From NCBI RefSeq assembly GCF_000718985.1, contig NZ_JODL01000013.1:62001-126000 (forward strand): DNA of 64,000 bases, given 5' to 3'. The notes below the pieces were generated by a model that ran no database searches, was not told the origin of the DNA, and saw nothing but the letters and a program-made list of their open reading frames with translations. Shown piece after piece: positions 1 to 64,000 of this stretch. The position numbers and the translations under genes are program-made. How positions within the stretch are numbered: position 1 is the first letter of the stretch; every line of letters starts with the position of its first letter. The DNA is from Streptomyces megasporus (GTDB lineage: Bacteria; Actinomycetota; Actinomycetes; Streptomycetales; Streptomycetaceae).

Positions 1-146
1 CGGGCCGCGTTCCCGGACGCCTCCCCGGGCGCGTTCCCGCGCCCACGCCGTCCGCGCCGAGGACGCGCGCGGGATCGTCCGCACCGGCACCCGCCCCGGC
101 GCCCACTCCGGCGCCCGCCCCGACATCCGCACCGACGAAGAGGTGA
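1..146 (+). CDS. 3-prime end of an upstream protein (partial)
   Basis: An open frame enters from the left edge and stops at a TGA that overlaps the GTG start of the next gene (GTGA, 143-146), a typical translational-coupling arrangement. The visible 47 residues are almost only Pro, Ala, Thr, Ser and Arg, so they look like a disordered C-terminal tail. No domain is visible and the function cannot be assigned. The coupling suggests it belongs to the same surface-polysaccharide operon as the two genes that follow. Confidence 0.55.
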   Translation, partial: GRVPGRLPGRVPAPTPSAPRTRAGSSAPAPAPAPTPAPAPTSAPTKR

Positions 147-1027
147 ACTCCGTCTTGACCACGTCGCGCACGACCCGAACCACCACACCGTCCGGACGTC
201 CCGGCCGGCTGGACCGGCTGCGCTCATGGCGCCCGTGGCGCGGCTCCACCCTGCCCGCCTGGGCGCCGCCCGCCCTGGGGGCCCTGCTGGGGGTGACCGG
301 CGGAGCGGCGTACGGCCTGCTCGCCACGCCCGAGTACACCGCGACCAGTTACGTGGTCGTGGTGCCCGGCGCGGGATCGGACTCGGCGACGGCCCTGGGC
401 TTCGCCCAGGCGTACGGCCGCGTCGCCACCGACAGCGCCGTCCTGTCCGGGGCGCGGGCCGCCGCCGGGATGTCGGTGGACGCGCTGCGGGACAGCGTGC
501 GGTCGGTCACCTCCCCGGACGCCCCCATGGTGGAGATCACCGGGACCGCGTCGAGCCCCGACCGCGCCGCCGCCGTGTCCAACGCGGTGGCCGACGCCCT
601 GACCAAGAGCGGAAACCTGGCCACCGGCAACACCGGGGTGCAACTGTCGCTGTTCTCACCGGCCTTCGAACCCACCGAGCCCACCTCGCCCTCGGCGCCG
701 CTCTCCGCCGCCGTGGGCCTGTGCGCCGGGGGGCTCGTCGGCTCCCTCGTCCGCCTCGCCGCCCCCCGGGGCCGCCGCGAACCGGAGATCCCGCAGAGCC
801 CCGGAGTGCCCGCCCCCGCGAACGGCGACGACCGGGACGCCAAGTCCGCGACCGTCACCCCGCCGGTCAAACCAGCGTCGGTCAAGCCCACGCCCGCCGC
901 GACCTCCTCCGCCACCGCCACCGCCACCGCGCCCGCGCCGGCGGCCGTCGGCACCCCCTCGGCCCCCGCCCCGGCGGGGAAGCCACAGGGAGAGCGCCGC
1001 CGGCGCAACCGGAGGTCCGTCCGATGA
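143..1027 (+). CDS. Wzz-like polysaccharide chain-length / co-polymerase-type membrane protein
   Basis: 294 aa. A basic N-terminal tail is followed by a membrane segment (about residues 40-60, ALGALLGVTGGAAYGLLA). Next comes an extracellular stretch with the YTATSYVVV element typical of Wzz/YveK-type polysaccharide co-polymerases, and a second membrane segment near 190-205. The C-terminal 90 residues are a Pro/Ala/Lys-rich cytoplasmic tail. No tyrosine-kinase domain is present. It overlaps its neighbours on both sides (GTGA and ATGA). The family sets chain length or supports export of surface polysaccharide. The assignment rests on topology and the short conserved element, so the exact role is an inference. 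Confidence 0.65.
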   Translation: MNSVLTTSRTTRTTTPSGRPGRLDRLRSWRPWRGSTLPAWAPPALGALLGVTGGAAYGLLATPEYTATSYVVVVPGAGSDSATALGFAQAYGRVATDSAVLSGARAAAGMSVDALRDSVRSVTSPDAPMVEITGTASSPDRAAAVSNAVADALTKSGNLATGNTGVQLSLFSPAFEPTEPTSPSAPLSAAVGLCAGGLVGSLVRLAAPRGRREPEIPQSPGVPAPANGDDRDAKSATVTPPVKPASVKPTPAATSSATATATAPAPAAVGTPSAPAPAGKPQGERRRRNRRSVR

Positions 1028-2256
1028 CCGACCGGGCGACCCCACGGGCCCCCGGACCGGCGTCCCGGGCGGCGGGCGCGGCGCCGACCGCCCTCCTGAC
1101 CCGCCCCCGGGACGCCCCCGCCACGCTGCGGGTGACGCTCTGCCGCGATCCGGCGCGCTTCGCCGCCCTGGCCGCGCCGTGGGACGACCTCCACGGCCGC
1201 TGCCGTGCCGCCACCCCCTTCCAGCGGCACGCCTGGCTGTACTCGTGGTGGCTGTCCTACGGCCTTTCGGGACGGCTGCGGCTGGCGCTGGTGCACCGGG
1301 GCGACGAACTGGTGGGCGCCGCCCCGCTGATGTCGGCGTTCCGCCCGCTGCCCGTCCTGGTGCCGCTCGGCGGAGCCATCACCGACTTCTGCGACGTGCT
1401 GCTGGACGACTCCTGCGCCGAGGAGGCGGCGGACGCGCTCGCCCGGGGCCTGTACCGGGCGGCCCGCACCGCCGTGATCGACCTGCGCGAGGTGCGCCCC
1501 GGGGGCCGCGCCGAGCTGCTGTACGACCACTGGCCCGGCCCCCGGCGCCGGCTGACCGACTCGGTGTGCCTCGAACTCCCCGGCGTCCCGATGGACGACC
1601 TCGTCGCCCGGATGCCGGCCGGCGCCGCCCGCCGGATGCGGGGCAAGCTCCGCAGGCTCGACCGGGCGGGCGTCGAGTCCCGCGTCGTGCCCGCGCGCGA
1701 GGTGCCCGCAGCGGTCACCACCCTGCTCAGGCTCCACGTCCTGCAGTGGCAGGGTCGCGGGATCACGCCCGAACACCTCCGGCCCCGGTTCGCCGAGCAC
1801 CTGATCCGGTCCCTCACCGCGATGGCGGGCGACGGCGCCGCCCGGCTCACCGAGTACCGCGTCGACAACCGGGTGGTGGCGGTCAACGCACTGTTGCTCT
1901 CCTCGGACCTGGTGGGCGGCTACCTCTACGGCGCCCATCCCGAACTGCGCGCCAAGGTCGACCTCGCGGCCATGCTGCTGCGGAACGACTCCTCGTGCGC
2001 GGCGGAGACCGGCCGCCGCGTGCTGAGCCTGCTGCGCGGCACCGAACCGTACAAGTCCCACTGGCGGCCCGAGGCCGTCGCCAACCGGCGTCTGCTGCTG
2101 GCCCACTCCGCCCTGGAACCCCTCCTGCGGCTCCACACGGCCCAGCAGAACGCCCGCTCCCGTCTGGCCGACGCGATCCGGGACAGGGAGCCGGGCGAGG
2201 GCGCCCGACGGCCCCGGCCGGAGGGACGGCACGCGAGCCCGGCCGGGGCGCGGTGA
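1024..2256 (+). CDS. GNAT-fold acyltransferase, CelD/BcsL type
   Basis: 410 aa from the ATG that overlaps the previous stop (ATGA). The central part matches the acetyltransferase domain found in CelD/BcsL proteins, a FemAB-like GNAT arrangement common in bacterial exopolysaccharide loci. Visible elements are FQRHAWLYSWW near the N-terminus, a GRLRLALVHRGDELVGAAPLM strand-turn, and a second lobe with LLRLHVLQWQGRGI. Its coupling to a chain-length-type protein suggests it acylates a surface glycan or its lipid-linked precursor. The substrate is unknown. The last 40 residues are low-complexity. Confidence 0.7.
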   Translation: MTDRATPRAPGPASRAAGAAPTALLTRPRDAPATLRVTLCRDPARFAALAAPWDDLHGRCRAATPFQRHAWLYSWWLSYGLSGRLRLALVHRGDELVGAAPLMSAFRPLPVLVPLGGAITDFCDVLLDDSCAEEAADALARGLYRAARTAVIDLREVRPGGRAELLYDHWPGPRRRLTDSVCLELPGVPMDDLVARMPAGAARRMRGKLRRLDRAGVESRVVPAREVPAAVTTLLRLHVLQWQGRGITPEHLRPRFAEHLIRSLTAMAGDGAARLTEYRVDNRVVAVNALLLSSDLVGGYLYGAHPELRAKVDLAAMLLRNDSSCAAETGRRVLSLLRGTEPYKSHWRPEAVANRRLLLAHSALEPLLRLHTAQQNARSRLADAIRDREPGEGARRPRPEGRHASPAGAR

Positions 2257-2447
2257 GGGGGACCCACGCCCCGGCCCGCGGGCCAGTGCCGCGTCAGCCA
2301 GGGTTCGCCCCGCTCGCCGCCCCGGCACGCACGCTCGCCGCGTTGGCCGAAAGCCCGGGTGGGGACGACTACATGCGGCTTCCGGCCGCCTTGCGATCGC
2401 ACGCACCAGGACGCCTCGCCACCGGGCGAACCCCGACCGACGCGGCA

Positions 2448-3611
2448 CTAGGGCCTCCGTCCCCAGGAGAAGCTGACGCACAGTCGCCGATCGCCGAACC
2501 ACCCGCCGAACCAGTCGCCCAGGTCCACGCAGAACCCGGGGCGTCCGGGCCGGTGCCGGCCGGGGGTCAGCGCCTCCCGGAAGACGGCGGAGGACTTCGG
2601 GTTCTCGGAGCAGCGCCACACACCGTGCGGGCAGTAGTCGCTGATGGTGTGGTAGAGCGGCCTCTGCCGGTGGATCCACGCCAGCATGCGGCGCATGTAC
2701 TCGACGTTGTCGCCCCTGCGGAACAGACCCCATTCGGGGTAGGAAATGGGTTTTCCGCGTTCCCGGGCGAAATCCACCTGGTGTTGCAGGCCGAAGGGCT
2801 GCTTCACCTGGTCCTCGAAACTCTCGCCCGGCTGTTGGTCGTAGGAGTCCATTCCGATGATGTCCACCACGTCGTCACCGGGATAGCACTCGGTCCAGCC
2901 GATGGCGTCCCTTCCGCGGCTGGGAGCGAAATCGAAGCGGAATTTCTGTCCGTCCACCGACCGCATGGTGGCGACGATGCGCCTCCAGTACGCCTTCCAG
3001 CCCTCCGGGTCCGGCGCGCAGCGGTGGGTGTAGGTGATGCCGTTCATCTCCCAGCCCAGCACGATCACCGTGTCGGGGACGCCCAGTTCGACCAGGTGTC
3101 GGGCCAGGGTGCGGAAGTGGCGGTCGAAGTGACCGTCGACGCCGTGGCGGATCAGCCGACGCACCTCGTGGTCGGGGACCCCCTCCTCGTTGCGCGCCTG
3201 CATCGGCACGTTGAGCACGAGCATCCGGTCGGGCTCGGCGCGTCGCCACTGTGCCCAGGGCCGCAGGAAGTCCTTGTTCCCCTCGATGCGTTCCCAGGTG
3301 TCGCCCGGCATGTAGGTGTGTCCCACCCGCACCCGCGCGCCGCCGAGCCACGCGCCGAACTCCGCGATCCGCCGCACCCCGTCGGAGCCCGAGCCGAGGA
3401 AGGCGCCCATGGCGGTGTCGTGGATTCTCCTCGGCGCGGACGACTTCGCGTCGCCGCTCTGCCAGGTGTTGGTCGCGACGGCGCCTCCCACGACGAGCGC
3501 CCCGGCGGTGACGGCACCGACGCAGGCGGTCGTCAGCCTCCGGCGCCGGCGGGGCGCCGTCGGCCTGCGGTGCCGGCCGGGACCGCCCGGTCTGCGGTGT
3601 CCTTGGGGCAT
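2448..3611 (-). CDS. Secreted or anchored GH26-like beta-mannanase/endoglycanase
   Basis: 387 aa from the ATG at 3611, chosen because GAGGAGG lies 6 bases upstream; a longer open frame exists but lacks a ribosome site. An Arg-rich N-terminus and a membrane segment (about 27-48) suggest a signal anchor or Tat-like export. The catalytic part carries the two GH26 landmarks, VLGWEMNG (acid/base Glu) and ISYPEWGLF (nucleophile Glu). The family hydrolyses beta-mannans or related glucans. It lies convergent to the acyltransferase and divergent from the ATP-grasp gene, so it may trim the locally made polysaccharide rather than attack plant mannan. Confidence 0.75.
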   Translation of the reverse strand: MPQGHRRPGGPGRHRRPTAPRRRRRLTTACVGAVTAGALVVGGAVATNTWQSGDAKSSAPRRIHDTAMGAFLGSGSDGVRRIAEFGAWLGGARVRVGHTYMPGDTWERIEGNKDFLRPWAQWRRAEPDRMLVLNVPMQARNEEGVPDHEVRRLIRHGVDGHFDRHFRTLARHLVELGVPDTVIVLGWEMNGITYTHRCAPDPEGWKAYWRRIVATMRSVDGQKFRFDFAPSRGRDAIGWTECYPGDDVVDIIGMDSYDQQPGESFEDQVKQPFGLQHQVDFARERGKPISYPEWGLFRRGDNVEYMRRMLAWIHRQRPLYHTISDYCPHGVWRCSENPKSSAVFREALTPGRHRPGRPGFCVDLGDWFGGWFGDRRLCVSFSWGRRP

Positions 3612-3874
3612 TTCGTGCCTCCTCGCTGCGTCGCCGGAACGGCGTGCCCTTGTTTCCCCGCCCCTGCATCCGTTCCTTTCCGACACTAATCGGAGGATCT
3701 GCAGAATGAGCCGCCCGACTGCTTTCTGATAACCCGTTCGCGATTTTCGTCGCTCACTCGGACGAGCCGCGCGAGGAAAATCTCCCGCACTGTCAACGTT
3801 GAGAACAGATAAACCGGCGAGACCACGGACGAGGTCTCCCGGCACACCGTCAGGAAAACCGAGGAATCCTCACC
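3612..3874. promoter_or_regulatory. Divergent promoter region with a TCAACGTTGA palindrome
   Basis: 263 bp between the GH26 gene and the ATP-grasp gene, clearly less GC-rich than its surroundings. It contains the perfect 10-bp palindrome TCAACGTTGA (3793-3802), about 75 bp before the ATP-grasp ATG, flanked by a TGT/ACA pair. A second AT-richer block at 3680-3760 would suit the GH26 promoter. A further ATG at 3669 has a good ribosome site but opens a different frame, so it is not used here. The regulator is unknown. Confidence 0.4.
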
Positions 3875-5293
3875 ATGTCGCCACCGTTCGACACCGAAGT
3901 TCCCGTGCTGCTGCTACGGCTCGACCGGAATCCCTTCCACCACGGCACGTTGGGAGCCATCAGGTCCCTGGGCCGTGCCGGTGTCGAGGTCCACGCCGTC
4001 GTCGACTCCCCGATGTGCCCCATCGGCCGCTCCCGTTATTTGCACCGGGGCCACCACCTGCCGGCGAACGGTGTGCGCCGCACGGGCGGGACGGTCGCCG
4101 TCGACGCGATGCCGGAGGAGCGCCTGGAGGCGACACTCCGTCAGATCTCCGATCGCATCGGGCGGACCGCCGTGTTGATCGCCATGGACGACATGGGCGC
4201 CATCGCCACGGCTCGCCTCGCCGACCGGCTCTCCGACCGTTTCCTGCTGCCCGCCCAACCCCCCGAACTGCCGGAGCGGGTGGCGGACAAGGCGGAACTC
4301 GCCGAACTCTGCCGCCACCTGGACGTGCCGCACCCGGAGACCGTGGTGCCGCGCAGCGCCGCGGAAGCGGCGGCCGCCGCCGAGGAGTTGGGGCTCCCCC
4401 TGATCGCCAAGTGGAGTCGCCCCTGGCTGCTGCCCCACGGCAGCGGACTGCGCAGCACCACCGTGGTGAACACGGTCGAGGAGGCGCGCGCCCTGTACGG
4501 CCGTGTCGGCGAGGCGGGCAGCCCGCTGCTGCTCCAGCGCCGCGTGCCCGGCGGACGGGGAACCGACTGGTTCTTCCACGGCTGCTTCGGCGAGGGAGCG
4601 GTCTGCCTGATCGGCGGGGCCGGCCGCAAGGACCACTCCTGGCCGGTGAACGCCGGACTGACGGCCGTCGGCCGGTGGCTGCCGAACCCCGATGTCGAGG
4701 AGGCGGCACACCGGTTGGCCGAGCACCTGGACTACCGGGGCATCCTCGACCTGGACTTCCGGTTCGACAGCGCCACCGGCGCCTACCGACTGCTGGACTT
4801 CAACCCGCGCCCCGGCGCGCAGTTCAGACTGTTCACCGACCGGGCGGGGCTGGACGTCGTCCGGGCCCTCCACCTGGACCTCACCGGACGCACCGTCGTC
4901 CCGTCCCCGCCGGTGCCCGGCCGGGTCTTCGTGGCGGAGAACTACGCCCTCCTCTCCTCGCTGGTCGCGCTGCCCTCCACGGCCCGGCCGTTCGCCGCCC
5001 GACGCGACCGGACGTCCTCCGCCCACGGCGGCCGGCGGGAGACCCGGCAGGAGACCCGGCGGGAGACGGAGACCGCCTGGTTCGCCGCCGACGACCCGGC
5101 CCCCTTCCTCGCGATGACCACGACCTGGCTGGGCCAGGGCGGACGCAAGGCGCTGCGACGCACGCGGCGGCGCGTCCTGGGCCCGCCCCGACAGCGACGT
5201 TCCGAACCGGTGCCGGGGGGAGCCGAGCGTCCGGCACGCTCCGATGCCCACGACCACGCGGGCGACCACGGCACGACACCCTCACGACGATGA
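3875..5293 (+). CDS. ATP-grasp domain carboxylate ligase, substrate unknown
   Basis: 472 aa; GAGGA sits about 10 bases before the ATG. The N-terminal third is a Rossmann-like pre-ATP-grasp domain (VLLLRLDRNPFHHGTLGAIRSLG). It is followed by an ATP-grasp fold with LPLIAKWSRPW and the metal-binding DLDFRFDSATGAYRLLDFNPRPG. ATP-grasp enzymes join a carboxylate to an amine or thiol through an acyl-phosphate. The C-terminal 60 residues are Arg/Glu-rich and unlike the family core. The next gene, an FAD oxidoreductase, overlaps or abuts it. The pair has the look of an amide-bond-plus-oxidation cassette modifying a surface molecule, but no substrate can be read from the sequence. Confidence 0.7.
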   Translation: MSPPFDTEVPVLLLRLDRNPFHHGTLGAIRSLGRAGVEVHAVVDSPMCPIGRSRYLHRGHHLPANGVRRTGGTVAVDAMPEERLEATLRQISDRIGRTAVLIAMDDMGAIATARLADRLSDRFLLPAQPPELPERVADKAELAELCRHLDVPHPETVVPRSAAEAAAAAEELGLPLIAKWSRPWLLPHGSGLRSTTVVNTVEEARALYGRVGEAGSPLLLQRRVPGGRGTDWFFHGCFGEGAVCLIGGAGRKDHSWPVNAGLTAVGRWLPNPDVEEAAHRLAEHLDYRGILDLDFRFDSATGAYRLLDFNPRPGAQFRLFTDRAGLDVVRALHLDLTGRTVVPSPPVPGRVFVAENYALLSSLVALPSTARPFAARRDRTSSAHGGRRETRQETRRETETAWFAADDPAPFLAMTTTWLGQGGRKALRRTRRRVLGPPRQRRSEPVPGGAERPARSDAHDHAGDHGTTPSRR

Positions 5294-5310
5294 GAGAGCG
5301 GGAATCAACC

Positions 5311-6570
5311 ATGTACGACCTGGTAGTGGTGGGCGCGGGCCCCTACGGGCTGTCGATCGCGGCCCACGCGGCGGCGGCCGGACTCACCCTGCGCACCTTC
5401 GGCCGCCCGATGGCCTCCTGGCGGGACCACATGCCCGAGGGGATGTTCCTCAAGTCCGAGCCCTGGTCCTCCAACCTGTCCGACCCCGCGGGCGAGCACA
5501 CCCTGGCCGACTACTGCGCCTCGCGGGGCCTGAGAGCCGAGCACGGCAGACCGTTGCCGATCGGCGTCTTCACCGAGTACGGCCTGTGGTTCACGGAGCG
5601 CGTCGTGCCGGAGGTCGAGGAGGAGACCGTCACCTCCGTGCGCCCCCGGGCGGACGGTTTCCTGGTGGAGACCGAGAGGGGACAGCGGGTCGCGACCCGG
5701 ACCGTCGCCCTGGCCGTCGGCGTGATGCCCTTCGTCCACCGTCCGGAGGCCCTGCGGGCGCTGCCGCGCGAACTGGCCTCGCACAGCAGCCACCACCGGG
5801 ACCTGTCCGGGTTCCGGAACCGGGACGTGACGGTGATCGGCGCCGGGCAGGCGGCCCTGGAGACCGCCGCGCTGCTGGCCGAGTGCGGGGCCCACCCCCG
5901 GGTGGTGGCCCGCGCCGACCGCGTCAACTGGAACACCCCGCCGCAGCCCCTGGAACGGTCCCTGCTGCGCTCCCTGCTCGACCCGCACTGCGGACTGGGC
6001 ACCGGGTGGTCGAGCTGGGTGTGGTCCGAGACGCCCTGGGCGGTCCGTCGGCTGCCCGGCGCCCTGCGGAGCAGGATCGCGGCCACGGCGCTGGGCCCGG
6101 CCGGCGCCTGGTGGCTGCGCGAGCGCGTCGAGAGCAAGATCCCCGTGCTGCTCGGGCAGCGACTGCGGGCGGCCGTCCCGGCGGGCGGGGGAGTGCGGCT
6201 GACCCTGGACACCACGGCCGGGACGAACACCCTGGACACCGACCACGTGGTGGCCGCCACCGGCTTCGTCCCGGACATCGGGCGGCTGGGCCTGCTGGAC
6301 CCGTCCGTCCGCAACCGTCTGCGGCCGGCGGGGACCACCCGGGCGCCGGAGGTGGACGGCCGCTTCGAGTCCTCCGTGCCCGGACTGTTCTTCGCCGGTC
6401 TGCTCACGGCCCCGTCGTTCGGCCCCGCCATGCGGTTCGTCCACGGGGCGGGCTTCACGGCGGAGCGGCTGGTGCGCGGCGTCCGGCGGCGACTGGGCGA
6501 CCGGCGCTCCGCCGCGGTGCCCGGCACGCGGCGCTCCCAGCGCTCCCGGGCCACCGCCGCCCTGAGCTGA
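5311..6570 (+). CDS. FAD-dependent NAD(P)-binding oxidoreductase
   Basis: 419 aa. The N-terminal FAD motif is VVVGAGPYGLSIAAHAAAAG, and a second nucleotide-binding motif VTVIGAGQAALETAALLAE lies near residue 175, followed by a C-terminal ATGFVPD segment. This is the layout of flavin monooxygenases and N-hydroxylases of the pyridine-nucleotide-disulfide superfamily. An upstream in-frame ATG at 5290 overlaps the stop of the ATP-grasp gene; 5311 is preferred because GCGGGA lies before it. Translational coupling with the ATP-grasp gene implies they act on one product. Substrate unknown. Confidence 0.72.
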   Translation: MYDLVVVGAGPYGLSIAAHAAAAGLTLRTFGRPMASWRDHMPEGMFLKSEPWSSNLSDPAGEHTLADYCASRGLRAEHGRPLPIGVFTEYGLWFTERVVPEVEEETVTSVRPRADGFLVETERGQRVATRTVALAVGVMPFVHRPEALRALPRELASHSSHHRDLSGFRNRDVTVIGAGQAALETAALLAECGAHPRVVARADRVNWNTPPQPLERSLLRSLLDPHCGLGTGWSSWVWSETPWAVRRLPGALRSRIAATALGPAGAWWLRERVESKIPVLLGQRLRAAVPAGGGVRLTLDTTAGTNTLDTDHVVAATGFVPDIGRLGLLDPSVRNRLRPAGTTRAPEVDGRFESSVPGLFFAGLLTAPSFGPAMRFVHGAGFTAERLVRGVRRRLGDRRSAAVPGTRRSQRSRATAALS

Positions 6571-6741
6571 CCACCACCGTCCCCGTTCCCGGCCCGGCCC
6601 CGCCCCGGCGCCCGGCGTCCTTCGCGCCGAACGCCGGGGACGGGGCCGGTTCGTGCGGGGTTGGTCCGTGCCGGTCCGGACGGAGCGACCGTTCGTCCCG
6701 TCACACGTCTTGACGCGGCCCGGTGGGCACCCCACGATGCA

Positions 6742-6755
6742 TGGGAGCGCTCCCA
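6742..6755. promoter_or_regulatory. CebR-type operator
   Basis: Perfect 14-bp palindrome TGGGAGCGCTCCCA, 78 bp before the GH9 start codon. This is the established binding site of the cellobiose-responsive LacI-family repressor CebR in Streptomyces. The same 14-mer recurs at 18365 before the GH12 gene. The cebR gene itself is not in the window. Confidence 0.9.
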
Positions 6756-6832
6756 GCCCCATTCCGGAGCGTCGCACCGTCATGCCGTCGCATCGTCCCA
6801 CCCGTTCCACCCCCCGCCGGAAGGACCGAACT

Positions 6833-9505
6833 GTGACACCTCATCCGCCCCACCAGCCCCAAGGGCCGGGCCGTCCACGCCGCGGCGGACGCCGCGCGCT
6901 GGGCGCGCTGGCGGCCGTCGGACTGTTGGTCGGTGCCCTCACCGCCCCCGCCGTCGCCCAGGCCGCCGACGGCCCCGAGCTGATATCCAACGGCGACTTC
7001 TCACAGGGCACCACCGGCTGGTGGTGGACGGAGAACAGCCCCGGTTCGGTCGTGGCCGGCCGCCTGTGCGTCGACGTGCCCGCCGGCACGGAGAACGCCT
7101 GGGACGCCATCGTCGGGCAGAACGACATCCCGCTCGCCGCCGGCGAGGGCTACGAGCTGAGCTTCACCGCGAGCGCCACCTCGCCCGTCACCATCCGCAC
7201 CAACGTGCAGATGGCCACCGAGCCCTGGACCACGGAGCACTCCTCGGCGGACCGGATCGGGTCGGAGGCGCAGACCTTCACCCACGTCTTCACCTCGAAC
7301 GGCGACCACGAGGCCGCCCAGCTCGCCTTCCAGATCGGCGGCAGCGAGAAGGCGTACACCTTCTGCCTGGACGACGTCTCGCTCGTCGGCGGCGCCGAAC
7401 CGCCCGCGTACGAGCCCGACACCGGATCGCCCGTCCGGGTCAACCAGGTCGGCTACCTCACCGAGGGACCCAAGAGCGGCACCTTCGTCACCGACAAGAC
7501 CAGCGCCCTGACCTGGACCCTCAAGGACGCCTCCGGCGCCACCCGGGCGACCGGCACCACCACCCCCAAGGGCGTCGACCCGACCTCCCGGCAGAACGTC
7601 CACACCTTCGACTTCGGCGACTTCACCAAGGCCGGCGAAGGCTACACCGTCACCATCGACGGCGAGACCAGCGAGCCCTTCGACATCGGCGACGACCTGT
7701 ACGCGTCGCTCCGCTCGGACGCGCTCGCGTACTTCTACCACAACCGCAGCGGCATCGAGATCGACGCCGACCTCGTCGGGGAGAAGTACGCGCGCCCGGC
7801 CGGCCACGTGGGCGTGGCGCCCAACCAGGGCGACACGAAGGTCCCGTGCCAGCCGGGGGTGTGCGACTACACCCTCGACGTCTCCGGCGGCTGGTACGAC
7901 GCCGGTGACCACGGCAAGTACGTCGTCAACGGCGGCATCTCCGCCGCCCAGGTGATGTCCACCTACGAGCGCACCCTCACCACCGAGAACACCGGCGGCG
8001 AGAAGCTCGGCGACGGCAGGCTGCGGGTGCCCGAGCGCGGCAACGGCGTCCCGGACATCCTGGACGAGGCCCGCTGGCAGATGGACTTCCTGATGAAGAT
8101 GATGGTGCCCCAGGGCGAGGAGTTCGCCGGCATGGCGCACCACAAGATCCACGACAGGGCGTGGACGGGCCTGCCGCTCCGCCCCGACCAGGACCCGCAG
8201 CCGCGCGAGCTGCACCCGCCGTCCACCGCCGCGACCCTGAACGTGGCCGCCTCCGCCGCCCAGTGCGCCCGCCTCTTCGAGGACCACGACGCACGGTTCG
8301 CCGCCCGCTGCCTGACGGCCGCCGAGACCGCCTGGGCCGCCGCCAAGAAGCACCCGAACAAGCTCGCCGACCCCGACGACGGCATCGGCGGCGGCGCCTA
8401 CAGCGACAACGACGTGCGGGACGAGTTCTACTGGGCCGCCGCGGAACTGTTCGTCACCACCGGCAAGGACACCTACCGCCAGGAGATCCTGAACTCCCCG
8501 CTGCACGGCGACACCGACGCCGTCTTCCCGCGCGGCGGCCTCTCCTGGGGCGCCACCGCCGGCCTGGGCGCCCTGAGTCTGGCCACCGTGCCCAACAAGC
8601 TGACCGACGCCCAGCTCAAGGGCGTGCGCGCCATGGTCACCGAGGCCGCCGACGGCTACGCCGCCGACTCCCGCGGCACCGCCTACGGCGTGCCCTACGC
8701 CCCGGAGAACAACCACTACGTGTGGGGCTCCAACAGCCAGGTCCTCAACAACATGGTCGTCCTGGCCACCGCGCACGACCTGACCGGCGAGTCCGCCTAC
8801 CGCGACGCGGTGCTGCGCGGCCTGGACTACCTGCTGGGCCGCAACCCGCTCAACCAGTCCTACGTCACCGGCTACGGCGAGCGGGACTCCCGCAACCAGC
8901 ACCACCGGTTCTGGGCGAACCAGCTCGACCCCGACCTGCCCAACCCCGCGCCCGGCTCCGTCGCGGGCGGCCCGAACGTCGAGATCCAGGACCCGGTCGC
9001 CCAGGACAAGCTCAAGGGCTGCGCCCCGGCGATGTGCTACATCGACGACATCGAGTCCTGGGCCACCAACGAGATCACCATCAACTGGAACGCCCCGCTG
9101 GCCTGGATCGCCTCCTACGCGGACGACCTCGGCCCCGGCGGCCCCGGTGACGGCGACGGTCAGGAGCCGGGTGACCCGGACGAGACCCCGTCCTGCGAGG
9201 TCACCTACACCTCGCACCGCTGGAACAACGGTTTCACCAGCAACGTGACCGTGAAGAACACCGGCACCACCACGCTCGGCGGCTGGGAGCTCGCCTGGGC
9301 CTTCGCGGACGACCAGAAGATCACCCAGGTCTGGAACGCCCAGATCACCCAGACGGGACGGAACGTCGTCGCCAAGCCCGTCCAGTGGAACGGCACCATT
9401 CCCACGGGCGGCACGGTGAGCTTCGGCTTCAACGGCACCGCAAGCGGCCAGGCGGCGAACCCGACGGCCATCTCCCTGAACGGGAAGGCCTGCACGGTCA
9501 AGTGA
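6833..9505 (+). CDS. Secreted GH9 cellulase with CBM4/9-like, Ig-like and CBM2 modules
   Basis: 890 aa from a GTG preceded by AAGGA. A Tat-like signal (RRGGRRALGALAAVG, cleavage after AQA near residue 45) leads to a CBM4/9-type module (about 47-190), an N-terminal Ig-like domain (about 195-290), and the GH9 (alpha/alpha)6 catalytic domain (about 295-765). The catalytic domain carries GGWYDAGDHGKY (catalytic base Asp region) and NEITINWNAPLAW (acid Glu). A short Gly/Asp/Pro linker then leads to a C-terminal CBM2 (about 785-890) with Cys at each end. It should cut cellulose endo- or processively outside the cell. The upstream CebR box predicts induction by cellobiose. It is followed by a strong hairpin. 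Confidence 0.93.
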   Translation: MTPHPPHQPQGPGRPRRGGRRALGALAAVGLLVGALTAPAVAQAADGPELISNGDFSQGTTGWWWTENSPGSVVAGRLCVDVPAGTENAWDAIVGQNDIPLAAGEGYELSFTASATSPVTIRTNVQMATEPWTTEHSSADRIGSEAQTFTHVFTSNGDHEAAQLAFQIGGSEKAYTFCLDDVSLVGGAEPPAYEPDTGSPVRVNQVGYLTEGPKSGTFVTDKTSALTWTLKDASGATRATGTTTPKGVDPTSRQNVHTFDFGDFTKAGEGYTVTIDGETSEPFDIGDDLYASLRSDALAYFYHNRSGIEIDADLVGEKYARPAGHVGVAPNQGDTKVPCQPGVCDYTLDVSGGWYDAGDHGKYVVNGGISAAQVMSTYERTLTTENTGGEKLGDGRLRVPERGNGVPDILDEARWQMDFLMKMMVPQGEEFAGMAHHKIHDRAWTGLPLRPDQDPQPRELHPPSTAATLNVAASAAQCARLFEDHDARFAARCLTAAETAWAAAKKHPNKLADPDDGIGGGAYSDNDVRDEFYWAAAELFVTTGKDTYRQEILNSPLHGDTDAVFPRGGLSWGATAGLGALSLATVPNKLTDAQLKGVRAMVTEAADGYAADSRGTAYGVPYAPENNHYVWGSNSQVLNNMVVLATAHDLTGESAYRDAVLRGLDYLLGRNPLNQSYVTGYGERDSRNQHHRFWANQLDPDLPNPAPGSVAGGPNVEIQDPVAQDKLKGCAPAMCYIDDIESWATNEITINWNAPLAWIASYADDLGPGGPGDGDGQEPGDPDETPSCEVTYTSHRWNNGFTSNVTVKNTGTTTLGGWELAWAFADDQKITQVWNAQITQTGRNVVAKPVQWNGTIPTGGTVSFGFNGTASGQAANPTAISLNGKACTVK

Positions 9506-9544
9506 CCTGACCCACCGCGCCGGCGGCGCCCGCCGCGCGCCGAA

Positions 9545-9582
9545 GGAGGGCCGGGCACCCCGAGAGGGGCGCCCGGCCCTCC
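9545..9582. terminator. Hairpin terminator after the GH9 gene
   Basis: GGAGGGCCGGGC (9545-9556) pairs with GCCCGGCCCTCC (9571-9582), with an inner CCCC-GAGA-GGGG extension. It lies 40 bp after the GH9 stop and has no T-run, as is usual in Streptomyces. Confidence 0.7.
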
Positions 9583-9647
9583 GCCGTCCCCCGCCCGACC
9601 CGGTGATTGCCGCGCATGCGCACGCGGACGGGGGTACGCGTGACCCC

Positions 9648-11150
9648 ATGGGAACCGATGATCGCGAACCACCGGGTGCGGCCGCGCGACACCGCCATCT
9701 GCGCCGGGCCATCGAGCGGCGGCGGAACCCGCCGCTGCGCCGCAGCGACATCACCGTCACCGAGGAGAACCTCGTCCGACGCGCGGTGAAGGCGGCGGCC
9801 CTCGGCAACGCCATGGAGTGGTACGACTTCGGCATCTACGCCTACCTGGCCGTCACGCTGGGCGAGGTCTTCTTCCCGAGCGGCAACGACACCGCCCAGT
9901 TGCTGTCGTCCTTCGCGGCCTTCGCGGTGGCCTTCCTGGTGCGACCGCTCGGCGGCCTGTTCTTCGGCCCGCTGGGCGACCGGGTGGGCCGCCGGCAGAT
10001 CCTGGCGCTGACCATGATCCTGATGGCGCTGGGCACCTTCTGCATCGGCCTCGTTCCCGGCTACGACACCATCGGCCTGTGGGCCCCGCTGCTGCTGTTG
10101 TTCTTCCGGCTGGTGCAGGGCTTCTCCACCGGCGGCGAGTACGGCGGCGCGGCCACCTTCATCGCCGAGTACGCCCCCGACAAGAAGCGCGGCTTCTACG
10201 GCAGCTTCCTGGAGTTCGGCACCCTGGGCGGCTACGTCGCCGCGGCCGGCCTGGTCACCGTGCTGGAACTGGTCCTCAGCGACGCCGCCATGACCGACTG
10301 GGGCTGGCGCATCCCCTTCCTCACCGCGGGCCCGCTCGGCGTGGTCGGCATCTACCTGAGGCTGAGGCTGGAGGAGACCCCGGCCTTCCGGAAGGAGGTC
10401 GAGAAGCGCGCCACCGGACCGGAGACGGCGGGCGACGAGCCGCCGACCTCGGAGAGCCTCCCGAAGCAGACGCTGAAGCGGATCTTCGCGGAGCAGTGGC
10501 GGATGCTGCTGCTGTGCGTCGGACTGGTCGCCGCGTACAACATCACCAACTACATGCTGCTGACGTACATGCCGACCTATCTCACCGACCAGATGGGCTA
10601 CGACGAGGCTCACGGACTGCTGGTCCTGTTGGGCACCATGGTCGTGATGATGGCCGTCATCAACCAGGTGGGCCGGCTCAACGACCGCCACGGCCGCAAA
10701 CCGCTGCTGATGGCCGGCATGCTCGGCTACCTGCTGTTCTCCCTGCCGGCCATCCTGCTGGTGAAACAGGGGAGCCTGGGCGCGGTGATCGCGGGCATGG
10801 GCCTGCTCGGCCTGTCCCTGGTGTGCCTGCTGGGCACCATGTCGGCCTCGCTCCCGGCGATGTTCCCCACCCACGTCCGCTACGGTTCGCTGGCGATCGC
10901 CTACAACGTCTCCGCCTCGCTCTTCGGCGGCACCACCCCCCTGGTCATCACCGCGTTGATCGACTGGTCGGGCAGCGACCTGATGCCCGCCTACTACACG
11001 ATGGCCGCCGCGCTCGTCGGCGTCGTCGCGGTCTCGCTGATGAAGGAGACGGCCCGCAAGCCGCTGGAGGGCTCCCCGCCCTCGGTGGCCACGCACGAGG
11101 AGGCACGCCGGCTGGCCGCCGGGCGGCACGACCGGAACCCCCCGTACTGA
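9648..11150 (+). CDS. MFS transporter, metabolite:H+ symporter (ProP/ShiA-like) family
   Basis: 500 aa; ATG chosen after a G-rich site at 9630-9634. About twelve membrane segments are visible. TM1 carries NAMEWYDFGIYAYLA and loop 2-3 carries the MFS signature as RPLGGLFFGPLGDRVGRRQ; both are characteristic of the MHS group that moves proline, betaine, shikimate, citrate or dicarboxylates with protons. A long central loop (about 255-285) is acidic. It stands alone with terminators or convergent genes on both sides, so context does not reveal its substrate. Confidence 0.85.
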   Translation: MGTDDREPPGAAARHRHLRRAIERRRNPPLRRSDITVTEENLVRRAVKAAALGNAMEWYDFGIYAYLAVTLGEVFFPSGNDTAQLLSSFAAFAVAFLVRPLGGLFFGPLGDRVGRRQILALTMILMALGTFCIGLVPGYDTIGLWAPLLLLFFRLVQGFSTGGEYGGAATFIAEYAPDKKRGFYGSFLEFGTLGGYVAAAGLVTVLELVLSDAAMTDWGWRIPFLTAGPLGVVGIYLRLRLEETPAFRKEVEKRATGPETAGDEPPTSESLPKQTLKRIFAEQWRMLLLCVGLVAAYNITNYMLLTYMPTYLTDQMGYDEAHGLLVLLGTMVVMMAVINQVGRLNDRHGRKPLLMAGMLGYLLFSLPAILLVKQGSLGAVIAGMGLLGLSLVCLLGTMSASLPAMFPTHVRYGSLAIAYNVSASLFGGTTPLVITALIDWSGSDLMPAYYTMAAALVGVVAVSLMKETARKPLEGSPPSVATHEEARRLAAGRHDRNPPY

Positions 11151-11195
11151 TCCCGCACCGACCCCGTGCCGACCCGGCCCGGCGGGCCCCGGTCC

Positions 11196-12065
11196 TCACC
11201 CCGTGGAGACGGGTTTGGTGCCGATGACGACGGTGGCGTCCGACTCCTCGGAGACGACCACCCGCGGCACCAGCCCGGCGCGGGCGACCGCCGCCACCGT
11301 CAGCGGGGCCTGGTGCCGGCCCGTCTCCACCAGCAGCGAACCGCCCGGCGCCAGCCACGTCGGCGCCCCGGCGATCACCCGCCGCTGCACCTCCAGACCG
11401 TCCGCGCCGCCGTCGAGCGCCACCCGCGGCTCGTGCGCGCGGGCCTCCGCCGGCAGCAGCCCGATCTCGCCGGTGGGCACGTAGGGCGCGTTGGCCGGCA
11501 GGACGTCGACGCGCCCGCGCAGCGCGGCGGGCAGTGGTTCGTACAGGTCACCCCGGTACACCCGGCCGCCGAAGGCGGCGACGTTGCGCCGGGCACAGCG
11601 CACCGCGACCGGGTCGACGTCGGCGGCGTGGAGGTCCACGGTGACCCCGTCCCGTCCCAGGGCGGCGGCCAGCGCGGCGCCCAGCGCGCCCGAGCCGCAG
11701 CACAGGTCGACGACGGTCGGCGGCCGGTTCGCGGCGGCCCGGCGGACGGCCTGGTCGACGGCTTGGTGGACGAGGAACTCGGTGCGGCGCCGGGGCACGA
11801 ACACCCCGGGCTCCACCAGGACGCGCAGCCCGCAGAACTCCGCCCAGCCCAGGACGTGTTCCAACGGCAGTCCGGCGACCCGCCGGTCCACCATGGCGGC
11901 GAGCTCGTCCGGCGTCCGGGCGGTGGAGAGCAGCAGGCGCGCCTCGTCCTCGGCGAAGACGCAGCCGGCGGCCCGGAGCCTGTCGGCGACGGCGGACGGG
12001 GACGGACCGGAGGGTGGGCGGGCCGGGGGCGGCGCGGAGGAAGAGGAGGAGAGCGGAAACGACAC
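11196..12065 (-). CDS. PrmC-related protein (glutamine-N5) methyltransferase-like, NAPY subtype
   Basis: 289 aa from a GTG with GAGAGG 5 bases upstream. The N-terminal helical domain carries VAGLPLEHVLGWAEFCG, and the SAM-binding motif is VVDLCCGSGALGAALA. The catalytic tetrapeptide that is NPPY in true PrmC/HemK is NAPYVPTGEIGLLP here. This matches the actinobacterial PrmC-related family of unknown target, rather than the enzyme that methylates the release-factor GGQ glutamine. It is convergent with the transporter and divergent from the membrane protein at 12315. Confidence 0.8.
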   Translation of the reverse strand: MSFPLSSSSSAPPPARPPSGPSPSAVADRLRAAGCVFAEDEARLLLSTARTPDELAAMVDRRVAGLPLEHVLGWAEFCGLRVLVEPGVFVPRRRTEFLVHQAVDQAVRRAAANRPPTVVDLCCGSGALGAALAAALGRDGVTVDLHAADVDPVAVRCARRNVAAFGGRVYRGDLYEPLPAALRGRVDVLPANAPYVPTGEIGLLPAEARAHEPRVALDGGADGLEVQRRVIAGAPTWLAPGGSLLVETGRHQAPLTVAAVARAGLVPRVVVSEESDATVVIGTKPVSTG

Positions 12066-12314
12066 GGGAACCTCTCGGGACGACCGGAGGGCGCTCTCCC
12101 GACCGTCTACGCGGCGGGAACCACGGGACCACGCGGCGAGAGCACCCGACCTGACCTGGCGCCGATGCCTCTCACCTCCCTCGGACGGCTGCCGAGGGAC
12201 GGAAACCCTACCAGAGGGCCGGAGAGAGGTCCGGACGAGCGCGGTGCGCGATCGGCCCCCCCGGCGCCGCGCGCCCCCGGGGCCCGGAGGATGATCGGGG
12301 CGGGGGTGAGGCGG

Positions 12315-13196
12315 ATGACGCGGACGCGGAGCGCCGACCGTGGGGACGGGTGGGGACCGGGCGCCTACCGGGTGTCGGTGGCGGCGCTCTCGGTGGAGAG
12401 CGTGTTCCTCGCGGAGGCACACACCCTCTGGAGCCTCCCCGACGAGTCGTACACCCCCGCGGACCCATCGGGCTGGTCCCTGTTCATGCTGCCCTTCCTG
12501 GCGCTCTGCGGCCTTCCCGTCATCCTCGTCCTGACGACGCTGGTCGTGCTGCCCACGGCCACCCTGGCGCGCCGGCTCGGCCGGGTGTGGTGGTGGACGC
12601 CGGTCGTCGCGGCGGTACCGGCGTCGGCGGTCGTCCTTGTCGTGGTCCTCGCCGCGGAACCGGGCGTCGCGGACGCCGCCGTGCTGTGGACGGTGCTGTG
12701 GGCGGGGATCGGTCTCCCGGCGCACCTCGTCACGCTCTCCACGCCGCGCCCCGGGGCCGAACGGCCTCCGCTGTTGGTGGCGCGGACGTACGGCTACGGA
12801 GCCCTGGCCGTGCTGCTCCTCGTCGGCGGGGGCGGCATCGCCCGGGGAACCGGCCTGCTCGACGCGTACGAGCCGCCCCTGTTGTCGCGTGAGCGGGCCG
12901 TCGGCGCCTGGACCGACGGCCGGGGAGGCCTCCTCCACCTCGCCCCGGACGGCACCGCCACTGCCGACGGCCTCCTGGTCGAGGACGTCGACCGCCCCTT
13001 CGGCGAGGTGCGGTGCGATGCGTCCGGCACCTGGTACCACGAGCCGGGGACCCCGTGGAACCAGAGGATCGTCACCAGGTTCGACGACTGTTCCTTCTAC
13101 GAGTGGTCCGTCGGCGGCACGGACGCCCGGCCGAAGCTCGACGTCCTGTACGGCGATCCGGACGCGCCGGAACGGTACGTGCTGACACGGCGTTGA
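12315..13196 (+). CDS. Membrane protein of unknown function with C-terminal soluble domain
   Basis: About 293 aa. Four hydrophobic segments (about residues 45-65, 82-104, 110-130, 150-170 from this start) are followed by a roughly 100-residue soluble region with GLLHLAPDGTATADGL and two Cys (DASGTWY, DDCSFYEW regions) that resembles an extracytoplasmic sensor or lipocalin-like fold. Start uncertain: ATG 12291 abuts GGAGG with no spacing, GTG 12306 is possible, and ATG 12315 has a GTGAGG just upstream. Such small integral proteins are common in Streptomyces and unassigned. The function is not recognisable. Confidence 0.6.
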   Translation: MTRTRSADRGDGWGPGAYRVSVAALSVESVFLAEAHTLWSLPDESYTPADPSGWSLFMLPFLALCGLPVILVLTTLVVLPTATLARRLGRVWWWTPVVAAVPASAVVLVVVLAAEPGVADAAVLWTVLWAGIGLPAHLVTLSTPRPGAERPPLLVARTYGYGALAVLLLVGGGGIARGTGLLDAYEPPLLSRERAVGAWTDGRGGLLHLAPDGTATADGLLVEDVDRPFGEVRCDASGTWYHEPGTPWNQRIVTRFDDCSFYEWSVGGTDARPKLDVLYGDPDAPERYVLTRR

Positions 13197-13225
13197 CGGC
13201 GGGACGGCCCCGCCCGGGGTGTGGG

Positions 13226-13858
13226 TCAGGTGCGCGTGACGCGGGCCACCAGATCGTGCCAGCCCGCCTCCAGGCGGTCCAGCGACATGCCCCGCCGCCG
13301 GGTGAGGTGGTGGAGGAGCGCGACGTCCAGGTAGCCCACGAGGGCTTCGGCGAGCAGTTCGGCGTCGCCGCCTGTGTCGGCCTCGCGCAGCAGCGAGGTG
13401 ACGTGGGTGACCCGGACGTACCGGGGCGCGAGGTCCAGGCGTCGGCACGCCTCGGGCTCGGCGGAGAGCAGCAGGGCCCGATGGGCGTCCAGGTGTCTGA
13501 GCGTGGCGGGGCCGAAGGCCTCCAGGCGCCGCACGGGAGGGGCGCCGGGGCCCAGCGGCGGGGGACCGTGGAGGAAGGACTCCTGGTAGATGCGTTCCGA
13601 GCGGTCCAGCAGCGCCATGATCAGGCCGGTTCGGTCGCCGAAGCGGCGGAAGACGGTGCCCTTGCCGACCGAGGCGGCGGAGGCGACGGCCTCCATGGTC
13701 AGGCACTCGGGGCCGCGTTCGGCCACCAGGCGGGCGGCCGCTTCCAGCAGTCGTGTCCGGTTGCGGGCCGCGTCCGCCCGCATGGGTGGGGACTGGTCGG
13801 CCAGGGGCAGGGGCGGCCGACCGGTCCGTTCGTCGTCGAGCGGAGCGGAGGGGTTCAC
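13226..13858 (-). CDS. TetR-family repressor
   Basis: 210 aa from a GTG at 13858; an internal ATG at 13783 is an alternative start. The N-terminal HTH is typical of TetR (TMEAVASAASVGKGTVFRRFGDRTGL, about 54-79), followed by an all-helical ligand domain. It is divergent from the FMN reductase gene. The 116-bp gap between them holds two identical CGGACC-type palindromes, so it most likely represses both genes and is released by the redox substrate or a related small molecule. Confidence 0.85.
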   Translation of the reverse strand: MNPSAPLDDERTGRPPLPLADQSPPMRADAARNRTRLLEAAARLVAERGPECLTMEAVASAASVGKGTVFRRFGDRTGLIMALLDRSERIYQESFLHGPPPLGPGAPPVRRLEAFGPATLRHLDAHRALLLSAEPEACRRLDLAPRYVRVTHVTSLLREADTGGDAELLAEALVGYLDVALLHHLTRRRGMSLDRLEAGWHDLVARVTRT

Positions 13859-13889
13859 AAGCTCACAGCGTAGCGGTCGGGAAGGAAAT

Positions 13890-13938
13890 GGACCACGGTC
13901 CGGTTTCTGTGCTAGAACGTCATGCGGACCACGGTCCG
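13890..13938. promoter_or_regulatory. Twin operator in the TetR/FMN-reductase intergenic region
   Basis: Two identical copies of GGACCACGGTCCG (13890-13902 and 13926-13938), dyads with arms GGACC and GGTCC around a 2-base centre, lie 36 bp centre to centre. The first copy sits about 17 bp before a TAGAAC -10-like element (13913-13918), so it would cover the -35 region of the reductase promoter; the second lies just downstream of the expected start site. Confidence 0.65.
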
Positions 13939-13974
13939 CTTAACCCCCCGGTTACCAGTTTGGAGATCACTCCC

Positions 13975-14535
13975 ATGGCCGTTCGCATCCTGGGCCTCGT
14001 CGGCAGCCTCCGTGCCGGCTCGCACAACCGCCAGCTCGCCGAGACCGCCGCCAAGCACGCCCCCGAGGGCGTCGAGCTCGCCGTGTACGAGGGCCTGGCC
14101 GACCTGCCCTTCTACAACGAGGACGTCGACGTCGAGGGCTCGGTGCCCGAGGCCGCCGCCAGGCTGCGGGAGACGGCCGGTGCCGCCGACGCGTTCCTGC
14201 TGTTCTCGCCCGAGTACAACGGGACGATGCCGGCCGTCCTGAAGAACGCGATCGACTGGCTGTCGCGCCCCTACGGCGCCGGTGCCATCACGGGCAAGCC
14301 GGTGGTCGTCGTCGGCACCGCCTTCGGCCAGTACGGCGGCGTGTGGGCGCAGGACGAGGCCCGCAAGGCGGCCGGCATCGCCGGCGGCGCCGTCCTGGAG
14401 GACGTCAAGCTCTCCATCCCCAACTCCATCGGCCGCTTCGCCGAGACCCACCCGGCCGACGACTCCGAGGTCGTCGAGCAGATCGTCGAGGTCCTGAAGA
14501 AGCTCTCGGCCGCCGTGACGCCGTCCGCGGCCTGA
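13975..14535 (+). CDS. NADPH-dependent FMN reductase / NAD(P)H oxidoreductase
   Basis: 186 aa; GGAG precedes the ATG. Flavodoxin-like fold with the phosphate-binding loop GSLRAGSHNR and the family signature SPEYNGTMPAVLKNAIDW, followed by GTAFGQYGGVWA. This is the SsuE/YieF/ChrR group, which reduces FMN, quinones, azo compounds or chromate with NADPH. It is probably a detoxifying quinone or flavin reductase under control of the adjacent TetR repressor. A perfect 16-bp hairpin follows the gene. Confidence 0.88.
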   Translation: MAVRILGLVGSLRAGSHNRQLAETAAKHAPEGVELAVYEGLADLPFYNEDVDVEGSVPEAAARLRETAGAADAFLLFSPEYNGTMPAVLKNAIDWLSRPYGAGAITGKPVVVVGTAFGQYGGVWAQDEARKAAGIAGGAVLEDVKLSIPNSIGRFAETHPADDSEVVEQIVEVLKKLSAAVTPSAA

Positions 14536-14572
14536 CGGGTTCCCGCCCTCAGTGGGGGAAGCGCGGGACACC

Positions 14573-14610
14573 GCACGGGGCCCTCTCCACGATCGGAGAG
14601 GGCCCCGTGC
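14573..14610. terminator. Bidirectional terminator between FMN reductase and multicopper oxidase
   Basis: GCACGGGGCCCTCTCC (14573-14588) and its exact complement (14595-14610) form a 16-bp stem with a 6-base loop, between two convergent genes. A short imperfect direct repeat of GTATCGCGTYGTGCC follows at about 14620-14660. Confidence 0.85.
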
Positions 14611-14675
14611 CATGTCGTGCGTATCGCGTCGTGCCGTGCGGTATCGCGTTGTGCCGCGCTGCCGGCCGGCTCAGG

Positions 14676-16442
14676 TCAGACGACCTCGTAGTTGCGCATC
14701 ATGTCGTGCTCCTCGTGCTCGAGGATGTGGCAGTGCCAGACGTAGACGCCGCGCCTGTCGAAGTGCGCCTTGACCCGGGTGACGCTGCCCGGCGGCACCA
14801 TCACGGTGTCCTTCGGACCCGACTCGCCGACCTCCGGCGGCCGTGTCCGCCCGATCCTGATGTCGGACAGCGCGCCGGTCCGCGGGTCCCGGGTGGCGGT
14901 GAACGACGCCCGCTCCAGCACCTGGAAGTGCGCCAGGTGCAGGTGGACCGGGTGGGTCTCGAACGTGGTGTTGAACACCTCCCACACCTCGCTGGTGTTC
15001 AGCCGCGGGGTCTCGGTGATCGGGTCCTTCCAGCCCAGCGCGCCGTGCTCGACGGTGCCCAGGCGCGGTCTCGGCCTTCCGAACTCGTCCCGGCCGTTGA
15101 GCAGCAGCAGCCGACGGGTGCGGGCCGGACGCCCCGCGACCCGGTACGGCGCGTCACGGAACGCCCCGGGCAGCCGCGGTTCGGCGACCCTCCTGTCGTA
15201 CGGCCTGGTGACCCGGAACTGCAGGACCCGGTCCGCGGGCGGGGCGACGGGGGCTCCGTAGGGGAACGGCGTCGGGGCGTCGTTGGTGAGCTCGAAGGTC
15301 GCCCCCCGGTGGTCCCGGAAGTCGACGACCAGATCCGCCCGCTCGCCGGGGGAGAGCACCAACGGCCCGTCGAGCCTGTGCGGTTCGTGGAGGAAGCCGT
15401 TGTCGGAGCCGATCTGGGTGACGGGGAACGGCCACCCTCCGCCCGCCGACAGCCGGTAGAAGCGCGAATTCGACGCGTTGAGCAGCCGCAGGCGGTACTG
15501 GCGGGGTTCCACCTCCAGGTAGGGCCACGCCCTGCCGTTGACGGTGATCACCTGCCCGTAGAACTCGGGCCGGATCGACGGACCGCCCGGCCACCGCGGC
15601 GAGTCGGCGGGAGCGTCGGGGTAGGCCAGCCGGCCGTCCGGGTGGAACATCCGGTCCTGGATGGCCAGTTCCAGCTCGTAGCGGCCGGCGGGCAGTCGGT
15701 TCCGCCCCAGGAGGGCGAGTTCCCGGTCGTCGCGCAGCAGGTAGAACCCCGCCAGGCCGGCGTAGACGTTGAGCCTGGTGAGACCCATCGTGTGGTCGTG
15801 GTACCAGAGGGTGGCGGCCTCCTGGTCGTTGTCGTAGCAGGAGCGCGCCCGGACGAAGCGCGGCCCGGTGGCGCCGCCGAGCGTGTACCAGGCCTCCGGG
15901 TGGCCGTCGTCGCCGGCTCCGGTGTGCGCCCCGTGGAGGTGCACCACGGTCGGCACGCCGGTGCCGGCGAGGGTGTGGTCGGTGCCGGTGTAGGCCCAGT
16001 GGATGGTGGTGTCCACCGGGAGCAGGTGGCCGAACGGCAGGGCGTTGGCCCAGTGGATCCGCACGGGTCGGTGCCTGCGGGCCACGACGGTGGGGCCGGG
16101 CCAGGTCACGGGCGCCCGGCCGGCGCCCGCCCGGCCGACCTGTCCGAACCCCCACACGGGTGTCCTCAGCTCCGGCCCGCAACCGAGGACGTCCTGCCGG
16201 GCCGGGGCCATGGCGATGGTCCGCGATCCGCCGTTCGACAGGTCGACGCGGGCGGGCCGGGGCAGTTCGCGCACGAACCGGGGGATGGCGTCGGGGTCGG
16301 CGATCGGGTCGAGGTACAGCGGATGGTCGACGGACGGGAGGCCGCGCCCCGGCGTGGCCCGGGCGGGGGCCGTGTCGAGGCCGGGGAAGAGCAGAGCGCC
16401 TCCCGTCAGCGAGGTCGCCCGGAGAAATCGTCTTCTGTCCAC
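14676..16442 (-). CDS. Tat-exported multicopper oxidase (bilirubin-oxidase / CotA / phenoxazinone-synthase type)
   Basis: 588 aa from a GTG with GAGGGG upstream. The N-terminus DRRRFLRATSLTGGALLF is a Tat signal. Copper ligands appear in order: HLHGAH (168-173), WYHDHTMG, HPVHLHLAHF, and HCHILEHEEHDMM (570-582), giving the type 1 and trinuclear sites, with Met as the axial type 1 ligand. The size and spacing fit the three-domain CotA/bilirubin oxidase group rather than the two-domain small laccases also found in Streptomyces. It oxidises phenols, aminophenols or metal ions with O2 outside the cell. An AT-rich patch upstream (ATAATTAT, 16569-16576) probably holds its promoter. Confidence 0.9.
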   Translation of the reverse strand: MDRRRFLRATSLTGGALLFPGLDTAPARATPGRGLPSVDHPLYLDPIADPDAIPRFVRELPRPARVDLSNGGSRTIAMAPARQDVLGCGPELRTPVWGFGQVGRAGAGRAPVTWPGPTVVARRHRPVRIHWANALPFGHLLPVDTTIHWAYTGTDHTLAGTGVPTVVHLHGAHTGAGDDGHPEAWYTLGGATGPRFVRARSCYDNDQEAATLWYHDHTMGLTRLNVYAGLAGFYLLRDDRELALLGRNRLPAGRYELELAIQDRMFHPDGRLAYPDAPADSPRWPGGPSIRPEFYGQVITVNGRAWPYLEVEPRQYRLRLLNASNSRFYRLSAGGGWPFPVTQIGSDNGFLHEPHRLDGPLVLSPGERADLVVDFRDHRGATFELTNDAPTPFPYGAPVAPPADRVLQFRVTRPYDRRVAEPRLPGAFRDAPYRVAGRPARTRRLLLLNGRDEFGRPRPRLGTVEHGALGWKDPITETPRLNTSEVWEVFNTTFETHPVHLHLAHFQVLERASFTATRDPRTGALSDIRIGRTRPPEVGESGPKDTVMVPPGSVTRVKAHFDRRGVYVWHCHILEHEEHDMMRNYEVV

Positions 16443-16682
16443 AGCCTGTCGTCCCCTCGTGGTCGCGGATCACTGCGCGGATCACCGCGCACCTCGTGAT
16501 GATCCACGCCGACGGGAGGAGGAAGGTGATTGATCGGGTGGAAGGCGCTGAAAGAGCGACAAAGAGTGATAATTATTTCCAGCGCGTCACGGCGGGAAAC
16601 CCGGCCGATCCGGTGCGGCGAGCCGACCGGTCCGGACGGGGGCGGCGGTCGCCCCGCCCGGACCGTGCCCGTGATGCGGGCC

Positions 16683-16976
16683 CTACGGCGTCTGCTCGAC
16701 GACCTCCAGATTGACGAACCGGGGCTCCTTGGTGCACAGCGCCCGGAATCGCTCGGCGACGCGCTGCGTCTCGGGCAGGTCGTTGTTCTTCATCGCCTGC
16801 TCGTAGGAGGGGAACTCGACGATGTCGACGTAGTGGGAGGGGTTCTCGCGGTCCTTCCCGTGCACCTCGCGGGCGACGGTCCGCTTGCCCTCCGTCATCC
16901 GCATCCACTCGTCCCAGAGGCGCATCATCTCCTCGTCGCGTGTGGTCTCGTACTCGATGATCTGCACGAACGTCAT
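16683..16976 (-). CDS. Small dimeric alpha/beta-barrel-like protein
   Basis: 97 aa; AGGAG lies 8 bases before the ATG. The sequence MTFVQIIEYETTRDEEMMRLWDEW, followed later by SHYVDIVEFPSYEQAMKNNDLPETQRVAERF, is the pattern of ferredoxin-like dimeric alpha-beta barrel proteins (antibiotic-monooxygenase/NIPSNAP-like). Members act as small monooxygenases, heme-handling proteins or stress proteins. No catalytic residue can be assigned, and the 240-bp gap before the oxidase gene makes co-transcription with it uncertain. Confidence 0.65.
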   Translation of the reverse strand: MTFVQIIEYETTRDEEMMRLWDEWMRMTEGKRTVAREVHGKDRENPSHYVDIVEFPSYEQAMKNNDLPETQRVAERFRALCTKEPRFVNLEVVEQTP

Positions 16977-17180
16977 GGAAGCGCTCCTAGTTGCGGCCTC
17001 TGACGCGCCGCCGGGCCGTGGCGCCGGCGGGCGGACGAACGCGCCGCCGAGCCCGATCCGGTCGTGCGCCATATGTCCATGATGCGCGTCCGTGGTGGGG
17101 AATGGGCAAAGAAACCCCCGACTCGTCGGGCGTCCCCGGCTCCGCGCGGGCCGGCCCCGACCGCCCCGCGCGGAGCCGGC

Positions 17181-18176
17181 TCACAACCCGCCCAGGGCGA
17201 TGATCAGGTCCAGGTCCTTGTTCAACAACCTGCCGGCCCGCCTGTACTCCGGACGGTCGGGGACGGTCACCCTCACCCCGGGCCGGTCGCCGGTGAGCAC
17301 GGTCACCTCCGACCCCCGGTAGCGATCGGCCTTGTCCTCGACGACCTTCTCCAGTTCCTCGGCGGCCCGCTCGGCGGTACTCGCGTCCGCGAGCGGCGCG
17401 CAGATCACCCCGGAGGTCTTCCCGGGCGCGCCGGCGACCTGCCCGATCCCGATGAGCGGAACGGTCTCGTCGTCGCCCCGGCGGGTGATGTCCACCCGGT
17501 AGACCTCGCCGAGGCAGTCGCTCAGCCATCGGTGGTCGGGGTCGTCCGCGAGGGAGTCCCCACGTGCGGCGTCGACCTGACCCAGTCGGTCCGGTTGCGC
17601 CCCGTACGCGATCCCCCGGTCGGACACCTCCCAGACCAGGTGCGGCGCCGGACCCTCCTCGTCCGGCTCGGCCAGCACGGTGCGTCCGTCCTGGTCGCGC
17701 TCCCGGTACCCGTCGGCCTTCAGGGTCGAGGTGACGCGCTCCGCGTCGAAGGAGCCCAGGAGCAGTCCGGTCATGTCCCCCAGGACCAGGGAGAGTTCCA
17801 CGTCCTTCGTGTCGAACCCCTGGTCCTCCGGCTTCCGGAAGCGCGGGTACAGCGCGGGGCTCCCCAACGGATCGGTGAAGCCGAACCACTCCGGGTCGGC
17901 CTCGGACAGCTTCCGGAACTCGGCGCTGTTCATGAAGGCGACCGTCTCGCTCGCCCCGTCCCGGGGCGCCGCGTGGGCCAGGGCGGTCAGCAGTCCCGAC
18001 GGGTTCTTCCCGAGCGTGTCCGGCTGCTCGGCGTCCTCCCCGGGGCCGCATCCCGACGCCAGCAGCGCCGCGCAGGCGACGCCCACCACGGCGGCCGACA
18101 TCCGGCGCCGGGGAGAGCGGGTTCGCCGCGCGGAGGCGGGCGGGACGGTGGTGTCGGAGCGTTCGCTGTTCGGCAT
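17181..18176 (-). CDS. Lipoprotein of unknown function
   Basis: 331 aa. A basic N-terminus, hydrophobic segment and lipobox LLASGC (Cys43) predict export and lipidation. The mature part is acidic and contains two similar halves around NSAEFRKLSEADPEWFGFTDPLG and the later STAERAAEELEKVVEDKADRY segment. Such lipoproteins are frequent in Streptomyces and Mycobacteria and have no known activity. It is divergent from the GH12 gene; nothing nearby points to a partner. Confidence 0.7.
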   Translation of the reverse strand: MPNSERSDTTVPPASARRTRSPRRRMSAAVVGVACAALLASGCGPGEDAEQPDTLGKNPSGLLTALAHAAPRDGASETVAFMNSAEFRKLSEADPEWFGFTDPLGSPALYPRFRKPEDQGFDTKDVELSLVLGDMTGLLLGSFDAERVTSTLKADGYRERDQDGRTVLAEPDEEGPAPHLVWEVSDRGIAYGAQPDRLGQVDAARGDSLADDPDHRWLSDCLGEVYRVDITRRGDDETVPLIGIGQVAGAPGKTSGVICAPLADASTAERAAEELEKVVEDKADRYRGSEVTVLTGDRPGVRVTVPDRPEYRRAGRLLNKDLDLIIALGGL

Positions 18177-18364
18177 GGCGGGACGCTACTGCACGTTCGC
18201 GCTCCGCGGCCCTCCGGTTGCACGACAGGGGCACCGCCGTCACCGTCGTGTGACCGAGGACGAGCGGGCACGGGGGCGGACGGGGAGAGGGGGTGCGGAG
18301 AACCGTGCGCGGCGCCGGTCTTGTCATGGACGCGGGATGCCCATAGAGTCCGCCGCGCAGTGTT

Positions 18365-18378
18365 TGGGAGCGCTCCCA
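18365..18378. promoter_or_regulatory. CebR-type operator
   Basis: TGGGAGCGCTCCCA, identical to the copy at 6742 and 39 bp before the GH12 ATG. It predicts shared cellobiose induction of the two cellulases. Confidence 0.9.
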
Positions 18379-18416
18379 GAGGGCTCCCCGCCCCCCACAC
18401 CCGCGGAAGGGACACC

Positions 18417-19568
18417 ATGAGACTCACCACACGTCTCCTCGCTCGAACACGCGCCTCGGTGGCGGCCCTGGTGCTGGCCGCGGGGTCGTTGACGGCCCTG
18501 ATCGGCACGGCGCCGGCGGCCCACGCCGACGAACGGATCTGCGCCCAGTACGGGACCACCACCGTCCAGGGCCGGTACGTGGCGCAGAACAACCGCTGGG
18601 GCACCAGCGCCACCCAGTGCATCGACGTGACCGGCACCGGCTTCCGGATCGTCCAGGCCGACGGGTCCGTCCCCACCAACGGGGCGCCCAAGTCGTATCC
18701 GTCGATCTACAACGGCTGCCACTACACCAACTGCTCCCCGGGCACCAACCTGCCGATGCGGATCGACTCGATCGGCAGCGCGCCCAGCAGCATCTCGTAC
18801 ACCTACGTCGACAACGCGGTCTACAACGCCTCCTACGACATCTGGCTGGACCCGACGCCCAAGAGGGACGGGGTCAACCGGACCGAGATCATGATCTGGC
18901 TGAACCGCGTGGGCCCGATCCAGCCCATCGGCTCCCGGGTCGGCACGGCCACCGTCGGCGGCCGAAGCTGGGAGGTGTGGACCGGGAGCAACGGCTCCAA
19001 CGACGTCATCTCCTTCGTCGCACCGTCGGCGCTCCGCACACTGAGCTTCGACGTGATGGACTTCGTCGACGAGACGGTCGCCCGCGGCATGGCCCAGCGC
19101 TCGTGGTACCTGACCAGCGTCCAGGCCGGGTTCGAGCCCTGGCAGGGCGGGGTCGGCCTCGCCGTCGACTCCTTCTCCTCCTCCGTCAACTCCGGCGGCG
19201 GGAGCGGCGGGGGCGGCGGCGAGGAACCGCCCCCGGGAGGGCAGCCCGGTAGCTGCGAGGTGGCGTACACCGCCAACTCCTGGCCGGGCGGCTTCACCGC
19301 CGAGACCACCGTCACCAACACCGGGTCCACCGCGATCGACGGTTGGGAGCTGAGCTTCCCCCTGCCCAGCGGGCAGTCGATCACCAGCGCCTGGAACGCG
19401 TCGGTCTCCACCGCCGGCGGCACGGTGACGGCCCGTCCCACGGACCACAACCGCACCATCGCGCCCGGCGCGAGCCGGTCCTTCGGTTTCCAGGGGACCC
19501 ACTCGGGAGGCACGTTCGGCGAGCCGACCCGGTTCACGCTCAACGGGACCGCCTGCACGGTGAGGTGA
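18417..19568 (+). CDS. Secreted GH12 endoglucanase with CBM2
   Basis: 383 aa; GGAAGG precedes the ATG. A signal peptide ends near AHA (about residue 38). The GH12 jelly-roll domain (about 40-260) carries the nucleophile in RTEIMIWLN and the acid/base Glu in QAGFEPWQGG. A Gly-rich linker (SGGGSGGGGG) with PPPGG leads to a C-terminal CBM2 with Cys at both ends (GSCEVAYTANSW ... NGTACTV). It cleaves amorphous cellulose or mixed-linkage glucan. It complements the GH9 enzyme at 6833 and shares its operator. Confidence 0.94.
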   Translation: MRLTTRLLARTRASVAALVLAAGSLTALIGTAPAAHADERICAQYGTTTVQGRYVAQNNRWGTSATQCIDVTGTGFRIVQADGSVPTNGAPKSYPSIYNGCHYTNCSPGTNLPMRIDSIGSAPSSISYTYVDNAVYNASYDIWLDPTPKRDGVNRTEIMIWLNRVGPIQPIGSRVGTATVGGRSWEVWTGSNGSNDVISFVAPSALRTLSFDVMDFVDETVARGMAQRSWYLTSVQAGFEPWQGGVGLAVDSFSSSVNSGGGSGGGGGEEPPPGGQPGSCEVAYTANSWPGGFTAETTVTNTGSTAIDGWELSFPLPSGQSITSAWNASVSTAGGTVTARPTDHNRTIAPGASRSFGFQGTHSGGTFGEPTRFTLNGTACTVR

Positions 19569-19625
19569 CCTCGCGCACCTCGCGCACGGCGGGCGACCGG
19601 CCGACGGGAGAGGCCGGAGGAAGGC

Positions 19626-19662
19626 GGGGCCCGGACCGGAACGACGGGACGGTCCGGGCCCC
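19626..19662. terminator. Terminator after the GH12 gene
   Basis: GGGGCCCGGACCG (19626-19638) pairs with CGGTCCGGGCCCC (19650-19662) across an 11-base loop, 57 bp after the stop. Confidence 0.75.
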
Positions 19663-19758
19663 ACCGCGCCCCGACGCCCGGGGAGGGGAGGGACGGGCGG
19701 CGGGGAACGGGACGGCGGGCCGCGGCCCCCACCCTCCGCGCCCCGGCCGTGCGGGCCG

Positions 19759-20415
19759 TCACCCCAGCCGGGCGGCCACCTCGCCGCGCAGTTGGGGCAG
19801 CATGTCGTGGTACACGCCCGGACAGAGGGTCGCGCTGTAGTCCTTGTGGCCGTGAATCCGGCTCGCCGGGATGCCGTACCGCTCGCACACGAACGCGCAC
19901 AGGACCACCAGGACGTCCCACTGGGCCTGCGGCGGCAGGGCGCCCGCGTGGTACGAGCCCTCGCTCGCGATCCCGATGGCCTGGTCGTTCCGTCCGGCGG
20001 TGTGGGCGCCGAGCACGAACTCGCTTCCGCCGTAGAGGGTCCGCAGGCTGTCGTGCCGCCCCTCGGTGATCCAGCCGCCCCGGCTGACGAGGAAGTGGTA
20101 GCCGGTGTCGACCCACCCGTTCTTGTCCATGTGGAGGTTCTGGACCCAGCGGGCGTGGGAGTGCGCCTGGGCGCGGGAGAAGTCGGACGAGTTCGCGCTC
20201 GCCGTGTGGTGCACGATGATCGAGCTCGGCCGGTACCGGAGGACGCTGATGCCTCCCTGGGGCGGCCGGGCGCCCCAGGTCCGGGTGCTGTCGATGTCCG
20301 GTTCGACGACGTCCGCGGTCCCGGCTCTGGCGGTGCCCTGCAGGGCGCCGGCGGCGACCAGACCGGCCGTACCGGCGAGCAGGAGGCGGCGCCGGAGTGA
20401 TTTCTCACCGTTCAC
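19759..20415 (-). CDS. Tat-exported N-acetylmuramoyl-L-alanine amidase (PGRP/amidase_2)
   Basis: 218 aa. The start is placed at the GTG at 20415, because GAGGAG sits 5 bases before it; the GTG at 20421 lies directly on that site. RRRLLLAGTAGLVAAG is a Tat signal. The zinc ligands of the amidase_2/PGRP fold are seen in SSIIVHHTAS, in a mid-domain His, and in SRIHGHKDYSATLCPG (His plus Cys). It cleaves the amide between muramic acid and the stem peptide. It lies downstream of a second wall hydrolase but is separated from it by a 12-bp hairpin. Confidence 0.88.
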   Translation of the reverse strand: MNGEKSLRRRLLLAGTAGLVAAGALQGTARAGTADVVEPDIDSTRTWGARPPQGGISVLRYRPSSIIVHHTASANSSDFSRAQAHSHARWVQNLHMDKNGWVDTGYHFLVSRGGWITEGRHDSLRTLYGGSEFVLGAHTAGRNDQAIGIASEGSYHAGALPPQAQWDVLVVLCAFVCERYGIPASRIHGHKDYSATLCPGVYHDMLPQLRGEVAARLG

Positions 20416-20451
20416 TGTCACTCCTCGAAAGGTGCGCTGATGGTGGGGGAG

Positions 20452-20480
20452 GGTGGAGCCGGCGACGAGCCGGCTCCACC
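20452..20480. terminator. Terminator between the two wall-hydrolase genes
   Basis: GGTGGAGCCGGC (20452-20463) pairs with GCCGGCTCCACC (20469-20480), a perfect 12-bp stem with a 5-base loop. It lies after the lysozyme stop on the minus strand, so the two genes are probably separate transcripts. Confidence 0.75.
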
Positions 20481-20524
20481 TGCGATCTTGCGCCGTGGAG
20501 GGTTCGAAGAGCGTTCGCGCGGAC

Positions 20525-21406
20525 TTACGGCGTGTTGTTGGCGAGGGCCAGGAGCCGGTCGCGGGAGCCGTTGAACTTGTTGCGGTCCACGTTGCCGGAG
20601 ACGCCGCTGACCGAGCCGGTGCTGGTGTACTGCCAGACCGTCCAGGTGGGGAAGCCGCTCGGGAGGGTCGGGGTCGCGTTGGAGGTCCAGTGCGCCACCC
20701 ACAGCGGGCTCTTGTCGTACATGCCGGTCCAGTTGCCGGTGCAGGTGTTCCACCAACTCGCGGTCGTGTAGATCACCACGTCGCGGCCGGTGCGCGCCTT
20801 GTAGGCGTTGTAGAAGTCGGTGATCCAGGTGCGCATCTGGGTGGTGGACAGGCCGTAGCACATCGCCCCGTACGGGTTGTGCTCGATGTCCAGGACGCCG
20901 GGGAGGGTCAGGTTGTCGCGCGACCAGCCGCCGCCGTTGGTGGCGAAGTAGGTCGCCTGGGTGGCGCCGCCGGAGACGTTGGGGAGCGCGAAGTGGTACG
21001 CGCCGCGGATCACGCCGGCGTGGTACGCGGCCGGGTAGTTGGTGTTGAACCGCGGGTCCTTGTAGGAGGTGCCCTCGGTCGCCTTGATCCAGGCGAACTG
21101 GATGCCCGCGTTGCGCACCGAGGTCCAGTTGATGGCGCCCTGCCAGTGCGAGACGTCGATGCCCTGCACGCCGTCGGTCGGGGCCAGCGGACCCATCGAC
21201 GGCTCGTCGGTCGGGGCGCCCTCGTGGATGCGCGTGCCCAGACCCATGTACGCGCCGCCCGGCTTGACGCGGTCCTCGGCGGGCGGGGGAGCGGCGGTGG
21301 CGGTGCCCGCCGCGGTCGCCGTCAGGGCGAGCGCCGCGCCGAGCGCACCGGCGACGGTGACCGCCCGTCTGCGGAACACGGAGGAGAGGAAGCGGAACGG
21401 GGACAT
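20525..21406 (-). CDS. Secreted GH25 lysozyme (muramidase)
   Basis: 293 aa; AGGAGG lies 6 bases before the ATG. A signal peptide with two Arg stretches ends at about residue 39 (ATA-APP). The GH25 domain covers the rest, with GIDVSHWQGAINW (catalytic Asp) and VLDIEHNPYG (catalytic Glu), and ends WQYTSTGSVSGVSGNVDRNKFNG. It is like the secreted Streptomyces N,O-diacetylmuramidases. It hydrolyses the MurNAc-GlcNAc bond of its own or foreign peptidoglycan. There is no separate wall-binding module. Confidence 0.92.
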   Translation of the reverse strand: MSPFRFLSSVFRRRAVTVAGALGAALALTATAAGTATAAPPPAEDRVKPGGAYMGLGTRIHEGAPTDEPSMGPLAPTDGVQGIDVSHWQGAINWTSVRNAGIQFAWIKATEGTSYKDPRFNTNYPAAYHAGVIRGAYHFALPNVSGGATQATYFATNGGGWSRDNLTLPGVLDIEHNPYGAMCYGLSTTQMRTWITDFYNAYKARTGRDVVIYTTASWWNTCTGNWTGMYDKSPLWVAHWTSNATPTLPSGFPTWTVWQYTSTGSVSGVSGNVDRNKFNGSRDRLLALANNTP

Positions 21407-21492
21407 GACTGCCTCCTGACACATGTCGGGGGACGAGGGGGGAAGTGTCGGGTGGTGCCACCGGGGGCAGAGCGGTGCGGTTTGACGTGCGC

Positions 21493-21508
21493 GCGTCATT
21501 AGTGACGC
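21493..21508. promoter_or_regulatory. Inverted repeat upstream of the lysozyme gene
   Basis: GCGTCATTAGTGACGC, arms of 6 bp around TTAG, about 90 bp before the lysozyme start, in the only AT-richer patch of the leader. Candidate operator; the regulator is unknown. Confidence 0.4.
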
Positions 21509-21608
21509 ACGTGGGTCGTCGCGTGTAAAGGCTTTCCACGCCCTCCCCGTGGTCTGGTCCACTGAGGGGGCGGGTGGCCTGTGGTGATGGGAGTGCGATG
21601 GCGGTGAC

Positions 21609-21641
21609 TTTCACGCCGTGAAAAGCGGAATCCGGATTCCG
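21609..21641. repeat. Two adjacent perfect palindromes
   Basis: TTTCACG-C-CGTGAAA (21609-21623) is followed at once by CGGAATCCGGATTCCG (21626-21641). They lie after the IclR-regulator stop (21697, minus strand) and upstream of the lysozyme promoter, so they may serve as a terminator, an operator or both. Confidence 0.45.
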
Positions 21642-21696
21642 GTACGCGCCGACCGGACAACGGATGACGGAAGGTGGGCCGGAAGGGGCCGGCGTC

Positions 21697-23358
21697 CTAC
21701 GCCGTGGCGATCCTGACGTAGCGTCCGGCGACCCGCAGGTCCGCCTCCAGCGCCGCGGCGGCCTCCAACAGCGGCGGCAGCAGTTCCGCGCGGGAGCGCT
21801 CGGCCGGGGCGCGCCCGCTGTGGGTGGAGACGTTGACGGCGGCGATCACCCGTCCGTCGGCGTCGCGCACCGGGGCGGCGATCGACCGCAGCCCCTCCTC
21901 CAGTTCGTCCTCCACCTGGGAGTACCCCTGCCGGTCCACCTCCGCCAGGATCTCGGCCAGTCGCTCCCGCGAGGTGACGGTGTGTCGGGTCAGGGGTGTC
22001 GGCTCCAGGCGGGCCAGGCGCTCGGACCGCTCCGCCTCGGGCAGCCCGGCCAGCAGGACGCGCCCCATGGAGGTCGCATGGGCCGGGAAGCGGGTGCCGA
22101 CGGTGATGTTGACGCTCATGATGCGCACGGTCGGGACGCGCGCGACGTACTGGATCTCGTCGCCGCTCAACACGCACATCGAGGCCGACTCGTGCACCCG
22201 CCCCACCAGCGCCTCCAGGTGCGGCAGAGCCATCTGAGGGAGCGTCAGTCCGGACAGCGGGGCGAAACCGAGCTCCAGGACCCGGGGCGTGAGGCGGAAC
22301 AGGCGCCCGTCGCCCACCACGTACCCCAGGTGCTCCAGGGTGATCAGCGAGCGCCGGGCGGTGGCGCGGGGGAGTCCGGTGGCCTCGGCGACGGCGGACA
22401 GGGGGAGTCCGTCGTACCCGTGGCCGAGGGCGGTCAGCACCGACAGGCCGCGGGCCAGCGACTGGACGAACTCCGGGCCGATCTCCCGCTTGGACGCCCG
22501 CAGTCGGGGAGCGGGGGGCTCGCCGACCGGAGGGGCCGCGGGCGGCGGGGCCGCGAGGGCGTCCGCCATGTCGGCCACCGTCTTCCGCAGCCGGGGGAGC
22601 ACGGCGTCGGCCAGCGAGGCGGCGCTGTGCCGGCTGGTGTGGCTGACCACGCCCACCCCGCACACCTGCCGTCCGGAGGGGTTCCGCACGGGGACGGCGA
22701 CGGCGACCAGGCCGGGCTCGATCATCTGGTCGTCCACCGTCCAGCCGCGCCGTCGGGCGTCGGCCGCGCGGTCCGCGAACGAGACGTGGGCGGTGCCGTA
22801 CCCCGGCGGCACCACGGGGAAGCCGGTGTCGAGCGGGTCGGCCTCGCGGCGCAGCCGCCACCGCTCCCAGTCCTCCTCGGTCCAGTCGGCGGCGAACAGC
22901 GCGCCCGCCGCGACGCGCTCGGCGGGCAGCAGGTCGCCGATGCGGAAGGTGAGCGACATCGCCCGACGTCGGGCGGCCTGGTGGACGAAGCGCACCCCGT
23001 CCAGGTCGGGGACGGCGATGGAGACGGACTCGTCGAGCTCGTCGGCCAGCGCGTCGGCGAGCGGTCCGAGCTCGTCGGGCAGCCGTGAGGAGGCCAGGTA
23101 CGCGTTGCCCAGCTCCATCAGGCGGGGGGCGAGGACGGCGTCCCGTCCCTCCAACCGCAGGTGACCGATGTGCCCCAGGGTGCTGAGGACCCGGTCCACG
23201 GTGGCGCGGGCGAGCCCGGCGCTCCGCGCCACCTCGCTGACGGGCCGCCTGCCGCCGGCCGCGGCCAGCGCGCGCAGCACCGTCAGGCCGCGGATCAGGG
23301 GGCCGAGGGCCTCCCGCGGCGCGGATTCGGTGCGGCGGGCGGCCGGGGGAGAGGTCAT
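21697..23358 (-). CDS. Tandem (double) IclR-type transcriptional regulator, Pca-type
   Basis: 553 aa, about twice the usual IclR length, with two complete copies. The first HTH is SEVARSAGLARATVDRVLSTL (about 40-60), followed by an effector domain to about 265. The second copy starts near 300 with LSAVAEATGLPRATARRSLITL and runs to the end with its own effector domain. Proteins of this design occur in actinobacteria beside beta-ketoadipate genes. It is divergent from pcaIJF, so it is most likely their regulator, with an aromatic catabolite such as beta-ketoadipate or protocatechuate as a plausible effector (inference). A palindrome at 23458 is the likely target. Confidence 0.85.
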   Translation of the reverse strand: MTSPPAARRTESAPREALGPLIRGLTVLRALAAAGGRRPVSEVARSAGLARATVDRVLSTLGHIGHLRLEGRDAVLAPRLMELGNAYLASSRLPDELGPLADALADELDESVSIAVPDLDGVRFVHQAARRRAMSLTFRIGDLLPAERVAAGALFAADWTEEDWERWRLRREADPLDTGFPVVPPGYGTAHVSFADRAADARRRGWTVDDQMIEPGLVAVAVPVRNPSGRQVCGVGVVSHTSRHSAASLADAVLPRLRKTVADMADALAAPPPAAPPVGEPPAPRLRASKREIGPEFVQSLARGLSVLTALGHGYDGLPLSAVAEATGLPRATARRSLITLEHLGYVVGDGRLFRLTPRVLELGFAPLSGLTLPQMALPHLEALVGRVHESASMCVLSGDEIQYVARVPTVRIMSVNITVGTRFPAHATSMGRVLLAGLPEAERSERLARLEPTPLTRHTVTSRERLAEILAEVDRQGYSQVEDELEEGLRSIAAPVRDADGRVIAAVNVSTHSGRAPAERSRAELLPPLLEAAAALEADLRVAGRYVRIATA

Positions 23359-23410
23359 GCGGGACTCCAGCGGGACGGGTGTTGCGTCGAAACCGTACCC
23401 GCTCCGGACG

Positions 23411-23471
23411 TTGACAGGCTCCGCGGCCGAGGGGCAGACTCAACCGCGGAGTGATTTTGAACTAAAGTTCA
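23411..23471 (+). promoter_or_regulatory. pcaIJF promoter with IclR-type palindrome
   Basis: TTGACA (23411-23416) lies 18 bp before CAGACT (23435-23440), a fair -35/-10 pair. The perfect dyad TGAACT-AA-AGTTCA (23458-23471) falls just after the expected start of transcription, a position suited to repression by roadblock. Confidence 0.55.
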
Positions 23472-23532
23472 CTGGGCGAACAACAGTGGTGGTCGAGCAG
23501 CCCCGAGCCGCCCGGAGAGGAAACAGGCGAGG

Positions 23533-24288
23533 ATGGACAAGGTGGTCGCGTCGGCCGAGGAGGCCGTGGCCGACGTCCGCGACGGAGCGTCGCTCGCGGT
23601 GGGCGGCTTCGGGCTCTGCGGCGTGCCGAACACGCTGATCCAGGCGGTGTACGACTCCGGCGTCACCGACCTGTCGGTGGTGTCCAACAACTGCGGGGCG
23701 ATGGAGTCGGGGCTGGCGATCCTGCTGGCCGCCCACCGCATCCGCAGGGTGACGGGCTCCTACATCGGCGCGAACAAGGAGTTCGCCCGCCAGTACCTGG
23801 CCGGGGAGATCGAGGTGGAGATGATCCCCCAGGGCACCCTGGCGGAGCGGCTCCGGGCCGGCGGGGCCGGCATACCGGCCTTCTACACCCCGGCCGGAGT
23901 GGGCACCCAGGTCGCCGCCGGCGGCCTGCCCTGGCGGTACGACGGCGCCGGCGGGGTGGCGGTGGCCTCACCGCCGAAGGAGGTCCGCGAGTTCGACGGC
24001 GTCGAGTACGTGCTGGAGCGCGGCATCACCACCGACTTCGCCCTGGTCCGCGCGGCGAAGGGGGACCGGCACGGCAACCTCGTCTTCGCCAAGTCGGCCC
24101 GGAACTTCAACCCCTTGGCGGCCATGGCGGGCCGGATCACCGTCGCCGAGGTGGAGGAACTGGTCGAGCCGGGCGAACTGGACCCGGACGGGGTGCACCT
24201 GCCGGGCGTCTTCGTCCGGCGCGTGGTGGCCCTCACCCCCGAACAGGCCGGCGACAAGAAGATCGAGAAGAGGACGGTGCGCGCCTGA
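23533..24288 (+). CDS. pcaI: 3-oxoadipate CoA-transferase, alpha subunit
   Basis: 251 aa. Class I CoA-transferase A subunit with the glycine-rich [14 protein letters not shown] near residue 25 and the conserved [25 protein letters not shown]. With the beta subunit it moves CoA from succinyl-CoA to beta-ketoadipate. Sequence alone cannot fully separate it from succinyl-CoA:acetoacetate transferase, but the next gene but one is a PcaF-type thiolase and the divergent gene is a Pca-type regulator, which favours the aromatic pathway. The stop overlaps the next start by one base. Confidence 0.85.
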
Positions 24289-24935
24289 TGTCCTGGACCA
24301 AGGAGGAGATGGCCGCCCGTGCCGCCCGCGAGCTGGAGGACGGCCAGTACGTCAACCTCGGCATCGGCCTGCCCACGCTGATCCCCAACCACCTCCCCGA
24401 CGGGGTCGAGGTGGTCCTGGAGTCGGAGAACGGCATCCTCGGCGTGGGCCCCTACCCGACGGACGACGAGGTCGACCCCGACCTGATCAACGCGGGCAAG
24501 GAGACGGTGACCGTCCTGCCCGGAGCCGCGTACTTCGACTCGGCCCTGTCGTTCGGCATGATCCGCGGCGGGCACATCGACGTGGCGGTGCTGGGGGCGA
24601 TGCAGGTCTCCGCCCGCGGCGACCTGGCCAACTGGGCCATCCCCGGCAAGATGATCACCGGGATCGGCGGGGCGATGGACCTGGTGCACGGCGCCCGCCG
24701 CGTGCTCGTGGTGATGACCCACACCGCCAAGGACGGCAGCCCCAAGCTCGTGGAGGAGTGCACCCTGCCGCTGACCGGTCAGGGCTGCGTGGACCGGATC
24801 GTCACCGACCTCGGCGTCCTGGACGTGACCGCCGACGGTCTGGAGTTGGTGGAGTGCGCGCCCAGCGTGACCGCCGAGGAGATCCGGGAGAAGACCGCCG
24901 CCGAGATCCGCGTTCCCGAGAGGATTCCGTCATGA
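24288..24935 (+). CDS. pcaJ: 3-oxoadipate CoA-transferase, beta subunit
   Basis: 215 aa. It has the CoA-transferase B signature: the catalytic Glu lies in [13 protein letters not shown], followed by [23 protein letters not shown]. It is translationally coupled to the alpha subunit (TGATG) and to the thiolase (ATGA). Length and spacing are those of normal PcaJ. The upper pathway genes (pcaGHBDCL) are not in the window, so protocatechuate cleavage must be encoded elsewhere. Confidence 0.87.
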
Positions 24936-26119
24936 GCATCCGTGATGTCTATGTGGTCGACGCCGTCCGCACCCCCGTCGGCAAGTACGGCGGCGCCCTC
25001 TCCCGCGTCCGCCCCGACGACCTGGCGGCCCACACCATCCGGGAACTCCTCGCCCGGACCCCGAACCTGGAACCGGACCGGATCGACGACGTCTTCTTCG
25101 GCAACGCCAACGGCGCGGGCGAGGAGAACCGCAACGTGGGCCGCATGGCCGCGCTGCTGGCCGGGCTCCCGGTGACCGTCCCCGGCGTCACCGTCAACCG
25201 GCTGTGCGCCTCCGGACTGGAGGCCGTGGTCCAGGCCGCCCGGGCCATCGCGCTGGGCGACGCCTCGATCGCCCTGGCCGGCGGGGTGGAGTCGATGTCC
25301 CGCGCCCCCTACGTGCTGCCCAAGTCCGACCGCCCGTTCCCCGCGGGCCACACCGAGCTGTACTCCACCACCCTGGGCTGGCGCATGGTCAACCCGAGGA
25401 TGGCGCCGGAGTGGACGGTGTCGCTGGGCGAGGGCGCCGAACTGGTCGCCGACAAGCACGGCATCACCCGTGAACAGCAGGACGCCTACGCGCTCTCCAG
25501 CCACGCCAAGGCCGCCCGCGCGTGGCGGGACGGCCTGTACGACGGCGAGGTCGTCGCGGTCGAGGGCGTGGACCTGGCGCGGGACGAGAGCATCCGCGAC
25601 AACACCTCCCCGGAGGCCCTGGCGAAGCTCAAGCCGTCCTTCCGCGAGAGCGGCGGCACGGTGACCGCGGGCAACGCCTCGCCGCTCAACGACGGCGCCG
25701 CCGCCCTGCTGCTCACCGACGAGGAGGGGTTGAAGGCCACCGGGCGCGAGCCGCTGGCCCGCATCGGCGCGAGCGCGGTCACCGCCATCGAGCCGCAGTA
25801 CTTCGGCCTCGGCCCGGTGGAGGCGGTGCGCAGGGCGCTGGAGAAGGCCGGTCGGACCTTCGCCGACCTGACCACCCTGGAGCTGAACGAGGCGTTCGCG
25901 GCGCAGGTGTTGGGCTGCCTGGCCGAGTGGCCCGAGCTGGACCCGGCCGTCGTCAACCCGCGCGGCGGGGCCATCGCCATCGGCCACCCGCTGGGCGCCT
26001 CCGGCGCCCGGCTGGCCGGCGCGGTCGCCCACCAGCTCGCCGCCGCCGGGTCCGGCACCGGCATCGCCACCTTGTGCATCGGCGTCGGACAGGGACTGGC
26101 GCTGGTACTGGAGCGGTGA
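24932..26119 (+). CDS. pcaF: Beta-ketoadipyl-CoA thiolase
   Basis: 395 aa from the ATG overlapping the pcaJ stop. Thiolase fold with the nucleophilic Cys in [16 protein letters not shown] (about residue 91), the His of [17 protein letters not shown], and the second Cys of CIGVGQG. It splits beta-ketoadipyl-CoA into succinyl-CoA and acetyl-CoA, ending the pathway. It is the last gene of the operon; a long perfect hairpin lies 250 bp downstream. Confidence 0.9.
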
Positions 26120-26366
26120 CCGGTCCCCGCACCCCCCGGTGCCCGGCCCCGGCCCACGTCCGGGCCGGGCACCGGCCACCGCACGACGCCTCCGATGATC
26201 CGGGTCACGAGCACGGACGCCACGGCCCCGCGCCCTCCGACACGGGACGACACCGACCGTGACACCGACCGCGAGACGGCCGAGGAACGCGAGGCGCGCG
26301 GCCGGCGGATCGCGGGCGGCGCGCACCACGTCACCGGATCGCCGGGCGCCACGCCCGCGCCGGCTC

Positions 26367-26404
26367 CCGAAACCCCCGTGCCCCCAGGGGCACGGGGGTT
26401 TCGG
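26367..26404. terminator. Strong terminator between pcaF and pectate lyase genes
   Basis: CCGAAACCCCCGTGCCCC (26367-26384) and its exact complement (26387-26404) form an 18-bp stem with a 2-base loop, the strongest hairpin in the window. A short open frame crosses it (26195-26461) and is therefore not annotated as a gene. Confidence 0.9.
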
Positions 26405-26452
26405 CGCGTCGGGGGCGCTTGGCCACCGAGGGGAAAAGAAGCGTTCACAGCA

Positions 26453-26518
26453 TTGACATGAAAGCGCTTACTCCCTAAGTTCGGGGCGCTGCAGCACTTC
26501 ACGCATGCGAAAGCGCAT
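26453..26518 (+). promoter_or_regulatory. Pectate lyase promoter with LacI-type operator in the spacer
   Basis: TTGACA (26453-26458) and TAAGTT (26476-26481) are 17 bp apart, a consensus-like sigma-70/HrdB promoter. The spacer holds AAGCGCTT (26462-26469) within TGAAAGCGCTTAC, a typical LacI/GalR-family operator core. GCGAAAGCGC (26508-26517) repeats the half-site downstream. Confidence 0.65.
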
Positions 26519-26544
26519 CCCCCACAACAGCGCAGAGGAGCATC

Positions 26545-27342
26545 GTGGTATTCAACGGAAACCGGCGGCGCGCGGCCAGGACCGGCGCCGTCCTTCTCTC
26601 CTCCTTGGCCTTGGCCCTCCCCGCCGCGGTGGCGACCGGGACCTCCGCCACGGCGGCCTCCTGGCCCTCGCCGACCGGCCAGCAGGCCGTGAGCAGCACG
26701 ATCAAGGTGAGCGGCACCAGGGACGGCGGCATGGTCCGCCACTACGGCAGCGGAGCCCTCGGGTCCGGCGGCCAGGACGAGAACCAGAGCCCGCTCTTCG
26801 AGCTGGCCGACGGAGCCACGCTCAAGAACGTGATCCTGGGCGCTCCCGCCGCCGACGGAATCCACTGCAAGGGAACCTGCACGCTGCAGAACGTCTGGTG
26901 GGAGGACGTCGGCGAGGACGCCGCCACCTTCAAGGGCACCTCGGCGTCCCAGACGATGACCATCGACGGCGGCGGCGCCCGCAAGGCGTCCGACAAGGTG
27001 TTCCAGCACAACGGCCCCGGCCGCATGGTGATCAGGAACTTCCAGGTCGAGGACTTCGGGAAGCTCTACCGGTCCTGCGGCAACTGCAGCAAGCAGCACC
27101 AGCGCCATGTGGTGATCGACAACGTCACCGTCACCGCACCCGGCAAGTCGCTGGCCGGGATCAACTCCAACTACGGGGACACCGCCCGCCTGACGAGGGT
27201 CACGATCGTCGACGACTCGAGTCGCAGGATCGTCCCCTGTGAGCGCTACAAGGGCGTCACCAGCGGCGAACCGAGCAAGATCGGAAGCGGTCCGGACGGC
27301 GTGAACTGCCTCTACGGCGCCTCCGACATCACCTACAGGTGA
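26545..27342 (+). CDS. Secreted pectate lyase, PL3 family
   Basis: 265 aa from a GTG with GAGGAG 4 bases upstream. A signal peptide ends near ATAA-SWP (residue 39). The mature protein has the short beta-helix pattern of PL3: ADGIHCKGTCTLQNVWWEDVGEDAATFKG, then KVFQHNGPGRMVIRNFQVEDFGKLYRSCGNC and a C-terminal DGVNCLYGASDITY. Conserved Cys pairs suggest disulfides. It cleaves polygalacturonate by beta-elimination with Ca2+. The promoter with its LacI-type operator suggests sugar-controlled induction. Together with the cellulases it marks a plant-litter lifestyle. Confidence 0.92.
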   Translation: MVFNGNRRRAARTGAVLLSSLALALPAAVATGTSATAASWPSPTGQQAVSSTIKVSGTRDGGMVRHYGSGALGSGGQDENQSPLFELADGATLKNVILGAPAADGIHCKGTCTLQNVWWEDVGEDAATFKGTSASQTMTIDGGGARKASDKVFQHNGPGRMVIRNFQVEDFGKLYRSCGNCSKQHQRHVVIDNVTVTAPGKSLAGINSNYGDTARLTRVTIVDDSSRRIVPCERYKGVTSGEPSKIGSGPDGVNCLYGASDITYR

Positions 27343-27347
27343 CAGAG

Positions 27348-27378
27348 GGGTCCGCGGGCGCGCCGCGTCCGCGGACCC
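27348..27378. terminator. Terminator after the pectate lyase gene
   Basis: GGGTCCGCGG (27348-27357) and CCGCGGACCC (27369-27378) form a 10-bp stem starting 6 bases after the stop. Confidence 0.7.
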
Positions 27379-27599
27379 GCTCGTCCTCGCTCTCCGAACC
27401 CGGTCGGTCGCCGAGCGGAGCGGGCTCCCGTCGCGCCACGGTGTGAAATGGGAATAATGTCCCTATATGGGTGATATGTGGTGTCCCCGGTGCGGAACAT
27501 CGCCGCCCGGACAGGCGGGCGGGTGCGGCCCGCCGGCGCCGTGCGGTAAGGACGCCCGTGCGGTGAAGACGTCCGGGCCGGCTCCGCGAGGGGTGTCCG

Positions 27600-29726
27600 A
27601 TGACCGACGGTGACGTGATGGGCGGGACGGAACCGCTGGACGCGATGTTCCTGGAGACGGTGCGCGGCACGGGCGCGTCCATGGGCGCGCTGTACCTGCT
27701 CGGCCCGGACGATCGGATGCTGCGTCTGGCGATCCTGTCCGGGGTGCCCGCCGAGTTCGTCGCGCCGTGGAAGGTGGTCGCGCCGGGCGCGCCGATCCCG
27801 GTGGCCGACGCGGTGCGCGAGGACCGTCTGGTGTGGGTGGGCGGACCGGAGGACATGACCCGCGACTACCCGCGCGCGGCCGTGGCCGTGCCCTACCGTT
27901 TCGCGCTGGCTGCCGCGCCGGTCGCCACCACCCGCCCCTGGGGCGCGCTGCTGTTGCTGTGGCCCGGCACCCATCCGCCGAACATCACCCCGAGGCAGCG
28001 GGACCACATCGTCTCCCGCTGCCGACACCTGGCCCACCTGCTGGAGGACGCCGCCCACGAGGGCCGGCCCGCCACACCGCCCGACCGGCCGCGCGAACTG
28101 GTCGTCGAGGCCGGCTCCTCCGCCAAGCCGCAGTCGGCGTCGGCCGCGGTGGACTTCGCCGAACGCCTGCCCGGCGGCTGTGTCGCCCTGGACCTGGAGG
28201 GCCGGGTCACCTTCGTCAGCGACGGCGCCGTCGACCTGTTGGGACGCTCCGCCGACCAACTGCTCGGCACGCGTCCCTGGCAGGCGTTGCCCTGGCTGGA
28301 CGACCCGGTCTACGAGGACCGCTACCGCGCCGCGGTCGTCAGTCGCCAGCCCGTCTCCTACACCGTGTGCCGTCCCCCCGACCGGTGGCTCGACTTCCGC
28401 CTCTACCCGGACGCCAGCGGCATCAGCGCGCGCATCACCCCCGCCGGCGTCGGTCCCCGGCCCTCGCGGGCGCCCGCCCCCGAAACGACCGGCACCCCCA
28501 CGCCGGCCCGGGCCGGACAGTTGTACCAGTTGATGCACCTGGCCGCCGCCCTGACCGAGACCGTCGGGGTCCGGGACGTGGCCGATCTGGTGGCCGACCA
28601 GATCATGCCCGCCTTCGGCGCAGAGGGGCTGGTCCTGTACGTCGCGGACGCCAACCGGCTGCGCGTCATCGGTCACCGCGGCTACGACCGCGCGGTGCTC
28701 GAACGGCTCGAGGGCACACCGGTGGACACCTCCGCCATCCCGGACACCCAGGTCTTCAGGAGCGGCACGCCCGCCTTCTTCTCCTCGCCCGAGGAGTTGG
28801 AACACGACTATCCCGGCGTACCGCAGGCGACCGGCAAACGGGCATGGGCGTTCCTGCCGTTGATGATCTCCGGGCAGCCCGTGGGCTGCTGCGTCCTGTC
28901 CTACGACCGCCCCCACACCTTCACCGCCCAGGAACGCGCCGTGCTGACCTCCCTGGCCGGGCTCATCGCCCACGCCCTGGACCGGGCGCGGCTGTACGAC
29001 GCCAAACACCAACTCGCCCAGGGCCTCCAACAGGCCCTGTTGCCCCACACCCTCCCCGTCGTCCCGGGGCTGCGGGTCGCCGCCCGCTACCTGCCCGCCA
29101 CCCGAGGCATGGACATCGGCGGAGACTTCTACGACCTCGTCCGCCTCACCAGCACCACAGCCGCCGCCGTCATCGGCGACGTCCAGGGCCACACCGTCGC
29201 CGCGGCGGCCCTCATGGGGCAGGTCCGCACCGCCATCCACGCCCACGCCACCGTCGGAGTGCCCCCCGATCTGGTCCTCTCCCGCACCAACCGGCTCCTG
29301 GCCGACCTCGATCCGGGGCTGTTCACCAGTTGCCTCTACGCCCACCTGGACCTCGCCCGCCACCGTGTGAGCATCTCCAGCGCGGGCCACCCGCCCCCGC
29401 TCCTGCGCCGACCCGACGGTCGCACCCGGCTCCTCGACGTCCCGCCCGGACTGCTCCTGGGCATCGACCCCGACGCCACCTACCCGGTCGTCGACGCCGC
29501 CCTGCCTCCGGAGGCGACCCTCGTGCTCTACACCGACGGCCTGGTCGAGACACCGGACACCGACATGGAGCAGGGCGCCTGCGACCTCGCCCGCCACCTC
29601 GACCTCGCCGCCGACAGGGATCCGGAACGTCTGCTGGACGCCGTCATCCACGACATCCGTCCGGCGCGGCAACGCACCGACGACATCGCCGTCCTGTTGC
29701 TCCAGGCCACGTCCCACCCCGAGTGA
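27600..29726 (+). CDS. PP2C/SpoIIE-type phosphatase with GAF-PAS-GAF sensors
   Basis: 708 aa. Order: a GAF-like region (about 15-150), a PAS domain (about 180-270, GGCVALDLEGRVTFVSDGAVDLLG), a second GAF (about 310-455, with GVRDVADLVADQIMPAFGAEGLVLY), then the SpoIIE phosphatase (about 480-700). The phosphatase keeps its metal ligands in GMDIGGDFYDL, GDVQGHTVAAAALMG and LYTDGLVETPD/RTDDIAVLLL. The family dephosphorylates anti-anti-sigma factors and so releases a sigma factor in response to a signal; Streptomyces has dozens. No anti-sigma kinase domain is fused or adjacent, so the partner is encoded elsewhere. Confidence 0.87.
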   Translation: MTDGDVMGGTEPLDAMFLETVRGTGASMGALYLLGPDDRMLRLAILSGVPAEFVAPWKVVAPGAPIPVADAVREDRLVWVGGPEDMTRDYPRAAVAVPYRFALAAAPVATTRPWGALLLLWPGTHPPNITPRQRDHIVSRCRHLAHLLEDAAHEGRPATPPDRPRELVVEAGSSAKPQSASAAVDFAERLPGGCVALDLEGRVTFVSDGAVDLLGRSADQLLGTRPWQALPWLDDPVYEDRYRAAVVSRQPVSYTVCRPPDRWLDFRLYPDASGISARITPAGVGPRPSRAPAPETTGTPTPARAGQLYQLMHLAAALTETVGVRDVADLVADQIMPAFGAEGLVLYVADANRLRVIGHRGYDRAVLERLEGTPVDTSAIPDTQVFRSGTPAFFSSPEELEHDYPGVPQATGKRAWAFLPLMISGQPVGCCVLSYDRPHTFTAQERAVLTSLAGLIAHALDRARLYDAKHQLAQGLQQALLPHTLPVVPGLRVAARYLPATRGMDIGGDFYDLVRLTSTTAAAVIGDVQGHTVAAAALMGQVRTAIHAHATVGVPPDLVLSRTNRLLADLDPGLFTSCLYAHLDLARHRVSISSAGHPPPLLRRPDGRTRLLDVPPGLLLGIDPDATYPVVDAALPPEATLVLYTDGLVETPDTDMEQGACDLARHLDLAADRDPERLLDAVIHDIRPARQRTDDIAVLLLQATSHPE

Positions 29727-30224
29727 GCCCCGCCCGGTCCGCCTCCGCGCGCGCTTCCCGCGCGCAGCCTCGCCGGGGAACCGAACCGGGCTCCGTCGGA
29801 GCGATCGGAGCGGGCCGCCGGTGATCTCGACTACGCGTCCGAAGGCTTGACGTCGCAATTGCGACTTGTAAAGAAGTGGCTGCAAACGGACAGTACGGAC
29901 ACGGCAAAAGGGGTGAAGCGGCCTAATGATTCATGGTCATCTTCTATTAATGGAGCAAAACGGAAGATAGTGCACCCTGTGGGCACCGGGCGACCGAGGG
30001 TAGTAGTTGGTCAGAGAAACTGTTAGCGTGTGAAAGGTTTGCGGGCTCAAAGAGCCTGCCTTTCTTGTGAACGTCCCCGACGCCGGCGATGAGGCCGTTG
30101 CTCCGGGGTTGGAGCCCACTCCCCGCCGTTCGCGGTGCGCGGGACGTGTCCGCAGGCTTCCTGGTCGACGCGCCGGGTGCCGCGACCGATGTCGGGCTCC
30201 GCGAGTCGTAAGGAGGTGTCGCGC
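29727..30224 (+). promoter_or_regulatory. Long low-GC leader before the symporter gene
   Basis: About 500 bp without a gene. 29870-30065 is much less GC-rich than the flanks. It contains TTGACG overlapping a perfect 14-bp palindrome GTCGCAATTGCGAC (29852-29865), a TATTAAT element (29945), and a hairpin GCGGGCTC-AAA-GAGCCTGC (30041-30059) followed at once by CTTTCTT. The last looks like an intrinsic terminator or attenuator inside the leader. No known riboswitch class is recognised. Confidence 0.5.
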
Positions 30225-31970
30225 GTGGACGGGGTGGAGACTGCCCAGTTCGGCGCTGTGGTGGTGATCGGGCTACTGGTCTTCTTCTACGGGGGGACCT
30301 TCCTGATCTCGACCCGTATCAGAGAGAAGAACGAGAACGCCGACGGGTACATGACCGGTGGAAACAACATCGGTTTCGGAATCTCCGCCGCGAGCATGAC
30401 GGCGACGTGGATCTGGGCATCCTCGATGTACGCGTCCGCGACATCGGGCTACACCTACGGCATATCGGGCCCCATTCACTACGGGCTCTGGGGCGCCCTG
30501 ATGATCCTCTTCATCTACCCCTTCGGCAAACGCATCCGCTCCGTCGCCCCGAAGGCGCACACGCTGGCCGAGGTCATGTACGCGCGGCACGGCCGCTCCA
30601 GCCAGTTGATGCTCGCCGGTTCCAACGTCGTCGGCAGCCTGATCAGCCTGATGTCGAACTTCATCGCCGGTGGCGTGCTGATCGCGATGCTGTCGCCGTT
30701 CACCTTCACCCAGGGCGTCTTCGCCGTCGCCGCGGGCGTGTTGCTCTACACGCTGTGGTCCGGTTTCCGCGCCTCCGTGCTGACCGACTTCGTACAGGTC
30801 GTCGCGATGCTCGGCGCGGTGGTCGTGATCGTCCCGTTCATCTTCTTCGCGGCCGACTTCCCGGCGGCGTTCGAGGCCGGAGCGGGGAACCTGACCCCGC
30901 AGCAGGGCGACTTCTTCTCCAGCGAGGCGTTCATGAACCAGGGCGCCCCCTACATCGCCGCGGTGCTCGCCTACGCCATCGGCAACCAGACCATCGCGCA
31001 GCGCCTGTTCGCCGTGCGACAGGACCTGATCAAGCCGACCTTCATCACCGCGACCGTCGGCTACGGCGCCATGGTCATCGGCGTCGGCATGCTCGGCGTG
31101 CTCGCCCTCTACCTGGGCTTCGAGCCGACCGGCGGCGACGTGAACAACCTCATCCCCGAGATGGCCGCCGACTACCTGCCGCCCGTGCTGCTGGCGGTGT
31201 TCTTCATCATGATCGTCGGCGCGCTGTCCTCCACCGCCGACTCCGACCTCGCGGCCCTCTCCTCGATCATGATGGCCGACGTCTACGGCCAGAACGTGGC
31301 AGGCAAGGAGAAGGCCAACCCCAAGACGATGCTGGTGGTCGGACGCGCCACGATGGTGGTAGCGACCGCGCTGGCGGTGGCCTTCGCCAGCCTCCAACTG
31401 AACATCCTCGACCTGCTGGTCTTCGTCGGCGCGCTGTGGGGCGCCCTCGTCTTCCCGGTGCTGGCCAGCTTCTACTGGGAGAAGGTCACCAACAAGGCGT
31501 TCACCACCTCGGTGATCGCGGCGCTCGCGGTCTTCCTGCCGGTCCGCTTCGAGTGGATCTCCACGGACGGTGTCTTCGGCATCGTCGTGGACGTGCTGTC
31601 GATCGTCGGCATCGGCGTCGTCCTCGGCCTGATGGCGTTCGGCTTCTTCGGTCTCAGGGTGGCGAAGGTCGTCGGTGTGTTGGCGGCGGTGATCTCCGCG
31701 CCGTTCGCCATCGGCTCCCTGCACGAGTACGCGACGCTGTGCGGTTCCCTCGTCGCCTACTCCGTGAGCACCGTCATCTGCTGGGCGATGTCCGCGCGGC
31801 AGAACGAACGCTTCGACTTCGCCGTCATCGCCCGGCGCACCGGTGACTTCGACGACGGCTCCGCCGCGCGGGCATCCGCCGAGGTCGGTGGCGCCGTCGG
31901 CGCGGTCGGCGTTCCGAAGCAGGCGGGGAGCACCGACGGCGACCCCAGGCCCGCCACACGCACCAAGTGA
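30225..31970 (+). CDS. Sodium:solute symporter (SSS) family permease
   Basis: 581 aa from a GTG 8 bases after AGGAGG. Thirteen or so membrane segments are visible, with SSS features: SMTATWIWASSMYASATSGYTYG in TM2, LAEVMYARHGRSSQ, and the sodium-site segment MIVGALSSTADSDLAALSSIM (about 330-350). The family imports proline, pantothenate, urea, acetate or sugars with Na+. The 43-aa membrane protein encoded just downstream is a recognised small partner of a subset of SSS carriers in actinobacteria. The C-terminal tail is hydrophilic. Substrate unknown. Confidence 0.87.
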   Translation: MDGVETAQFGAVVVIGLLVFFYGGTFLISTRIREKNENADGYMTGGNNIGFGISAASMTATWIWASSMYASATSGYTYGISGPIHYGLWGALMILFIYPFGKRIRSVAPKAHTLAEVMYARHGRSSQLMLAGSNVVGSLISLMSNFIAGGVLIAMLSPFTFTQGVFAVAAGVLLYTLWSGFRASVLTDFVQVVAMLGAVVVIVPFIFFAADFPAAFEAGAGNLTPQQGDFFSSEAFMNQGAPYIAAVLAYAIGNQTIAQRLFAVRQDLIKPTFITATVGYGAMVIGVGMLGVLALYLGFEPTGGDVNNLIPEMAADYLPPVLLAVFFIMIVGALSSTADSDLAALSSIMMADVYGQNVAGKEKANPKTMLVVGRATMVVATALAVAFASLQLNILDLLVFVGALWGALVFPVLASFYWEKVTNKAFTTSVIAALAVFLPVRFEWISTDGVFGIVVDVLSIVGIGVVLGLMAFGFFGLRVAKVVGVLAAVISAPFAIGSLHEYATLCGSLVAYSVSTVICWAMSARQNERFDFAVIARRTGDFDDGSAARASAEVGGAVGAVGVPKQAGSTDGDPRPATRTK

Positions 31971-31986
31971 GGAAGCAGGAGGAACA

Positions 31987-32118
31987 GTGAGCACCCTCGC
32001 CCTGAGCGCGTACGTCCTGATGTGGCCCGCCGTCGTGGCCGTCGTCCTGTTCGTGATCAGCCGCGCGTTCTTCCGTGAGTGGGCCGAGGCCCGCCGCAAC
32101 GGACGGCGCATGATCTGA
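31987..32118 (+). CDS. Putative transporter small subunit
   Basis: 43 aa from a GTG with AGGAGG 5 bases upstream, 16 bp after the symporter stop. One membrane helix (ALSAYVLMWPAVVAVVLFVI) is followed by a short basic tail (RAFFREWAEARRNGRRMI). The size, single span and position match the small subunits annotated next to SSS permeases in Streptomyces. It probably associates with the symporter. It is short enough to be missed by many gene callers. Confidence 0.75.
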   Translation: MSTLALSAYVLMWPAVVAVVLFVISRAFFREWAEARRNGRRMI

Positions 32119-32273
32119 GCCCGGTGCCGCGGGCCGGCCGCAGCGGGCCGGCCCGCACCGGACATCCGCTCGCGCCCCGCACCGGTCCGGTGGTTCGACA
32201 CCCGCCACCGAGTCCGTACGGCGGGGCGCCGCGCTCCCGTTCGCCACGGCCTTCGCGGTGACGGACGAACACC

Positions 32274-32308
32274 GCCGCCGGTGGCCGGCGCTCTCGGCCA
32301 CCGGCGGC
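32274..32308. terminator. Terminator after the symporter operon
   Basis: GCCGCCGGTGGCCG (32274-32287) and CGGCCACCGGCGGC (32295-32308) form a 14-bp stem with a 7-base loop. The rest of the 32119-32557 gap shows no gene; the promoter of the next gene must lie in 32310-32550. Confidence 0.8.
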
Positions 32309-32557
32309 CCTCGGTCGCGCGGCGGCACGGTGGCTCTGCGGCCCGGAACCCGGCCGGCCGCGTGAACCGTCCTCCCCGCCGGCCCCGGAAACCCTCGCAC
32401 GGCGCCGCTCCGACCCCGGGCGGCGAGACGGTCGGCCTCGATCGCACCGGCCGCCCCGGTGGGGTGTAAGGACCGTCACACCGCGTACACAACGGCGGAG
32501 CGCCCCCCGCCGGCGGTGAAGAATCGGCAGGGAACGAAGACGAGGAAAGAAGGGGTC

Positions 32558-33964
<1,407 letters not shown>

Positions 33965-34106
33965 CGGGAGCCCACGGCGGCCGGCCCTTCTCGGGCTACG
34001 GCCCCACGCCCCTGGGCCCGTGCTCCCGAGGACCGAAAATTCCGACACTCACGGGCCGGATCACCGTATGGTCGTCCGAACTCGTGGAGGACGGGAGGGG
34101 GAGACG

Positions 34107-34577
34107 GTGAAACTTGCCGAGGCACTGGCAGAGCGCGCGGAAGCGACGCGCCGTGTGGAACAGTTGCGATCCCGCATCGTCGGCAACGCGCGGCACCAGG
34201 AGGGGGAGACGCCCGCCGAGGACGCGGCCCGGTTGTTGGCCGAGGTCGGTGAGGTGCTGGACACCCTGGAAACGCTGATCCGACGGATCAACCGGACCAA
34301 CGCCGCGGTGAGGTTGGGCTCGGACGGCACGCTCACCGACGCGCTCGCGCGCCGGGATGTCCTGCGGCTGCGTCACGCGGTGGTCACCGCGGCGGCGGAT
34401 GCGGCAGCGGGGACGGGCGAGCGGGGGTACGGTCGGCAGCTCCGCTCCGAGCTGGTGATGCTCTCCGCGCTTCCGGTCGCGGACCTACGGAGACAGGCGG
34501 ACGTGCTCGCACGGGAGATCCGTGAGATCGATGTGCGGATCCAACGTGCGAACTGGGAGGTCGGCCTGCTGGACTGA
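34107..34577 (+). CDS. DIP1984-family protein
   Basis: 156 aa from a GTG preceded by GGGGGAG. The sequence begins VKLAEALAERAEATRRVEQLRSRI and is helical throughout with heptad patterns (coiled coil), including EDAARLLAEVGEVLDTLETLIRRINRTN. This matches the DIP1984 family found in actinobacteria and some other bacteria. Names such as septicolysin are attached to it without functional proof. It is probably an all-helical cytoplasmic protein. No operon partner is evident. Confidence 0.8.
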   Translation: MKLAEALAERAEATRRVEQLRSRIVGNARHQEGETPAEDAARLLAEVGEVLDTLETLIRRINRTNAAVRLGSDGTLTDALARRDVLRLRHAVVTAAADAAAGTGERGYGRQLRSELVMLSALPVADLRRQADVLAREIREIDVRIQRANWEVGLLD

Positions 34578-34630
34578 GCGGTCCCGACAACCGGGGCGAC
34601 CGGGGGCGATGTGGAGCGGGTAGCCGTTCC

Positions 34631-34724
34631 GGAGGCGTGCACACACCGAGGACTGGCGGTCTTCCAGTCCACTCCTGGCGCGTGAGGAGCAACGCGGGGG
34701 TTCGACTCCCCCCATGACAGCGCA
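34631..34724 (+). other. Class II tRNA-like sequence, probably degenerate
   Basis: Three tRNA-like arms appear in the right order: GGACTGG/CCAGTCC with a 7-base loop (34650-34670), CTCCT/AGGAG with an 8-base loop like a long variable arm (34672-34689), and GGGGG-TTCGACT-CCCCC (34696-34712), an exact T-arm. The anticodon loop CGGTCTT lacks the normal T33 and no acceptor stem pairs the ends. It is therefore at best a tRNA relic (Ser/Leu/Sec class) or a chance likeness. The remaining 34725-35069 stretch shows no supported gene. Confidence 0.25.
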
Positions 34725-35069
34725 GCTCAGCACCGCGCACAGGTGACGGTGTACATCACACGGCACATCACCACGTGCAGATCCGGGGCGGTGAGGGTGG
34801 GTTCGGGGTTCCCACATCGCAGTAGGACCGAGGTCGGACCACATGAGGCAATGCCTTCCGGCGGGCGCCGCCGACCGGAGGGGGGAGACGCGGCCGGCTC
34901 CAAGGGGGCGAACAGGTCGTCCACGCGTGCATCGTCGGTGACGGTGGCACGTCCGTACCGGCAGGGGCGCTCCGCGAGGCGGGCTTTCCGCCACCCCGAG
35001 CCGCACATGATCCGCTGCGCTCCAAGGCCCGTTTTGGATCACGGCGGTGGGGATCAATAGGATCCGCCG

Positions 35070-36332
35070 ATGATCAGAAAACGACGGTCGGCGACGGGCC
35101 TCGGCGCCCTGCTCGCCCTGCTCGCGGCCGGACTCGCGTTCCCGGCCGGGGCGGTCGCCGACGAGACCACCGCGGACGCGCCGAAGGTCAACCTGGTGCT
35201 CGACGTCAGCGGTTCGATGCGCGCGCGGGACATCGACGGGCAGTCGCGCATGGCCGCGGCCAAGCAGGCGTTCAACGAGGTGCTGGACGCCACCCCCGAG
35301 GAGGTCCGGCTCGGCATCCGCACCCTCGGCGCCGACTACCCCGGCGACGACCGCAGGACGGGCTGCAAGGACACCGCGCAGCTATACCCGGTCGGCCCGC
35401 TGGACCGCACCGAGGCCAAGGCGGCGGTGGCCACGCTGACGCCGACCGGCTGGACACCGATCGGGCCGGCCCTGTTGGAGGCGGCCGACGACCTCGACGG
35501 CGGCACCGGCTCCAAGCGGATCGTGTTGATCAGCGACGGCGAGGACACCTGCGCCCCGCTCGACCCGTGCGAGGTGGCTCGGGAGATCGCGGCCAAGGGC
35601 ATCGGCCTGACCATCGACACCCTCGGTCTGGTGCCGAACACGAAGCTGCGGCAGCAGCTCAGTTGCATCGCCGAGGCCACCGGCGGCACCTACACCTCGG
35701 TGGAGCACACCGACGAACTCGCCGAGAAAGTCAACCAGTTGGTGGAACGGGCGGCCAACCCGGTGGTGACGCCGGTGGCCGTGGAGGGCGCGGCGCGGTG
35801 TGCCAAGGCGCCGACCCTGAAGTCCGGCCTGTACACCGACCGCCAGGAGTTCGGCCAGGAACGCTGGTACCGAGTGGACGTGGCGCCCGGCCAGGAGCTG
35901 CGCGCCTCGGTGAGCGTGGCGGCGGACCGGGCGGTGAACCCGGACTACGGGGTGCTGCTGCGCGCGGTCACGGAGCACGGTCGGGAGATCGTGCGCGGTG
36001 AGGCGGCGGGCAACGGCCGTACGGACGTGATCTCCACGGGCCTGCGCTACCCGAGGCCGGACAGCGACGACGACGAGGCTCCGGCGGAGACGGTGTGCCT
36101 GCGGGTGACGAACTCCTTCTCGGCGGCCTCCGGCGTGAAGACCACGCCCGGCATGCCGCTGGAGCTGACCGTGGACGTGGTCGAGGGTCCGTCGCAGGCC
36201 GACGACGTGGCCTCCTTCGGGCTCGGCCGCGGCTGGTGGCTGCTCGGTGTCCTGGTACTGACCGGCTTCCTCGCGGGCATGGTGTGGGGTTGGCTGTCGC
36301 GTTGGCGTGTCGCGGTGTGGAGGACCAACTGA
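35070..36332 (+). CDS. Secreted, membrane-anchored von Willebrand factor A domain protein
   Basis: 420 aa. A signal peptide (about 1-30) is followed by a vWA domain whose MIDAS motif DVSGSM (residue about 45) is intact, with the further metal-site residues in TPIGPALLEAADDL and VLISDGEDTC. Paired Cys suggest an exported fold. A beta-rich domain follows (about 230-385) and a C-terminal membrane helix (about 393-412). It would bind a protein ligand through Mg2+ at the cell surface. It is coupled (TGATG) to a second exported protein and likely forms a complex with it. Confidence 0.82.
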   Translation: MIRKRRSATGLGALLALLAAGLAFPAGAVADETTADAPKVNLVLDVSGSMRARDIDGQSRMAAAKQAFNEVLDATPEEVRLGIRTLGADYPGDDRRTGCKDTAQLYPVGPLDRTEAKAAVATLTPTGWTPIGPALLEAADDLDGGTGSKRIVLISDGEDTCAPLDPCEVAREIAAKGIGLTIDTLGLVPNTKLRQQLSCIAEATGGTYTSVEHTDELAEKVNQLVERAANPVVTPVAVEGAARCAKAPTLKSGLYTDRQEFGQERWYRVDVAPGQELRASVSVAADRAVNPDYGVLLRAVTEHGREIVRGEAAGNGRTDVISTGLRYPRPDSDDDEAPAETVCLRVTNSFSAASGVKTTPGMPLELTVDVVEGPSQADDVASFGLGRGWWLLGVLVLTGFLAGMVWGWLSRWRVAVWRTN

Positions 36333-37135
36333 TGTGGATCACACGTGTGGTGAGCGTCGCGCTGCTGACGCTGGGCCTTGCGGCGGGGCCCGCCGCAGCC
36401 GACTCGACGCCGTCCGCGAGTCCGTCCGAGGACGGCGCGGCGCCCACGTCGGCGGGCACGTCGTTCCGTACGGCGGCGGAGATCGACCAGGGGCGAACGG
36501 CGACGGCGAGCGCCTCGGCCGGTGACTACCTGTACTGGTCGTTCCCGGCCGACACGGGCCAACGTCCCACGGTGAGGGCGACGGTGAGGCTCCCCGAGGC
36601 ACACGCGGCGCAGACCTGGCAGATCGACGTCTACGACGGTTTGAGGCGTCGTCAGGCCTGCCAGTACGGCGCGCAGACCCGCACGGCCGCCGCGGGCACC
36701 GCGTCGGTGGAGTTGGCATGCGTGCTGCGCACGGTGCGGTCCTGGTCGGAGCCGTGGGCCAACGACCCGCTGCCGGGCACGTACTACCTCCGGCTGACGG
36801 CGGTGGGCGTACGGACGGCCGACCTCGGGCAGCCGGTGACGGCCGAGGTGCGGGTGGAATCCAAGGAGATCGGCGGATCGGCGGCCGTGGACGGCCGGCT
36901 GGCCAAGCCGCTGGTACCGGGCATCGCGGTGACGTCGCAGCGGGACGAGGACACGTCCGAGACATCGGCCGTGCTGTCGGGCATCGAGCCGGACGACGGC
37001 TGGTCGTCGGGCTGGTGGTCCGACCGCTGGGTGTGGACGGCATCCGGCGCGGTGCTGGCGGCGCTCGCGGGCATCGGGGGGTACGCGCTGACGCGGGGCT
37101 CGGGGCGCCCGCCGCGCGTGCCGCCGAACGCCTGA
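36332..37135 (+). CDS. Exported membrane-anchored partner of the vWA protein
   Basis: 267 aa; GGAGG lies upstream and the ATG overlaps the previous stop. A signal peptide ends at about AAA-DST. The ectodomain contains GDYLYWSFPADTGQRPTVRATV and a VELACVLRTVRSW segment, which resembles the beta-sandwich half of the vWA protein just upstream. A C-terminal membrane helix (TASGAVLAALAGIGGYAL) and a basic tail follow. The function is unknown; the conserved pairing suggests a two-part surface complex. Confidence 0.7.
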   Translation: MWITRVVSVALLTLGLAAGPAAADSTPSASPSEDGAAPTSAGTSFRTAAEIDQGRTATASASAGDYLYWSFPADTGQRPTVRATVRLPEAHAAQTWQIDVYDGLRRRQACQYGAQTRTAAAGTASVELACVLRTVRSWSEPWANDPLPGTYYLRLTAVGVRTADLGQPVTAEVRVESKEIGGSAAVDGRLAKPLVPGIAVTSQRDEDTSETSAVLSGIEPDDGWSSGWWSDRWVWTASGAVLAALAGIGGYALTRGSGRPPRVPPNA

Positions 37136-37142
37136 GTCACCC

Positions 37143-37175
37143 GGGGCCCGCCGCTCACCTCACACGGCGGGCCCC
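37143..37175. terminator. Terminator after the vWA operon
   Basis: GGGGCCCGCCG (37143-37153) and CGGCGGGCCCC (37165-37175) form an 11-bp stem followed by TTCC, 8 bases after the stop. Confidence 0.75.
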
Positions 37176-37265
37176 TTCCACTTCCCGACGGCCTTCGGCG
37201 CCGCGACGGCACCGCGAGCCCGGTCGCTTCCCCGGGCGGTACACGGGCGACCTATAGTGGGCCCC

Positions 37266-37871
37266 ATGAGCCGTTGGAGGGAGCTGACCGGGGAGTCGTC
37301 CGGAGAGGACTACGCCGCACGGTTCGCGGCCCTGGCCCGGAGCGGGAAGGACGTGCACGGCGAGGCACGGTTCTGCGCGGCGCTCGTGCCCGCCGGAGCG
37401 CGGGTGCTGGACGCCGGGTGCGGTACCGGACGGGTCATGATCCGGCTCGCGGAGCTCGGATACGACTGCGTCGGGGTGGATCTCGACGCGTCGATGCTGG
37501 CGGTGGCGCGGAAGCAGGCACCGGAGCTGCCCTGGTTCCGGGTCGATCTGGCCGAGTTCGAGCCGGACCTGCTCGGCATCGCGGCGGACTTCGATCTCGT
37601 GGTCGCCGCGGGCAACGTCTTCCCGTTGCTCGCCGCCGGCACCGAGGCCACGGTGGCCAAGCGGTTGGCCGCGGCCCTGCGTCCGGGCGGGCTGCTCGTC
37701 GCCGGCTTCGGCCTGGACGAAGCCCACCTGCCCGTGCCGCCCGGCATCACGCTGTCGGAGTACGACGACCACTGCGCCGCGGCCGGCCTCACCCTCGTCG
37801 ACCGCTTCGCCGGCTGGGACGGCGACCCTTACGACGGCGGCGGCTATGCCGTCAGCGTCCACCGCCGGTGA
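37266..37871 (+). CDS. Class I SAM-dependent methyltransferase
   Basis: 201 aa. Motif I is VLDAGCGTGRVMIRLAELG, motif II has GVDLDASMLAVAR, and LRPGGLLVAGFGLD is the post-III segment; this is the methyltransf_25/11 type. A TATAGT hexamer (37252-37257) ends 8 bases before the ATG with no ribosome site between, so the mRNA may be leaderless. An in-frame GTG at 37257 lies inside that hexamer and is less likely. The substrate is unknown. Confidence 0.82.
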   Translation: MSRWRELTGESSGEDYAARFAALARSGKDVHGEARFCAALVPAGARVLDAGCGTGRVMIRLAELGYDCVGVDLDASMLAVARKQAPELPWFRVDLAEFEPDLLGIAADFDLVVAAGNVFPLLAAGTEATVAKRLAAALRPGGLLVAGFGLDEAHLPVPPGITLSEYDDHCAAAGLTLVDRFAGWDGDPYDGGGYAVSVHRR

Positions 37872-38145
37872 GGGACGCGCGGGACGTCTCGACCCTCCGC
37901 GTCCGCCGAACCGTCGGTCCCGTCGCGCCGGACCGCACCGCCGTGTCGCGGCCCGGCGCGGAGGCGGACGCCGCGGAAGGAGCGGAGGCACGGTCCGCCC
38001 GCCGGCCCGTGGCGCCCCGCACTGTTTCCCGGATCTCGTCGGAAAGCCCGTACCGATCGGCGATTTCGTCGATGTGGCGTGGCCCATGAGCCGGGAAGCG
38101 TTCCGTCTCCGGCGCAGCGGGGGCCATCAGGACATGCGAATTCAT
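37852..38145 (-). CDS. Possible small protein of unknown function
   Basis: 97 aa if translated from the ATG at 38145; GGGACGG is a weak ribosome site. The first half (HIDEIADRYGLSDEIRETVRG) looks like a real amphipathic helix pair, while the second half is Arg/Ser/Ala-rich. It overlaps the 3-prime end of the convergent methyltransferase by 20 bp. Coding bias is reasonable but there is no recognisable family, so this call is tentative. The rest of 38146-38393 holds only the terminator below. Confidence 0.35.
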   Translation of the reverse strand: MNSHVLMAPAAPETERFPAHGPRHIDEIADRYGLSDEIRETVRGATGRRADRASAPSAASASAPGRDTAVRSGATGPTVRRTRRVETSRASLTGGGR

Positions 38146-38283
38146 CCGTCCCGTGCGCACCGGCTCCGCGAATCCGCTTCCTGCCATGGGCTCCGGTGCC
38201 GGCCCGGCCGGTTTCCTCGGTCGGCCTGACAGCGGAGTCGAATGGTCCGATGGGAGATCACCGCGAGGCGACGGGAAACGAAA

Positions 38284-38298
38284 AGGGCGAGGCGCCCT
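38284..38298 (-). terminator. Intrinsic terminator for the MFS gene
   Basis: On the minus strand AGGGCG-CCT-CGCCCT is followed by TTTTCGTTTCCC, an unusual T-rich tail for this genome, 96 bp after the MFS stop. Confidence 0.6.
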
Positions 38299-38393
38299 CT
38301 CGGCGCGTCCCACCCTGATCTCCGGCTCCTCCGGCTTCCCCGACGCGGTGTCGGCCGCCGGGGTCGGTCCGAGCCGGTCCGAGCCAGGCCGAG

Positions 38394-39698
38394 TCAGTCC
38401 GGGGCCCGGTACGCCGTCGCCTCCTCCAGAGCCCGCGGAGTCACGGTGCGCAGGAACGGAGCGACCACCAGGAGAGTGGCCACGGCGAACACGGCGAACG
38501 CCGTGCGCAGCCCGAACCACTCGGCGAGCACGCCCACCAGCCCGGCGCCCAGCGGCATCGCGCCCCAACTGAACAGGCGCGCGGCGGCGTTGTAGCGACC
38601 CATCAGTTCGGTCGCCACCATGCGCTGGCTGATGGTCCGGGAGTTCACCGTCCACAGCACGCCGCCCATGCCGCCCGCGAAGGCGCCCGCCGCCACCAGC
38701 CACAGGTCGGTGGTGAGCACCGGCGCGGCCATCATGGCGGCGGTGCCCAGCAGGTCGGCGAACATGGCCCAGCGCCGGCCGAGGAGCCGGTTGAGCGGGC
38801 TCACGGTGAGCGCGCCGACCAGACCGCCGGCTCCGAGGGCGCTGAGCAGCATGCCGTACTGCTGGGCGCTCAGCCCCATCAGGGAGGTCGCCACCAGGGG
38901 CATCAGGGCGAGCCAGGCGCCCCAGCAGGCGCACAGCACGGTCAGGGCGAGCGCCATCATCCGCAGCAGCCGCTGATGCCACAGGAAGCGCAGGCCCTCG
39001 GCGATCCGCTGGTTCACCGAACCGGTGGGCCGCTCTCCGGCGGCGCGCGGCGCGAACCGGCCGACCAGCAGGGCCAGCACCACCATGCCGATCACGTACG
39101 CCACGCCGGTGGCGCCCAGGGCGACACTCGCGCCCGCCGCCACCAGGAGCCCGCCGACGAAGGGGCCGCAGAACTCGTTGCACACCGTCTCGGCGCCGGC
39201 CACCCAGGCGTTGGCCCGCTCCAGTTTCGCCGGGGCGATCGCCGTGGGCACCAGGGCGGTCGCCGAGGTGAGGGCGACGACCTCGGCGATGCCCAGGGCG
39301 ATGCCGCCCAGGTAGAGGGCGGAGAGGGTGGTCGTGCCGGTGACGGCGGTGCCGAGGAGCGCCGCGATGGCCGCCAGCCGGACGATGTTGGCGGCCCACA
39401 GCAGCCATCGGCGGTCGTAGCGGTCGACCAGCACGCCGACGTGGAGCGCCGTCAACAGCCACGGGAGCGTGAGGGCGAGTCCCACGGCCGAGACCAGGGC
39501 CGGGGACCGGGTGAGCTGGGTCGCCATCAGCGGCAGCGCCACCTTGGTGACACCGTCCGCCAGGTTGGTGAGGGAGGTGAACACCACCAACACGGTGGTG
39601 TTCCGCGTGCTCACGGCGTCCAGCGGGTGGCCCTGCGAGGGAGTCGGCGGCGCCTTCGACGGGGGTCCGGAGGCCGGTTCGGCGGTGGTCTTCTCCAT
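38394..39698 (-). CDS. MFS exporter (DHA3-like)
   Basis: 434 aa; GGGAG precedes the ATG. Twelve membrane segments are visible with the loop 2-3 motif GVLVDRYDRRWLLW and an SNLADG-like start (TSLTNLADGVTKVALPLMATQL). It resembles the MFS_3/DHA3 group of macrolide and enterobactin exporters. It is divergent from a CGNR-type regulator, with two 17-bp-spaced inverted repeats between them, so its expression is very likely controlled by that protein. Probable role: export of a toxic compound. Confidence 0.85.
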   Translation of the reverse strand: MEKTTAEPASGPPSKAPPTPSQGHPLDAVSTRNTTVLVVFTSLTNLADGVTKVALPLMATQLTRSPALVSAVGLALTLPWLLTALHVGVLVDRYDRRWLLWAANIVRLAAIAALLGTAVTGTTTLSALYLGGIALGIAEVVALTSATALVPTAIAPAKLERANAWVAGAETVCNEFCGPFVGGLLVAAGASVALGATGVAYVIGMVVLALLVGRFAPRAAGERPTGSVNQRIAEGLRFLWHQRLLRMMALALTVLCACWGAWLALMPLVATSLMGLSAQQYGMLLSALGAGGLVGALTVSPLNRLLGRRWAMFADLLGTAAMMAAPVLTTDLWLVAAGAFAGGMGGVLWTVNSRTISQRMVATELMGRYNAAARLFSWGAMPLGAGLVGVLAEWFGLRTAFAVFAVATLLVVAPFLRTVTPRALEEATAYRAPD

Positions 39699-39702
39699 TG
39701 CT

Positions 39703-39729
39703 TAACTCCCTAATCTGCTTAGGTGGTTA
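39703..39729. promoter_or_regulatory. Inverted repeat A, TAACT-N17-GGTTA
   Basis: Half-sites TAACT (39703-39707) and GGTTA (39725-39729), one mismatch, spaced by exactly 17 bases, directly upstream of the MFS start. The geometry is the same as in repeat B and in the three cluster sites. Proposed operator of the adjacent CGNR regulator. Confidence 0.55.
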
Positions 39730-39769
39730 GCGTAGTGCGGAGTTACCGTTGACGCAGGAGGGAGGCTGC

Positions 39770-39796
39770 TAACCCATTCGGTGGAATGGCTGGTTA
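39770..39796. promoter_or_regulatory. Inverted repeat B, TAACC-N17-GGTTA
   Basis: Perfect half-sites TAACC (39770-39774) and GGTTA (39792-39796) with 17 bases between, 34 bp before the CGNR start codon. Repeats A and B are 67 bp apart centre to centre and serve the two divergent genes. Confidence 0.6.
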
Positions 39797-39829
39797 TCAT
39801 CCGCCGACTGGCCGGAACGAGGAGGGTGC

Positions 39830-40402
39830 ATGACCGAACCACCTGCGGCGGTCGAGCTGATCATGGGCTTCACCAACACCGTCGACCTGGAGAGCGGACG
39901 GGACGAGTTGTCCACGCCCGCCGGACTCGCCCGCTGGCTGGTCGACGGAGGGCTCGTCGAGCGGTCACCCGACGTCACGGAAGCCGATCTCCGGGCCTGT
40001 CTGGAGCTGCGGGCCGGCATGCGCGAGGCCCTGGACGACGGCGGCGCGCCCGCGTCGCCGCACCGGCTGGCGCTCGCCGACGCCGTGCTGGCCCGGCTGC
40101 CGGTCATGGTCACGCTGACCGCGGCCACCGCGCCACCGGACGGCGGCCGGCCGGCCGCCGTCCTCGTTCCGTCCCCCGACCTCACCGGCGTTTCCGCGGC
40201 CGTGGCGCAGTTGGCCGTCGCCTGGGCCGAGTTGGTGCTGACCGGACGGATACGGCGGTTGAAGCGGTGCGCGGAGCGGCGGTGCGGCGAGGTGTTCTGG
40301 GACACCTCCCGCAACCACAGCCGCCGCTGGTGCTCCATGCAGGTGTGCGGCAACCGGACCAAGGTCCGGCGGCACACCGCCCGCCGGGCCGGAGCCGGAT
40401 GA
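39830..40402 (+). CDS. CGNR zinc-finger transcriptional regulator (first copy)
   Basis: 190 aa. N-terminal ABATE-type ligand domain (ELIMGFTNTVDLESGRDELSTPAGLARWL) and C-terminal CGNR domain, with RCAERRCGEVFWDTSRNHSRRWCSMQVCGNRTKVRRH (read here in parts: Cys pair in CAERRCG, then WCSMQVCGNR). The four Cys should hold one zinc, and the basic end should touch DNA. Few members are characterised. Its divergence from an MFS gene and the paired TAACC-N17-GGTTA repeats suggest a drug-responsive local regulator. A second CGNR gene lies at 59665. Confidence 0.88.
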   Translation: MTEPPAAVELIMGFTNTVDLESGRDELSTPAGLARWLVDGGLVERSPDVTEADLRACLELRAGMREALDDGGAPASPHRLALADAVLARLPVMVTLTAATAPPDGGRPAAVLVPSPDLTGVSAAVAQLAVAWAELVLTGRIRRLKRCAERRCGEVFWDTSRNHSRRWCSMQVCGNRTKVRRHTARRAGAG

Positions 40403-40557
40403 GCCCGCCGAGCCCGCCGTGACCGGCAGCGGACCGACCGCGAGCCCGGCCAGGCGACGGGCGTGGTGGTCCCGCGGCATCCCGTAGTGGTCGGCGGCCA
40501 GGACCGGCGCCGGGGTGTCGACGGGCTCCGCCTCCCGGCACCCGGCCATGGCTGGGT

Positions 40558-40585
40558 GGTGCCCTCGACGGGATTCGAACCCGCC
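40558..40585 (-). other. tRNA 3-prime remnant, likely attachment-site half
   Basis: On the minus strand the 28 bases from the T-arm (GCGGG-TTCGAAT-CCCGT) through CGAGGGC-A-CCA are exactly the 3-prime end of a tRNA including the discriminator and CCA. No 5-prime half that pairs with CGAGGGC is found at tRNA distance. The acceptor sequence would fit an Arg- or Lys-type tRNA. Such remnants mark att sites of integrated islands. It lies between the first CGNR gene and the start of the biosynthetic cluster. 40403-40849 shows no other supported gene. Confidence 0.6.
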
Positions 40586-40799
40586 CACACGGCTCCGGGG
40601 ACCGGGGCGACGCGCGGTTTTCCGCAGGTGAGCGCCGCATGTGACGGTACGTCAGGCGTGGCATCGAGGGAATGGCTCGGGATGGCGAAAGCCGGCCGGT
40701 CGCCGTCGGCGATGCCGGCCGGTCATGGTGGTGCGCGGCGGCGTACCTGTTCGCACTTCGATCAATAGGGCTAATCAACGGGTCCTGGGGCGGCGGCTG

Positions 40800-40826
40800 T
40801 TACCTCCGTATCGTTTTTGAAGGTAA
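40800..40826 (+). promoter_or_regulatory. Cluster operator C, TTACC-N17-GGTAA
   Basis: Perfect half-sites TTACC (40800-40804) and GGTAA (40822-40826), extendable to TTACCT/AGGTAA, 17 bases apart. They end 23 bp before the salicylate synthase ATG. TTACCT and GGTAAT also sit at -35/-10 spacing. Proposed binding site of the cluster CGNR regulator. Confidence 0.6.
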
Positions 40827-40838
40827 TCGATATGGAGG
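40803..40838 (+). repeat. Inverted repeat covering the salicylate synthase ribosome site
   Basis: CCTCCGTATCG (40803-40813) can pair with CGATATGGAGG (40828-40838) over 11 bp with one G.U pair. The right arm includes the GGAGG ribosome site. If transcription starts upstream of 40803, the hairpin would hide the site. Confidence 0.4.
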
Positions 40839-40849
40839 AGGACCTTCAG

Positions 40850-42196
40850 ATGAGCACCACTGCCTCGCGCCACTACTTCGAGACCCGGCTCCGGCTCACC
40901 GAGGACCCGCTGCTGCTCGCCGCCCGCCTCGCGGATTCCGGGCTGCACGAGTCGTACGTCGTTTACGAGAACGGCGGCAGTTGGTCCTACGCCGGCGGTG
41001 TGCGTGCCGAGCTGACGCTGGACCGCACGGGTGCCCGGCTGACCCAGGAGGGTGTCCCGGATGCCTTCCGGCCCTGGGGCGACCGGCCGCTGCGTCTGGT
41101 GTCCGAGCTGCTCGACACCGTCGCCGTGCCGTACTGGCGGGCCTACGGCTGGGCCGCCTTCGAGCTGTCGTACGCCAAGGACGGCGACCTGGAAGGCGTT
41201 GGCGACGGCCGGCTGATGCACCTCGTCGTGCCGCGCGCCGAGGTCCGCTTCGAGGCCGGGCACGCCCTGCTGCGCGCCGCGGACCAGGCCACCCTCGACG
41301 CTCTCCTCGACACCGTCACCAGCACCTCTCCCGTCGTCGGCGGGCAGCCCCGGCCGCTGGACGTGCACGCCACCGGCGGCACCCAGTACCGCGAGGCGGT
41401 GCGGCTCGCCGTCGACGAGATCAACGCCGGCGAACTGCACAAGGTGATCCTTTCCCGGGTCGTGGAGGTCGATGGCGACATCGACCTGACCAGCACCTAC
41501 GTCGCCGGCCGCCGCGGCAACAACCCGGCCCGCTCCTTCATGCTCAACCTGGGTGGCACCGAGGCCATCGGCTTCAGTCCGGAGATCGTCGTCCAGGTCT
41601 CCGAGGACGGCAAGGTCGTCAGCCAGCCGCTGGCCGGCACCCGCGCCCTCACCGGCGACCTGCTCACCGACGAGGGCCTGCGCGCGGACCTGTTCGGTTC
41701 TCCGAAGGAGGTCTACGAGCACGCCATCTCCGTCAAGGTCGGCGCCGACGAGCTGGTCGACGTCTGCGTCGAAGGCTCGGTCGAGGTCCCGGAGTTCATG
41801 GCGATCCGCGAGCGCGGCAGCGTCCAGCACCTCGCCTCCCGCGTCGCCGGACAGCTCGCCCCCGGCCGGGAGGCCTGGGAGGCCTTCGGCGCGGTCTTCC
41901 CCGCCGTCACCGCGTCCGGGGTGCCGAAGTCGGCCGCGTACGCCTCCATACGCCGGCACGAGCAGGAGTCTCGCGGCCTCTACAGCGGCGCGGTCCTCAC
42001 CGTCGACCACTCGGGCGCGATGGACGCGGCCCTGGTGCTGCGCAGCGCGTACCGCAAGGACGGGCGCACCTGGCTGCGGGCAGGCGCCGGCATCGTCGAA
42101 CACTCCACGCCCGAGCGCGAGTTCGAGGAGACCTGCGAGAAGCTCGACAGCGTCGCCCGGTACCTCGTCCCGGCCGGTGCGGGCGGTATGCGATGA
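40850..42196 (+). CDS. Salicylate synthase (MbtI/Irp9 type)
   Basis: 448 aa; GGAGGAGGA lies upstream of this ATG, while the earlier ATG at 40832 lies inside that site. Chorismate-binding fold with the family hallmarks QPLAGTRAL, SPKEVYEHAISVKVGADEL, RERGSVQHLASRV, FPAVTASGVPK, RGLYSGAV and WLRAGAGIVEHSTPEREFEETCEKL, nearly residue for residue as in MbtI. It converts chorismate through isochorismate to salicylate plus pyruvate. It heads the main operon of the cluster; the following genes overlap. The product should feed the aryl-AMP ligase at 43263. Confidence 0.93.
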   Translation: MSTTASRHYFETRLRLTEDPLLLAARLADSGLHESYVVYENGGSWSYAGGVRAELTLDRTGARLTQEGVPDAFRPWGDRPLRLVSELLDTVAVPYWRAYGWAAFELSYAKDGDLEGVGDGRLMHLVVPRAEVRFEAGHALLRAADQATLDALLDTVTSTSPVVGGQPRPLDVHATGGTQYREAVRLAVDEINAGELHKVILSRVVEVDGDIDLTSTYVAGRRGNNPARSFMLNLGGTEAIGFSPEIVVQVSEDGKVVSQPLAGTRALTGDLLTDEGLRADLFGSPKEVYEHAISVKVGADELVDVCVEGSVEVPEFMAIRERGSVQHLASRVAGQLAPGREAWEAFGAVFPAVTASGVPKSAAYASIRRHEQESRGLYSGAVLTVDHSGAMDAALVLRSAYRKDGRTWLRAGAGIVEHSTPEREFEETCEKLDSVARYLVPAGAGGMR

Positions 42197-43263
42197 GAGT
42201 GGCCACCGGACTCCACCTCGCCGGCATCGGTAGTTGGCTGCCCGGGGAGACGACCACCGCGGACGCCGTGGCCCACGGCTGGTACGAGGACGCCGACCGT
42301 ACCGCGTCCGGGATGCTCGCCGTACGGGTGGCCGGGGACCTCCCCGCCCCCGAGATGGCGGTACGGGCGGCGAGAACGGCCCTGCGCCGGGCGGGCCGCA
42401 CCGGACTCGCGCCCGACGACTACGGCGCGCTGCTGCACTGCGCGACCTACCACCAGGGGCCCGATGGCTGGTCCGCGCCGCACTACGTCCTGCACCGCAC
42501 CCTGGACCGCCCGATCGGAGCCGCCCAGGTGGGCCCCGGCTGCCTCGCCATGCTGACGGCCCTGGAGATGGCCGCCCACCGGCTCACCACCGACGACGGC
42601 CAGGACGCCGTCCTGCTCACCGCGGCCGACAACTTCTCCGCGCCCCTCGTGGACCGCTGGAATTCCTCCAAGCTGTTCCTCCTCGCCGACGGCGGCGCGG
42701 CCGTTGTGCTGTCGCGGCGGAACGGCTTCGCCCGGCTGCTGTCGGTCGGATCGGTCTCCGCCCCGTCGATGGAGGAACTGCACCGCGGCGGCGAGGAACT
42801 CTTCCCGCCCGGCGTCACCGTCGGCCGGTCGCTCGACTTCGAGGAGCGCAGCGACCACTGGCGCCGGCAGTGGGCCGAGGGAGCGGCGCCGCCGAAGGTC
42901 CACCTCGGCGACGTGGTCGCCGAGGCCGTCGACCGCGCCCTCGAGGAGGCGGACACGGACCTGGAGAAGGTGACGCGGATCTGCCACACCGGATACTCCG
43001 ACGGCGCCTTGCACACCATCTACCTCGATCCGCTGGACATCGAGGTCACCGACGGAACCTGGGAGTTCACCCGCCGCATCGGTCACGTCGGCGCCGCGGA
43101 CCCCTTCATCGGCCTCGAACACCTGTGGACGCGCGGCGAGGTCGTCCCCGGGGACCGTGTGCTGCTGCTCGCGGCGGGCCCCGGTATGGAGGTCGCCTGC
43201 GCGGTCGTGGAGATCACCGCGCCCTACTCGCCCCGCACCGCACGACAGGAGGAAGACCTGTGA
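42193..43263 (+). CDS. KAS III-like acyltransferase, catalytic Cys present
   Basis: 356 aa from the ATG overlapping the previous stop. Thiolase/KAS III fold with the nucleophile region AQVGPGCLAMLTALEMA (Cys117), a His in ICHTGYSDGALH, and the C-terminal GHVGAADPFIGLEHL where normal KAS III has an Asn. This pattern resembles KAS III-like enzymes that form C-O or C-N rather than C-C bonds. In A33853 biosynthesis a KAS III-like protein (BomK) is needed for benzoxazole formation. It likely transfers the salicyl group from the carrier protein to 3-hydroxyanthranilate. Confidence 0.82.
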   Translation: MRVATGLHLAGIGSWLPGETTTADAVAHGWYEDADRTASGMLAVRVAGDLPAPEMAVRAARTALRRAGRTGLAPDDYGALLHCATYHQGPDGWSAPHYVLHRTLDRPIGAAQVGPGCLAMLTALEMAAHRLTTDDGQDAVLLTAADNFSAPLVDRWNSSKLFLLADGGAAVVLSRRNGFARLLSVGSVSAPSMEELHRGGEELFPPGVTVGRSLDFEERSDHWRRQWAEGAAPPKVHLGDVVAEAVDRALEEADTDLEKVTRICHTGYSDGALHTIYLDPLDIEVTDGTWEFTRRIGHVGAADPFIGLEHLWTRGEVVPGDRVLLLAAGPGMEVACAVVEITAPYSPRTARQEEDL

Positions 43264-44993
43264 TGCTCGAAGGATGCACCCCCTGGCCGGCTGCGACGGC
43301 CGAGCGGTACCGCCGTGAGGGGCTGTGGAACGGCACGGACCTGGGGTCGCTGCCGCGCGCCTGGGCCGAGGCGTACGGCAATGCCACCGCGCTCGTCGCG
43401 GGCGACCGCCGGATCGGCTACACCGAACTGGCCGACCGCGTGGACCGCACGGCCGCCGGGTTCGTCCGCCGGGGAGTGGCGCCGGGGGACCGGATCGTCC
43501 TCCAGTTGCCCAACGTCCCCGCATTCGTGGAGGTGGCGTTCGCGCTGTTCCGGGTCGGCGCGAAGCCGGTTTTCTCACTCCCCTCGCACCGGGCGAACGA
43601 GATCCGGCATCTGTGTGAACTGTCCGGGGCCTCCGGTTACGTGGTCCCCGGCGTCTTCCGGGGCTTCGACCACACCGCGCTCGCCCTGGAAATGGCGGCC
43701 GAACTGCCCGCCCTGCGTCACGTCTACGCTCAGGGGGCGGCCGGCTCGCCCGAGGTGGTGCCGCTGGAGTCGGTCGACGCCGATCCCGCCGAGCTGCCCG
43801 TCAACGACCCCTCCGACGTGGCCTTCTTCCTGCTCTCCGGCGGGACGACCGCGCTGCCCAAGCTGATTCCGCGTACCCACGACGACTACGCCTACCAGAT
43901 TCGCACGGTCACCACCCTCGCCGGGCTGACCACCGACGACGTCTATCTGGCCGCACTGCCCGTGGAGTTCAACTTCACCTGGGGCTGCCCCGGAGTGATC
44001 GGCACGCTGTCGGCCGGCGGCACCGTCGTCCTCGCCCAGGACCCCACCGCCGACGACTGCTTCCGGCTGATCGAGCGCGAGCGCGTCACCCTGACCTCTG
44101 TGGTGCCCACCGTGGCCAGGCTCTGGCTGGAAGAGCGGGAGTGGTCCGACGCGGACCTGTCCAGCCTCAAGGTCCTCCAGATCGGCGGGGCCCGACTCGA
44201 ACCGGAGCTGGCCGCACGGGTCACGCCCGAGCTCGGCTGCCGGCTCCAGCAGGTGTTCGGCATGGCGGAGGGGCTTTTGACGATGTCCCGTCCCGACGAC
44301 GACGTCGAGTCCCTCCTGCACACCCAGGGGCGGCCGGTGTCGCCGGCCGACGAGGTGAAGATCGTCGACGAGCGCGGGGCGGAGGTGCCGACCGGAGTCA
44401 CCGGAGAGCTGCTCACCCGGGGCCCGTACACCCTGCGGGGCTACTACCGGGCTCCCGAGCACAATGCCAGAGCGTTCACCGAGGACGGCTTCTACCGCAC
44501 CGGTGACCTGGCCGCCCTCACTCCGGAGGGACGGCTGATCATCCGGGGACGGCTCAAGGACGTCATCATCCGCGGCGGGGACAAGGTAGCGGCGGGCGAG
44601 GTGGAGACCCACCTGCTGAGCTGCCCGGAAGTCGTAGCGGCGGCCGTGGTGCCGGTGCCGGACGAATTCCTCGGCGAACGGATCTACGCCTTCCTCGTCG
44701 CCCGGCCGGACCACGAGGACGCTCGGAGCGAGGGCGACGGCGAGGCCGGACCGCCGGCCCTGGCCGAACTCAAGGCCGCGCTGCACGCGCGCGGGCTCGC
44801 CGACTACAAGCTGCCGGACCGCGCCGAGTTCGTACCGGACCTGCCGCTGACACCCCTCGGAAAGATCGACAAGAAGGTGCTAGCGGCGGCTGCCGCGGAC
44901 CCCGCCCTGCCGCGCCGCTGGACGCCCGCCCCCACCGCGTCCGAGACCCCGGCCGTTCCTCTCCCCTCCGTCTCCCGCACACAGAAAGGGTGA
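43263..44993 (+). CDS. Aryl acid-AMP ligase (DhbE/EntE type), probably for salicylate
   Basis: 576 aa, coupled to the previous gene (TGATG) with AGGAGG upstream. ANL fold with FFLLSGGTTALPKLIPRTHDDY (A3), LPVEFNFTWGCPGVIGTL where the Asn replaces the amino-acid-binding Asp as in DhbE, FGMAEGLLT (A5), and the catalytic Lys in PLTPLGKIDKKVL (A10). It should activate salicylate as the adenylate and load it on the adjacent aryl carrier protein. A Pro/Ser/Thr tail of 30 residues ends the protein. Confidence 0.88.
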   Translation: MLEGCTPWPAATAERYRREGLWNGTDLGSLPRAWAEAYGNATALVAGDRRIGYTELADRVDRTAAGFVRRGVAPGDRIVLQLPNVPAFVEVAFALFRVGAKPVFSLPSHRANEIRHLCELSGASGYVVPGVFRGFDHTALALEMAAELPALRHVYAQGAAGSPEVVPLESVDADPAELPVNDPSDVAFFLLSGGTTALPKLIPRTHDDYAYQIRTVTTLAGLTTDDVYLAALPVEFNFTWGCPGVIGTLSAGGTVVLAQDPTADDCFRLIERERVTLTSVVPTVARLWLEEREWSDADLSSLKVLQIGGARLEPELAARVTPELGCRLQQVFGMAEGLLTMSRPDDDVESLLHTQGRPVSPADEVKIVDERGAEVPTGVTGELLTRGPYTLRGYYRAPEHNARAFTEDGFYRTGDLAALTPEGRLIIRGRLKDVIIRGGDKVAAGEVETHLLSCPEVVAAAVVPVPDEFLGERIYAFLVARPDHEDARSEGDGEAGPPALAELKAALHARGLADYKLPDRAEFVPDLPLTPLGKIDKKVLAAAAADPALPRRWTPAPTASETPAVPLPSVSRTQKG

Positions 44994-44999
44994 ACCGCC

Positions 45000-45290
45000 A
45001 TGGCCGGCACACGCGCCGCACGTACCGTACCGCGCACCTCACCGCTCTCCGCCGACGAACTCCGCCAGGAAATCGCCGACGTGCTCGGTGTACAGGCCGA
45101 CACGATCCCCGGTGACGCCCACCTCGTCCACCTCGGACTCGGTTCCCTGGAGATGATGCGCCTCGCCACCCGCTGGCGCAGGCAGGGACTGCCCGCCGTG
45201 TTCGCCGAACTCGCCGGCGCTCCCACTCTCGACGACTGGCACCGCCACCTCACCGACGCCTGGAACGCCCGGACCGGGGAGGTGGCGTGA
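45000..45290 (+). CDS. Stand-alone aryl carrier protein
   Basis: 96 aa. The pantetheine site is HLGLGSLEMMRLATRWRRQGLP with Ser49; the GLxSxxMMxLAxRWR pattern is that of the aryl carrier domain of EntB/DhbB, here without the isochorismatase half. It lies directly after the aryl-AMP ligase and overlaps the amidohydrolase start, so it should carry the salicyl thioester. The isochorismatase at 47643 is a separate polypeptide. Confidence 0.88.
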   Translation: MAGTRAARTVPRTSPLSADELRQEIADVLGVQADTIPGDAHLVHLGLGSLEMMRLATRWRRQGLPAVFAELAGAPTLDDWHRHLTDAWNARTGEVA

Positions 45291-46834
45291 TGAGCGCCCT
45301 GTTGGTCAGGGGCGGCTGTCTCTACCCCGCGGACGCCACCGACCGCGTCGTCCCCGACGGCGCCGTCCTCGCGGAGGACGGCGTGGTGATTCGCGTCGGC
45401 ACGACCGCGGAGGTCGAGGCCGCGATCCGGCCCGGACAGCGCGCCGGGCTGCGGACGATCGACGCCCGAGGTCGGATGATCCTGCCCGGCTTCGTCAACC
45501 CGCACTGGCACGAGATGTTCGCCATGCGCTTCCCCTTCAAGGGCGCGCTGCGCCACGCCTCCGACCGCGACGACAAGCCGGTGTTCATGGCGCTGGGCGG
45601 CGACGTTCCGCAGATCTCCGTCACCTTCGACGCCTTCCACGGTCAGGTGGACCGCCTCACGCCCGACGAGGCGCTCGCCATCGCCCGCTACTCGATGTGG
45701 ACCCAGTTGCGCTCCGGCGTCACCGCCCTTGGCGACGTCGGATCCCTCAACAAGCCGGAGGCGCTCGCACACGCCGCCCGCGATCTCGGGATGCGCCTCA
45801 CCGTGAGCACCTGGGCATCGGACGCGGTGTGCGCCCCCGGGGACAGCCGGTTCCGCCGCACTCGCGACGCAGACGGCGAACTCCAGCGCATCGAGAAGCT
45901 CCTGACCGACTGCGCGGCTGACCCCGACGGTCTCGTCCGGGCCTGGCCCACCGCCGTCTACGGCACCAACATGACCGACGAACTCGGTTTTGGGCTTGCG
46001 GAGTTGGCACACCGTTTCGACGTACCGTTCGCCACGCACGTCGGCGCGCTGCGCAACGAGGCCGAGGTGATGCTCGCGTACCACGGCTCCACCCCGGTGC
46101 GCCGGTTCGCCGACCTCGGGCTGCTCTCCGAGCGCTTCATGGCGGTGCACTGCGCGTTCGCCGACGCCGACGAGCGGGCCCTGCTGATCGACGCGGGCGC
46201 GCACCTGAACCACTCGCCGGCCAAGTACGGCCCGGCGGGGGAGGCGTCCCTCACCGAGACCCGGCTGTTCCCCGAGTTCCGGCGGGCCGGACTCGACGTC
46301 TCGCTGTCCACCGACGGCGCCGCCCTGCCGCTCGGCGGAATGGCGGAGGCCATGCGCGCCGCGTGGCAGGTCTACAACGAGATGTACGCCGACCCCACCG
46401 AGGTGCTGCCCACCGACGCGCTGGCGATGGCGACCCGGCTGCCCGCCCGTGGACTCGACCAGAGCGACCGGATCGGCAGCCTCGAACCGGGCAAACAGGC
46501 CGACCTGCTGCTGGTCAAGGCCGACGACTGGCGCTACCTGCTCAACCCCCGCCCGCTGGAGGGCTTTCTCTCCCTGGGCGGCTCCATGGACGTGGACACC
46601 GTGGTCGTCGCCGGCCGGGTCCTGGTCGAGGGCGGCCGGTCCACCGGCCCGGACGAGGAGGCACTGGAGGCCGACTACCTGGAAGCGCTGAGTTCCTTCA
46701 CCGTGCGCTGCCTCGGTGTGGACGCCGACACCGTCGCCGCCCGGCTGCGGCGGCGCACCGAGACGCTCGCGGACCCACGGCCGGCCCGGACGGGCATGGC
46801 ACCTCTCCCCACCGGCCGGAAGGAACGGCGATGA
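45290..46834 (+). CDS. Amidohydrolase-superfamily enzyme, proposed benzoxazole cyclase
   Basis: 514 aa; ATG overlaps the carrier-protein stop, with GGGAGG 8 bases upstream. TIM-barrel metal hydrolase with PGFVNPHWHEMF (HxH), PFATHVGALRNEAE, MAVHCAFADADE and SLSTDGAALPLGG (Asp ligand), the TRZ/ATZ-type single-metal site. In A33853, nataxazole and caboxamycin pathways an amidohydrolase closes the benzoxazole ring by dehydration of the coupled aryl ester or amide. Its position in the operon supports the same role here. Inference from family and context. Confidence 0.82.
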   Translation: MSALLVRGGCLYPADATDRVVPDGAVLAEDGVVIRVGTTAEVEAAIRPGQRAGLRTIDARGRMILPGFVNPHWHEMFAMRFPFKGALRHASDRDDKPVFMALGGDVPQISVTFDAFHGQVDRLTPDEALAIARYSMWTQLRSGVTALGDVGSLNKPEALAHAARDLGMRLTVSTWASDAVCAPGDSRFRRTRDADGELQRIEKLLTDCAADPDGLVRAWPTAVYGTNMTDELGFGLAELAHRFDVPFATHVGALRNEAEVMLAYHGSTPVRRFADLGLLSERFMAVHCAFADADERALLIDAGAHLNHSPAKYGPAGEASLTETRLFPEFRRAGLDVSLSTDGAALPLGGMAEAMRAAWQVYNEMYADPTEVLPTDALAMATRLPARGLDQSDRIGSLEPGKQADLLLVKADDWRYLLNPRPLEGFLSLGGSMDVDTVVVAGRVLVEGGRSTGPDEEALEADYLEALSSFTVRCLGVDADTVAARLRRRTETLADPRPARTGMAPLPTGRKERR

Positions 46835-47601
46835 ACGCGAAGACGGCCCTGGTCACCGGGGCGGCAGGCGGAATCGGGGCGGCGGTTGCCCGTGCCCTGG
46901 CCGCGGACGGCGCGCGGGTCGCGCTGCTCGACGCCGATCCGGCCGCCCTGGAACCGCTGGCGAAGGAACTCCGGACAGCCGGCGCAGCGGTCCTGGAGTT
47001 GGGCGCGGACGTGCGTTCCAGCGACGAGGTGGGCGCCGCGGTCGACCGCACGGAACGCGAACTCGGACCGCTCGACTTCCTGGTGAACGCCGCGGGCGTG
47101 CTGCGCACCGGTGAGGTCGCGAGCTTCAGCGACGAGGACTGGGACACCACCTTCGCGGTCAACGCGACCGGCGTCTTCCACGTCAGCCGGGCCGTCGCCA
47201 ACCTCATGGTGCCGCGCCGGTCCGGGGCGATCGTCACGGTCGCCTCGAACGCCGCGTGCGTTCCGCGCTGGAGCATGGCGGCCTACGCCGCGTCGAAGGC
47301 CGCGGCCACCAGTTTCACCAAGACGCTGGGGCTCGAACTGGCCCGGTTCGGCATCCGCTGCAACGTGGTCGCCCCCGGCTCCACCGAGACGCCGATGCTC
47401 GCCTCGATGCACGCGGACGGCGACGCGGTCGGCCCCTCCGTGGAGGGCTCGCCCGGTACGTACCGCGTGGGCATTCCACTCGGCAGGATCGCCCGGCCCG
47501 AGGACATCGCGCACGCTGTGCTCTTCCTGCTCTCCGACCGGGCCGCGCACATCACCCTGCACAGCCTGACAGTGGACGGCGGTGCCGCGCTCGGCGTCTG
47601 A
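46831..47601 (+). CDS. SDR dehydrogenase, EntA/DhbA-like
   Basis: 256 aa from the ATG overlapping the previous stop. It has NAD motif TGAAGGIGAAVARALAADG, NAAG at about 90, catalytic Ser in VTVASNAACVPRWSM and YAASK (Tyr and Lys). It is closest in pattern to 2,3-dihydro-2,3-dihydroxybenzoate dehydrogenases. No catechol-type isochorismate route is otherwise present, but PhzE- and PhzD-like genes follow. It should therefore oxidise trans-2,3-dihydro-3-hydroxyanthranilate to 3-hydroxyanthranilate, as proposed for benzoxazole and related pathways. Confidence 0.85.
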   Translation: MNAKTALVTGAAGGIGAAVARALAADGARVALLDADPAALEPLAKELRTAGAAVLELGADVRSSDEVGAAVDRTERELGPLDFLVNAAGVLRTGEVASFSDEDWDTTFAVNATGVFHVSRAVANLMVPRRSGAIVTVASNAACVPRWSMAAYAASKAAATSFTKTLGLELARFGIRCNVVAPGSTETPMLASMHADGDAVGPSVEGSPGTYRVGIPLGRIARPEDIAHAVLFLLSDRAAHITLHSLTVDGGAALGV

Positions 47602-47642
47602 GCCACGCCTTTCCCCTTCCTTCCATCCCTCTTGGAGCCACG

Positions 47643-48305
47643 ATGACGATCCCTCTGATCGACCCCTATCCCATGCCGACCGAGGACGATTTGCCGCGCA
47701 ACACCGCGCACTGGGTGGTCGACCCCGATCGCGCCGTCCTGCTCGTCCACGACTTGCAGAACTACTTCCTCAGCCCCTTCGGGTACGGCGGCCCGGACGA
47801 GGGCCGTCAACCGCTGACCGACCTGATGGACCACACCGCGGCGCTCCGCGGGGCGTTCGCGGAGGCCGGGGCGCCGGTCGTCTACACCGCCCAGCCCGGC
47901 GGCATGTCGGACGAACAGCGCGGACTGCTCAAGGACTTCTGGGGCGCCGGAATGAGCGCGGACCCGGACCACCGCGCCATCCCCGAGCGGATCGCGCCCG
48001 CCCCCGACGACCAGGTGTTCACCAAGTGGCGGCCCAGCGCCTTCTGCCGTACCGATCTGCTCGCCCTGCTGCGCCGCACCGGCCGCGACCAGTTGGTGAT
48101 CTGCGGCGTCTATGCCCACGTCGGCATCCTGATGACCGCTCACGAGGGTTTCTCCCACGACATCCAGACCTTCGTGGTGGGCGACGCGATCGCCGACTTC
48201 TCCGCCGACCGCCACCGCGAGACGCTGGAGTACGTCGCCTCCCGCTGCTCGGTCACCGTCTCCACCCGCGCGGTCCTGGCCGCGCTGGACGGAAGTGCGC
48301 GATGA
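47643..48305 (+). CDS. PhzD-like isochorismatase-family hydrolase
   Basis: 220 aa. Asp37 in VLLVHDLQNYFLSPF and Lys128 in TKWRPSAF are the catalytic acid pair. The usual nucleophilic Cys is replaced by Gly161 in GVYAHVGILMTA, exactly as in PhzD and isochorismatases, which hydrolyse a vinyl ether and need no thiol. With PhzE upstream in the pathway it should convert 2-amino-2-deoxyisochorismate to 2,3-dihydro-3-hydroxyanthranilate plus pyruvate. It overlaps the PhzE-like gene (ATGA). Confidence 0.9.
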   Translation: MTIPLIDPYPMPTEDDLPRNTAHWVVDPDRAVLLVHDLQNYFLSPFGYGGPDEGRQPLTDLMDHTAALRGAFAEAGAPVVYTAQPGGMSDEQRGLLKDFWGAGMSADPDHRAIPERIAPAPDDQVFTKWRPSAFCRTDLLALLRRTGRDQLVICGVYAHVGILMTAHEGFSHDIQTFVVGDAIADFSADRHRETLEYVASRCSVTVSTRAVLAALDGSAR

Positions 48306-50263
48306 GTCCCCATCCGCTGCTCGCCCGGGTGCTCGGAGCCGATCCGCCACCGTTCGCCCTGCTGCACCGGCCCGGAGCCACCGGACCCGACCTGATCGAC
48401 CTGATCGTCGGCCGGACCGCCGAGCGGGAGCTGATCGCCGACATCCCGCTGCGCGCCGAGGAACCGGACGGCACGGCTCCGGGAACCGCCGCCAGGCACG
48501 AGGTCCTCGCGCTGCTGCCCTACCGGCAGATCCGCGAGCGTGGCTACGCCTGTCCCGACGACGGGGCGCCACTGCTGACGATGACCGTCGACGATCAGGC
48601 CGTCCTGCCGCTCGACGAGGTGCTTCAGGCGCTGCCCGACGTCCCGATCAACATGGCGGAGGGGGCCTTCGACGCCGACGACGACGAGTACGCGGCCCGG
48701 GTGCGGCGGGTGCTCACCGAGGAGATCGGCCGGGGAGCCGGGGCCAACTTCGTCATCAAGCGGTCCTTCACCGCGCGGATCGCCGACTGGTCGGCGCACA
48801 CCGCGCTGTCGTTCTTCCGACGTCTGGCCGGCCGCGACCCCGGCGGCTACTGGACGTTCGTCGTCCACACCGGGAACCGCACCTTCGTGGGAGCCTCCCC
48901 GGAGCGCCACATCAGTCTGGACGCGGGCCGGGTCGTGATGAACCCGATCAGCGGGACGTACCGCTATCCGGCGGACGGTCCCGACCTGGCCGGTGTGCTC
49001 GACTTCCTCGCCGACCCCAAGGAGGCCAACGAGCTCTACATGGTGCTCGACGAGGAGCTCAAGATGATGGGCCGGATCTGCGACCTGGGTGGACGGGTCA
49101 TCGGTCCCGCCCTCAAGCAGATGGCCAGACTCGCCCACACCGAGTACCTCATCGAGGGCCACAGTTCCCTGGACGTACGGGACATCCTCCGGGAGACCCT
49201 GTTCGCACCCACCGTCACCGGCGGCCCGCTGGAGAGCGCCTGCGAGGTGATCGGCCGTCACGAGCCGGAAGGCCGTGGCCACTACGCCGGTGTCGCCGCG
49301 CTGATCGGCCGGGACGAGCACGGCGCCCGCACCATGGACTCGGCCATCCTCATCCGTACGGCCGAGATCGATCCGGCCGGGCAGGTGCGAATCCAGGTGG
49401 GCGCGACCCTGGTACGCGACTCCGACCCGGCGGGCGAGGCCGCGGAGACCCGGGCCAAGGCGGCCGGACTCATCGAGACGCTGCGCTCCCCGACGGGCGA
49501 CCCAGCGGGCCCCGGTCCGGTGGCCGGCCTCGCGACGCATCCCGACGTGCTACGGGCGCTGGCCGCACGCAACGAGCCGCTGGCCGACTTCTGGTTCCTG
49601 CCGCCCGCGGACCGCGGCCGCCCGGTGCCCGCTCTCGCCGGTCGGCGGGTGCTGGTGATCGACGCCGAGGACACCTTCACCGCGATGGCCCGCCACCTCC
49701 TGGAGGCCCAGGGGCTGCGGATCGTGGTGAAGCGCCACGACGAGGAGTTCCGGCTCGACGCGCACGACCTCGTCATCGTCGGGCCGGGGCCGGGGGACCC
49801 GAGGGACACGGACGACCCCAAGATCGCCCGGATGCGACAGGTGACCACCGAACTCCTGGACCGGGGCATCCCGTTCCTCTCCGTCTGCCTGGGGCACCAG
49901 GTGCTGAGCAGCCTGCTCGGGCTCCCGCTCGTACGGCACCCCACGCCCGCCCAGGGGCTCCAGCGCCACATCGACTGCTTCGGCCGCGACGAACCGGTCG
50001 GCTTCTACAACACCTTCGCCGCCCACGCCGCACGGGACCTGATCGACTGTCCGGCCCGCCCGGGGCGGGTCCGGGTGTTCCGTGAGGAGACGGGCGAGGT
50101 ACACGCCCTGCGCGGTCCGGGGTTCGCCTCGGTGCAGTTCCACCCCGCATCGGTGCTGACCCGGCGCGGCGGCGAGCTGCTCGCCGAACTCCTCTCCGGG
50201 GTGCTCGGAGAGGTAACGGAGCTTTATCGGGAGGCCGTTGCCCCCGCCACGCTACCTGCATAA
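48302..50263 (+). CDS. PhzE-like 2-amino-2-deoxyisochorismate synthase
   Basis: 653 aa. An N-terminal anthranilate-synthase I domain (about 1-400; MNPISGTYRYP, DEELKMMGRICDLGG, SCEVIGRHEPEGRGHYAGVAAL) is fused to a glutamine amidotransferase (about 440-640). The order and length are those of PhzE. The amidotransferase has Cys529 in SVCLGHQVLSSLLG and His614 in VQFHPASVLT. The position that is Glu in most class I amidotransferases (HPE) is Ala616 here. It converts chorismate and glutamine to ADIC. The last bases overlap operator D. Confidence 0.9.
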   Translation: MSPHPLLARVLGADPPPFALLHRPGATGPDLIDLIVGRTAERELIADIPLRAEEPDGTAPGTAARHEVLALLPYRQIRERGYACPDDGAPLLTMTVDDQAVLPLDEVLQALPDVPINMAEGAFDADDDEYAARVRRVLTEEIGRGAGANFVIKRSFTARIADWSAHTALSFFRRLAGRDPGGYWTFVVHTGNRTFVGASPERHISLDAGRVVMNPISGTYRYPADGPDLAGVLDFLADPKEANELYMVLDEELKMMGRICDLGGRVIGPALKQMARLAHTEYLIEGHSSLDVRDILRETLFAPTVTGGPLESACEVIGRHEPEGRGHYAGVAALIGRDEHGARTMDSAILIRTAEIDPAGQVRIQVGATLVRDSDPAGEAAETRAKAAGLIETLRSPTGDPAGPGPVAGLATHPDVLRALAARNEPLADFWFLPPADRGRPVPALAGRRVLVIDAEDTFTAMARHLLEAQGLRIVVKRHDEEFRLDAHDLVIVGPGPGDPRDTDDPKIARMRQVTTELLDRGIPFLSVCLGHQVLSSLLGLPLVRHPTPAQGLQRHIDCFGRDEPVGFYNTFAAHAARDLIDCPARPGRVRVFREETGEVHALRGPGFASVQFHPASVLTRRGGELLAELLSGVLGEVTELYREAVAPATLPA

Positions 50264-50278
50264 CGTCATAGCCGGTAA
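50252..50278 (+). promoter_or_regulatory. Cluster operator D, CTACC-N17-GGTAA
   Basis: TACC (50253-50256) and GGTA (50274-50277) are separated by exactly 17 bases, as in operator C. 8 of the 15 central bases also match operator C when the two are aligned. It overlaps the end of the PhzE gene and lies 74 bp before the second KAS III start. A single AGGTAACGG half-site copy lies at 50211-50219. Confidence 0.55.
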
Positions 50279-50351
50279 CGGAGGTTCGGGCCGCACCCGT
50301 CGGCCGCCTCCACCGCGCCCACCGGCGTCCACCCGGGAAAGGACCTGCCCG

Positions 50352-51374
50352 ATGCGCTTCGACAACATCTGGATCGCCGGTACCGGAGGCACCCTGGGTG
50401 AATCCGTGCCGGTGGAGGAGGCCGTGGCCGACGGCTCCTACTCGGCCGACGCCGCCGCCGGCACCGGCATGATCAGCTACTCCCGCTCGGCCGAGGCACC
50501 GCCGGAGATGGCGGTCACAGCGGGACGGCAGGCGATCAAGGAAGCCGGCGCGAAGGACGCGCGGATCGATCCGGACTCTCTCCTCCTGCACAGCCACGGC
50601 CACTTCCAGGGCATCGACCTGTGGCCCGCGGCCTGCTGGATCGCCCGCGAACTGCTCGGACCCGTCCTCAACAGCATGCCGATGACGGTCGCCGCCTGGT
50701 CCAACGGCTCGCTCGCCTCGCTCGACGTCGCCGCCTCGACCCTCATCGCCCGACCCGACGTGCCTTCCGCCCTGATCACCCTCGCGGACCGCTTCGCGCC
50801 GCCGAGCAACCGTTGGTACACCTCGCCCGGCATGGTCTTCGGCGACGGGGCCGCCGCCGCGGTGGTCACCCGCGACGCCGGCAGGCTCCGCCTGCGCTCC
50901 CTGGTCAGCGAGACCGACACCGTCCTGGAAGGTCTGTCCCGCGGTGCCGAGCCCTTCCGCGCCGCGCCCGTCGAGCAGCCGGACATGCGCCGCAGGACCC
51001 GCGAGTTCCTCGCCACCGGCGAGGTGTCACTGCGCGACGTGCAGAACAGGTCGGTGGAGCGCACCCGTAGCGTCGTCGGCCGCGCTCTCGACGAGGCGGA
51101 CGTGGCACCGGACGGCGTCGACTGGCTGGTGACCCCCTTCGTCGGCCGGACCCTGCACCGCGAGAGCTTCGTGCGCCACCTCGACATCACACCACGCAAC
51201 TCCCTGCACGAACTCGGGCTGACCATCGGCCACCTCGGCCCGTGCGACCAGTTGTACGGCCTCGACCACCTGCTGAGGAACGACCTGCTGAGCCCCGGGG
51301 ACCGGATTCTCGTGATCGGCACCGGCATGGGCTTCACCTTCTCCGCCGCGGTCCTCACCGCCGACGGGATCTGA
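50352..51374 (+). CDS. KAS III-like protein with Ser in place of the catalytic Cys
   Basis: 340 aa; AAGGA precedes the ATG. The fold is that of KAS III and it aligns through MTVAAWSNGSLASLDVAAS, where the nucleophile is Ser120, not Cys. The His region reads TPFVGRTLHRESF and the C-terminal motif is GHLGPCDQLYGLDHL. It is a distant paralogue of the 42193 gene. It may use Ser as nucleophile, act as a non-covalent transferase, or be a silent partner subunit. It begins a second transcription unit with the DAHP synthase and NRPS genes. Confidence 0.78.
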   Translation: MRFDNIWIAGTGGTLGESVPVEEAVADGSYSADAAAGTGMISYSRSAEAPPEMAVTAGRQAIKEAGAKDARIDPDSLLLHSHGHFQGIDLWPAACWIARELLGPVLNSMPMTVAAWSNGSLASLDVAASTLIARPDVPSALITLADRFAPPSNRWYTSPGMVFGDGAAAAVVTRDAGRLRLRSLVSETDTVLEGLSRGAEPFRAAPVEQPDMRRRTREFLATGEVSLRDVQNRSVERTRSVVGRALDEADVAPDGVDWLVTPFVGRTLHRESFVRHLDITPRNSLHELGLTIGHLGPCDQLYGLDHLLRNDLLSPGDRILVIGTGMGFTFSAAVLTADGI

Positions 51375-51447
51375 CCTCACACCGCCCCGCCCTTCCCCCG
51401 TACCCCGCCTCCGCATCCGCCTCCGCATCATGAAGGGACATACGCAG

Positions 51448-52557
51448 ATGAGCCTCGTCCGCATCCCGGCCACCGCCCCCGCCGACACGTTCTCCGGCGC
51501 CCCGGCCGCCGTCCGGCTGCCCACCCCCGCCGAGCTCCGCGAGGAGATCCCGCTTCCGCCCCTCGCCCGCAAGACCACCCGGAAAGCCCGCATCGAACTC
51601 GCCCGGGTGCTCGCCGGCCAGGACGACCGACTGGTCGTCATCGCGGGCCCGTGCTCCGTCCACGACCCGGACGCCGCCCTCACCTACGCCGAGCGGCTCT
51701 CCGCGCTCGCCGCCGAGCTCCAGGACCGTCTCCTGGTCGTCATGCGGGTGTACGTCGAGAAACCCCGCACCCGGGTCGGCTGGAAGGGACTGCTCAGCGA
51801 CCCCCGGCTCGACGGCTCGCAGGACCTGCCCAGCGGCCTGAGGCTGGCCCGTGGACTGATGGCCCAGATCGCGGGCACCGGCCTGCCGGTCGCCTGCGAG
51901 CTTCTCGACCCGCTCGTCCCGCACTATCTCGCCGACGCCGTCTCCTGGGGGTGCATCGGCGCCCGTACCGTACAGAGCCAGGTGCACCGCCAGGTCACCA
52001 GCGGCCTCGACATGCCGATCGGCTTCAAGAACGCCACCGACGGCAGCGTCGAGGACGCGGTCGACGCCATCGTCTCCGCCTCGCACCCGCACGTGTACCC
52101 CGGCATCGGCGACGACGGCAGGGCCACCGTGGTCAGCACCGAGGGAAACCCCGGCGGCCATGTGGTGCTGCGCGGCGGCAGCAACGGCCCCAACTACCAG
52201 GCCGGGTCGGTCTCCGCGGTCCTGACGCAACTGGCCGCCGCCGGGCTGCCGCAGCGGCTGATCGTCGACGCCAGCCACGGCAACAGCAACAAGGACCACG
52301 AGCGCCAACCCCTGGTGATCGGCGACATCGCCCGACGTATCGCCGCCGGTGAGCAGGGTGTCGTCGGTGTCATGATCGAGAGCTTCCTGGCCGCGGGCCG
52401 GCAGGACCTCAAGACCGGCCGTCCCGACCCGCTCACCTACGGACAGAGCGTCACCGACGCCTGCGTGGGCTGGGCGCAGACCGTCCGAATGCTCGAGGAC
52501 CTCGCCTCCGCGGTCGCCGCCCGCCGCGCGGCGCTCACCCCGGCGCCCCGGAACTGA
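51448..52557 (+). CDS. Type I (AroG-like) DAHP synthase
   Basis: 369 aa; the ATG at 51448 is preferred because GAAGGGA precedes it, while the in-frame ATG at 51430 has no ribosome site. It has IAGPCSVHDPDAAL, MRVYVEKPRTRVGWKGL, IGFKNATDGS and DASHGNSNKDHERQ, the class I alpha pattern. Primary metabolism in Streptomyces uses the unrelated type II enzyme, so this copy probably raises shikimate flux for the cluster, as PhzC does in phenazine pathways. It is likely less sensitive to aromatic amino-acid feedback (inference). Confidence 0.9.
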   Translation: MSLVRIPATAPADTFSGAPAAVRLPTPAELREEIPLPPLARKTTRKARIELARVLAGQDDRLVVIAGPCSVHDPDAALTYAERLSALAAELQDRLLVVMRVYVEKPRTRVGWKGLLSDPRLDGSQDLPSGLRLARGLMAQIAGTGLPVACELLDPLVPHYLADAVSWGCIGARTVQSQVHRQVTSGLDMPIGFKNATDGSVEDAVDAIVSASHPHVYPGIGDDGRATVVSTEGNPGGHVVLRGGSNGPNYQAGSVSAVLTQLAAAGLPQRLIVDASHGNSNKDHERQPLVIGDIARRIAAGEQGVVGVMIESFLAAGRQDLKTGRPDPLTYGQSVTDACVGWAQTVRMLEDLASAVAARRAALTPAPRN

Positions 52558-52719
52558 CAGCCGGCACCCGTCGCCGGCACCCCCACGGCGGGCCCCCACC
52601 GCCGCGCGCACCCCTCCGCGCGGCGCCCTCCGCCGGCGCCCCGGCCCCCGGGCTCCCCCCGGCCCCCGGGCTCCCCCCGGCCATCCGACTTCGTGAACAT
52701 CCAGAGAGGAATCAGCACC

Positions 52720-55065
52720 GTGGCAATCAACACGAGTTCGACCCTGCCCCTGGCCCGCGTTCTCGACGGTGCGCGGACCGCCGCGACGCACCGGCGCACC
52801 CTCACCGTCCCAGCGTCCGCCATGGCACGTCCCGAGGAGTACGCGACGGCCGCGCTGGCCGCGCTCGTGCACCGCTACACGGGAGAGACGGAACCCCTGA
52901 TCGACCGGCAGCGACACCCGCATTCGTGCGAGTCCACCGCGATAAGGGTGACCGGCGACACCACGGCCGCGCAGCTCGTCCACGCCGCCGCGCAGGCCGG
53001 CGCCGCGGCCCCCGCCGGGCGCCCGGCGCACGCCGCGGTGACCACCACCGGCCGGTCCGGCGAGGCGCTCGCCGCTCTGACCCTGTCCGTCTCCCTCTCC
53101 GAGAAGACCTTCGAACTCGTCCTGAACGCCGACGAGTTCGATGCCCAGGCCGCCGACCAGTACGCTCGCCACCTGGAGCTGGTGCTCGCCGCGCTGACCG
53201 CCGCGCCCGAGAGCACCGTGCGCGACATCGCCCTGCTCACCGAGGAGGAGACCCACCGCACCCTGGTGGAGTGGAACGACACCGCGGGACCGGTCCCGCG
53301 GCCCTTCTTCCACGAGCTGGTCGCGGAGCACGCCCGGCGCACCCCCGACGCCCTCGCCGTGGTCCTGCCCGGCGCCCGGCTGACATACCGCGAGCTCGAC
53401 GAGCAGGCCAACCAGCTCGCCCACCGGCTGGCCGGCCGCGGAGTGCGGCCCGGCGACCGGATCGGCGTCTGCTTCCCGCGCGGCGCGGAGAGCCTGATCG
53501 CCCAACTGGCCTGCTTCAAGCTGGCCTGCGCGGCGATCCTGCTGGACAGTGATTTCCCGGCGGAGCGCATCCGTTACATGATCGAGGACGCCTCGGCCGC
53601 CGCCGTGCTGACCCTGGCCGCCCACGAGCCGAAGGTGGCGGGTCTCGCCCCGGTCCTGTCCCTGGACACCGAGGACTGGCGCACCGAGCCGGTCACCGAG
53701 GTCGGCGAGTCCGTGAGCGCGGACGACCTGATCCACATCTGCTACACCTCCGGCTCCACCGGCGCCCCCAAGGCCGTCATGGTCCGCTTCGGAGCGGCCC
53801 GCAACCTGATCCACAGCATGAGCGAGCTGTGCGGCATGACCAGTGCCTCCCAGGGCACCTGGCTCGCGGCCCCCGGCTACGGAATGATCGAGGTCGAGTG
53901 CTTCCCGGTGCTCGCCGTCGGCGGCACCGTGCACATCCCGGACGTCTCCGTGGTCGCCTCCGAGTACCGCCTCCAGGAATGGTTCCTGCGCGAGGGCATC
54001 ACCACCACCCTCCTGATGAAGCCGATGGCCGAGCGGCTGTGGCGTCTGGAGTGGCCCGAGGGCACACCGCTGGAGAACATCCGGGTCTGCGGCGAGCGCA
54101 TCCAGTCCTGGCCGCCGGCCGGCCTGCCGTTCCGGCTGATCAACCTGTACGGCTCCGCCGAGGCGACCGTGGTCGCCGCCTGTGACATCACCGAACTGGG
54201 CGAACGGCTTGGCGAGGAGGGCCGGGCCCGTCGGCTGCCCCCGATCGGCCGACCCACCACCAACGTCACCATCTATGTCCTCGACGAGGACTTCCGCCCG
54301 CTGCCGCCGGGGCTGGTCGGCGAACTCTGCGTCGCCGGCGTAAGCCTCTCGGCCGGTTATCTGGGCCGCCCCGAGGCCACCGCGGAGAAGTGGATCACCA
54401 ATCCGATCGACCCGGCCCGGCACCCGGTCATGTACCGCACCGGCGATCTCGCCCGGTACTGGCCGGACGGCAGTATCGAGATCGTCGGCCGCACGGACAA
54501 CCAGGTCAAGGTGCGCGGCAACCGGGTTCACCTCGGTGAGATCGAGGTCGTCCTGACCACACTGCCCGGCGTTCGGCAGGCCGCGGTGCTCGCCCGGCAG
54601 GACGGGCAGGGCGATGTGCAGCTCACCGCGTACATCGAGCCCGACGCCGGCGCGGCGCCCTCGGTGCGGGCCATCCGCCACGATCTCGGCCGGCGGCTGC
54701 CGTCCTTCATGGTCCCCGCGGCCTATGTCATCGGCGGGCTGCCCACCAGTACCAACGGCAAGATCGACCGTGCCGCGCTGCCGGAGCCGCCGCGCTCCCG
54801 CCCGCACGTCGACACCGCCTACCAGGCTCCGTCCGGCGCTCTGGAGGAGTCGCTGCACGGGCTGTGGGCGAAGGTCCTCGAACTGGACGGGGTCGGGGTG
54901 CTCGACAACTTCTTCGACCTGGGCGGCGACTCCCTGCGGGCGGCCCGGCTGGCCGAGTTGGTCCGCGAACTGTACGGGGTGGAGTTGGAGATGGTCGACC
55001 TCTTCGACGAGCCGACCGTGGAGAAGATGGCCGGACTGGTCGCCCGTACCGTCGCCGCCGCCTGA
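52720..55065 (+). CDS. NRPS-like A-PCP protein with truncated condensation remnant and atypical substrate pocket
   Basis: 781 aa from a GTG 9 bases after AGAGGA. Residues 1-185 match only the C-terminal end of a condensation domain, and no HHxxxDG is present. A complete adenylation domain follows (about 195-690; A3 YTSGSTGAPK 342-351, A5 NLYGSAEAT, A10 PTSTNGKIDRAAL), then a PCP with Ser738 (LGGDSLRAARL). There is no TE. At A4 the usual Asp that binds an alpha-amino group is missing (APGYGMIEVE). An aryl or other non-alpha-amino acid, possibly 3-hydroxyanthranilate, is therefore likely. Confidence 0.85.
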   Translation: MAINTSSTLPLARVLDGARTAATHRRTLTVPASAMARPEEYATAALAALVHRYTGETEPLIDRQRHPHSCESTAIRVTGDTTAAQLVHAAAQAGAAAPAGRPAHAAVTTTGRSGEALAALTLSVSLSEKTFELVLNADEFDAQAADQYARHLELVLAALTAAPESTVRDIALLTEEETHRTLVEWNDTAGPVPRPFFHELVAEHARRTPDALAVVLPGARLTYRELDEQANQLAHRLAGRGVRPGDRIGVCFPRGAESLIAQLACFKLACAAILLDSDFPAERIRYMIEDASAAAVLTLAAHEPKVAGLAPVLSLDTEDWRTEPVTEVGESVSADDLIHICYTSGSTGAPKAVMVRFGAARNLIHSMSELCGMTSASQGTWLAAPGYGMIEVECFPVLAVGGTVHIPDVSVVASEYRLQEWFLREGITTTLLMKPMAERLWRLEWPEGTPLENIRVCGERIQSWPPAGLPFRLINLYGSAEATVVAACDITELGERLGEEGRARRLPPIGRPTTNVTIYVLDEDFRPLPPGLVGELCVAGVSLSAGYLGRPEATAEKWITNPIDPARHPVMYRTGDLARYWPDGSIEIVGRTDNQVKVRGNRVHLGEIEVVLTTLPGVRQAAVLARQDGQGDVQLTAYIEPDAGAAPSVRAIRHDLGRRLPSFMVPAAYVIGGLPTSTNGKIDRAALPEPPRSRPHVDTAYQAPSGALEESLHGLWAKVLELDGVGVLDNFFDLGGDSLRAARLAELVRELYGVELEMVDLFDEPTVEKMAGLVARTVAAA

Positions 55066-55101
55066 ACCGGCCGATCTCCCCGCCCGTCGCGGTGGCGCGT
55101 C

Positions 55102-55145
55102 CGCGGCAGTGGCTCCCGCGCCGTGACGTGGGGGCCGCTGCCGCG
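55102..55145. terminator. Terminator between NRPS and VOC genes
   Basis: CGCGGCAGTGGC (55102-55113) pairs with GCCGCTGCCGCG (55134-55145), with one G.U pair, between convergent genes. Confidence 0.6.
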
Positions 55146-55201
55146 CGGTCGCTGTCGGGCCGGGTCACGGGCACGGCGCGGGCGCCGAGGTCAGCGGGGG
55201 G

Positions 55202-55609
55202 TCACGCGTCCAGCATCTCCAGGTAGTGCTTGTTGTACATGATGCCGAGGACATTGCCGAAGGGATCGGTCACGGACGCGGTGACGAAGCCCGGACCGTA
55301 CTCGGTCAGTGGTGTGTACAGCGTGGCGCCCATGGAGAGCAGCCGGTCGAGGGCGGCCTCCACGTCGTCGACGTGCCAGTGGCCGATCGCCCCTCCGGGC
55401 GTCCTGGGCAGGCCCGGCGGGGCATAACGCCGGTCGATCAGACCGAGTTCGGTCTGGTGGTCACCGATCCTGAACTCGTAGTAGGCCGCCGGCCGACCGT
55501 CGTCCGGGCGCTGGAAGTACGGCTGTGTGCCCAGCAGCTCGGCGTACCACGTCTTGGCTGCTTCCACGTCGTCGGCGAAGAAATTGACGGTGGCGAGTCC
55601 TCGCAGCAT
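55202..55609 (-). CDS. VOC-family (glyoxalase/bleomycin-resistance fold) protein
   Basis: 135 aa; GAGAGG lies just upstream of this ATG (a longer frame to 55666 has no such site). Two beta-alpha-beta-beta-beta repeats are visible: LRGLATVNFFADDVEAAKTWYAELLG and GAIGHWHVDDVEAALDRLLSMGATL, ending SVTDPFGNVLGIMYN. Family members are dioxygenases, isomerases or drug-binding resistance proteins. It is divergent from a WYL-domain regulator, a common pairing in Streptomyces. A self-resistance role in the cluster is possible but unproven. Confidence 0.82.
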   Translation of the reverse strand: MLRGLATVNFFADDVEAAKTWYAELLGTQPYFQRPDDGRPAAYYEFRIGDHQTELGLIDRRYAPPGLPRTPGGAIGHWHVDDVEAALDRLLSMGATLYTPLTEYGPGFVTASVTDPFGNVLGIMYNKHYLEMLDA

Positions 55610-55698
55610 GGGTGGTTCCTCTCGTCGTTCTGTAACTGTGACCATCCTCCGACCCAAAGGGCTCACCCACTGAGCACTTTACAAGAGAGGCTGGGAGC

Positions 55699-56649
55699 AT
55701 GCGCGCTGACCGACTCGTCGCCGCCCTCCTGTTCATGCAACGGCGAGGCCGGGTGACCGCCGCCGAGCTGGCAGGCGAACTGGAGGTGTCCGTGGCCACC
55801 GCCCGCCGCGACCTGGAGGCGATGTCCGCCGCCGGCATCCCGGTGTACCCGCAGCCCGGCCGCGGCGGCGGCTGGTCGCTCGTCGGTGGTGCCCGGACCG
55901 ACCTCAGCGGTCTGTCGGCCAACGAGGCACAGGCGCTGTTCCTGCTCGTCGGCCCGGCCGCGGCGGTCTCGGGCGACGCCAAGGCGGCGCTGCGCAAGCT
56001 GGTGCGGGCGCTGCCGCAGACCTTCCGGGCGGACGCCCAGGCCGCCGCCGACGCCACCATGGTCGACCCCACCCCGTGGGGCGAACGCGACCGCCGCAGG
56101 CCGGAGACGGTCGATGTGCTGCAGGCCGCCGTTGTCCGCCGGCGCAGGGTCCGGCTCACCTACACCAACAGTGCCCGGACGCGGACCGAGCGGACCGTCG
56201 ATCCCTGGGGCCTGGTCGACAAGGACGACACCTGGTACCTGATCGCCGGCACCGAGCGGGGGCGGCGGACCTTCCGGATCGACCGGATCGACGCCGCCGA
56301 ACAGACCGGTGAACCCGCGGAGCGGCCCGACGACTTCGTGCTCGCCACGGCCTGGCGGGAGGTGGTCGGCGATGTGGAGGAGCGGCGCTCGCGCACCTGG
56401 GCGACCGTCCTCGTCGAGGCGAGGTTCGTGCCCGTCCTCCGCGACAGGTTCGGACGGCACTGCCACCCCGACGGCGAGCACGAGGACGGACGGGCCCGCA
56501 TGCGCCTCGCCGCGCCGACCCCGCTGGACGTCGCCCGGAACCTGGCCGGCTGGGGTGCCCTGGTCGAGGTTCTCGAACCCGTCTCCGTGCAAGCCGAGCT
56601 GGCGCGGATAGGGACCGAACTCGCCGACCGCTACGCGGGCGCGCGCTGA
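55699..56649 (+). CDS. HTH and WYL-domain regulator (YafY type)
   Basis: 316 aa. N-terminal winged HTH (MRADRLVAALLFMQRRGRVTAAELAGELEVSVATARRDLEAM), then a WYL domain with VRLTYTNSARTRTERTVDPWGLVDKDDTWYLIAG and RTFRIDRI, and a C-terminal WCX extension. Such proteins bind nucleic acid and sense a ligand through WYL. It is divergent from the VOC gene across 89 bp, so it most likely controls that gene. It is followed by a hairpin shared with the monooxygenase gene. Confidence 0.87.
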   Translation: MRADRLVAALLFMQRRGRVTAAELAGELEVSVATARRDLEAMSAAGIPVYPQPGRGGGWSLVGGARTDLSGLSANEAQALFLLVGPAAAVSGDAKAALRKLVRALPQTFRADAQAAADATMVDPTPWGERDRRRPETVDVLQAAVVRRRRVRLTYTNSARTRTERTVDPWGLVDKDDTWYLIAGTERGRRTFRIDRIDAAEQTGEPAERPDDFVLATAWREVVGDVEERRSRTWATVLVEARFVPVLRDRFGRHCHPDGEHEDGRARMRLAAPTPLDVARNLAGWGALVEVLEPVSVQAELARIGTELADRYAGAR

Positions 56650-56654
56650 CGCGA

Positions 56655-56690
56655 ACGGCCGCCGCCCCCGGATCGGGAGGCGGCGGCCGT
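56655..56690. terminator. Bidirectional terminator after the WYL regulator
   Basis: ACGGCCGCCGCC (56655-56666) and GGCGGCGGCCGT (56679-56690) pair over 12 bp, with an inner CCCG/CGGG extension, between convergent genes. Confidence 0.8.
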
Positions 56691-56723
56691 CGGCTCGCGG
56701 GACGCGCGGGTTCGAGCCGGTGG

Positions 56724-58043
56724 TCACCGGGGTGCGGCCCGGGTGATTCCCGCCTCGCGGTCCGCGGCGAACCGCCCGCGTCCCCGGACGGTCTGCTCAC
56801 CGTCCGCGGCAGGCGTCCCGCGGGCCATGGCGGAGGACCGGCGGCGGTTGTCGGCGAGCGCCTCACCGTCCTCGGTGAACGACGTGGAGCCGTGCAGCCA
56901 CGCGACGGCGTCGCGCAGATCGTCGGGGGAGAGGTCCGCCAGCATCGCATTGCGCACCGGCGCGTCGGCCCCGGCCGCGTGGTAGAGCCGTGTGCCCATC
57001 TCGCGCGCGGTGAGGGTCGTCCGGGCGGTGCGGTCCCGCCGCAGGGCGTTGTACCTGGCAAGGCGTCCCGGGATCTCCCACGGCTCGCAGCGCAGCAGCC
57101 CGCCGAGCACCACTGCGTCCTCCAGGGCCATGCAGGCGCCCTGCGCCGCGTACTGGAGCATCGGGTGCGCGGCGTCCCCGAGCAGCGCCACCCGGCCGTC
57201 CACCCAGCCGTCGACCGGATCGCGGTCGCAGAGCACCCAGATCCGCCAGTCTCGGCCGAGCTCCAGCAGCCGCCGGGCCTCGTCGCACAGCCCGGGGAAC
57301 TCGCCCAGGACGCGGGAACGGCTCGCGGCCGCTCCGGTGATCTCCTCACGGGCCCCGTCGTCGCGGGTGGCCGCGAGATTGAGGAACGCGCCGCCGCCGA
57401 TCGGGTAGTGCACGAAGTGCCAGCCCGGGCCGGCCCACAGGGTGACGGACTTCGACCGCAGCTCCCGGGGAACCTCCTCCATCGGGATCACGGAGCGGTA
57501 GATCGTGTGGCCCGAGATGCGCGGGCCGCCGTCGCCGACGAGCCGGGCCCGAACCGCGGAGCGCAGCCCGTCGGCGCCCAGGAGCACATCCGCCCCGAAC
57601 CGCCGTCCGTCGACGGTGAGCGCCGTCACCCGGTCGCCGCGCTGTTGGTAGCCCGTCACCCGGTGCCCGGCCAGGAGTCGCACGCCGGCGTCGCGGCAGC
57701 CGTCGAGCAGCGCCCGATGCAGATCCCCGCGGTGGACCACGGCGTAAGGACCGCCGAACCTGCTCCGGTACGTGCCGGTCAGTTCCATCGCGGCGACCCG
57801 CTGCCCCGATGTGCCGTCCAGGAAGCGCAGCTCGTCGATGAAGTCGGCCCGCTCGGCGACCCGGTCGCGCACCCCCAGCACGCCGAGCGCGTGGAAGGCG
57901 TTGGGCGCCAGTTGGATTCCCGCGCCGATCTCCGAGAACTCCGGCCGACCTTCCAGGACGGTCACCCGGTGCCCGGCGCGGGCCTGCCCCAGAGCGGCGG
58001 CGAGCCCGCCGATACCGCCGCCCGCGACGAGTATGTGTGTCAT
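56724..58043 (-). CDS. FAD-dependent aromatic monooxygenase, salicylate-hydroxylase-like
   Basis: 439 aa; AGGAG lies 7 bases before the ATG at 58043 (a GTG at 58046 is also in frame). Single-component group A flavin hydroxylase: LVAGGGIGGLAAALGQARAG (FAD), VLLGADGLRSAVR (DG motif) and ALLGDAAHPMLQYAAQGACMALEDA (GD motif). The closest pattern is salicylate 1-hydroxylase and 3- or 6-hydroxylases of hydroxybenzoates. In a cluster that makes salicylate it could hydroxylate the final product, divert salicylate to catechol or gentisate, or detoxify excess. Which of these is right cannot be told from sequence. Confidence 0.85.
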   Translation of the reverse strand: MTHILVAGGGIGGLAAALGQARAGHRVTVLEGRPEFSEIGAGIQLAPNAFHALGVLGVRDRVAERADFIDELRFLDGTSGQRVAAMELTGTYRSRFGGPYAVVHRGDLHRALLDGCRDAGVRLLAGHRVTGYQQRGDRVTALTVDGRRFGADVLLGADGLRSAVRARLVGDGGPRISGHTIYRSVIPMEEVPRELRSKSVTLWAGPGWHFVHYPIGGGAFLNLAATRDDGAREEITGAAASRSRVLGEFPGLCDEARRLLELGRDWRIWVLCDRDPVDGWVDGRVALLGDAAHPMLQYAAQGACMALEDAVVLGGLLRCEPWEIPGRLARYNALRRDRTARTTLTAREMGTRLYHAAGADAPVRNAMLADLSPDDLRDAVAWLHGSTSFTEDGEALADNRRRSSAMARGTPAADGEQTVRGRGRFAADREAGITRAAPR

Positions 58044-58114
58044 CACCTGCTCCTCTCGTGATGCGGCGGGCGGCCCCGCTCTCCGGGGCCGGCCGCCGGA
58101 AGCGACGGTGGGCC

Positions 58115-59590
58115 CTACTCGGCCGCGGCCGACGCGCCCGCGGCGGCGACCGCCGTCCTCTTCCCGTCACCGGCGGCGGTGGCGGGGGCCGAGGGCCCGG
58201 CCGAGGCCACGGCGGTGTGCCGCAGACCGAAGAGCGCGACCGCGACGATGGCCCCGGAGAGGACCGTCGTGAACCAGAACGCGTCCTGGAACCCGCTGAC
58301 CGGAATGGCCGCGCCGGTGCCGTGCACGACACCGGCGAGGGCCACACCGACGGCGAGGCAGAGCCCGACGCCCAACTGGCGGCTGGAGTTGAACAGACCG
58401 GAGGCCAGACCCATCTGCGGCCCGCTGACGCCGCTGGTGCCGGCGATGGCGGTGGAGATCATCATGACCGTCACGCCAAGGCCGACCAGCACACCGCCGG
58501 GCAGCACGCCGAGTACGTAGGAGCTGTCCGCCGTCACCTGGGCGAGGAGACCCGAGCCGACGGCCAGGAGCAGCCCGCCGGTGATCAGCACGGTGCGGGC
58601 GCCGAACCTGTGGGTGAGCTTGACGACCGGCAGGCTGGCCAGGAAGACCACGAAGGCCTGCGGGAAGAAACCCATGCTCGTCTTGAGAGTGGAGTACCCG
58701 AGCACCTGCTGCATGTACATGGTGATGAAGAAGGTCGACACCGACATCACGCCGCCCGACAGGAACGCGATCCCGTTGCCCGACGAAAGGGCGCGGTTAC
58801 GGAAGATCGACAGCGGCACGAGCGGTCCGGAGACCCGGGCCTGCACGACCAGGAAGGCGATCAGCAGCGCGGCGCCGCCACCCAGCGAGACGAGCACGGG
58901 CGTCGAGCCCCAGCCGCGATCGGAGGCCATGGTCAGACCGTAGGTGAGGACGCACATGGCCGAGGTGACCAGGATCGCGCCGGGCAGGTCCAGGCGGGAG
59001 GAGCGGGTGCTCCGGTGGTCGGCGGTCAACCGGCGGGCGGCCAGTGCCACGAGCAGGACACCGACCGGGACGTTGACCAGCATGACGGCGCGCCAGGTGA
59101 GGAATTCGGTGAGCAGACCGCCCGCCACGACACCGCCGGTGAAACCGGCCGAGGAGACGGCGCCGAAGACGCCCATCGCCTTCACGCGTTCGGGCCCCTC
59201 GGGGAACCCGCCGGCGATCAACGCGAGGACCGCCGGGGAGACGGCCGCCGCGGAGAGGCCCTGGACGCCGCGGGCGAGGATGAGGAGCCACGGCTCGGTG
59301 GCGATACCGCCGACGAGCGAGGCGATGGTGAAGACGGCGAGACCGGCCACGAACATGCGCTTGCGCCCGAAGACGTCACCGGCACGACCGCCCAGCAGCA
59401 GGAAGCCGCCGTAGAAGAGGGCGTAGGCGCCGACGACCCACTGCAGTCCACTGGAGGTGAAGCCGAGGTCGCGCTGCATGGCGCCCAGAGCGACGTTCAC
59501 GATGGCGAAGTCGAGGACGAGTATGAACTGTGCGGCGCACAGAAGGAGGAGCGGTGGTCGAGCGGTGGTCGTGCCGTTGGTGCTGGTCAT
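58115..59590 (-). CDS. MFS drug exporter, DHA2 (14-TM) family
   Basis: 491 aa. Fourteen membrane segments are visible, with LDFAIVNVALGAMQRDLGF in TM1, GGRAGDVFGRKRMFVAGL in loop 2-3 and the antiporter-type motif AVSSAGFTGGVVAGGLLTEFLTWRAVMLVNVPVG in TM5. An Ala-rich tail follows. This is the EmrB/QacA type common as self-resistance pump in antibiotic clusters. It is divergent from the second CGNR regulator, with operator E between, so the cluster product is probably both inducer and substrate. Confidence 0.9.
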   Translation of the reverse strand: MTSTNGTTTARPPLLLLCAAQFILVLDFAIVNVALGAMQRDLGFTSSGLQWVVGAYALFYGGFLLLGGRAGDVFGRKRMFVAGLAVFTIASLVGGIATEPWLLILARGVQGLSAAAVSPAVLALIAGGFPEGPERVKAMGVFGAVSSAGFTGGVVAGGLLTEFLTWRAVMLVNVPVGVLLVALAARRLTADHRSTRSSRLDLPGAILVTSAMCVLTYGLTMASDRGWGSTPVLVSLGGGAALLIAFLVVQARVSGPLVPLSIFRNRALSSGNGIAFLSGGVMSVSTFFITMYMQQVLGYSTLKTSMGFFPQAFVVFLASLPVVKLTHRFGARTVLITGGLLLAVGSGLLAQVTADSSYVLGVLPGGVLVGLGVTVMMISTAIAGTSGVSGPQMGLASGLFNSSRQLGVGLCLAVGVALAGVVHGTGAAIPVSGFQDAFWFTTVLSGAIVAVALFGLRHTAVASAGPSAPATAAGDGKRTAVAAAGASAAAE

Positions 59591-59628
59591 GACATTCCTT
59601 TCACGGGAGGAGAAACAAGAGCGGGGGA

Positions 59629-59653
59629 TACCGGTGAAGGCGATTGGCCGGTA
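59629..59653. promoter_or_regulatory. Cluster operator E, TACC-N17-GGTA
   Basis: TACC (59629-59632) and GGTA (59650-59653), extended to ATACCG/CGGTAG-like arms, again 17 bases apart, in the 74-bp gap between the exporter and the second CGNR gene and 12 bp before the CGNR ATG. It would allow autoregulation together with exporter control. Confidence 0.55.
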
Positions 59654-59664
59654 GAGTCCGGGGG

Positions 59665-60255
59665 ATGACAGAACCCAAGCGCGTGCGACAGCCGGGCGAT
59701 CGTGACGTGGCTCCCGGCCGGCTCGCCCTGGTCCAGTCCTTCGTCAACAGCGTCAACGTCGAGTTCGGACCGGACGAGTTCGCGTCCGTGGCGGGGCTGA
59801 CGCGGTGGATGGAACGGCAGGGCTTCGCCGCCGGCCTCCCGGCCCCTTCCGAGTCCGACCGCCGGGAAGTGGTGGAGGTGCGGGAGGCGCTGCGCGCCCT
59901 GATGCGGGAGAACAACGGCGCCACAGCCGACCCGGCGGCCCGCGCCGTCATCGAACGCGTCGCCGCGAACTGTCCGCTGGTCCTGGCCTTCGACGAGACC
60001 GAAAGTCCCGTTCTGCGTCCCGGTGGGACCGGTACCCGGGGCATGATCGGCCAGGTCCTCGCGATCGTCGTCGAGGCGGCCGTGGACGGCACCTGGCAGC
60101 GCCTGAAGGCCTGTCACGAGCACCGGTGCGAGTGGGCTTTCTACGATCGGTCCCGTAATCGCAGCGGCCGGTGGTGCTCCATGGCCGTGTGCGGTACGCG
60201 CTCCAAGATGCAGACCTACCGCCGAGGATTGAGGGCCCCGGCCGGGGCCCGCTGA
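59665..60255 (+). CDS. CGNR zinc-finger transcriptional regulator (second copy), cluster regulator candidate
   Basis: 196 aa; GGGGG lies just before the ATG. ABATE-type N-terminal domain (RLALVQSFVNSVNVEFGPDEFASVAGLTRWM) and C-terminal zinc domain with Cys in ACHEHRCEWAFYD and RWCSMAVCGTRSKMQTYR. The signature reads CGTR instead of CGNR, but all four Cys are kept. It is the only regulator whose own promoter carries the TACC-N17-GGTA repeat also found before the salicylate synthase and second KAS III genes. It is therefore the best candidate for pathway-specific control. Confidence 0.87.
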   Translation: MTEPKRVRQPGDRDVAPGRLALVQSFVNSVNVEFGPDEFASVAGLTRWMERQGFAAGLPAPSESDRREVVEVREALRALMRENNGATADPAARAVIERVAANCPLVLAFDETESPVLRPGGTGTRGMIGQVLAIVVEAAVDGTWQRLKACHEHRCEWAFYDRSRNRSGRWCSMAVCGTRSKMQTYRRGLRAPAGAR

Positions 60256-60347
60256 CAGCAGGGCGGCCACGGACCGTACGGCATCCGCCGACCGCAAGGC
60301 GCTTGCCGGGCCCTCGACGGTCGACGCCGCCACGGCGAGCGGGACCG

Positions 60348-61493
60348 TCACGGCGCGTACTCCTTGCCGAGCAGCAGGCGCGCCACGGTCAGCTTGGTGG
60401 CCGCCGCGGTGCCGTCCGCGAGTTGGAGGCCGATGACGTCCCGCAGCCGCTGCGCGACCGGACCGTCCTCGCTCCACCCCTGGTGGCCCATGGTCAGCAG
60501 GGCCTGGTGCACCGCCTCCACGGCCGCCTTCGGCGCCCACCACTTGGCCATGTTCGACGGGACACGGGGATCCTCGCCCCGGTCCGCCCGCCACAGCGCC
60601 TCGAAGCAGACCAGCCGTGCCGCGTGCAGCAGCGTCGTGTGCTCCACGAGGGGGAAAGCCACTGACTGGAAGCGGCTGATGGGCTGCCCGAACGCGGAGC
60701 GTCGGGACGCGTGCGTGTACGCCTCCGCCAGCGCGGCGTCCCCGACGGCGACGGCCATCAGCGCGATGTACGCCCGGGAGACCCCGAAACCGCGCATCAC
60801 CGCGGAGAAGCCGCCGCCGGGCGCCCCGACCAGGTCTTCGGGCCCGACCCGCACACCGTCGAAGACCAGCCGGCCGCGGCCCCCCGAACGGCAGCCCAGA
60901 TCGGTCAGCCGCTCCTTGCGGACCCCGTCGCCGTCGACCCGGATGTAGAAGGCGCTGATGCCGTGCGCGCCCTCGCCGCCGGTACGGGCGAAGACCAGCG
61001 CGTGGGTGGCGTAGGCGGTGACCATGATCGAGGTCTTCTCGCCGGTGAGCAGCCAGCCGTCGCCGTCGGGCTCGGCGCGCATCCCGATGCCCGCCGCGTC
61101 CGTACCGTGGTCGGGCTCGGTCAGCGCGAGCGCCACCACCGCCTCGCCACGTGCGATCGGTGGCAGCCAGCGCTCCAGTTGCCCGGGGTTTCCGTTGGAA
61201 GCGAGGACCCCACCGATGAGCGCGGCGTTGAGCACCGGAAAGCACACCGACAGATCGGCCGCCGCCAGCTTCTCCAGGGCGATGCCCGCGCTCATGGCGT
61301 CCAGGCCGAGCCCGCCGTACTGCTCCGGCACGCGCAGCGCGAACAGGCCGGCCGCAGCCAGATCGTCGATCAGCCCCGGACGGTACTCTCCGCGCCGATC
61401 GCTCTCCCGGCGGTGCGGAGCCACCTTCTCGGCAGCGAACTCCTCCACCAGCTTGGCCAGTTCGTCCTGCTCGGCGGTGAAGACACCGTTCAT
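60348..61493 (-). CDS. Acyl-CoA dehydrogenase family protein
   Basis: 381 aa; the ATG overlaps the stop of the CoA ligase upstream (ATGA). It has all three ACAD domains: an N-terminal helical part, the beta-domain FAD motif VALALTEPDHGTDAAGIGMRAE and GEKTSIMVTAYATHALVFA, and a C-terminal helical part with AFGQPISRFQSVAFPLVEH. The usual catalytic Glu in the YEGT-type motif is replaced: it reads LQLADGTAAATK. It may use another base, as in AliB-like alicyclic dehydrogenases, or act on an unusual substrate. It probably oxidises the CoA ester made by the adjacent ligase. Confidence 0.85.
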   Translation of the reverse strand: MNGVFTAEQDELAKLVEEFAAEKVAPHRRESDRRGEYRPGLIDDLAAAGLFALRVPEQYGGLGLDAMSAGIALEKLAAADLSVCFPVLNAALIGGVLASNGNPGQLERWLPPIARGEAVVALALTEPDHGTDAAGIGMRAEPDGDGWLLTGEKTSIMVTAYATHALVFARTGGEGAHGISAFYIRVDGDGVRKERLTDLGCRSGGRGRLVFDGVRVGPEDLVGAPGGGFSAVMRGFGVSRAYIALMAVAVGDAALAEAYTHASRRSAFGQPISRFQSVAFPLVEHTTLLHAARLVCFEALWRADRGEDPRVPSNMAKWWAPKAAVEAVHQALLTMGHQGWSEDGPVAQRLRDVIGLQLADGTAAATKLTVARLLLGKEYAP

Positions 61494-63130
61494 GAGGCCA
61501 TGCGTCCTTCCTGGGCCCGAAGCCGGTCCCGCAGCGCGAATTTCTGGATCTTTCCGGAGGGGGTTCGCGGCAGCGCCGGCACCACTTCCAGCCGCTCGGG
61601 CCAGTACGTACGGGCCATGCCGAGCCCGGCCAGGTGCGTGCGTACGCCCTCCAGGTCGGGGGCCGTGCCCTGGGTGACGAGGAACGCGCAGGCGCGTTCC
61701 CCGAGTCGTGCGTCCGGATAGCCGACCACGGCGACGTCCTTGACCGTGGGGTGGCGCAGCAGAGCCGCCTCGATCTCCAGCACCGGGAGGTTCTCGGCAC
61801 CCCGCATGATCACGTCCTTGACCCGGCCCGTGATCCGTATACCGCCGTGGCCGTCGTCCCGGGCGAGATCGCCGGTGTCGAACCAGCCGTCGGCGGTGAC
61901 GCAGGCGTCGTACACCTCCTGACGCCGGAAGTAGCCCACGCACTGGGCCGAGCCGCGCACCTGGAGCAGCCCGCTCGAACCCGGCTCCACCGCCACGCCG
62001 TCCTCGCCGACGATCCGCACCTCCATACCGGGCACGGCGGTGCCGTCGCTCTCGGCGGCGCGCATCGGCGGCTGCTCGGGGCGGGTGACGGTGACACAGC
62101 CGTTCTCCGTCATGCCCCACAGCGCGTACAGCCGGCAGCCGAGGACCTCGCGCGCGGCCTCCACCAGCGCCGGCGCTATGGGCGCGCTGCCGGTGGCGAA
62201 GCTCCGCAGTGCCGACAGGTCGTGCGGCGTCTCGCGCTGGGCGTCCATCAGGTCGGAGAGGAACGTGGGCGCGCCCATGAAGAAGGTCACTCGCCGCTCC
62301 TCGAGGACGCGCAGCATCCGTCGCGCGTCCCAGCGGTCCACCTGTACGGCCGTGGCGCCGAGGAGCAGCGGCATCACGAAGTTCCAGGTGAAGCCGGCCT
62401 GATGGGTGGTCGGCGACCCCATCGCGGTGACTTCGGAACCGGTCAGGCCGAGCACGTCGGCCTGTGCCCGGTTCATCGAGTACAGCGTGTTGTGGCTGTG
62501 CACCACCCCCTTGGGCTCACCGGTGGTGCCGGAGGTGAACATGAGCTGGGCGGCGTCATCGGGCCCCGCCTCGATCGCGTCCAGGGACGCGAGCAGCTCC
62601 GGGTCCGGCTCCGGCCCGTACAGATCGGTCACGAAGTCCAGCGCACCGCCGTCCAGGTCGCCGGCGCCCGCTCCGAGCAGCACCCGATGGCGCAGGGTCG
62701 GGACGGCCGCGGCGATCTCCGCGCTCATCTCCGCGTACGAGAAGCCGCGCACTTCGGCCGCGCCGATGTAGACCGGACTGGCGGTGAGCCGGGTCATGAA
62801 CTCGACCTCACGGCGGCGCATCACCGGAACCACCGGGCCCGCCACCGCGCCGACCCGGGCGGCGGCCAGGCAGAGTGCCACCAGCTCCCAGGAATTGGGC
62901 AGTTGGAGGGTCACCACGTCGCCGCGGCGCACTCCGAGCCGGAGCAGACCGACCGCGAGCCGGTCGACCCGGCGGGCCAGTTCGGCGTAGCTCACGGATT
63001 CGTGGGCGTCCCCCCGGTAGCAGACCAGGGCGGGCTTGTCCGGCTGTTCACGGGCCCAACGGCGCAGATCGTGCAGCAGGGTCTCGTCCCGCCACCAGCA
63101 GGCGGCGCGATAGGTGTCGGCGGCGGTCAA
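61490..63130 (-). CDS. Acyl/alicyclic acid-CoA ligase (cyclohexanecarboxylate-CoA ligase-like)
   Basis: 546 aa from a TTG start at 63130, supported by GGGAGG 6 bases upstream and the TTGA overlap with the transketolase stop. ANL enzyme with AQLMFTSGTTGEPKGVVHSH (A3), LWGMTENG (A5), GWFDTGDLARDDGHGGIRITGRVKDVIMRG (A7-A8) and the C-terminal Lys in TPSGKIQKFALR. It resembles AliA/cyclohexanecarboxylate-CoA ligases. Together with the ACAD gene it suggests activation and desaturation of a cyclic or medium acid, which may be a further building block or a catabolic side branch. Confidence 0.83.
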   Translation of the reverse strand: MTAADTYRAACWWRDETLLHDLRRWAREQPDKPALVCYRGDAHESVSYAELARRVDRLAVGLLRLGVRRGDVVTLQLPNSWELVALCLAAARVGAVAGPVVPVMRRREVEFMTRLTASPVYIGAAEVRGFSYAEMSAEIAAAVPTLRHRVLLGAGAGDLDGGALDFVTDLYGPEPDPELLASLDAIEAGPDDAAQLMFTSGTTGEPKGVVHSHNTLYSMNRAQADVLGLTGSEVTAMGSPTTHQAGFTWNFVMPLLLGATAVQVDRWDARRMLRVLEERRVTFFMGAPTFLSDLMDAQRETPHDLSALRSFATGSAPIAPALVEAAREVLGCRLYALWGMTENGCVTVTRPEQPPMRAAESDGTAVPGMEVRIVGEDGVAVEPGSSGLLQVRGSAQCVGYFRRQEVYDACVTADGWFDTGDLARDDGHGGIRITGRVKDVIMRGAENLPVLEIEAALLRHPTVKDVAVVGYPDARLGERACAFLVTQGTAPDLEGVRTHLAGLGMARTYWPERLEVVPALPRTPSGKIQKFALRDRLRAQEGRMAS

Positions 63131-64000
63131 CGGGTGCCTCCCCGGTGCGATTCGACGGATTTCCGGGCTTGTTCGGCGATCGTCCGGGCGCTGATACCGC
63201 CCCGTTCGATCAGATAGCGCTGGCTTCCGGCGACGGGGACGAACTCGTCCGGCAGCGCCATCCGGTGCACCCGCACCGGGCGTACGGCGCTGAGCGCCTC
63301 GGCGACCGCCGAGCCGAACCCGCCGGACCGCCAGTGCTCCTCGACGGTGATCACGGTGTCCCCTACACCCAGGGAGCTGAGCAGCGCGGAGGTGTCCAGC
63401 GGCTTGACGGTGTGCAGGTGCAGCACGTTCGCGGTGATGCCCTCGCCCTCCAGGAGATCGGCCGCCTCAAGGGCGGCGAGAACCGGGTAGGGGCCGCAGG
63501 CGGCCAGGGTGATGTCCGTGCCGGTCCGCAACTGCTGTGCCTTGCCGAGTCGCAGCGGCGGGCCGGCGGGCAGGTCGGGGGTGGCACCCCGGCCGAGCCG
63601 GAGGTAGACGGGACCGTCCAGGGCGAGGGCCTGGCGCAGCAACTCCTCGGTGCCGGCGGCGTCGCCCGGCACCACCACGGTCATGTGAGGCAGCGCCCGC
63701 ATCACCGCGAGGTCCTCCAGAGCGTGGTGGGTCGGGCCGAGGTGTCCGGCCGACACGCCGGAGTGGGTGGCCGCGATCAGCACCGGCAGGTTGCCCATCG
63801 CGATGTCGATCTTCACGGCCTCCACCGCGCGGGAGGAGGCGAACGCCGCCATGGTGTTGACCAGCGGGATGCGGCCCTCCCGAGCGAGACCGGCGGCCGC
63901 GCCCATCAGGGTGTGTTCGGCGATGCCGAGGTTGAGGTAGCGGTCGGCGGCGGAGCCGAAGTCCACTCCGCCGAACAGTCCGGTGTCGCTGTCCAGGACG
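63127..64000 (-). CDS. Transketolase C-terminal subunit (split type), 5-prime end outside window
   Basis: At least 291 aa; the frame stays open to the right edge (an internal GTG at 63966 is not the likely start). It contains the pyrimidine-binding domain (RYLNLGIAEHTLMGAAAGLAREGR, the catalytic Glu region) and the C-terminal domain (ITVEEHWRSGGFGSAVAEAL). The ThDP-diphosphate half must be a separate gene just outside the window. Split transketolases occur in secondary-metabolite clusters. Here it could supply erythrose 4-phosphate for the DAHP synthase, or transfer a two-carbon unit. Confidence 0.85.
   Translation of the reverse strand, partial: VLDSDTGLFGGVDFGSAADRYLNLGIAEHTLMGAAAGLAREGRIPLVNTMAAFASSRAVEAVKIDIAMGNLPVLIAATHSGVSAGHLGPTHHALEDLAVMRALPHMTVVVPGDAAGTEELLRQALALDGPVYLRLGRGATPDLPAGPPLRLGKAQQLRTGTDITLAACGPYPVLAALEAADLLEGEGITANVLHLHTVKPLDTSALLSSLGVGDTVITVEEHWRSGGFGSAVAEALSAVRPVRVHRMALPDEFVPVAGSQRYLIERGGISARTIAEQARKSVESHRGGTR

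Follow-up and report, generated by a model that had tools for sequence, protein, structure and literature searches.

Five inverted repeats with 17-base spacers (S1 to S5) lie beside the regulator, exporter and biosynthetic genes listed in Table 1, and we propose, with a probability of roughly 0.8, that they are the operators of two ABATE/CGNR regulators, divided between CGNR1 and CGNR2, with repression as the simplest mode of control. The two proteins would probably repress the neighboring exporter and pathway operons. All five repeats had been described in an earlier note on the window (the whole 64,000-nucleotide stretch analyzed here), and each was found where that note places it, to within one base.

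Inverted repeats in the window and their predicted readers

Table 1. Putative operators and surrounding genes, with positions counted from the first letter of the window
Feature	Position	Strand	Description
MFS1	38394-39698	-	Exporter gene divergent from CGNR1; Pfam MFS_1 2e-31
S1	39703-39729	.	Putative operator, TAACT-N17-GGTTA; 4 bases from MFS1 start codon
S2	39770-39796	.	Putative operator, TAACC-N17-GGTTA; 33 bases before CGNR1 start
CGNR1	39830-40402	+	ABATE + zf-CGNR regulator, CGNR motif; Pfam zf-CGNR 8.8e-19, ABATE 2.8e-12
S3	40800-40826	.	Putative operator, TTACC-N17-GGTAA; 23 bases before salicylate synthase start
Salicylate synthase-like gene	40850-42196	+	Chorismate-binding enzyme; Pfam Chorismate_bind 2e-72 on longer ORF 40817-42196
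PhzE/anthranilate synthase-like ORF	47582-50263	+	Chorismate-binding + GATase (Pfam); ORF bounds; 3' end overlaps S4
S4	50252-50278	.	Putative operator, CTACC-N17-GGTAA; 73 bases before second KAS III gene
KAS2	50352-51374	+	Second KAS III-like gene; Pfam ACP_syn_III_C 8.8e-12 on longer ORF 50238-51374
DAHP synthase gene	51430-52557		After KAS2; Pfam DAHP_synth_1 2e-77
WYL regulator gene	55699-56649		Pfam
FAD monooxygenase-like gene	56724-58046	-	Downstream of MFS2; Pfam FAD_binding_3 5.9e-19
MFS2	58115-59590	-	Exporter gene divergent from CGNR2; Pfam MFS_1 1.2e-46
S5	59629-59653	.	Putative operator, TACC-N17-GGTA; 11 bases before CGNR2 ATG (59665), 38 from MFS2 start
CGNR2	59665-60255	+	ABATE + zf-CGNR regulator, CGTR..KM motif variant; Pfam zf-CGNR 5.6e-17, ABATE 6.3e-14

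Both regulators carry an ABATE domain (PF07336) in the N-terminal part, above the Pfam cut-off in each case, and a C-terminal zf-CGNR treble clef (PF11706) with four cysteines. The CGNR fold matches 3h0n in a fold search that re-ranked Foldseek's own matches only. This entry is the ABATE/CGNR (DUF1470) protein Jann_2411, whose crystal structure was published in 2009 and which the excerpted text of that paper describes as a likely dimer with a zinc finger predicted to bind DNA (PMC2954205). The same excerpts name no DNA site and do not contain the word "operator", whereas the present analysis arrives at a concrete putative operator and regulon. Our literature search for an ABATE/CGNR operator or DNA target likewise found none described, in agreement with the earlier statement that the family has no well-described operator, and a search for GTTACC operators returned no paper.

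The palindromic form of the sites fits a dimer. The half-sites reach inwards as TAACC-NN-Y-N-A, so that each spans roughly one turn of the helix, and at S1 the extended palindrome reads TAACTCCCTAA-5-TTAGGTGGTTA. It is plausible that a CGNR dimer occupies two inverted half-sites of about 11 bp, each made up of TWACC and an inner element, which would give a 27-bp footprint. The suggestion that the arms coincide with -35 and -10 boxes found no support, as the arms are symmetric and, judged by eye, no promoter boxes occupy their place in the three alignments A1 to A3.

Within the window TACC-N17-GGTA occurs three times against a shuffle mean of 0.06, with none of 100 shuffles reaching three. TAACY-N17-GGTTA is present at two sites against a shuffle mean of 0.00 (the scan lists three rows, one site matching on both strands). 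When the spacer between TACC and GGTA was scanned from 0 to 60 in the window, three pairs fell at 17 and at most one at every other length. Genome-wide, the 12 matches to TACC-N17-GGTA (three in the cluster, one before a third CGNR gene) compare with 13 in the reversed control, and four-base arms alone are therefore not rare at this scale. The longer TWACC-N17-GGTWA has three matches in the 5.85-Mb genome (reversed control, one), two in the window and one before the third CGNR gene, and S2 is among these three.

Recurrence before CGNR genes and conservation of the sites

A spacing-conserved repeat was sought in other CGNR intergenic regions, a check put forward in the earlier note, and was found ahead of numerous CGNR genes, from Actinomycetota, Pseudomonadota, Deinococcota and Bacillota. 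Given its presence in several phyla, this paired signal is probably the docking site through which the regulators govern export and antibiotic-biosynthesis genes close by. Our family sample comprised 127 distinct CGNR loci from Actinomycetota, a set in which relatives of CGNR1 and CGNR2 are overrepresented. In the family comparison four rows (L026, L027, L031 and L032) were left out as too short, and rows with identical tails were merged. Within a 360-base region around the start, TWACY-Nk-RGTWA occurs in 9 loci at a spacer of 16, in 40 at 17 and in 30 at 18, and in none at 14, 15 or 19. In total 58 of the 127 loci carry the pattern, compared with a mean of 0.17 and a maximum of 2 over 60 shuffles, and with spacers from 5 to 35 it is absent from 125 downstream regions and from the insides of the genes. 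Other spacers also occurred upstream in this sample, among them 23 (12 loci) and 10 (8 loci).

The repeat is not universal. An N16-18 site is absent from 56 of the 127 loci even with 13 TACC-N17-GGTA loci counted as carriers, five of these 56 having an N9 pair instead; several CGNR clades are without the site, and none of the 21 rows of one well-supported clade has it. A ranking of all 4-mer inverted repeats with spacers of 3-40 in 88 Streptomyces loci, made with no motif set beforehand, placed TACC-N17-GGTA first. Moreover, GTTACC-N17/18-GGTAAC occurs 23 times in 21 genomes of the genus, as against 17 matches in total for 24 other spacers, with 17 of these sites no more than 1.2 kb from a CGNR gene and six farther from any detected one; by Pfam, the neighbors of two distant sites are mixed genes. 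Outside the actinobacteria, 13 of 17 loci have a site with a spacer of 18-19, several of them being close relatives. Of 28 new loci later picked by zinc-finger score, 19 were usable and no more than 5 of these had the site; in the 19 downstream regions there was one match, at a spacer of 18. The spacer, earlier called an invariant 17, does have this length in S1 to S5 and in orthologous clusters, whereas in the wider family it ranges from 16 to 19 by subfamily.

Within related clusters, an N17 site adjoins CGNR2 in 18 of 18 cases, and S3 and S4 are kept in 9 of 9 and 10 of 10 of the Streptomyces clusters that cover their respective regions. All 24 core arm columns are invariant, among them 8 of 8 in the S3 alignment (A1) and 8 of 8 in the S4 alignment (A2), with spacer identity at 0.78-0.85. 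Herbidospora, where the gene order is altered, has a second N17 site in the stretch from MFS2 to KAS2 in 6 of 6 loci; in L115 this site directly precedes a FAD monooxygenase gene whose end runs into KAS2. This retention in orthologous clusters, also with changed gene order, supports the claim of a cluster-wide regulon. In none of the eight Herbidospora and Nonomuraea loci with a salicylate synthase gene does a site directly precede it, the two Nonomuraea loci show no second site in the stretches examined, and two loci with a distant KAS2 paralogue only, in genomes with no close CGNR2 relative, have no site. On comparison with the G025 cluster, CGNR1 and MFS1 were rejected as members of the conserved cluster: the alignment starts at 40749, and within G025 it is the CGNR2 of that genome that CGNR1 matches best.

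That the repeats are chance occurrences, or RNA hairpins with no regulatory role, is scarcely credible. Arms of just four to six bases, the genome-wide parity of TACC-N17-GGTA with its control, and N18 and N16 matches within genes of several clusters that resemble coding sequence could all be expected of such repeats. However, the shuffle levels in the window and in the 127 loci, the restriction of the pattern to the upstream side of these loci, and the combination of fixed spacing and invariant arms with varying spacer letters are, for the set as a whole, difficult to reconcile with chance, and an Rfam scan of 36000-62000 gave no family at its cut-off.

A model for control of exporters and pathway

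In our model, S1 and S2, the sites of TAACC type, would be bound by CGNR1, which would thereby regulate its own gene and the divergent MFS1. The TTACC/TACC sites S3, S4 and S5 would belong to CGNR2, whose targets would be its own gene, MFS2 together with the FAD monooxygenase gene, and the putative salicylate synthase and KAS2/DAHP synthase operons. Repression would result from a block of promoter or leader and would end once the ABATE domain detects a product of the pathway or a substrate of the exporter. We infer the direction of control solely from site position: repression is the simplest mode because S1, S5 and S3 are only 4-38 bases from start codons. Activation of the cluster by CGNR2 from the same sites is unlikely, although a serious contender, as S4 stands 73 bases before its gene and the related caboxamycin cluster depends on cbxR, a SARP regulator that acts positively, according to the excerpted text of PMC5481532. 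Conversely, the distances of 4, 11 and 23 bases at S1, S5 and S3 suit steric repression. Furthermore, divergent placement of regulator and exporter genes is common among ligand-released repressors.

TetR-type regulators are often encoded divergently from an MFS exporter, with palindromic sites in the shared intergenic region and probable autoregulation, and the CGNR/MFS pairs resemble them in all three respects. The DNA-binding part differs, being a treble-clef zinc finger in CGNR proteins and a helix-turn-helix in the TetR type, as does the number of sites: unlike the TetR-type pairs, 16 of 21 CGNR1-clade loci have two sites, often 65-69 bp apart (at most one mismatch allowed, in a scan without shuffled control). 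Counterparts of S1 occupy the same place in CGNR1-clade loci, and an MFS1-like gene (55-75% identity) lies on the same side in all 20 other loci of the clade examined. A CGNR1 relative was found in each of 199 searched genomes of the window's genus.

By gene content the cluster appears to be of benzoxazole type and, given its extra genes, may or may not make a benzoxazole. Its isochorismatase, SDR and DAHP synthase genes presumably serve 3-hydroxyanthranilate synthesis. Compared with cbx, the caboxamycin benzoxazole cluster of Streptomyces sp. NTK 937, it has in common salicylate synthase, KAS III, AMP ligase, amidohydrolase and anthranilate synthase-type genes (gene table in the excerpts of PMC5481532; window genes assigned by Pfam, except the first KAS III, by alignment with KAS2). 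It differs in having a second KAS III-like gene, a CGNR gene and a divergent exporter. In those excerpts cbx has a SARP activator, without whose gene production is lost; CGNR, exporter and MFS are not mentioned, and EmrB/QacA transporters lie outside the borders (PMC5481532).

Half-site type and the CGNR motif

The proposed division of labor, in which the first CGNR protein would read TAACC sites and the second TTACC/TACC sites, holds in the relatives of each with one exceptional lineage. Likewise, the second base of the half-site tracks the CGNR-motif residue in 71 of 74 labeled loci: the CGNR motif accompanies TAACC in 27 of 27 loci (five of them N9 loci) and CG[STA]R accompanies TTACC/TACC in 44 of 47, the three exceptions being related to each other. 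Two mixed loci were left out of this count, and five non-actinobacterial rows with an unparsed motif were left out of the test of the link. The link is clean in the counts and weak in its number of independent changes, which does not reach significance; one pair was available at first, and later two on starred branches, both in line, and four on all branches. A Deinococcus case on a distant branch also agrees.

This association bears on whether S1 to S5 belong to another DNA-binding protein, for instance of TetR or MarR type, that controls the CGNR genes and their neighbors. We regard this as improbable. The arms are short, the window encodes a WYL regulator, and some distant sites lie near other genes, in one genome OsmC- and MarR-type genes. 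Nevertheless, the loci span four phyla and were picked for their CGNR gene, and their other neighbors differ where annotation was seen; a half-site base that follows a residue of the CGNR protein, albeit with only the two independent pairs on starred branches, also argues for the CGNR proteins themselves as the readers.

A broader proposal, to which we give even odds, is that ABATE/CGNR proteins are bacteria-wide, ligand-released zinc-finger repressors that recognize inverted TWACC half-sites 16-19 bases apart, with the third motif residue setting the second base. Asn would then specify TAACC, and Ser, Thr or Ala, together with Met three residues past the motif, TTACC.

ABATE/CGNR is a little-studied family with members in several phyla, and the candidate operator, target list and candidate specificity residue make its function testable by gel shift. 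In this cluster, the putative operators also suggest how a salicylate/benzoxazole-type pathway and its exporter could be switched, which may be useful for awakening silent clusters. If the bacteria-wide grammar is true, genome scans could identify the targets of every CGNR protein and the exporter or pathway that goes with it.

A spaced inverted repeat upstream of CGNR genes

The five inverted repeats described in the earlier note, each with a 17-base spacer, were all found in the window (S1 to S5 in the table), where spacer 17 alone stands out among the spacers of 0-60 scanned. The expectation of fewer than one chance TACC-N17-GGTA in a window of this size was borne out, with three matches against a shuffle mean of 0.06. 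Across the 5.85-Mb genome this short form gives 12 matches against 13 for the reversed control, and the longer TWACC-N17-GGTWA gives three against one. These three are S2, S3 and a match before a third CGNR gene (contig C19), which has two adjoining sites, N17 and N18.

A spacing-conserved repeat also recurs upstream of other CGNR genes, where the note had proposed looking for it. We compared loci from Streptomyces, Actinomycetota at large and cluster relatives, with orientation corrected and duplicates merged; in this sample, enriched for CGNR1 and CGNR2 relatives because it was partly drawn by similarity to both, an N16-18 site is present in 58 of 127 loci, against a mean of 0.17 and a maximum of 2 in 60 shuffles. 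TWACY-Nk-RGTWA (k, spacer length) lies upstream in 9 loci at k = 16, 40 at k = 17 and 30 at k = 18, and in none of the 127 at k = 14, 15 or 19, while among the remaining upstream spacers k = 23 reaches 12 loci and k = 10 reaches 8. Half-sites in multi-site promoters also pair across sites, seen as N10 matches nested in N17 sites. At any k of 5-35 the motif is absent from 125 downstream regions and from the CGNR genes themselves. A further 13 loci (12 from the CGNR2 group) carry TACC-N17-GGTA alone; five have a pair at N9, and 51 have none of these three forms. Among 88 distinct Streptomyces loci, TACC-N17-GGTA ranks first of all 4-mer inverted repeats at spacers 3-40, its 28 matches falling in 26 loci against a mean of 1.39 per spacer, and TWAC-N17-21-GTWA is present in 47.

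Searches of 21 Streptomyces genomes for GTTACC-N{5-30}-GGTAAC returned 40 matches, against 29 for the reversed control. At N17, 11 of 15 matches lie within 1.2 kb of a CGNR gene, and at N18 six of eight lie near one; the other 24 spacers contribute 17 matches, of which three, all N10, are near CGNR genes. N17 matches with similar inner letters also occur away from the CGNR genes found in three Streptomyces genomes (L167 2877, L168 2842, L169 2910), beside OsmC, MarR and ABC-type genes in L167 and an ABC-type gene in L168.

One CGNR clade (21 rows) has no site in any row. In another, five of eight rows (L083, L084, L089, L160, L163) carry these half-sites at a spacing of about 9, with TAAC(C)-type arms and, in several rows, a TATA-like box between them. 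An extra sample chosen by zinc-finger score has the site in 5 of 19, always at N18 and always as TAACC with CGNR; a k = 18 match is also present in one of its 19 downstream regions. Outside Actinomycetota, 17 of 25 plasmid records were compared, and 13 of the 17 carry the site with spacer 18 or 19: one Sinorhizobium, Shinella, one Rhizobium, Macrococcoides, three Deinococcus and six Burkholderiaceae, of which some are near copies of each other. It is absent from the records of Rhizobium daejeonense, Mesorhizobium, Sinorhizobium sp. RAC02 and Burkholderia arboris. Automatically parsed non-actinobacterial loci have it in 8 of 12, against 0.12 expected (200 shuffles). Molybdenum genes lie near some CGNR genes, namely moaD/moaE in Sinorhizobium (L174); in a Bordetella expression table, modA/modB are locus-tag neighbours of a CGNR gene (PMC9976334).

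Features of the window
Feature	Position	Remark
S1	39703	4 bases from MFS1 start
S2	39770	33 bases from CGNR1
S3	40800	before salicylate synthase
S4	50252	before KAS2
S5	59629	between MFS2 and CGNR2
tRNA-like stretch	40559-40581 (minus)	23 bases
CGATCA..TGATCG-type element	40759-40777	about 23 bases upstream of S3
GGTAACGG-N15-CCGTTGCC	50212-50242	near 3' end of PhzE-like gene
Multicopper oxidase gene	14676-16442	outside operator set
SpoIIE/GAF/PAS phosphatase-like gene	27600-29726	outside operator set
VWA-domain gene	35070-36332	outside operator set

The CGNR1/MFS1 pair and the CGNR2 cluster

An MFS1-like exporter gene (55-75% identity) lies on the same side in all 20 other CGNR1-clade loci. 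With up to one mismatch, and as counts that stand without a shuffled control, at least one site is present in 20 of 21 CGNR1-clade loci, window included, and two sites, one by each gene and often 65-69 bp apart, in 16. Since the pair does not adjoin the cluster in the compared genome G025, CGNR1/MFS1 probably forms a separate module. The interval separating CGNR1 from the salicylate synthase cluster contains, near the start of G025 synteny at 40749, a stretch that we take to resemble a tRNA 3' end. It has one other match in the genome, with 2 mismatches; a search for a tRNA gene at this position found none, and the stretch may be an integration scar.

By Pfam comparison with the account in PMC5481532, the cluster genes are similar to those of the caboxamycin benzoxazole pathway. 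Searching with the second KAS III gene (KAS2) gathered 18 loci, of which 16 carry further genes of the window cluster; S. novaecaesareae and S. inhibens share solely the KAS III (52% identical). Their genomes contain no close relative of CGNR2, the best match being 35-37% identical, and their KAS III stretches have no site. CGNR2 orthologues (61-85% identity) occur in 18 clusters, window and G025 included, in three of them beyond the stretch first compared, and TACC-N17-GGTA adjoins CGNR2 in every one. Wherever the compared sequence of a Streptomyces cluster covers the place, the site is conserved: S3 in all 9 clusters, S4 in all 10. The eight core arm columns show no variation in any of the three alignments, of 9 rows for S3, 9 for S4 and 7 for S5; mean spacer identities are 0.85, 0.80 and 0.78, and flanks are at 0.63-0.82.

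Gene order is altered in Herbidospora, where all six loci have a second N17 site between MFS2 and KAS2; in L115 it is directly 5' of an FAD monooxygenase-like gene running into KAS2. The eight Herbidospora and Nonomuraea loci have no site before the salicylate synthase, and in the stretches compared the two Nonomuraea loci have the CGNR2-adjoining site only. Matches that resemble coding sequence were left out of the counts: one at N18 within the adenylation gene in five clusters, and one at N16 in L113. Salicylate synthase promoters share a second conserved inverted element, of CGATCA..TGATCG type, perhaps a promoter or another regulator's site. The GGTAACGG-N15-CCGTTGCC pair is partly invariant in the cluster alignment and could represent further half-sites or coding constraint.

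Half-site preferences and proposed mode of action

Base preferences extend beyond the arms: of 52 TAACC half-sites, 51 have T or C at position 7 and 38 have A at position 9, and 115 of 124 TTACC half-sites are preceded by G. On these counts the half-site is therefore about 11 bp, the "spacer" being partly read by the putative regulator. Half of the consecutive candidate operators (15/30 pairs) are 30 bp apart. In a tally that leaves out two mixed loci, TAACC pairs with the CGNR motif in 27/27 loci (five being N9 loci) and TTACC/TACC with CG[STA]R plus Met in 44/47, the independent changes of motif residue and half-site base being too few for significance. TTACC sites also accompany CGSR with Met in Deinococcus QL22, which lies on a distant branch.

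The sites are constrained in spacing, conserved and associated with CGNR genes. No operator for CGNR/ABATE (DUF1470) regulators is described in the portions available of the open-licence literature searched, nor in those of PMC2954205, PMC5481532, PMC4260502, PMC3485107 and PMC9976334. The family structure 3h0n is presented as probably dimeric, with a finger predicted to contact DNA and a domain that may bind a ligand (PMC2954205). CGNR proteins probably bind the candidate operators and probably repress the adjoining genes, and a ligand would release the repressor. CGNR2 may instead act as an activator; the position of the sites close to start codons favours repression by CGNR proteins.
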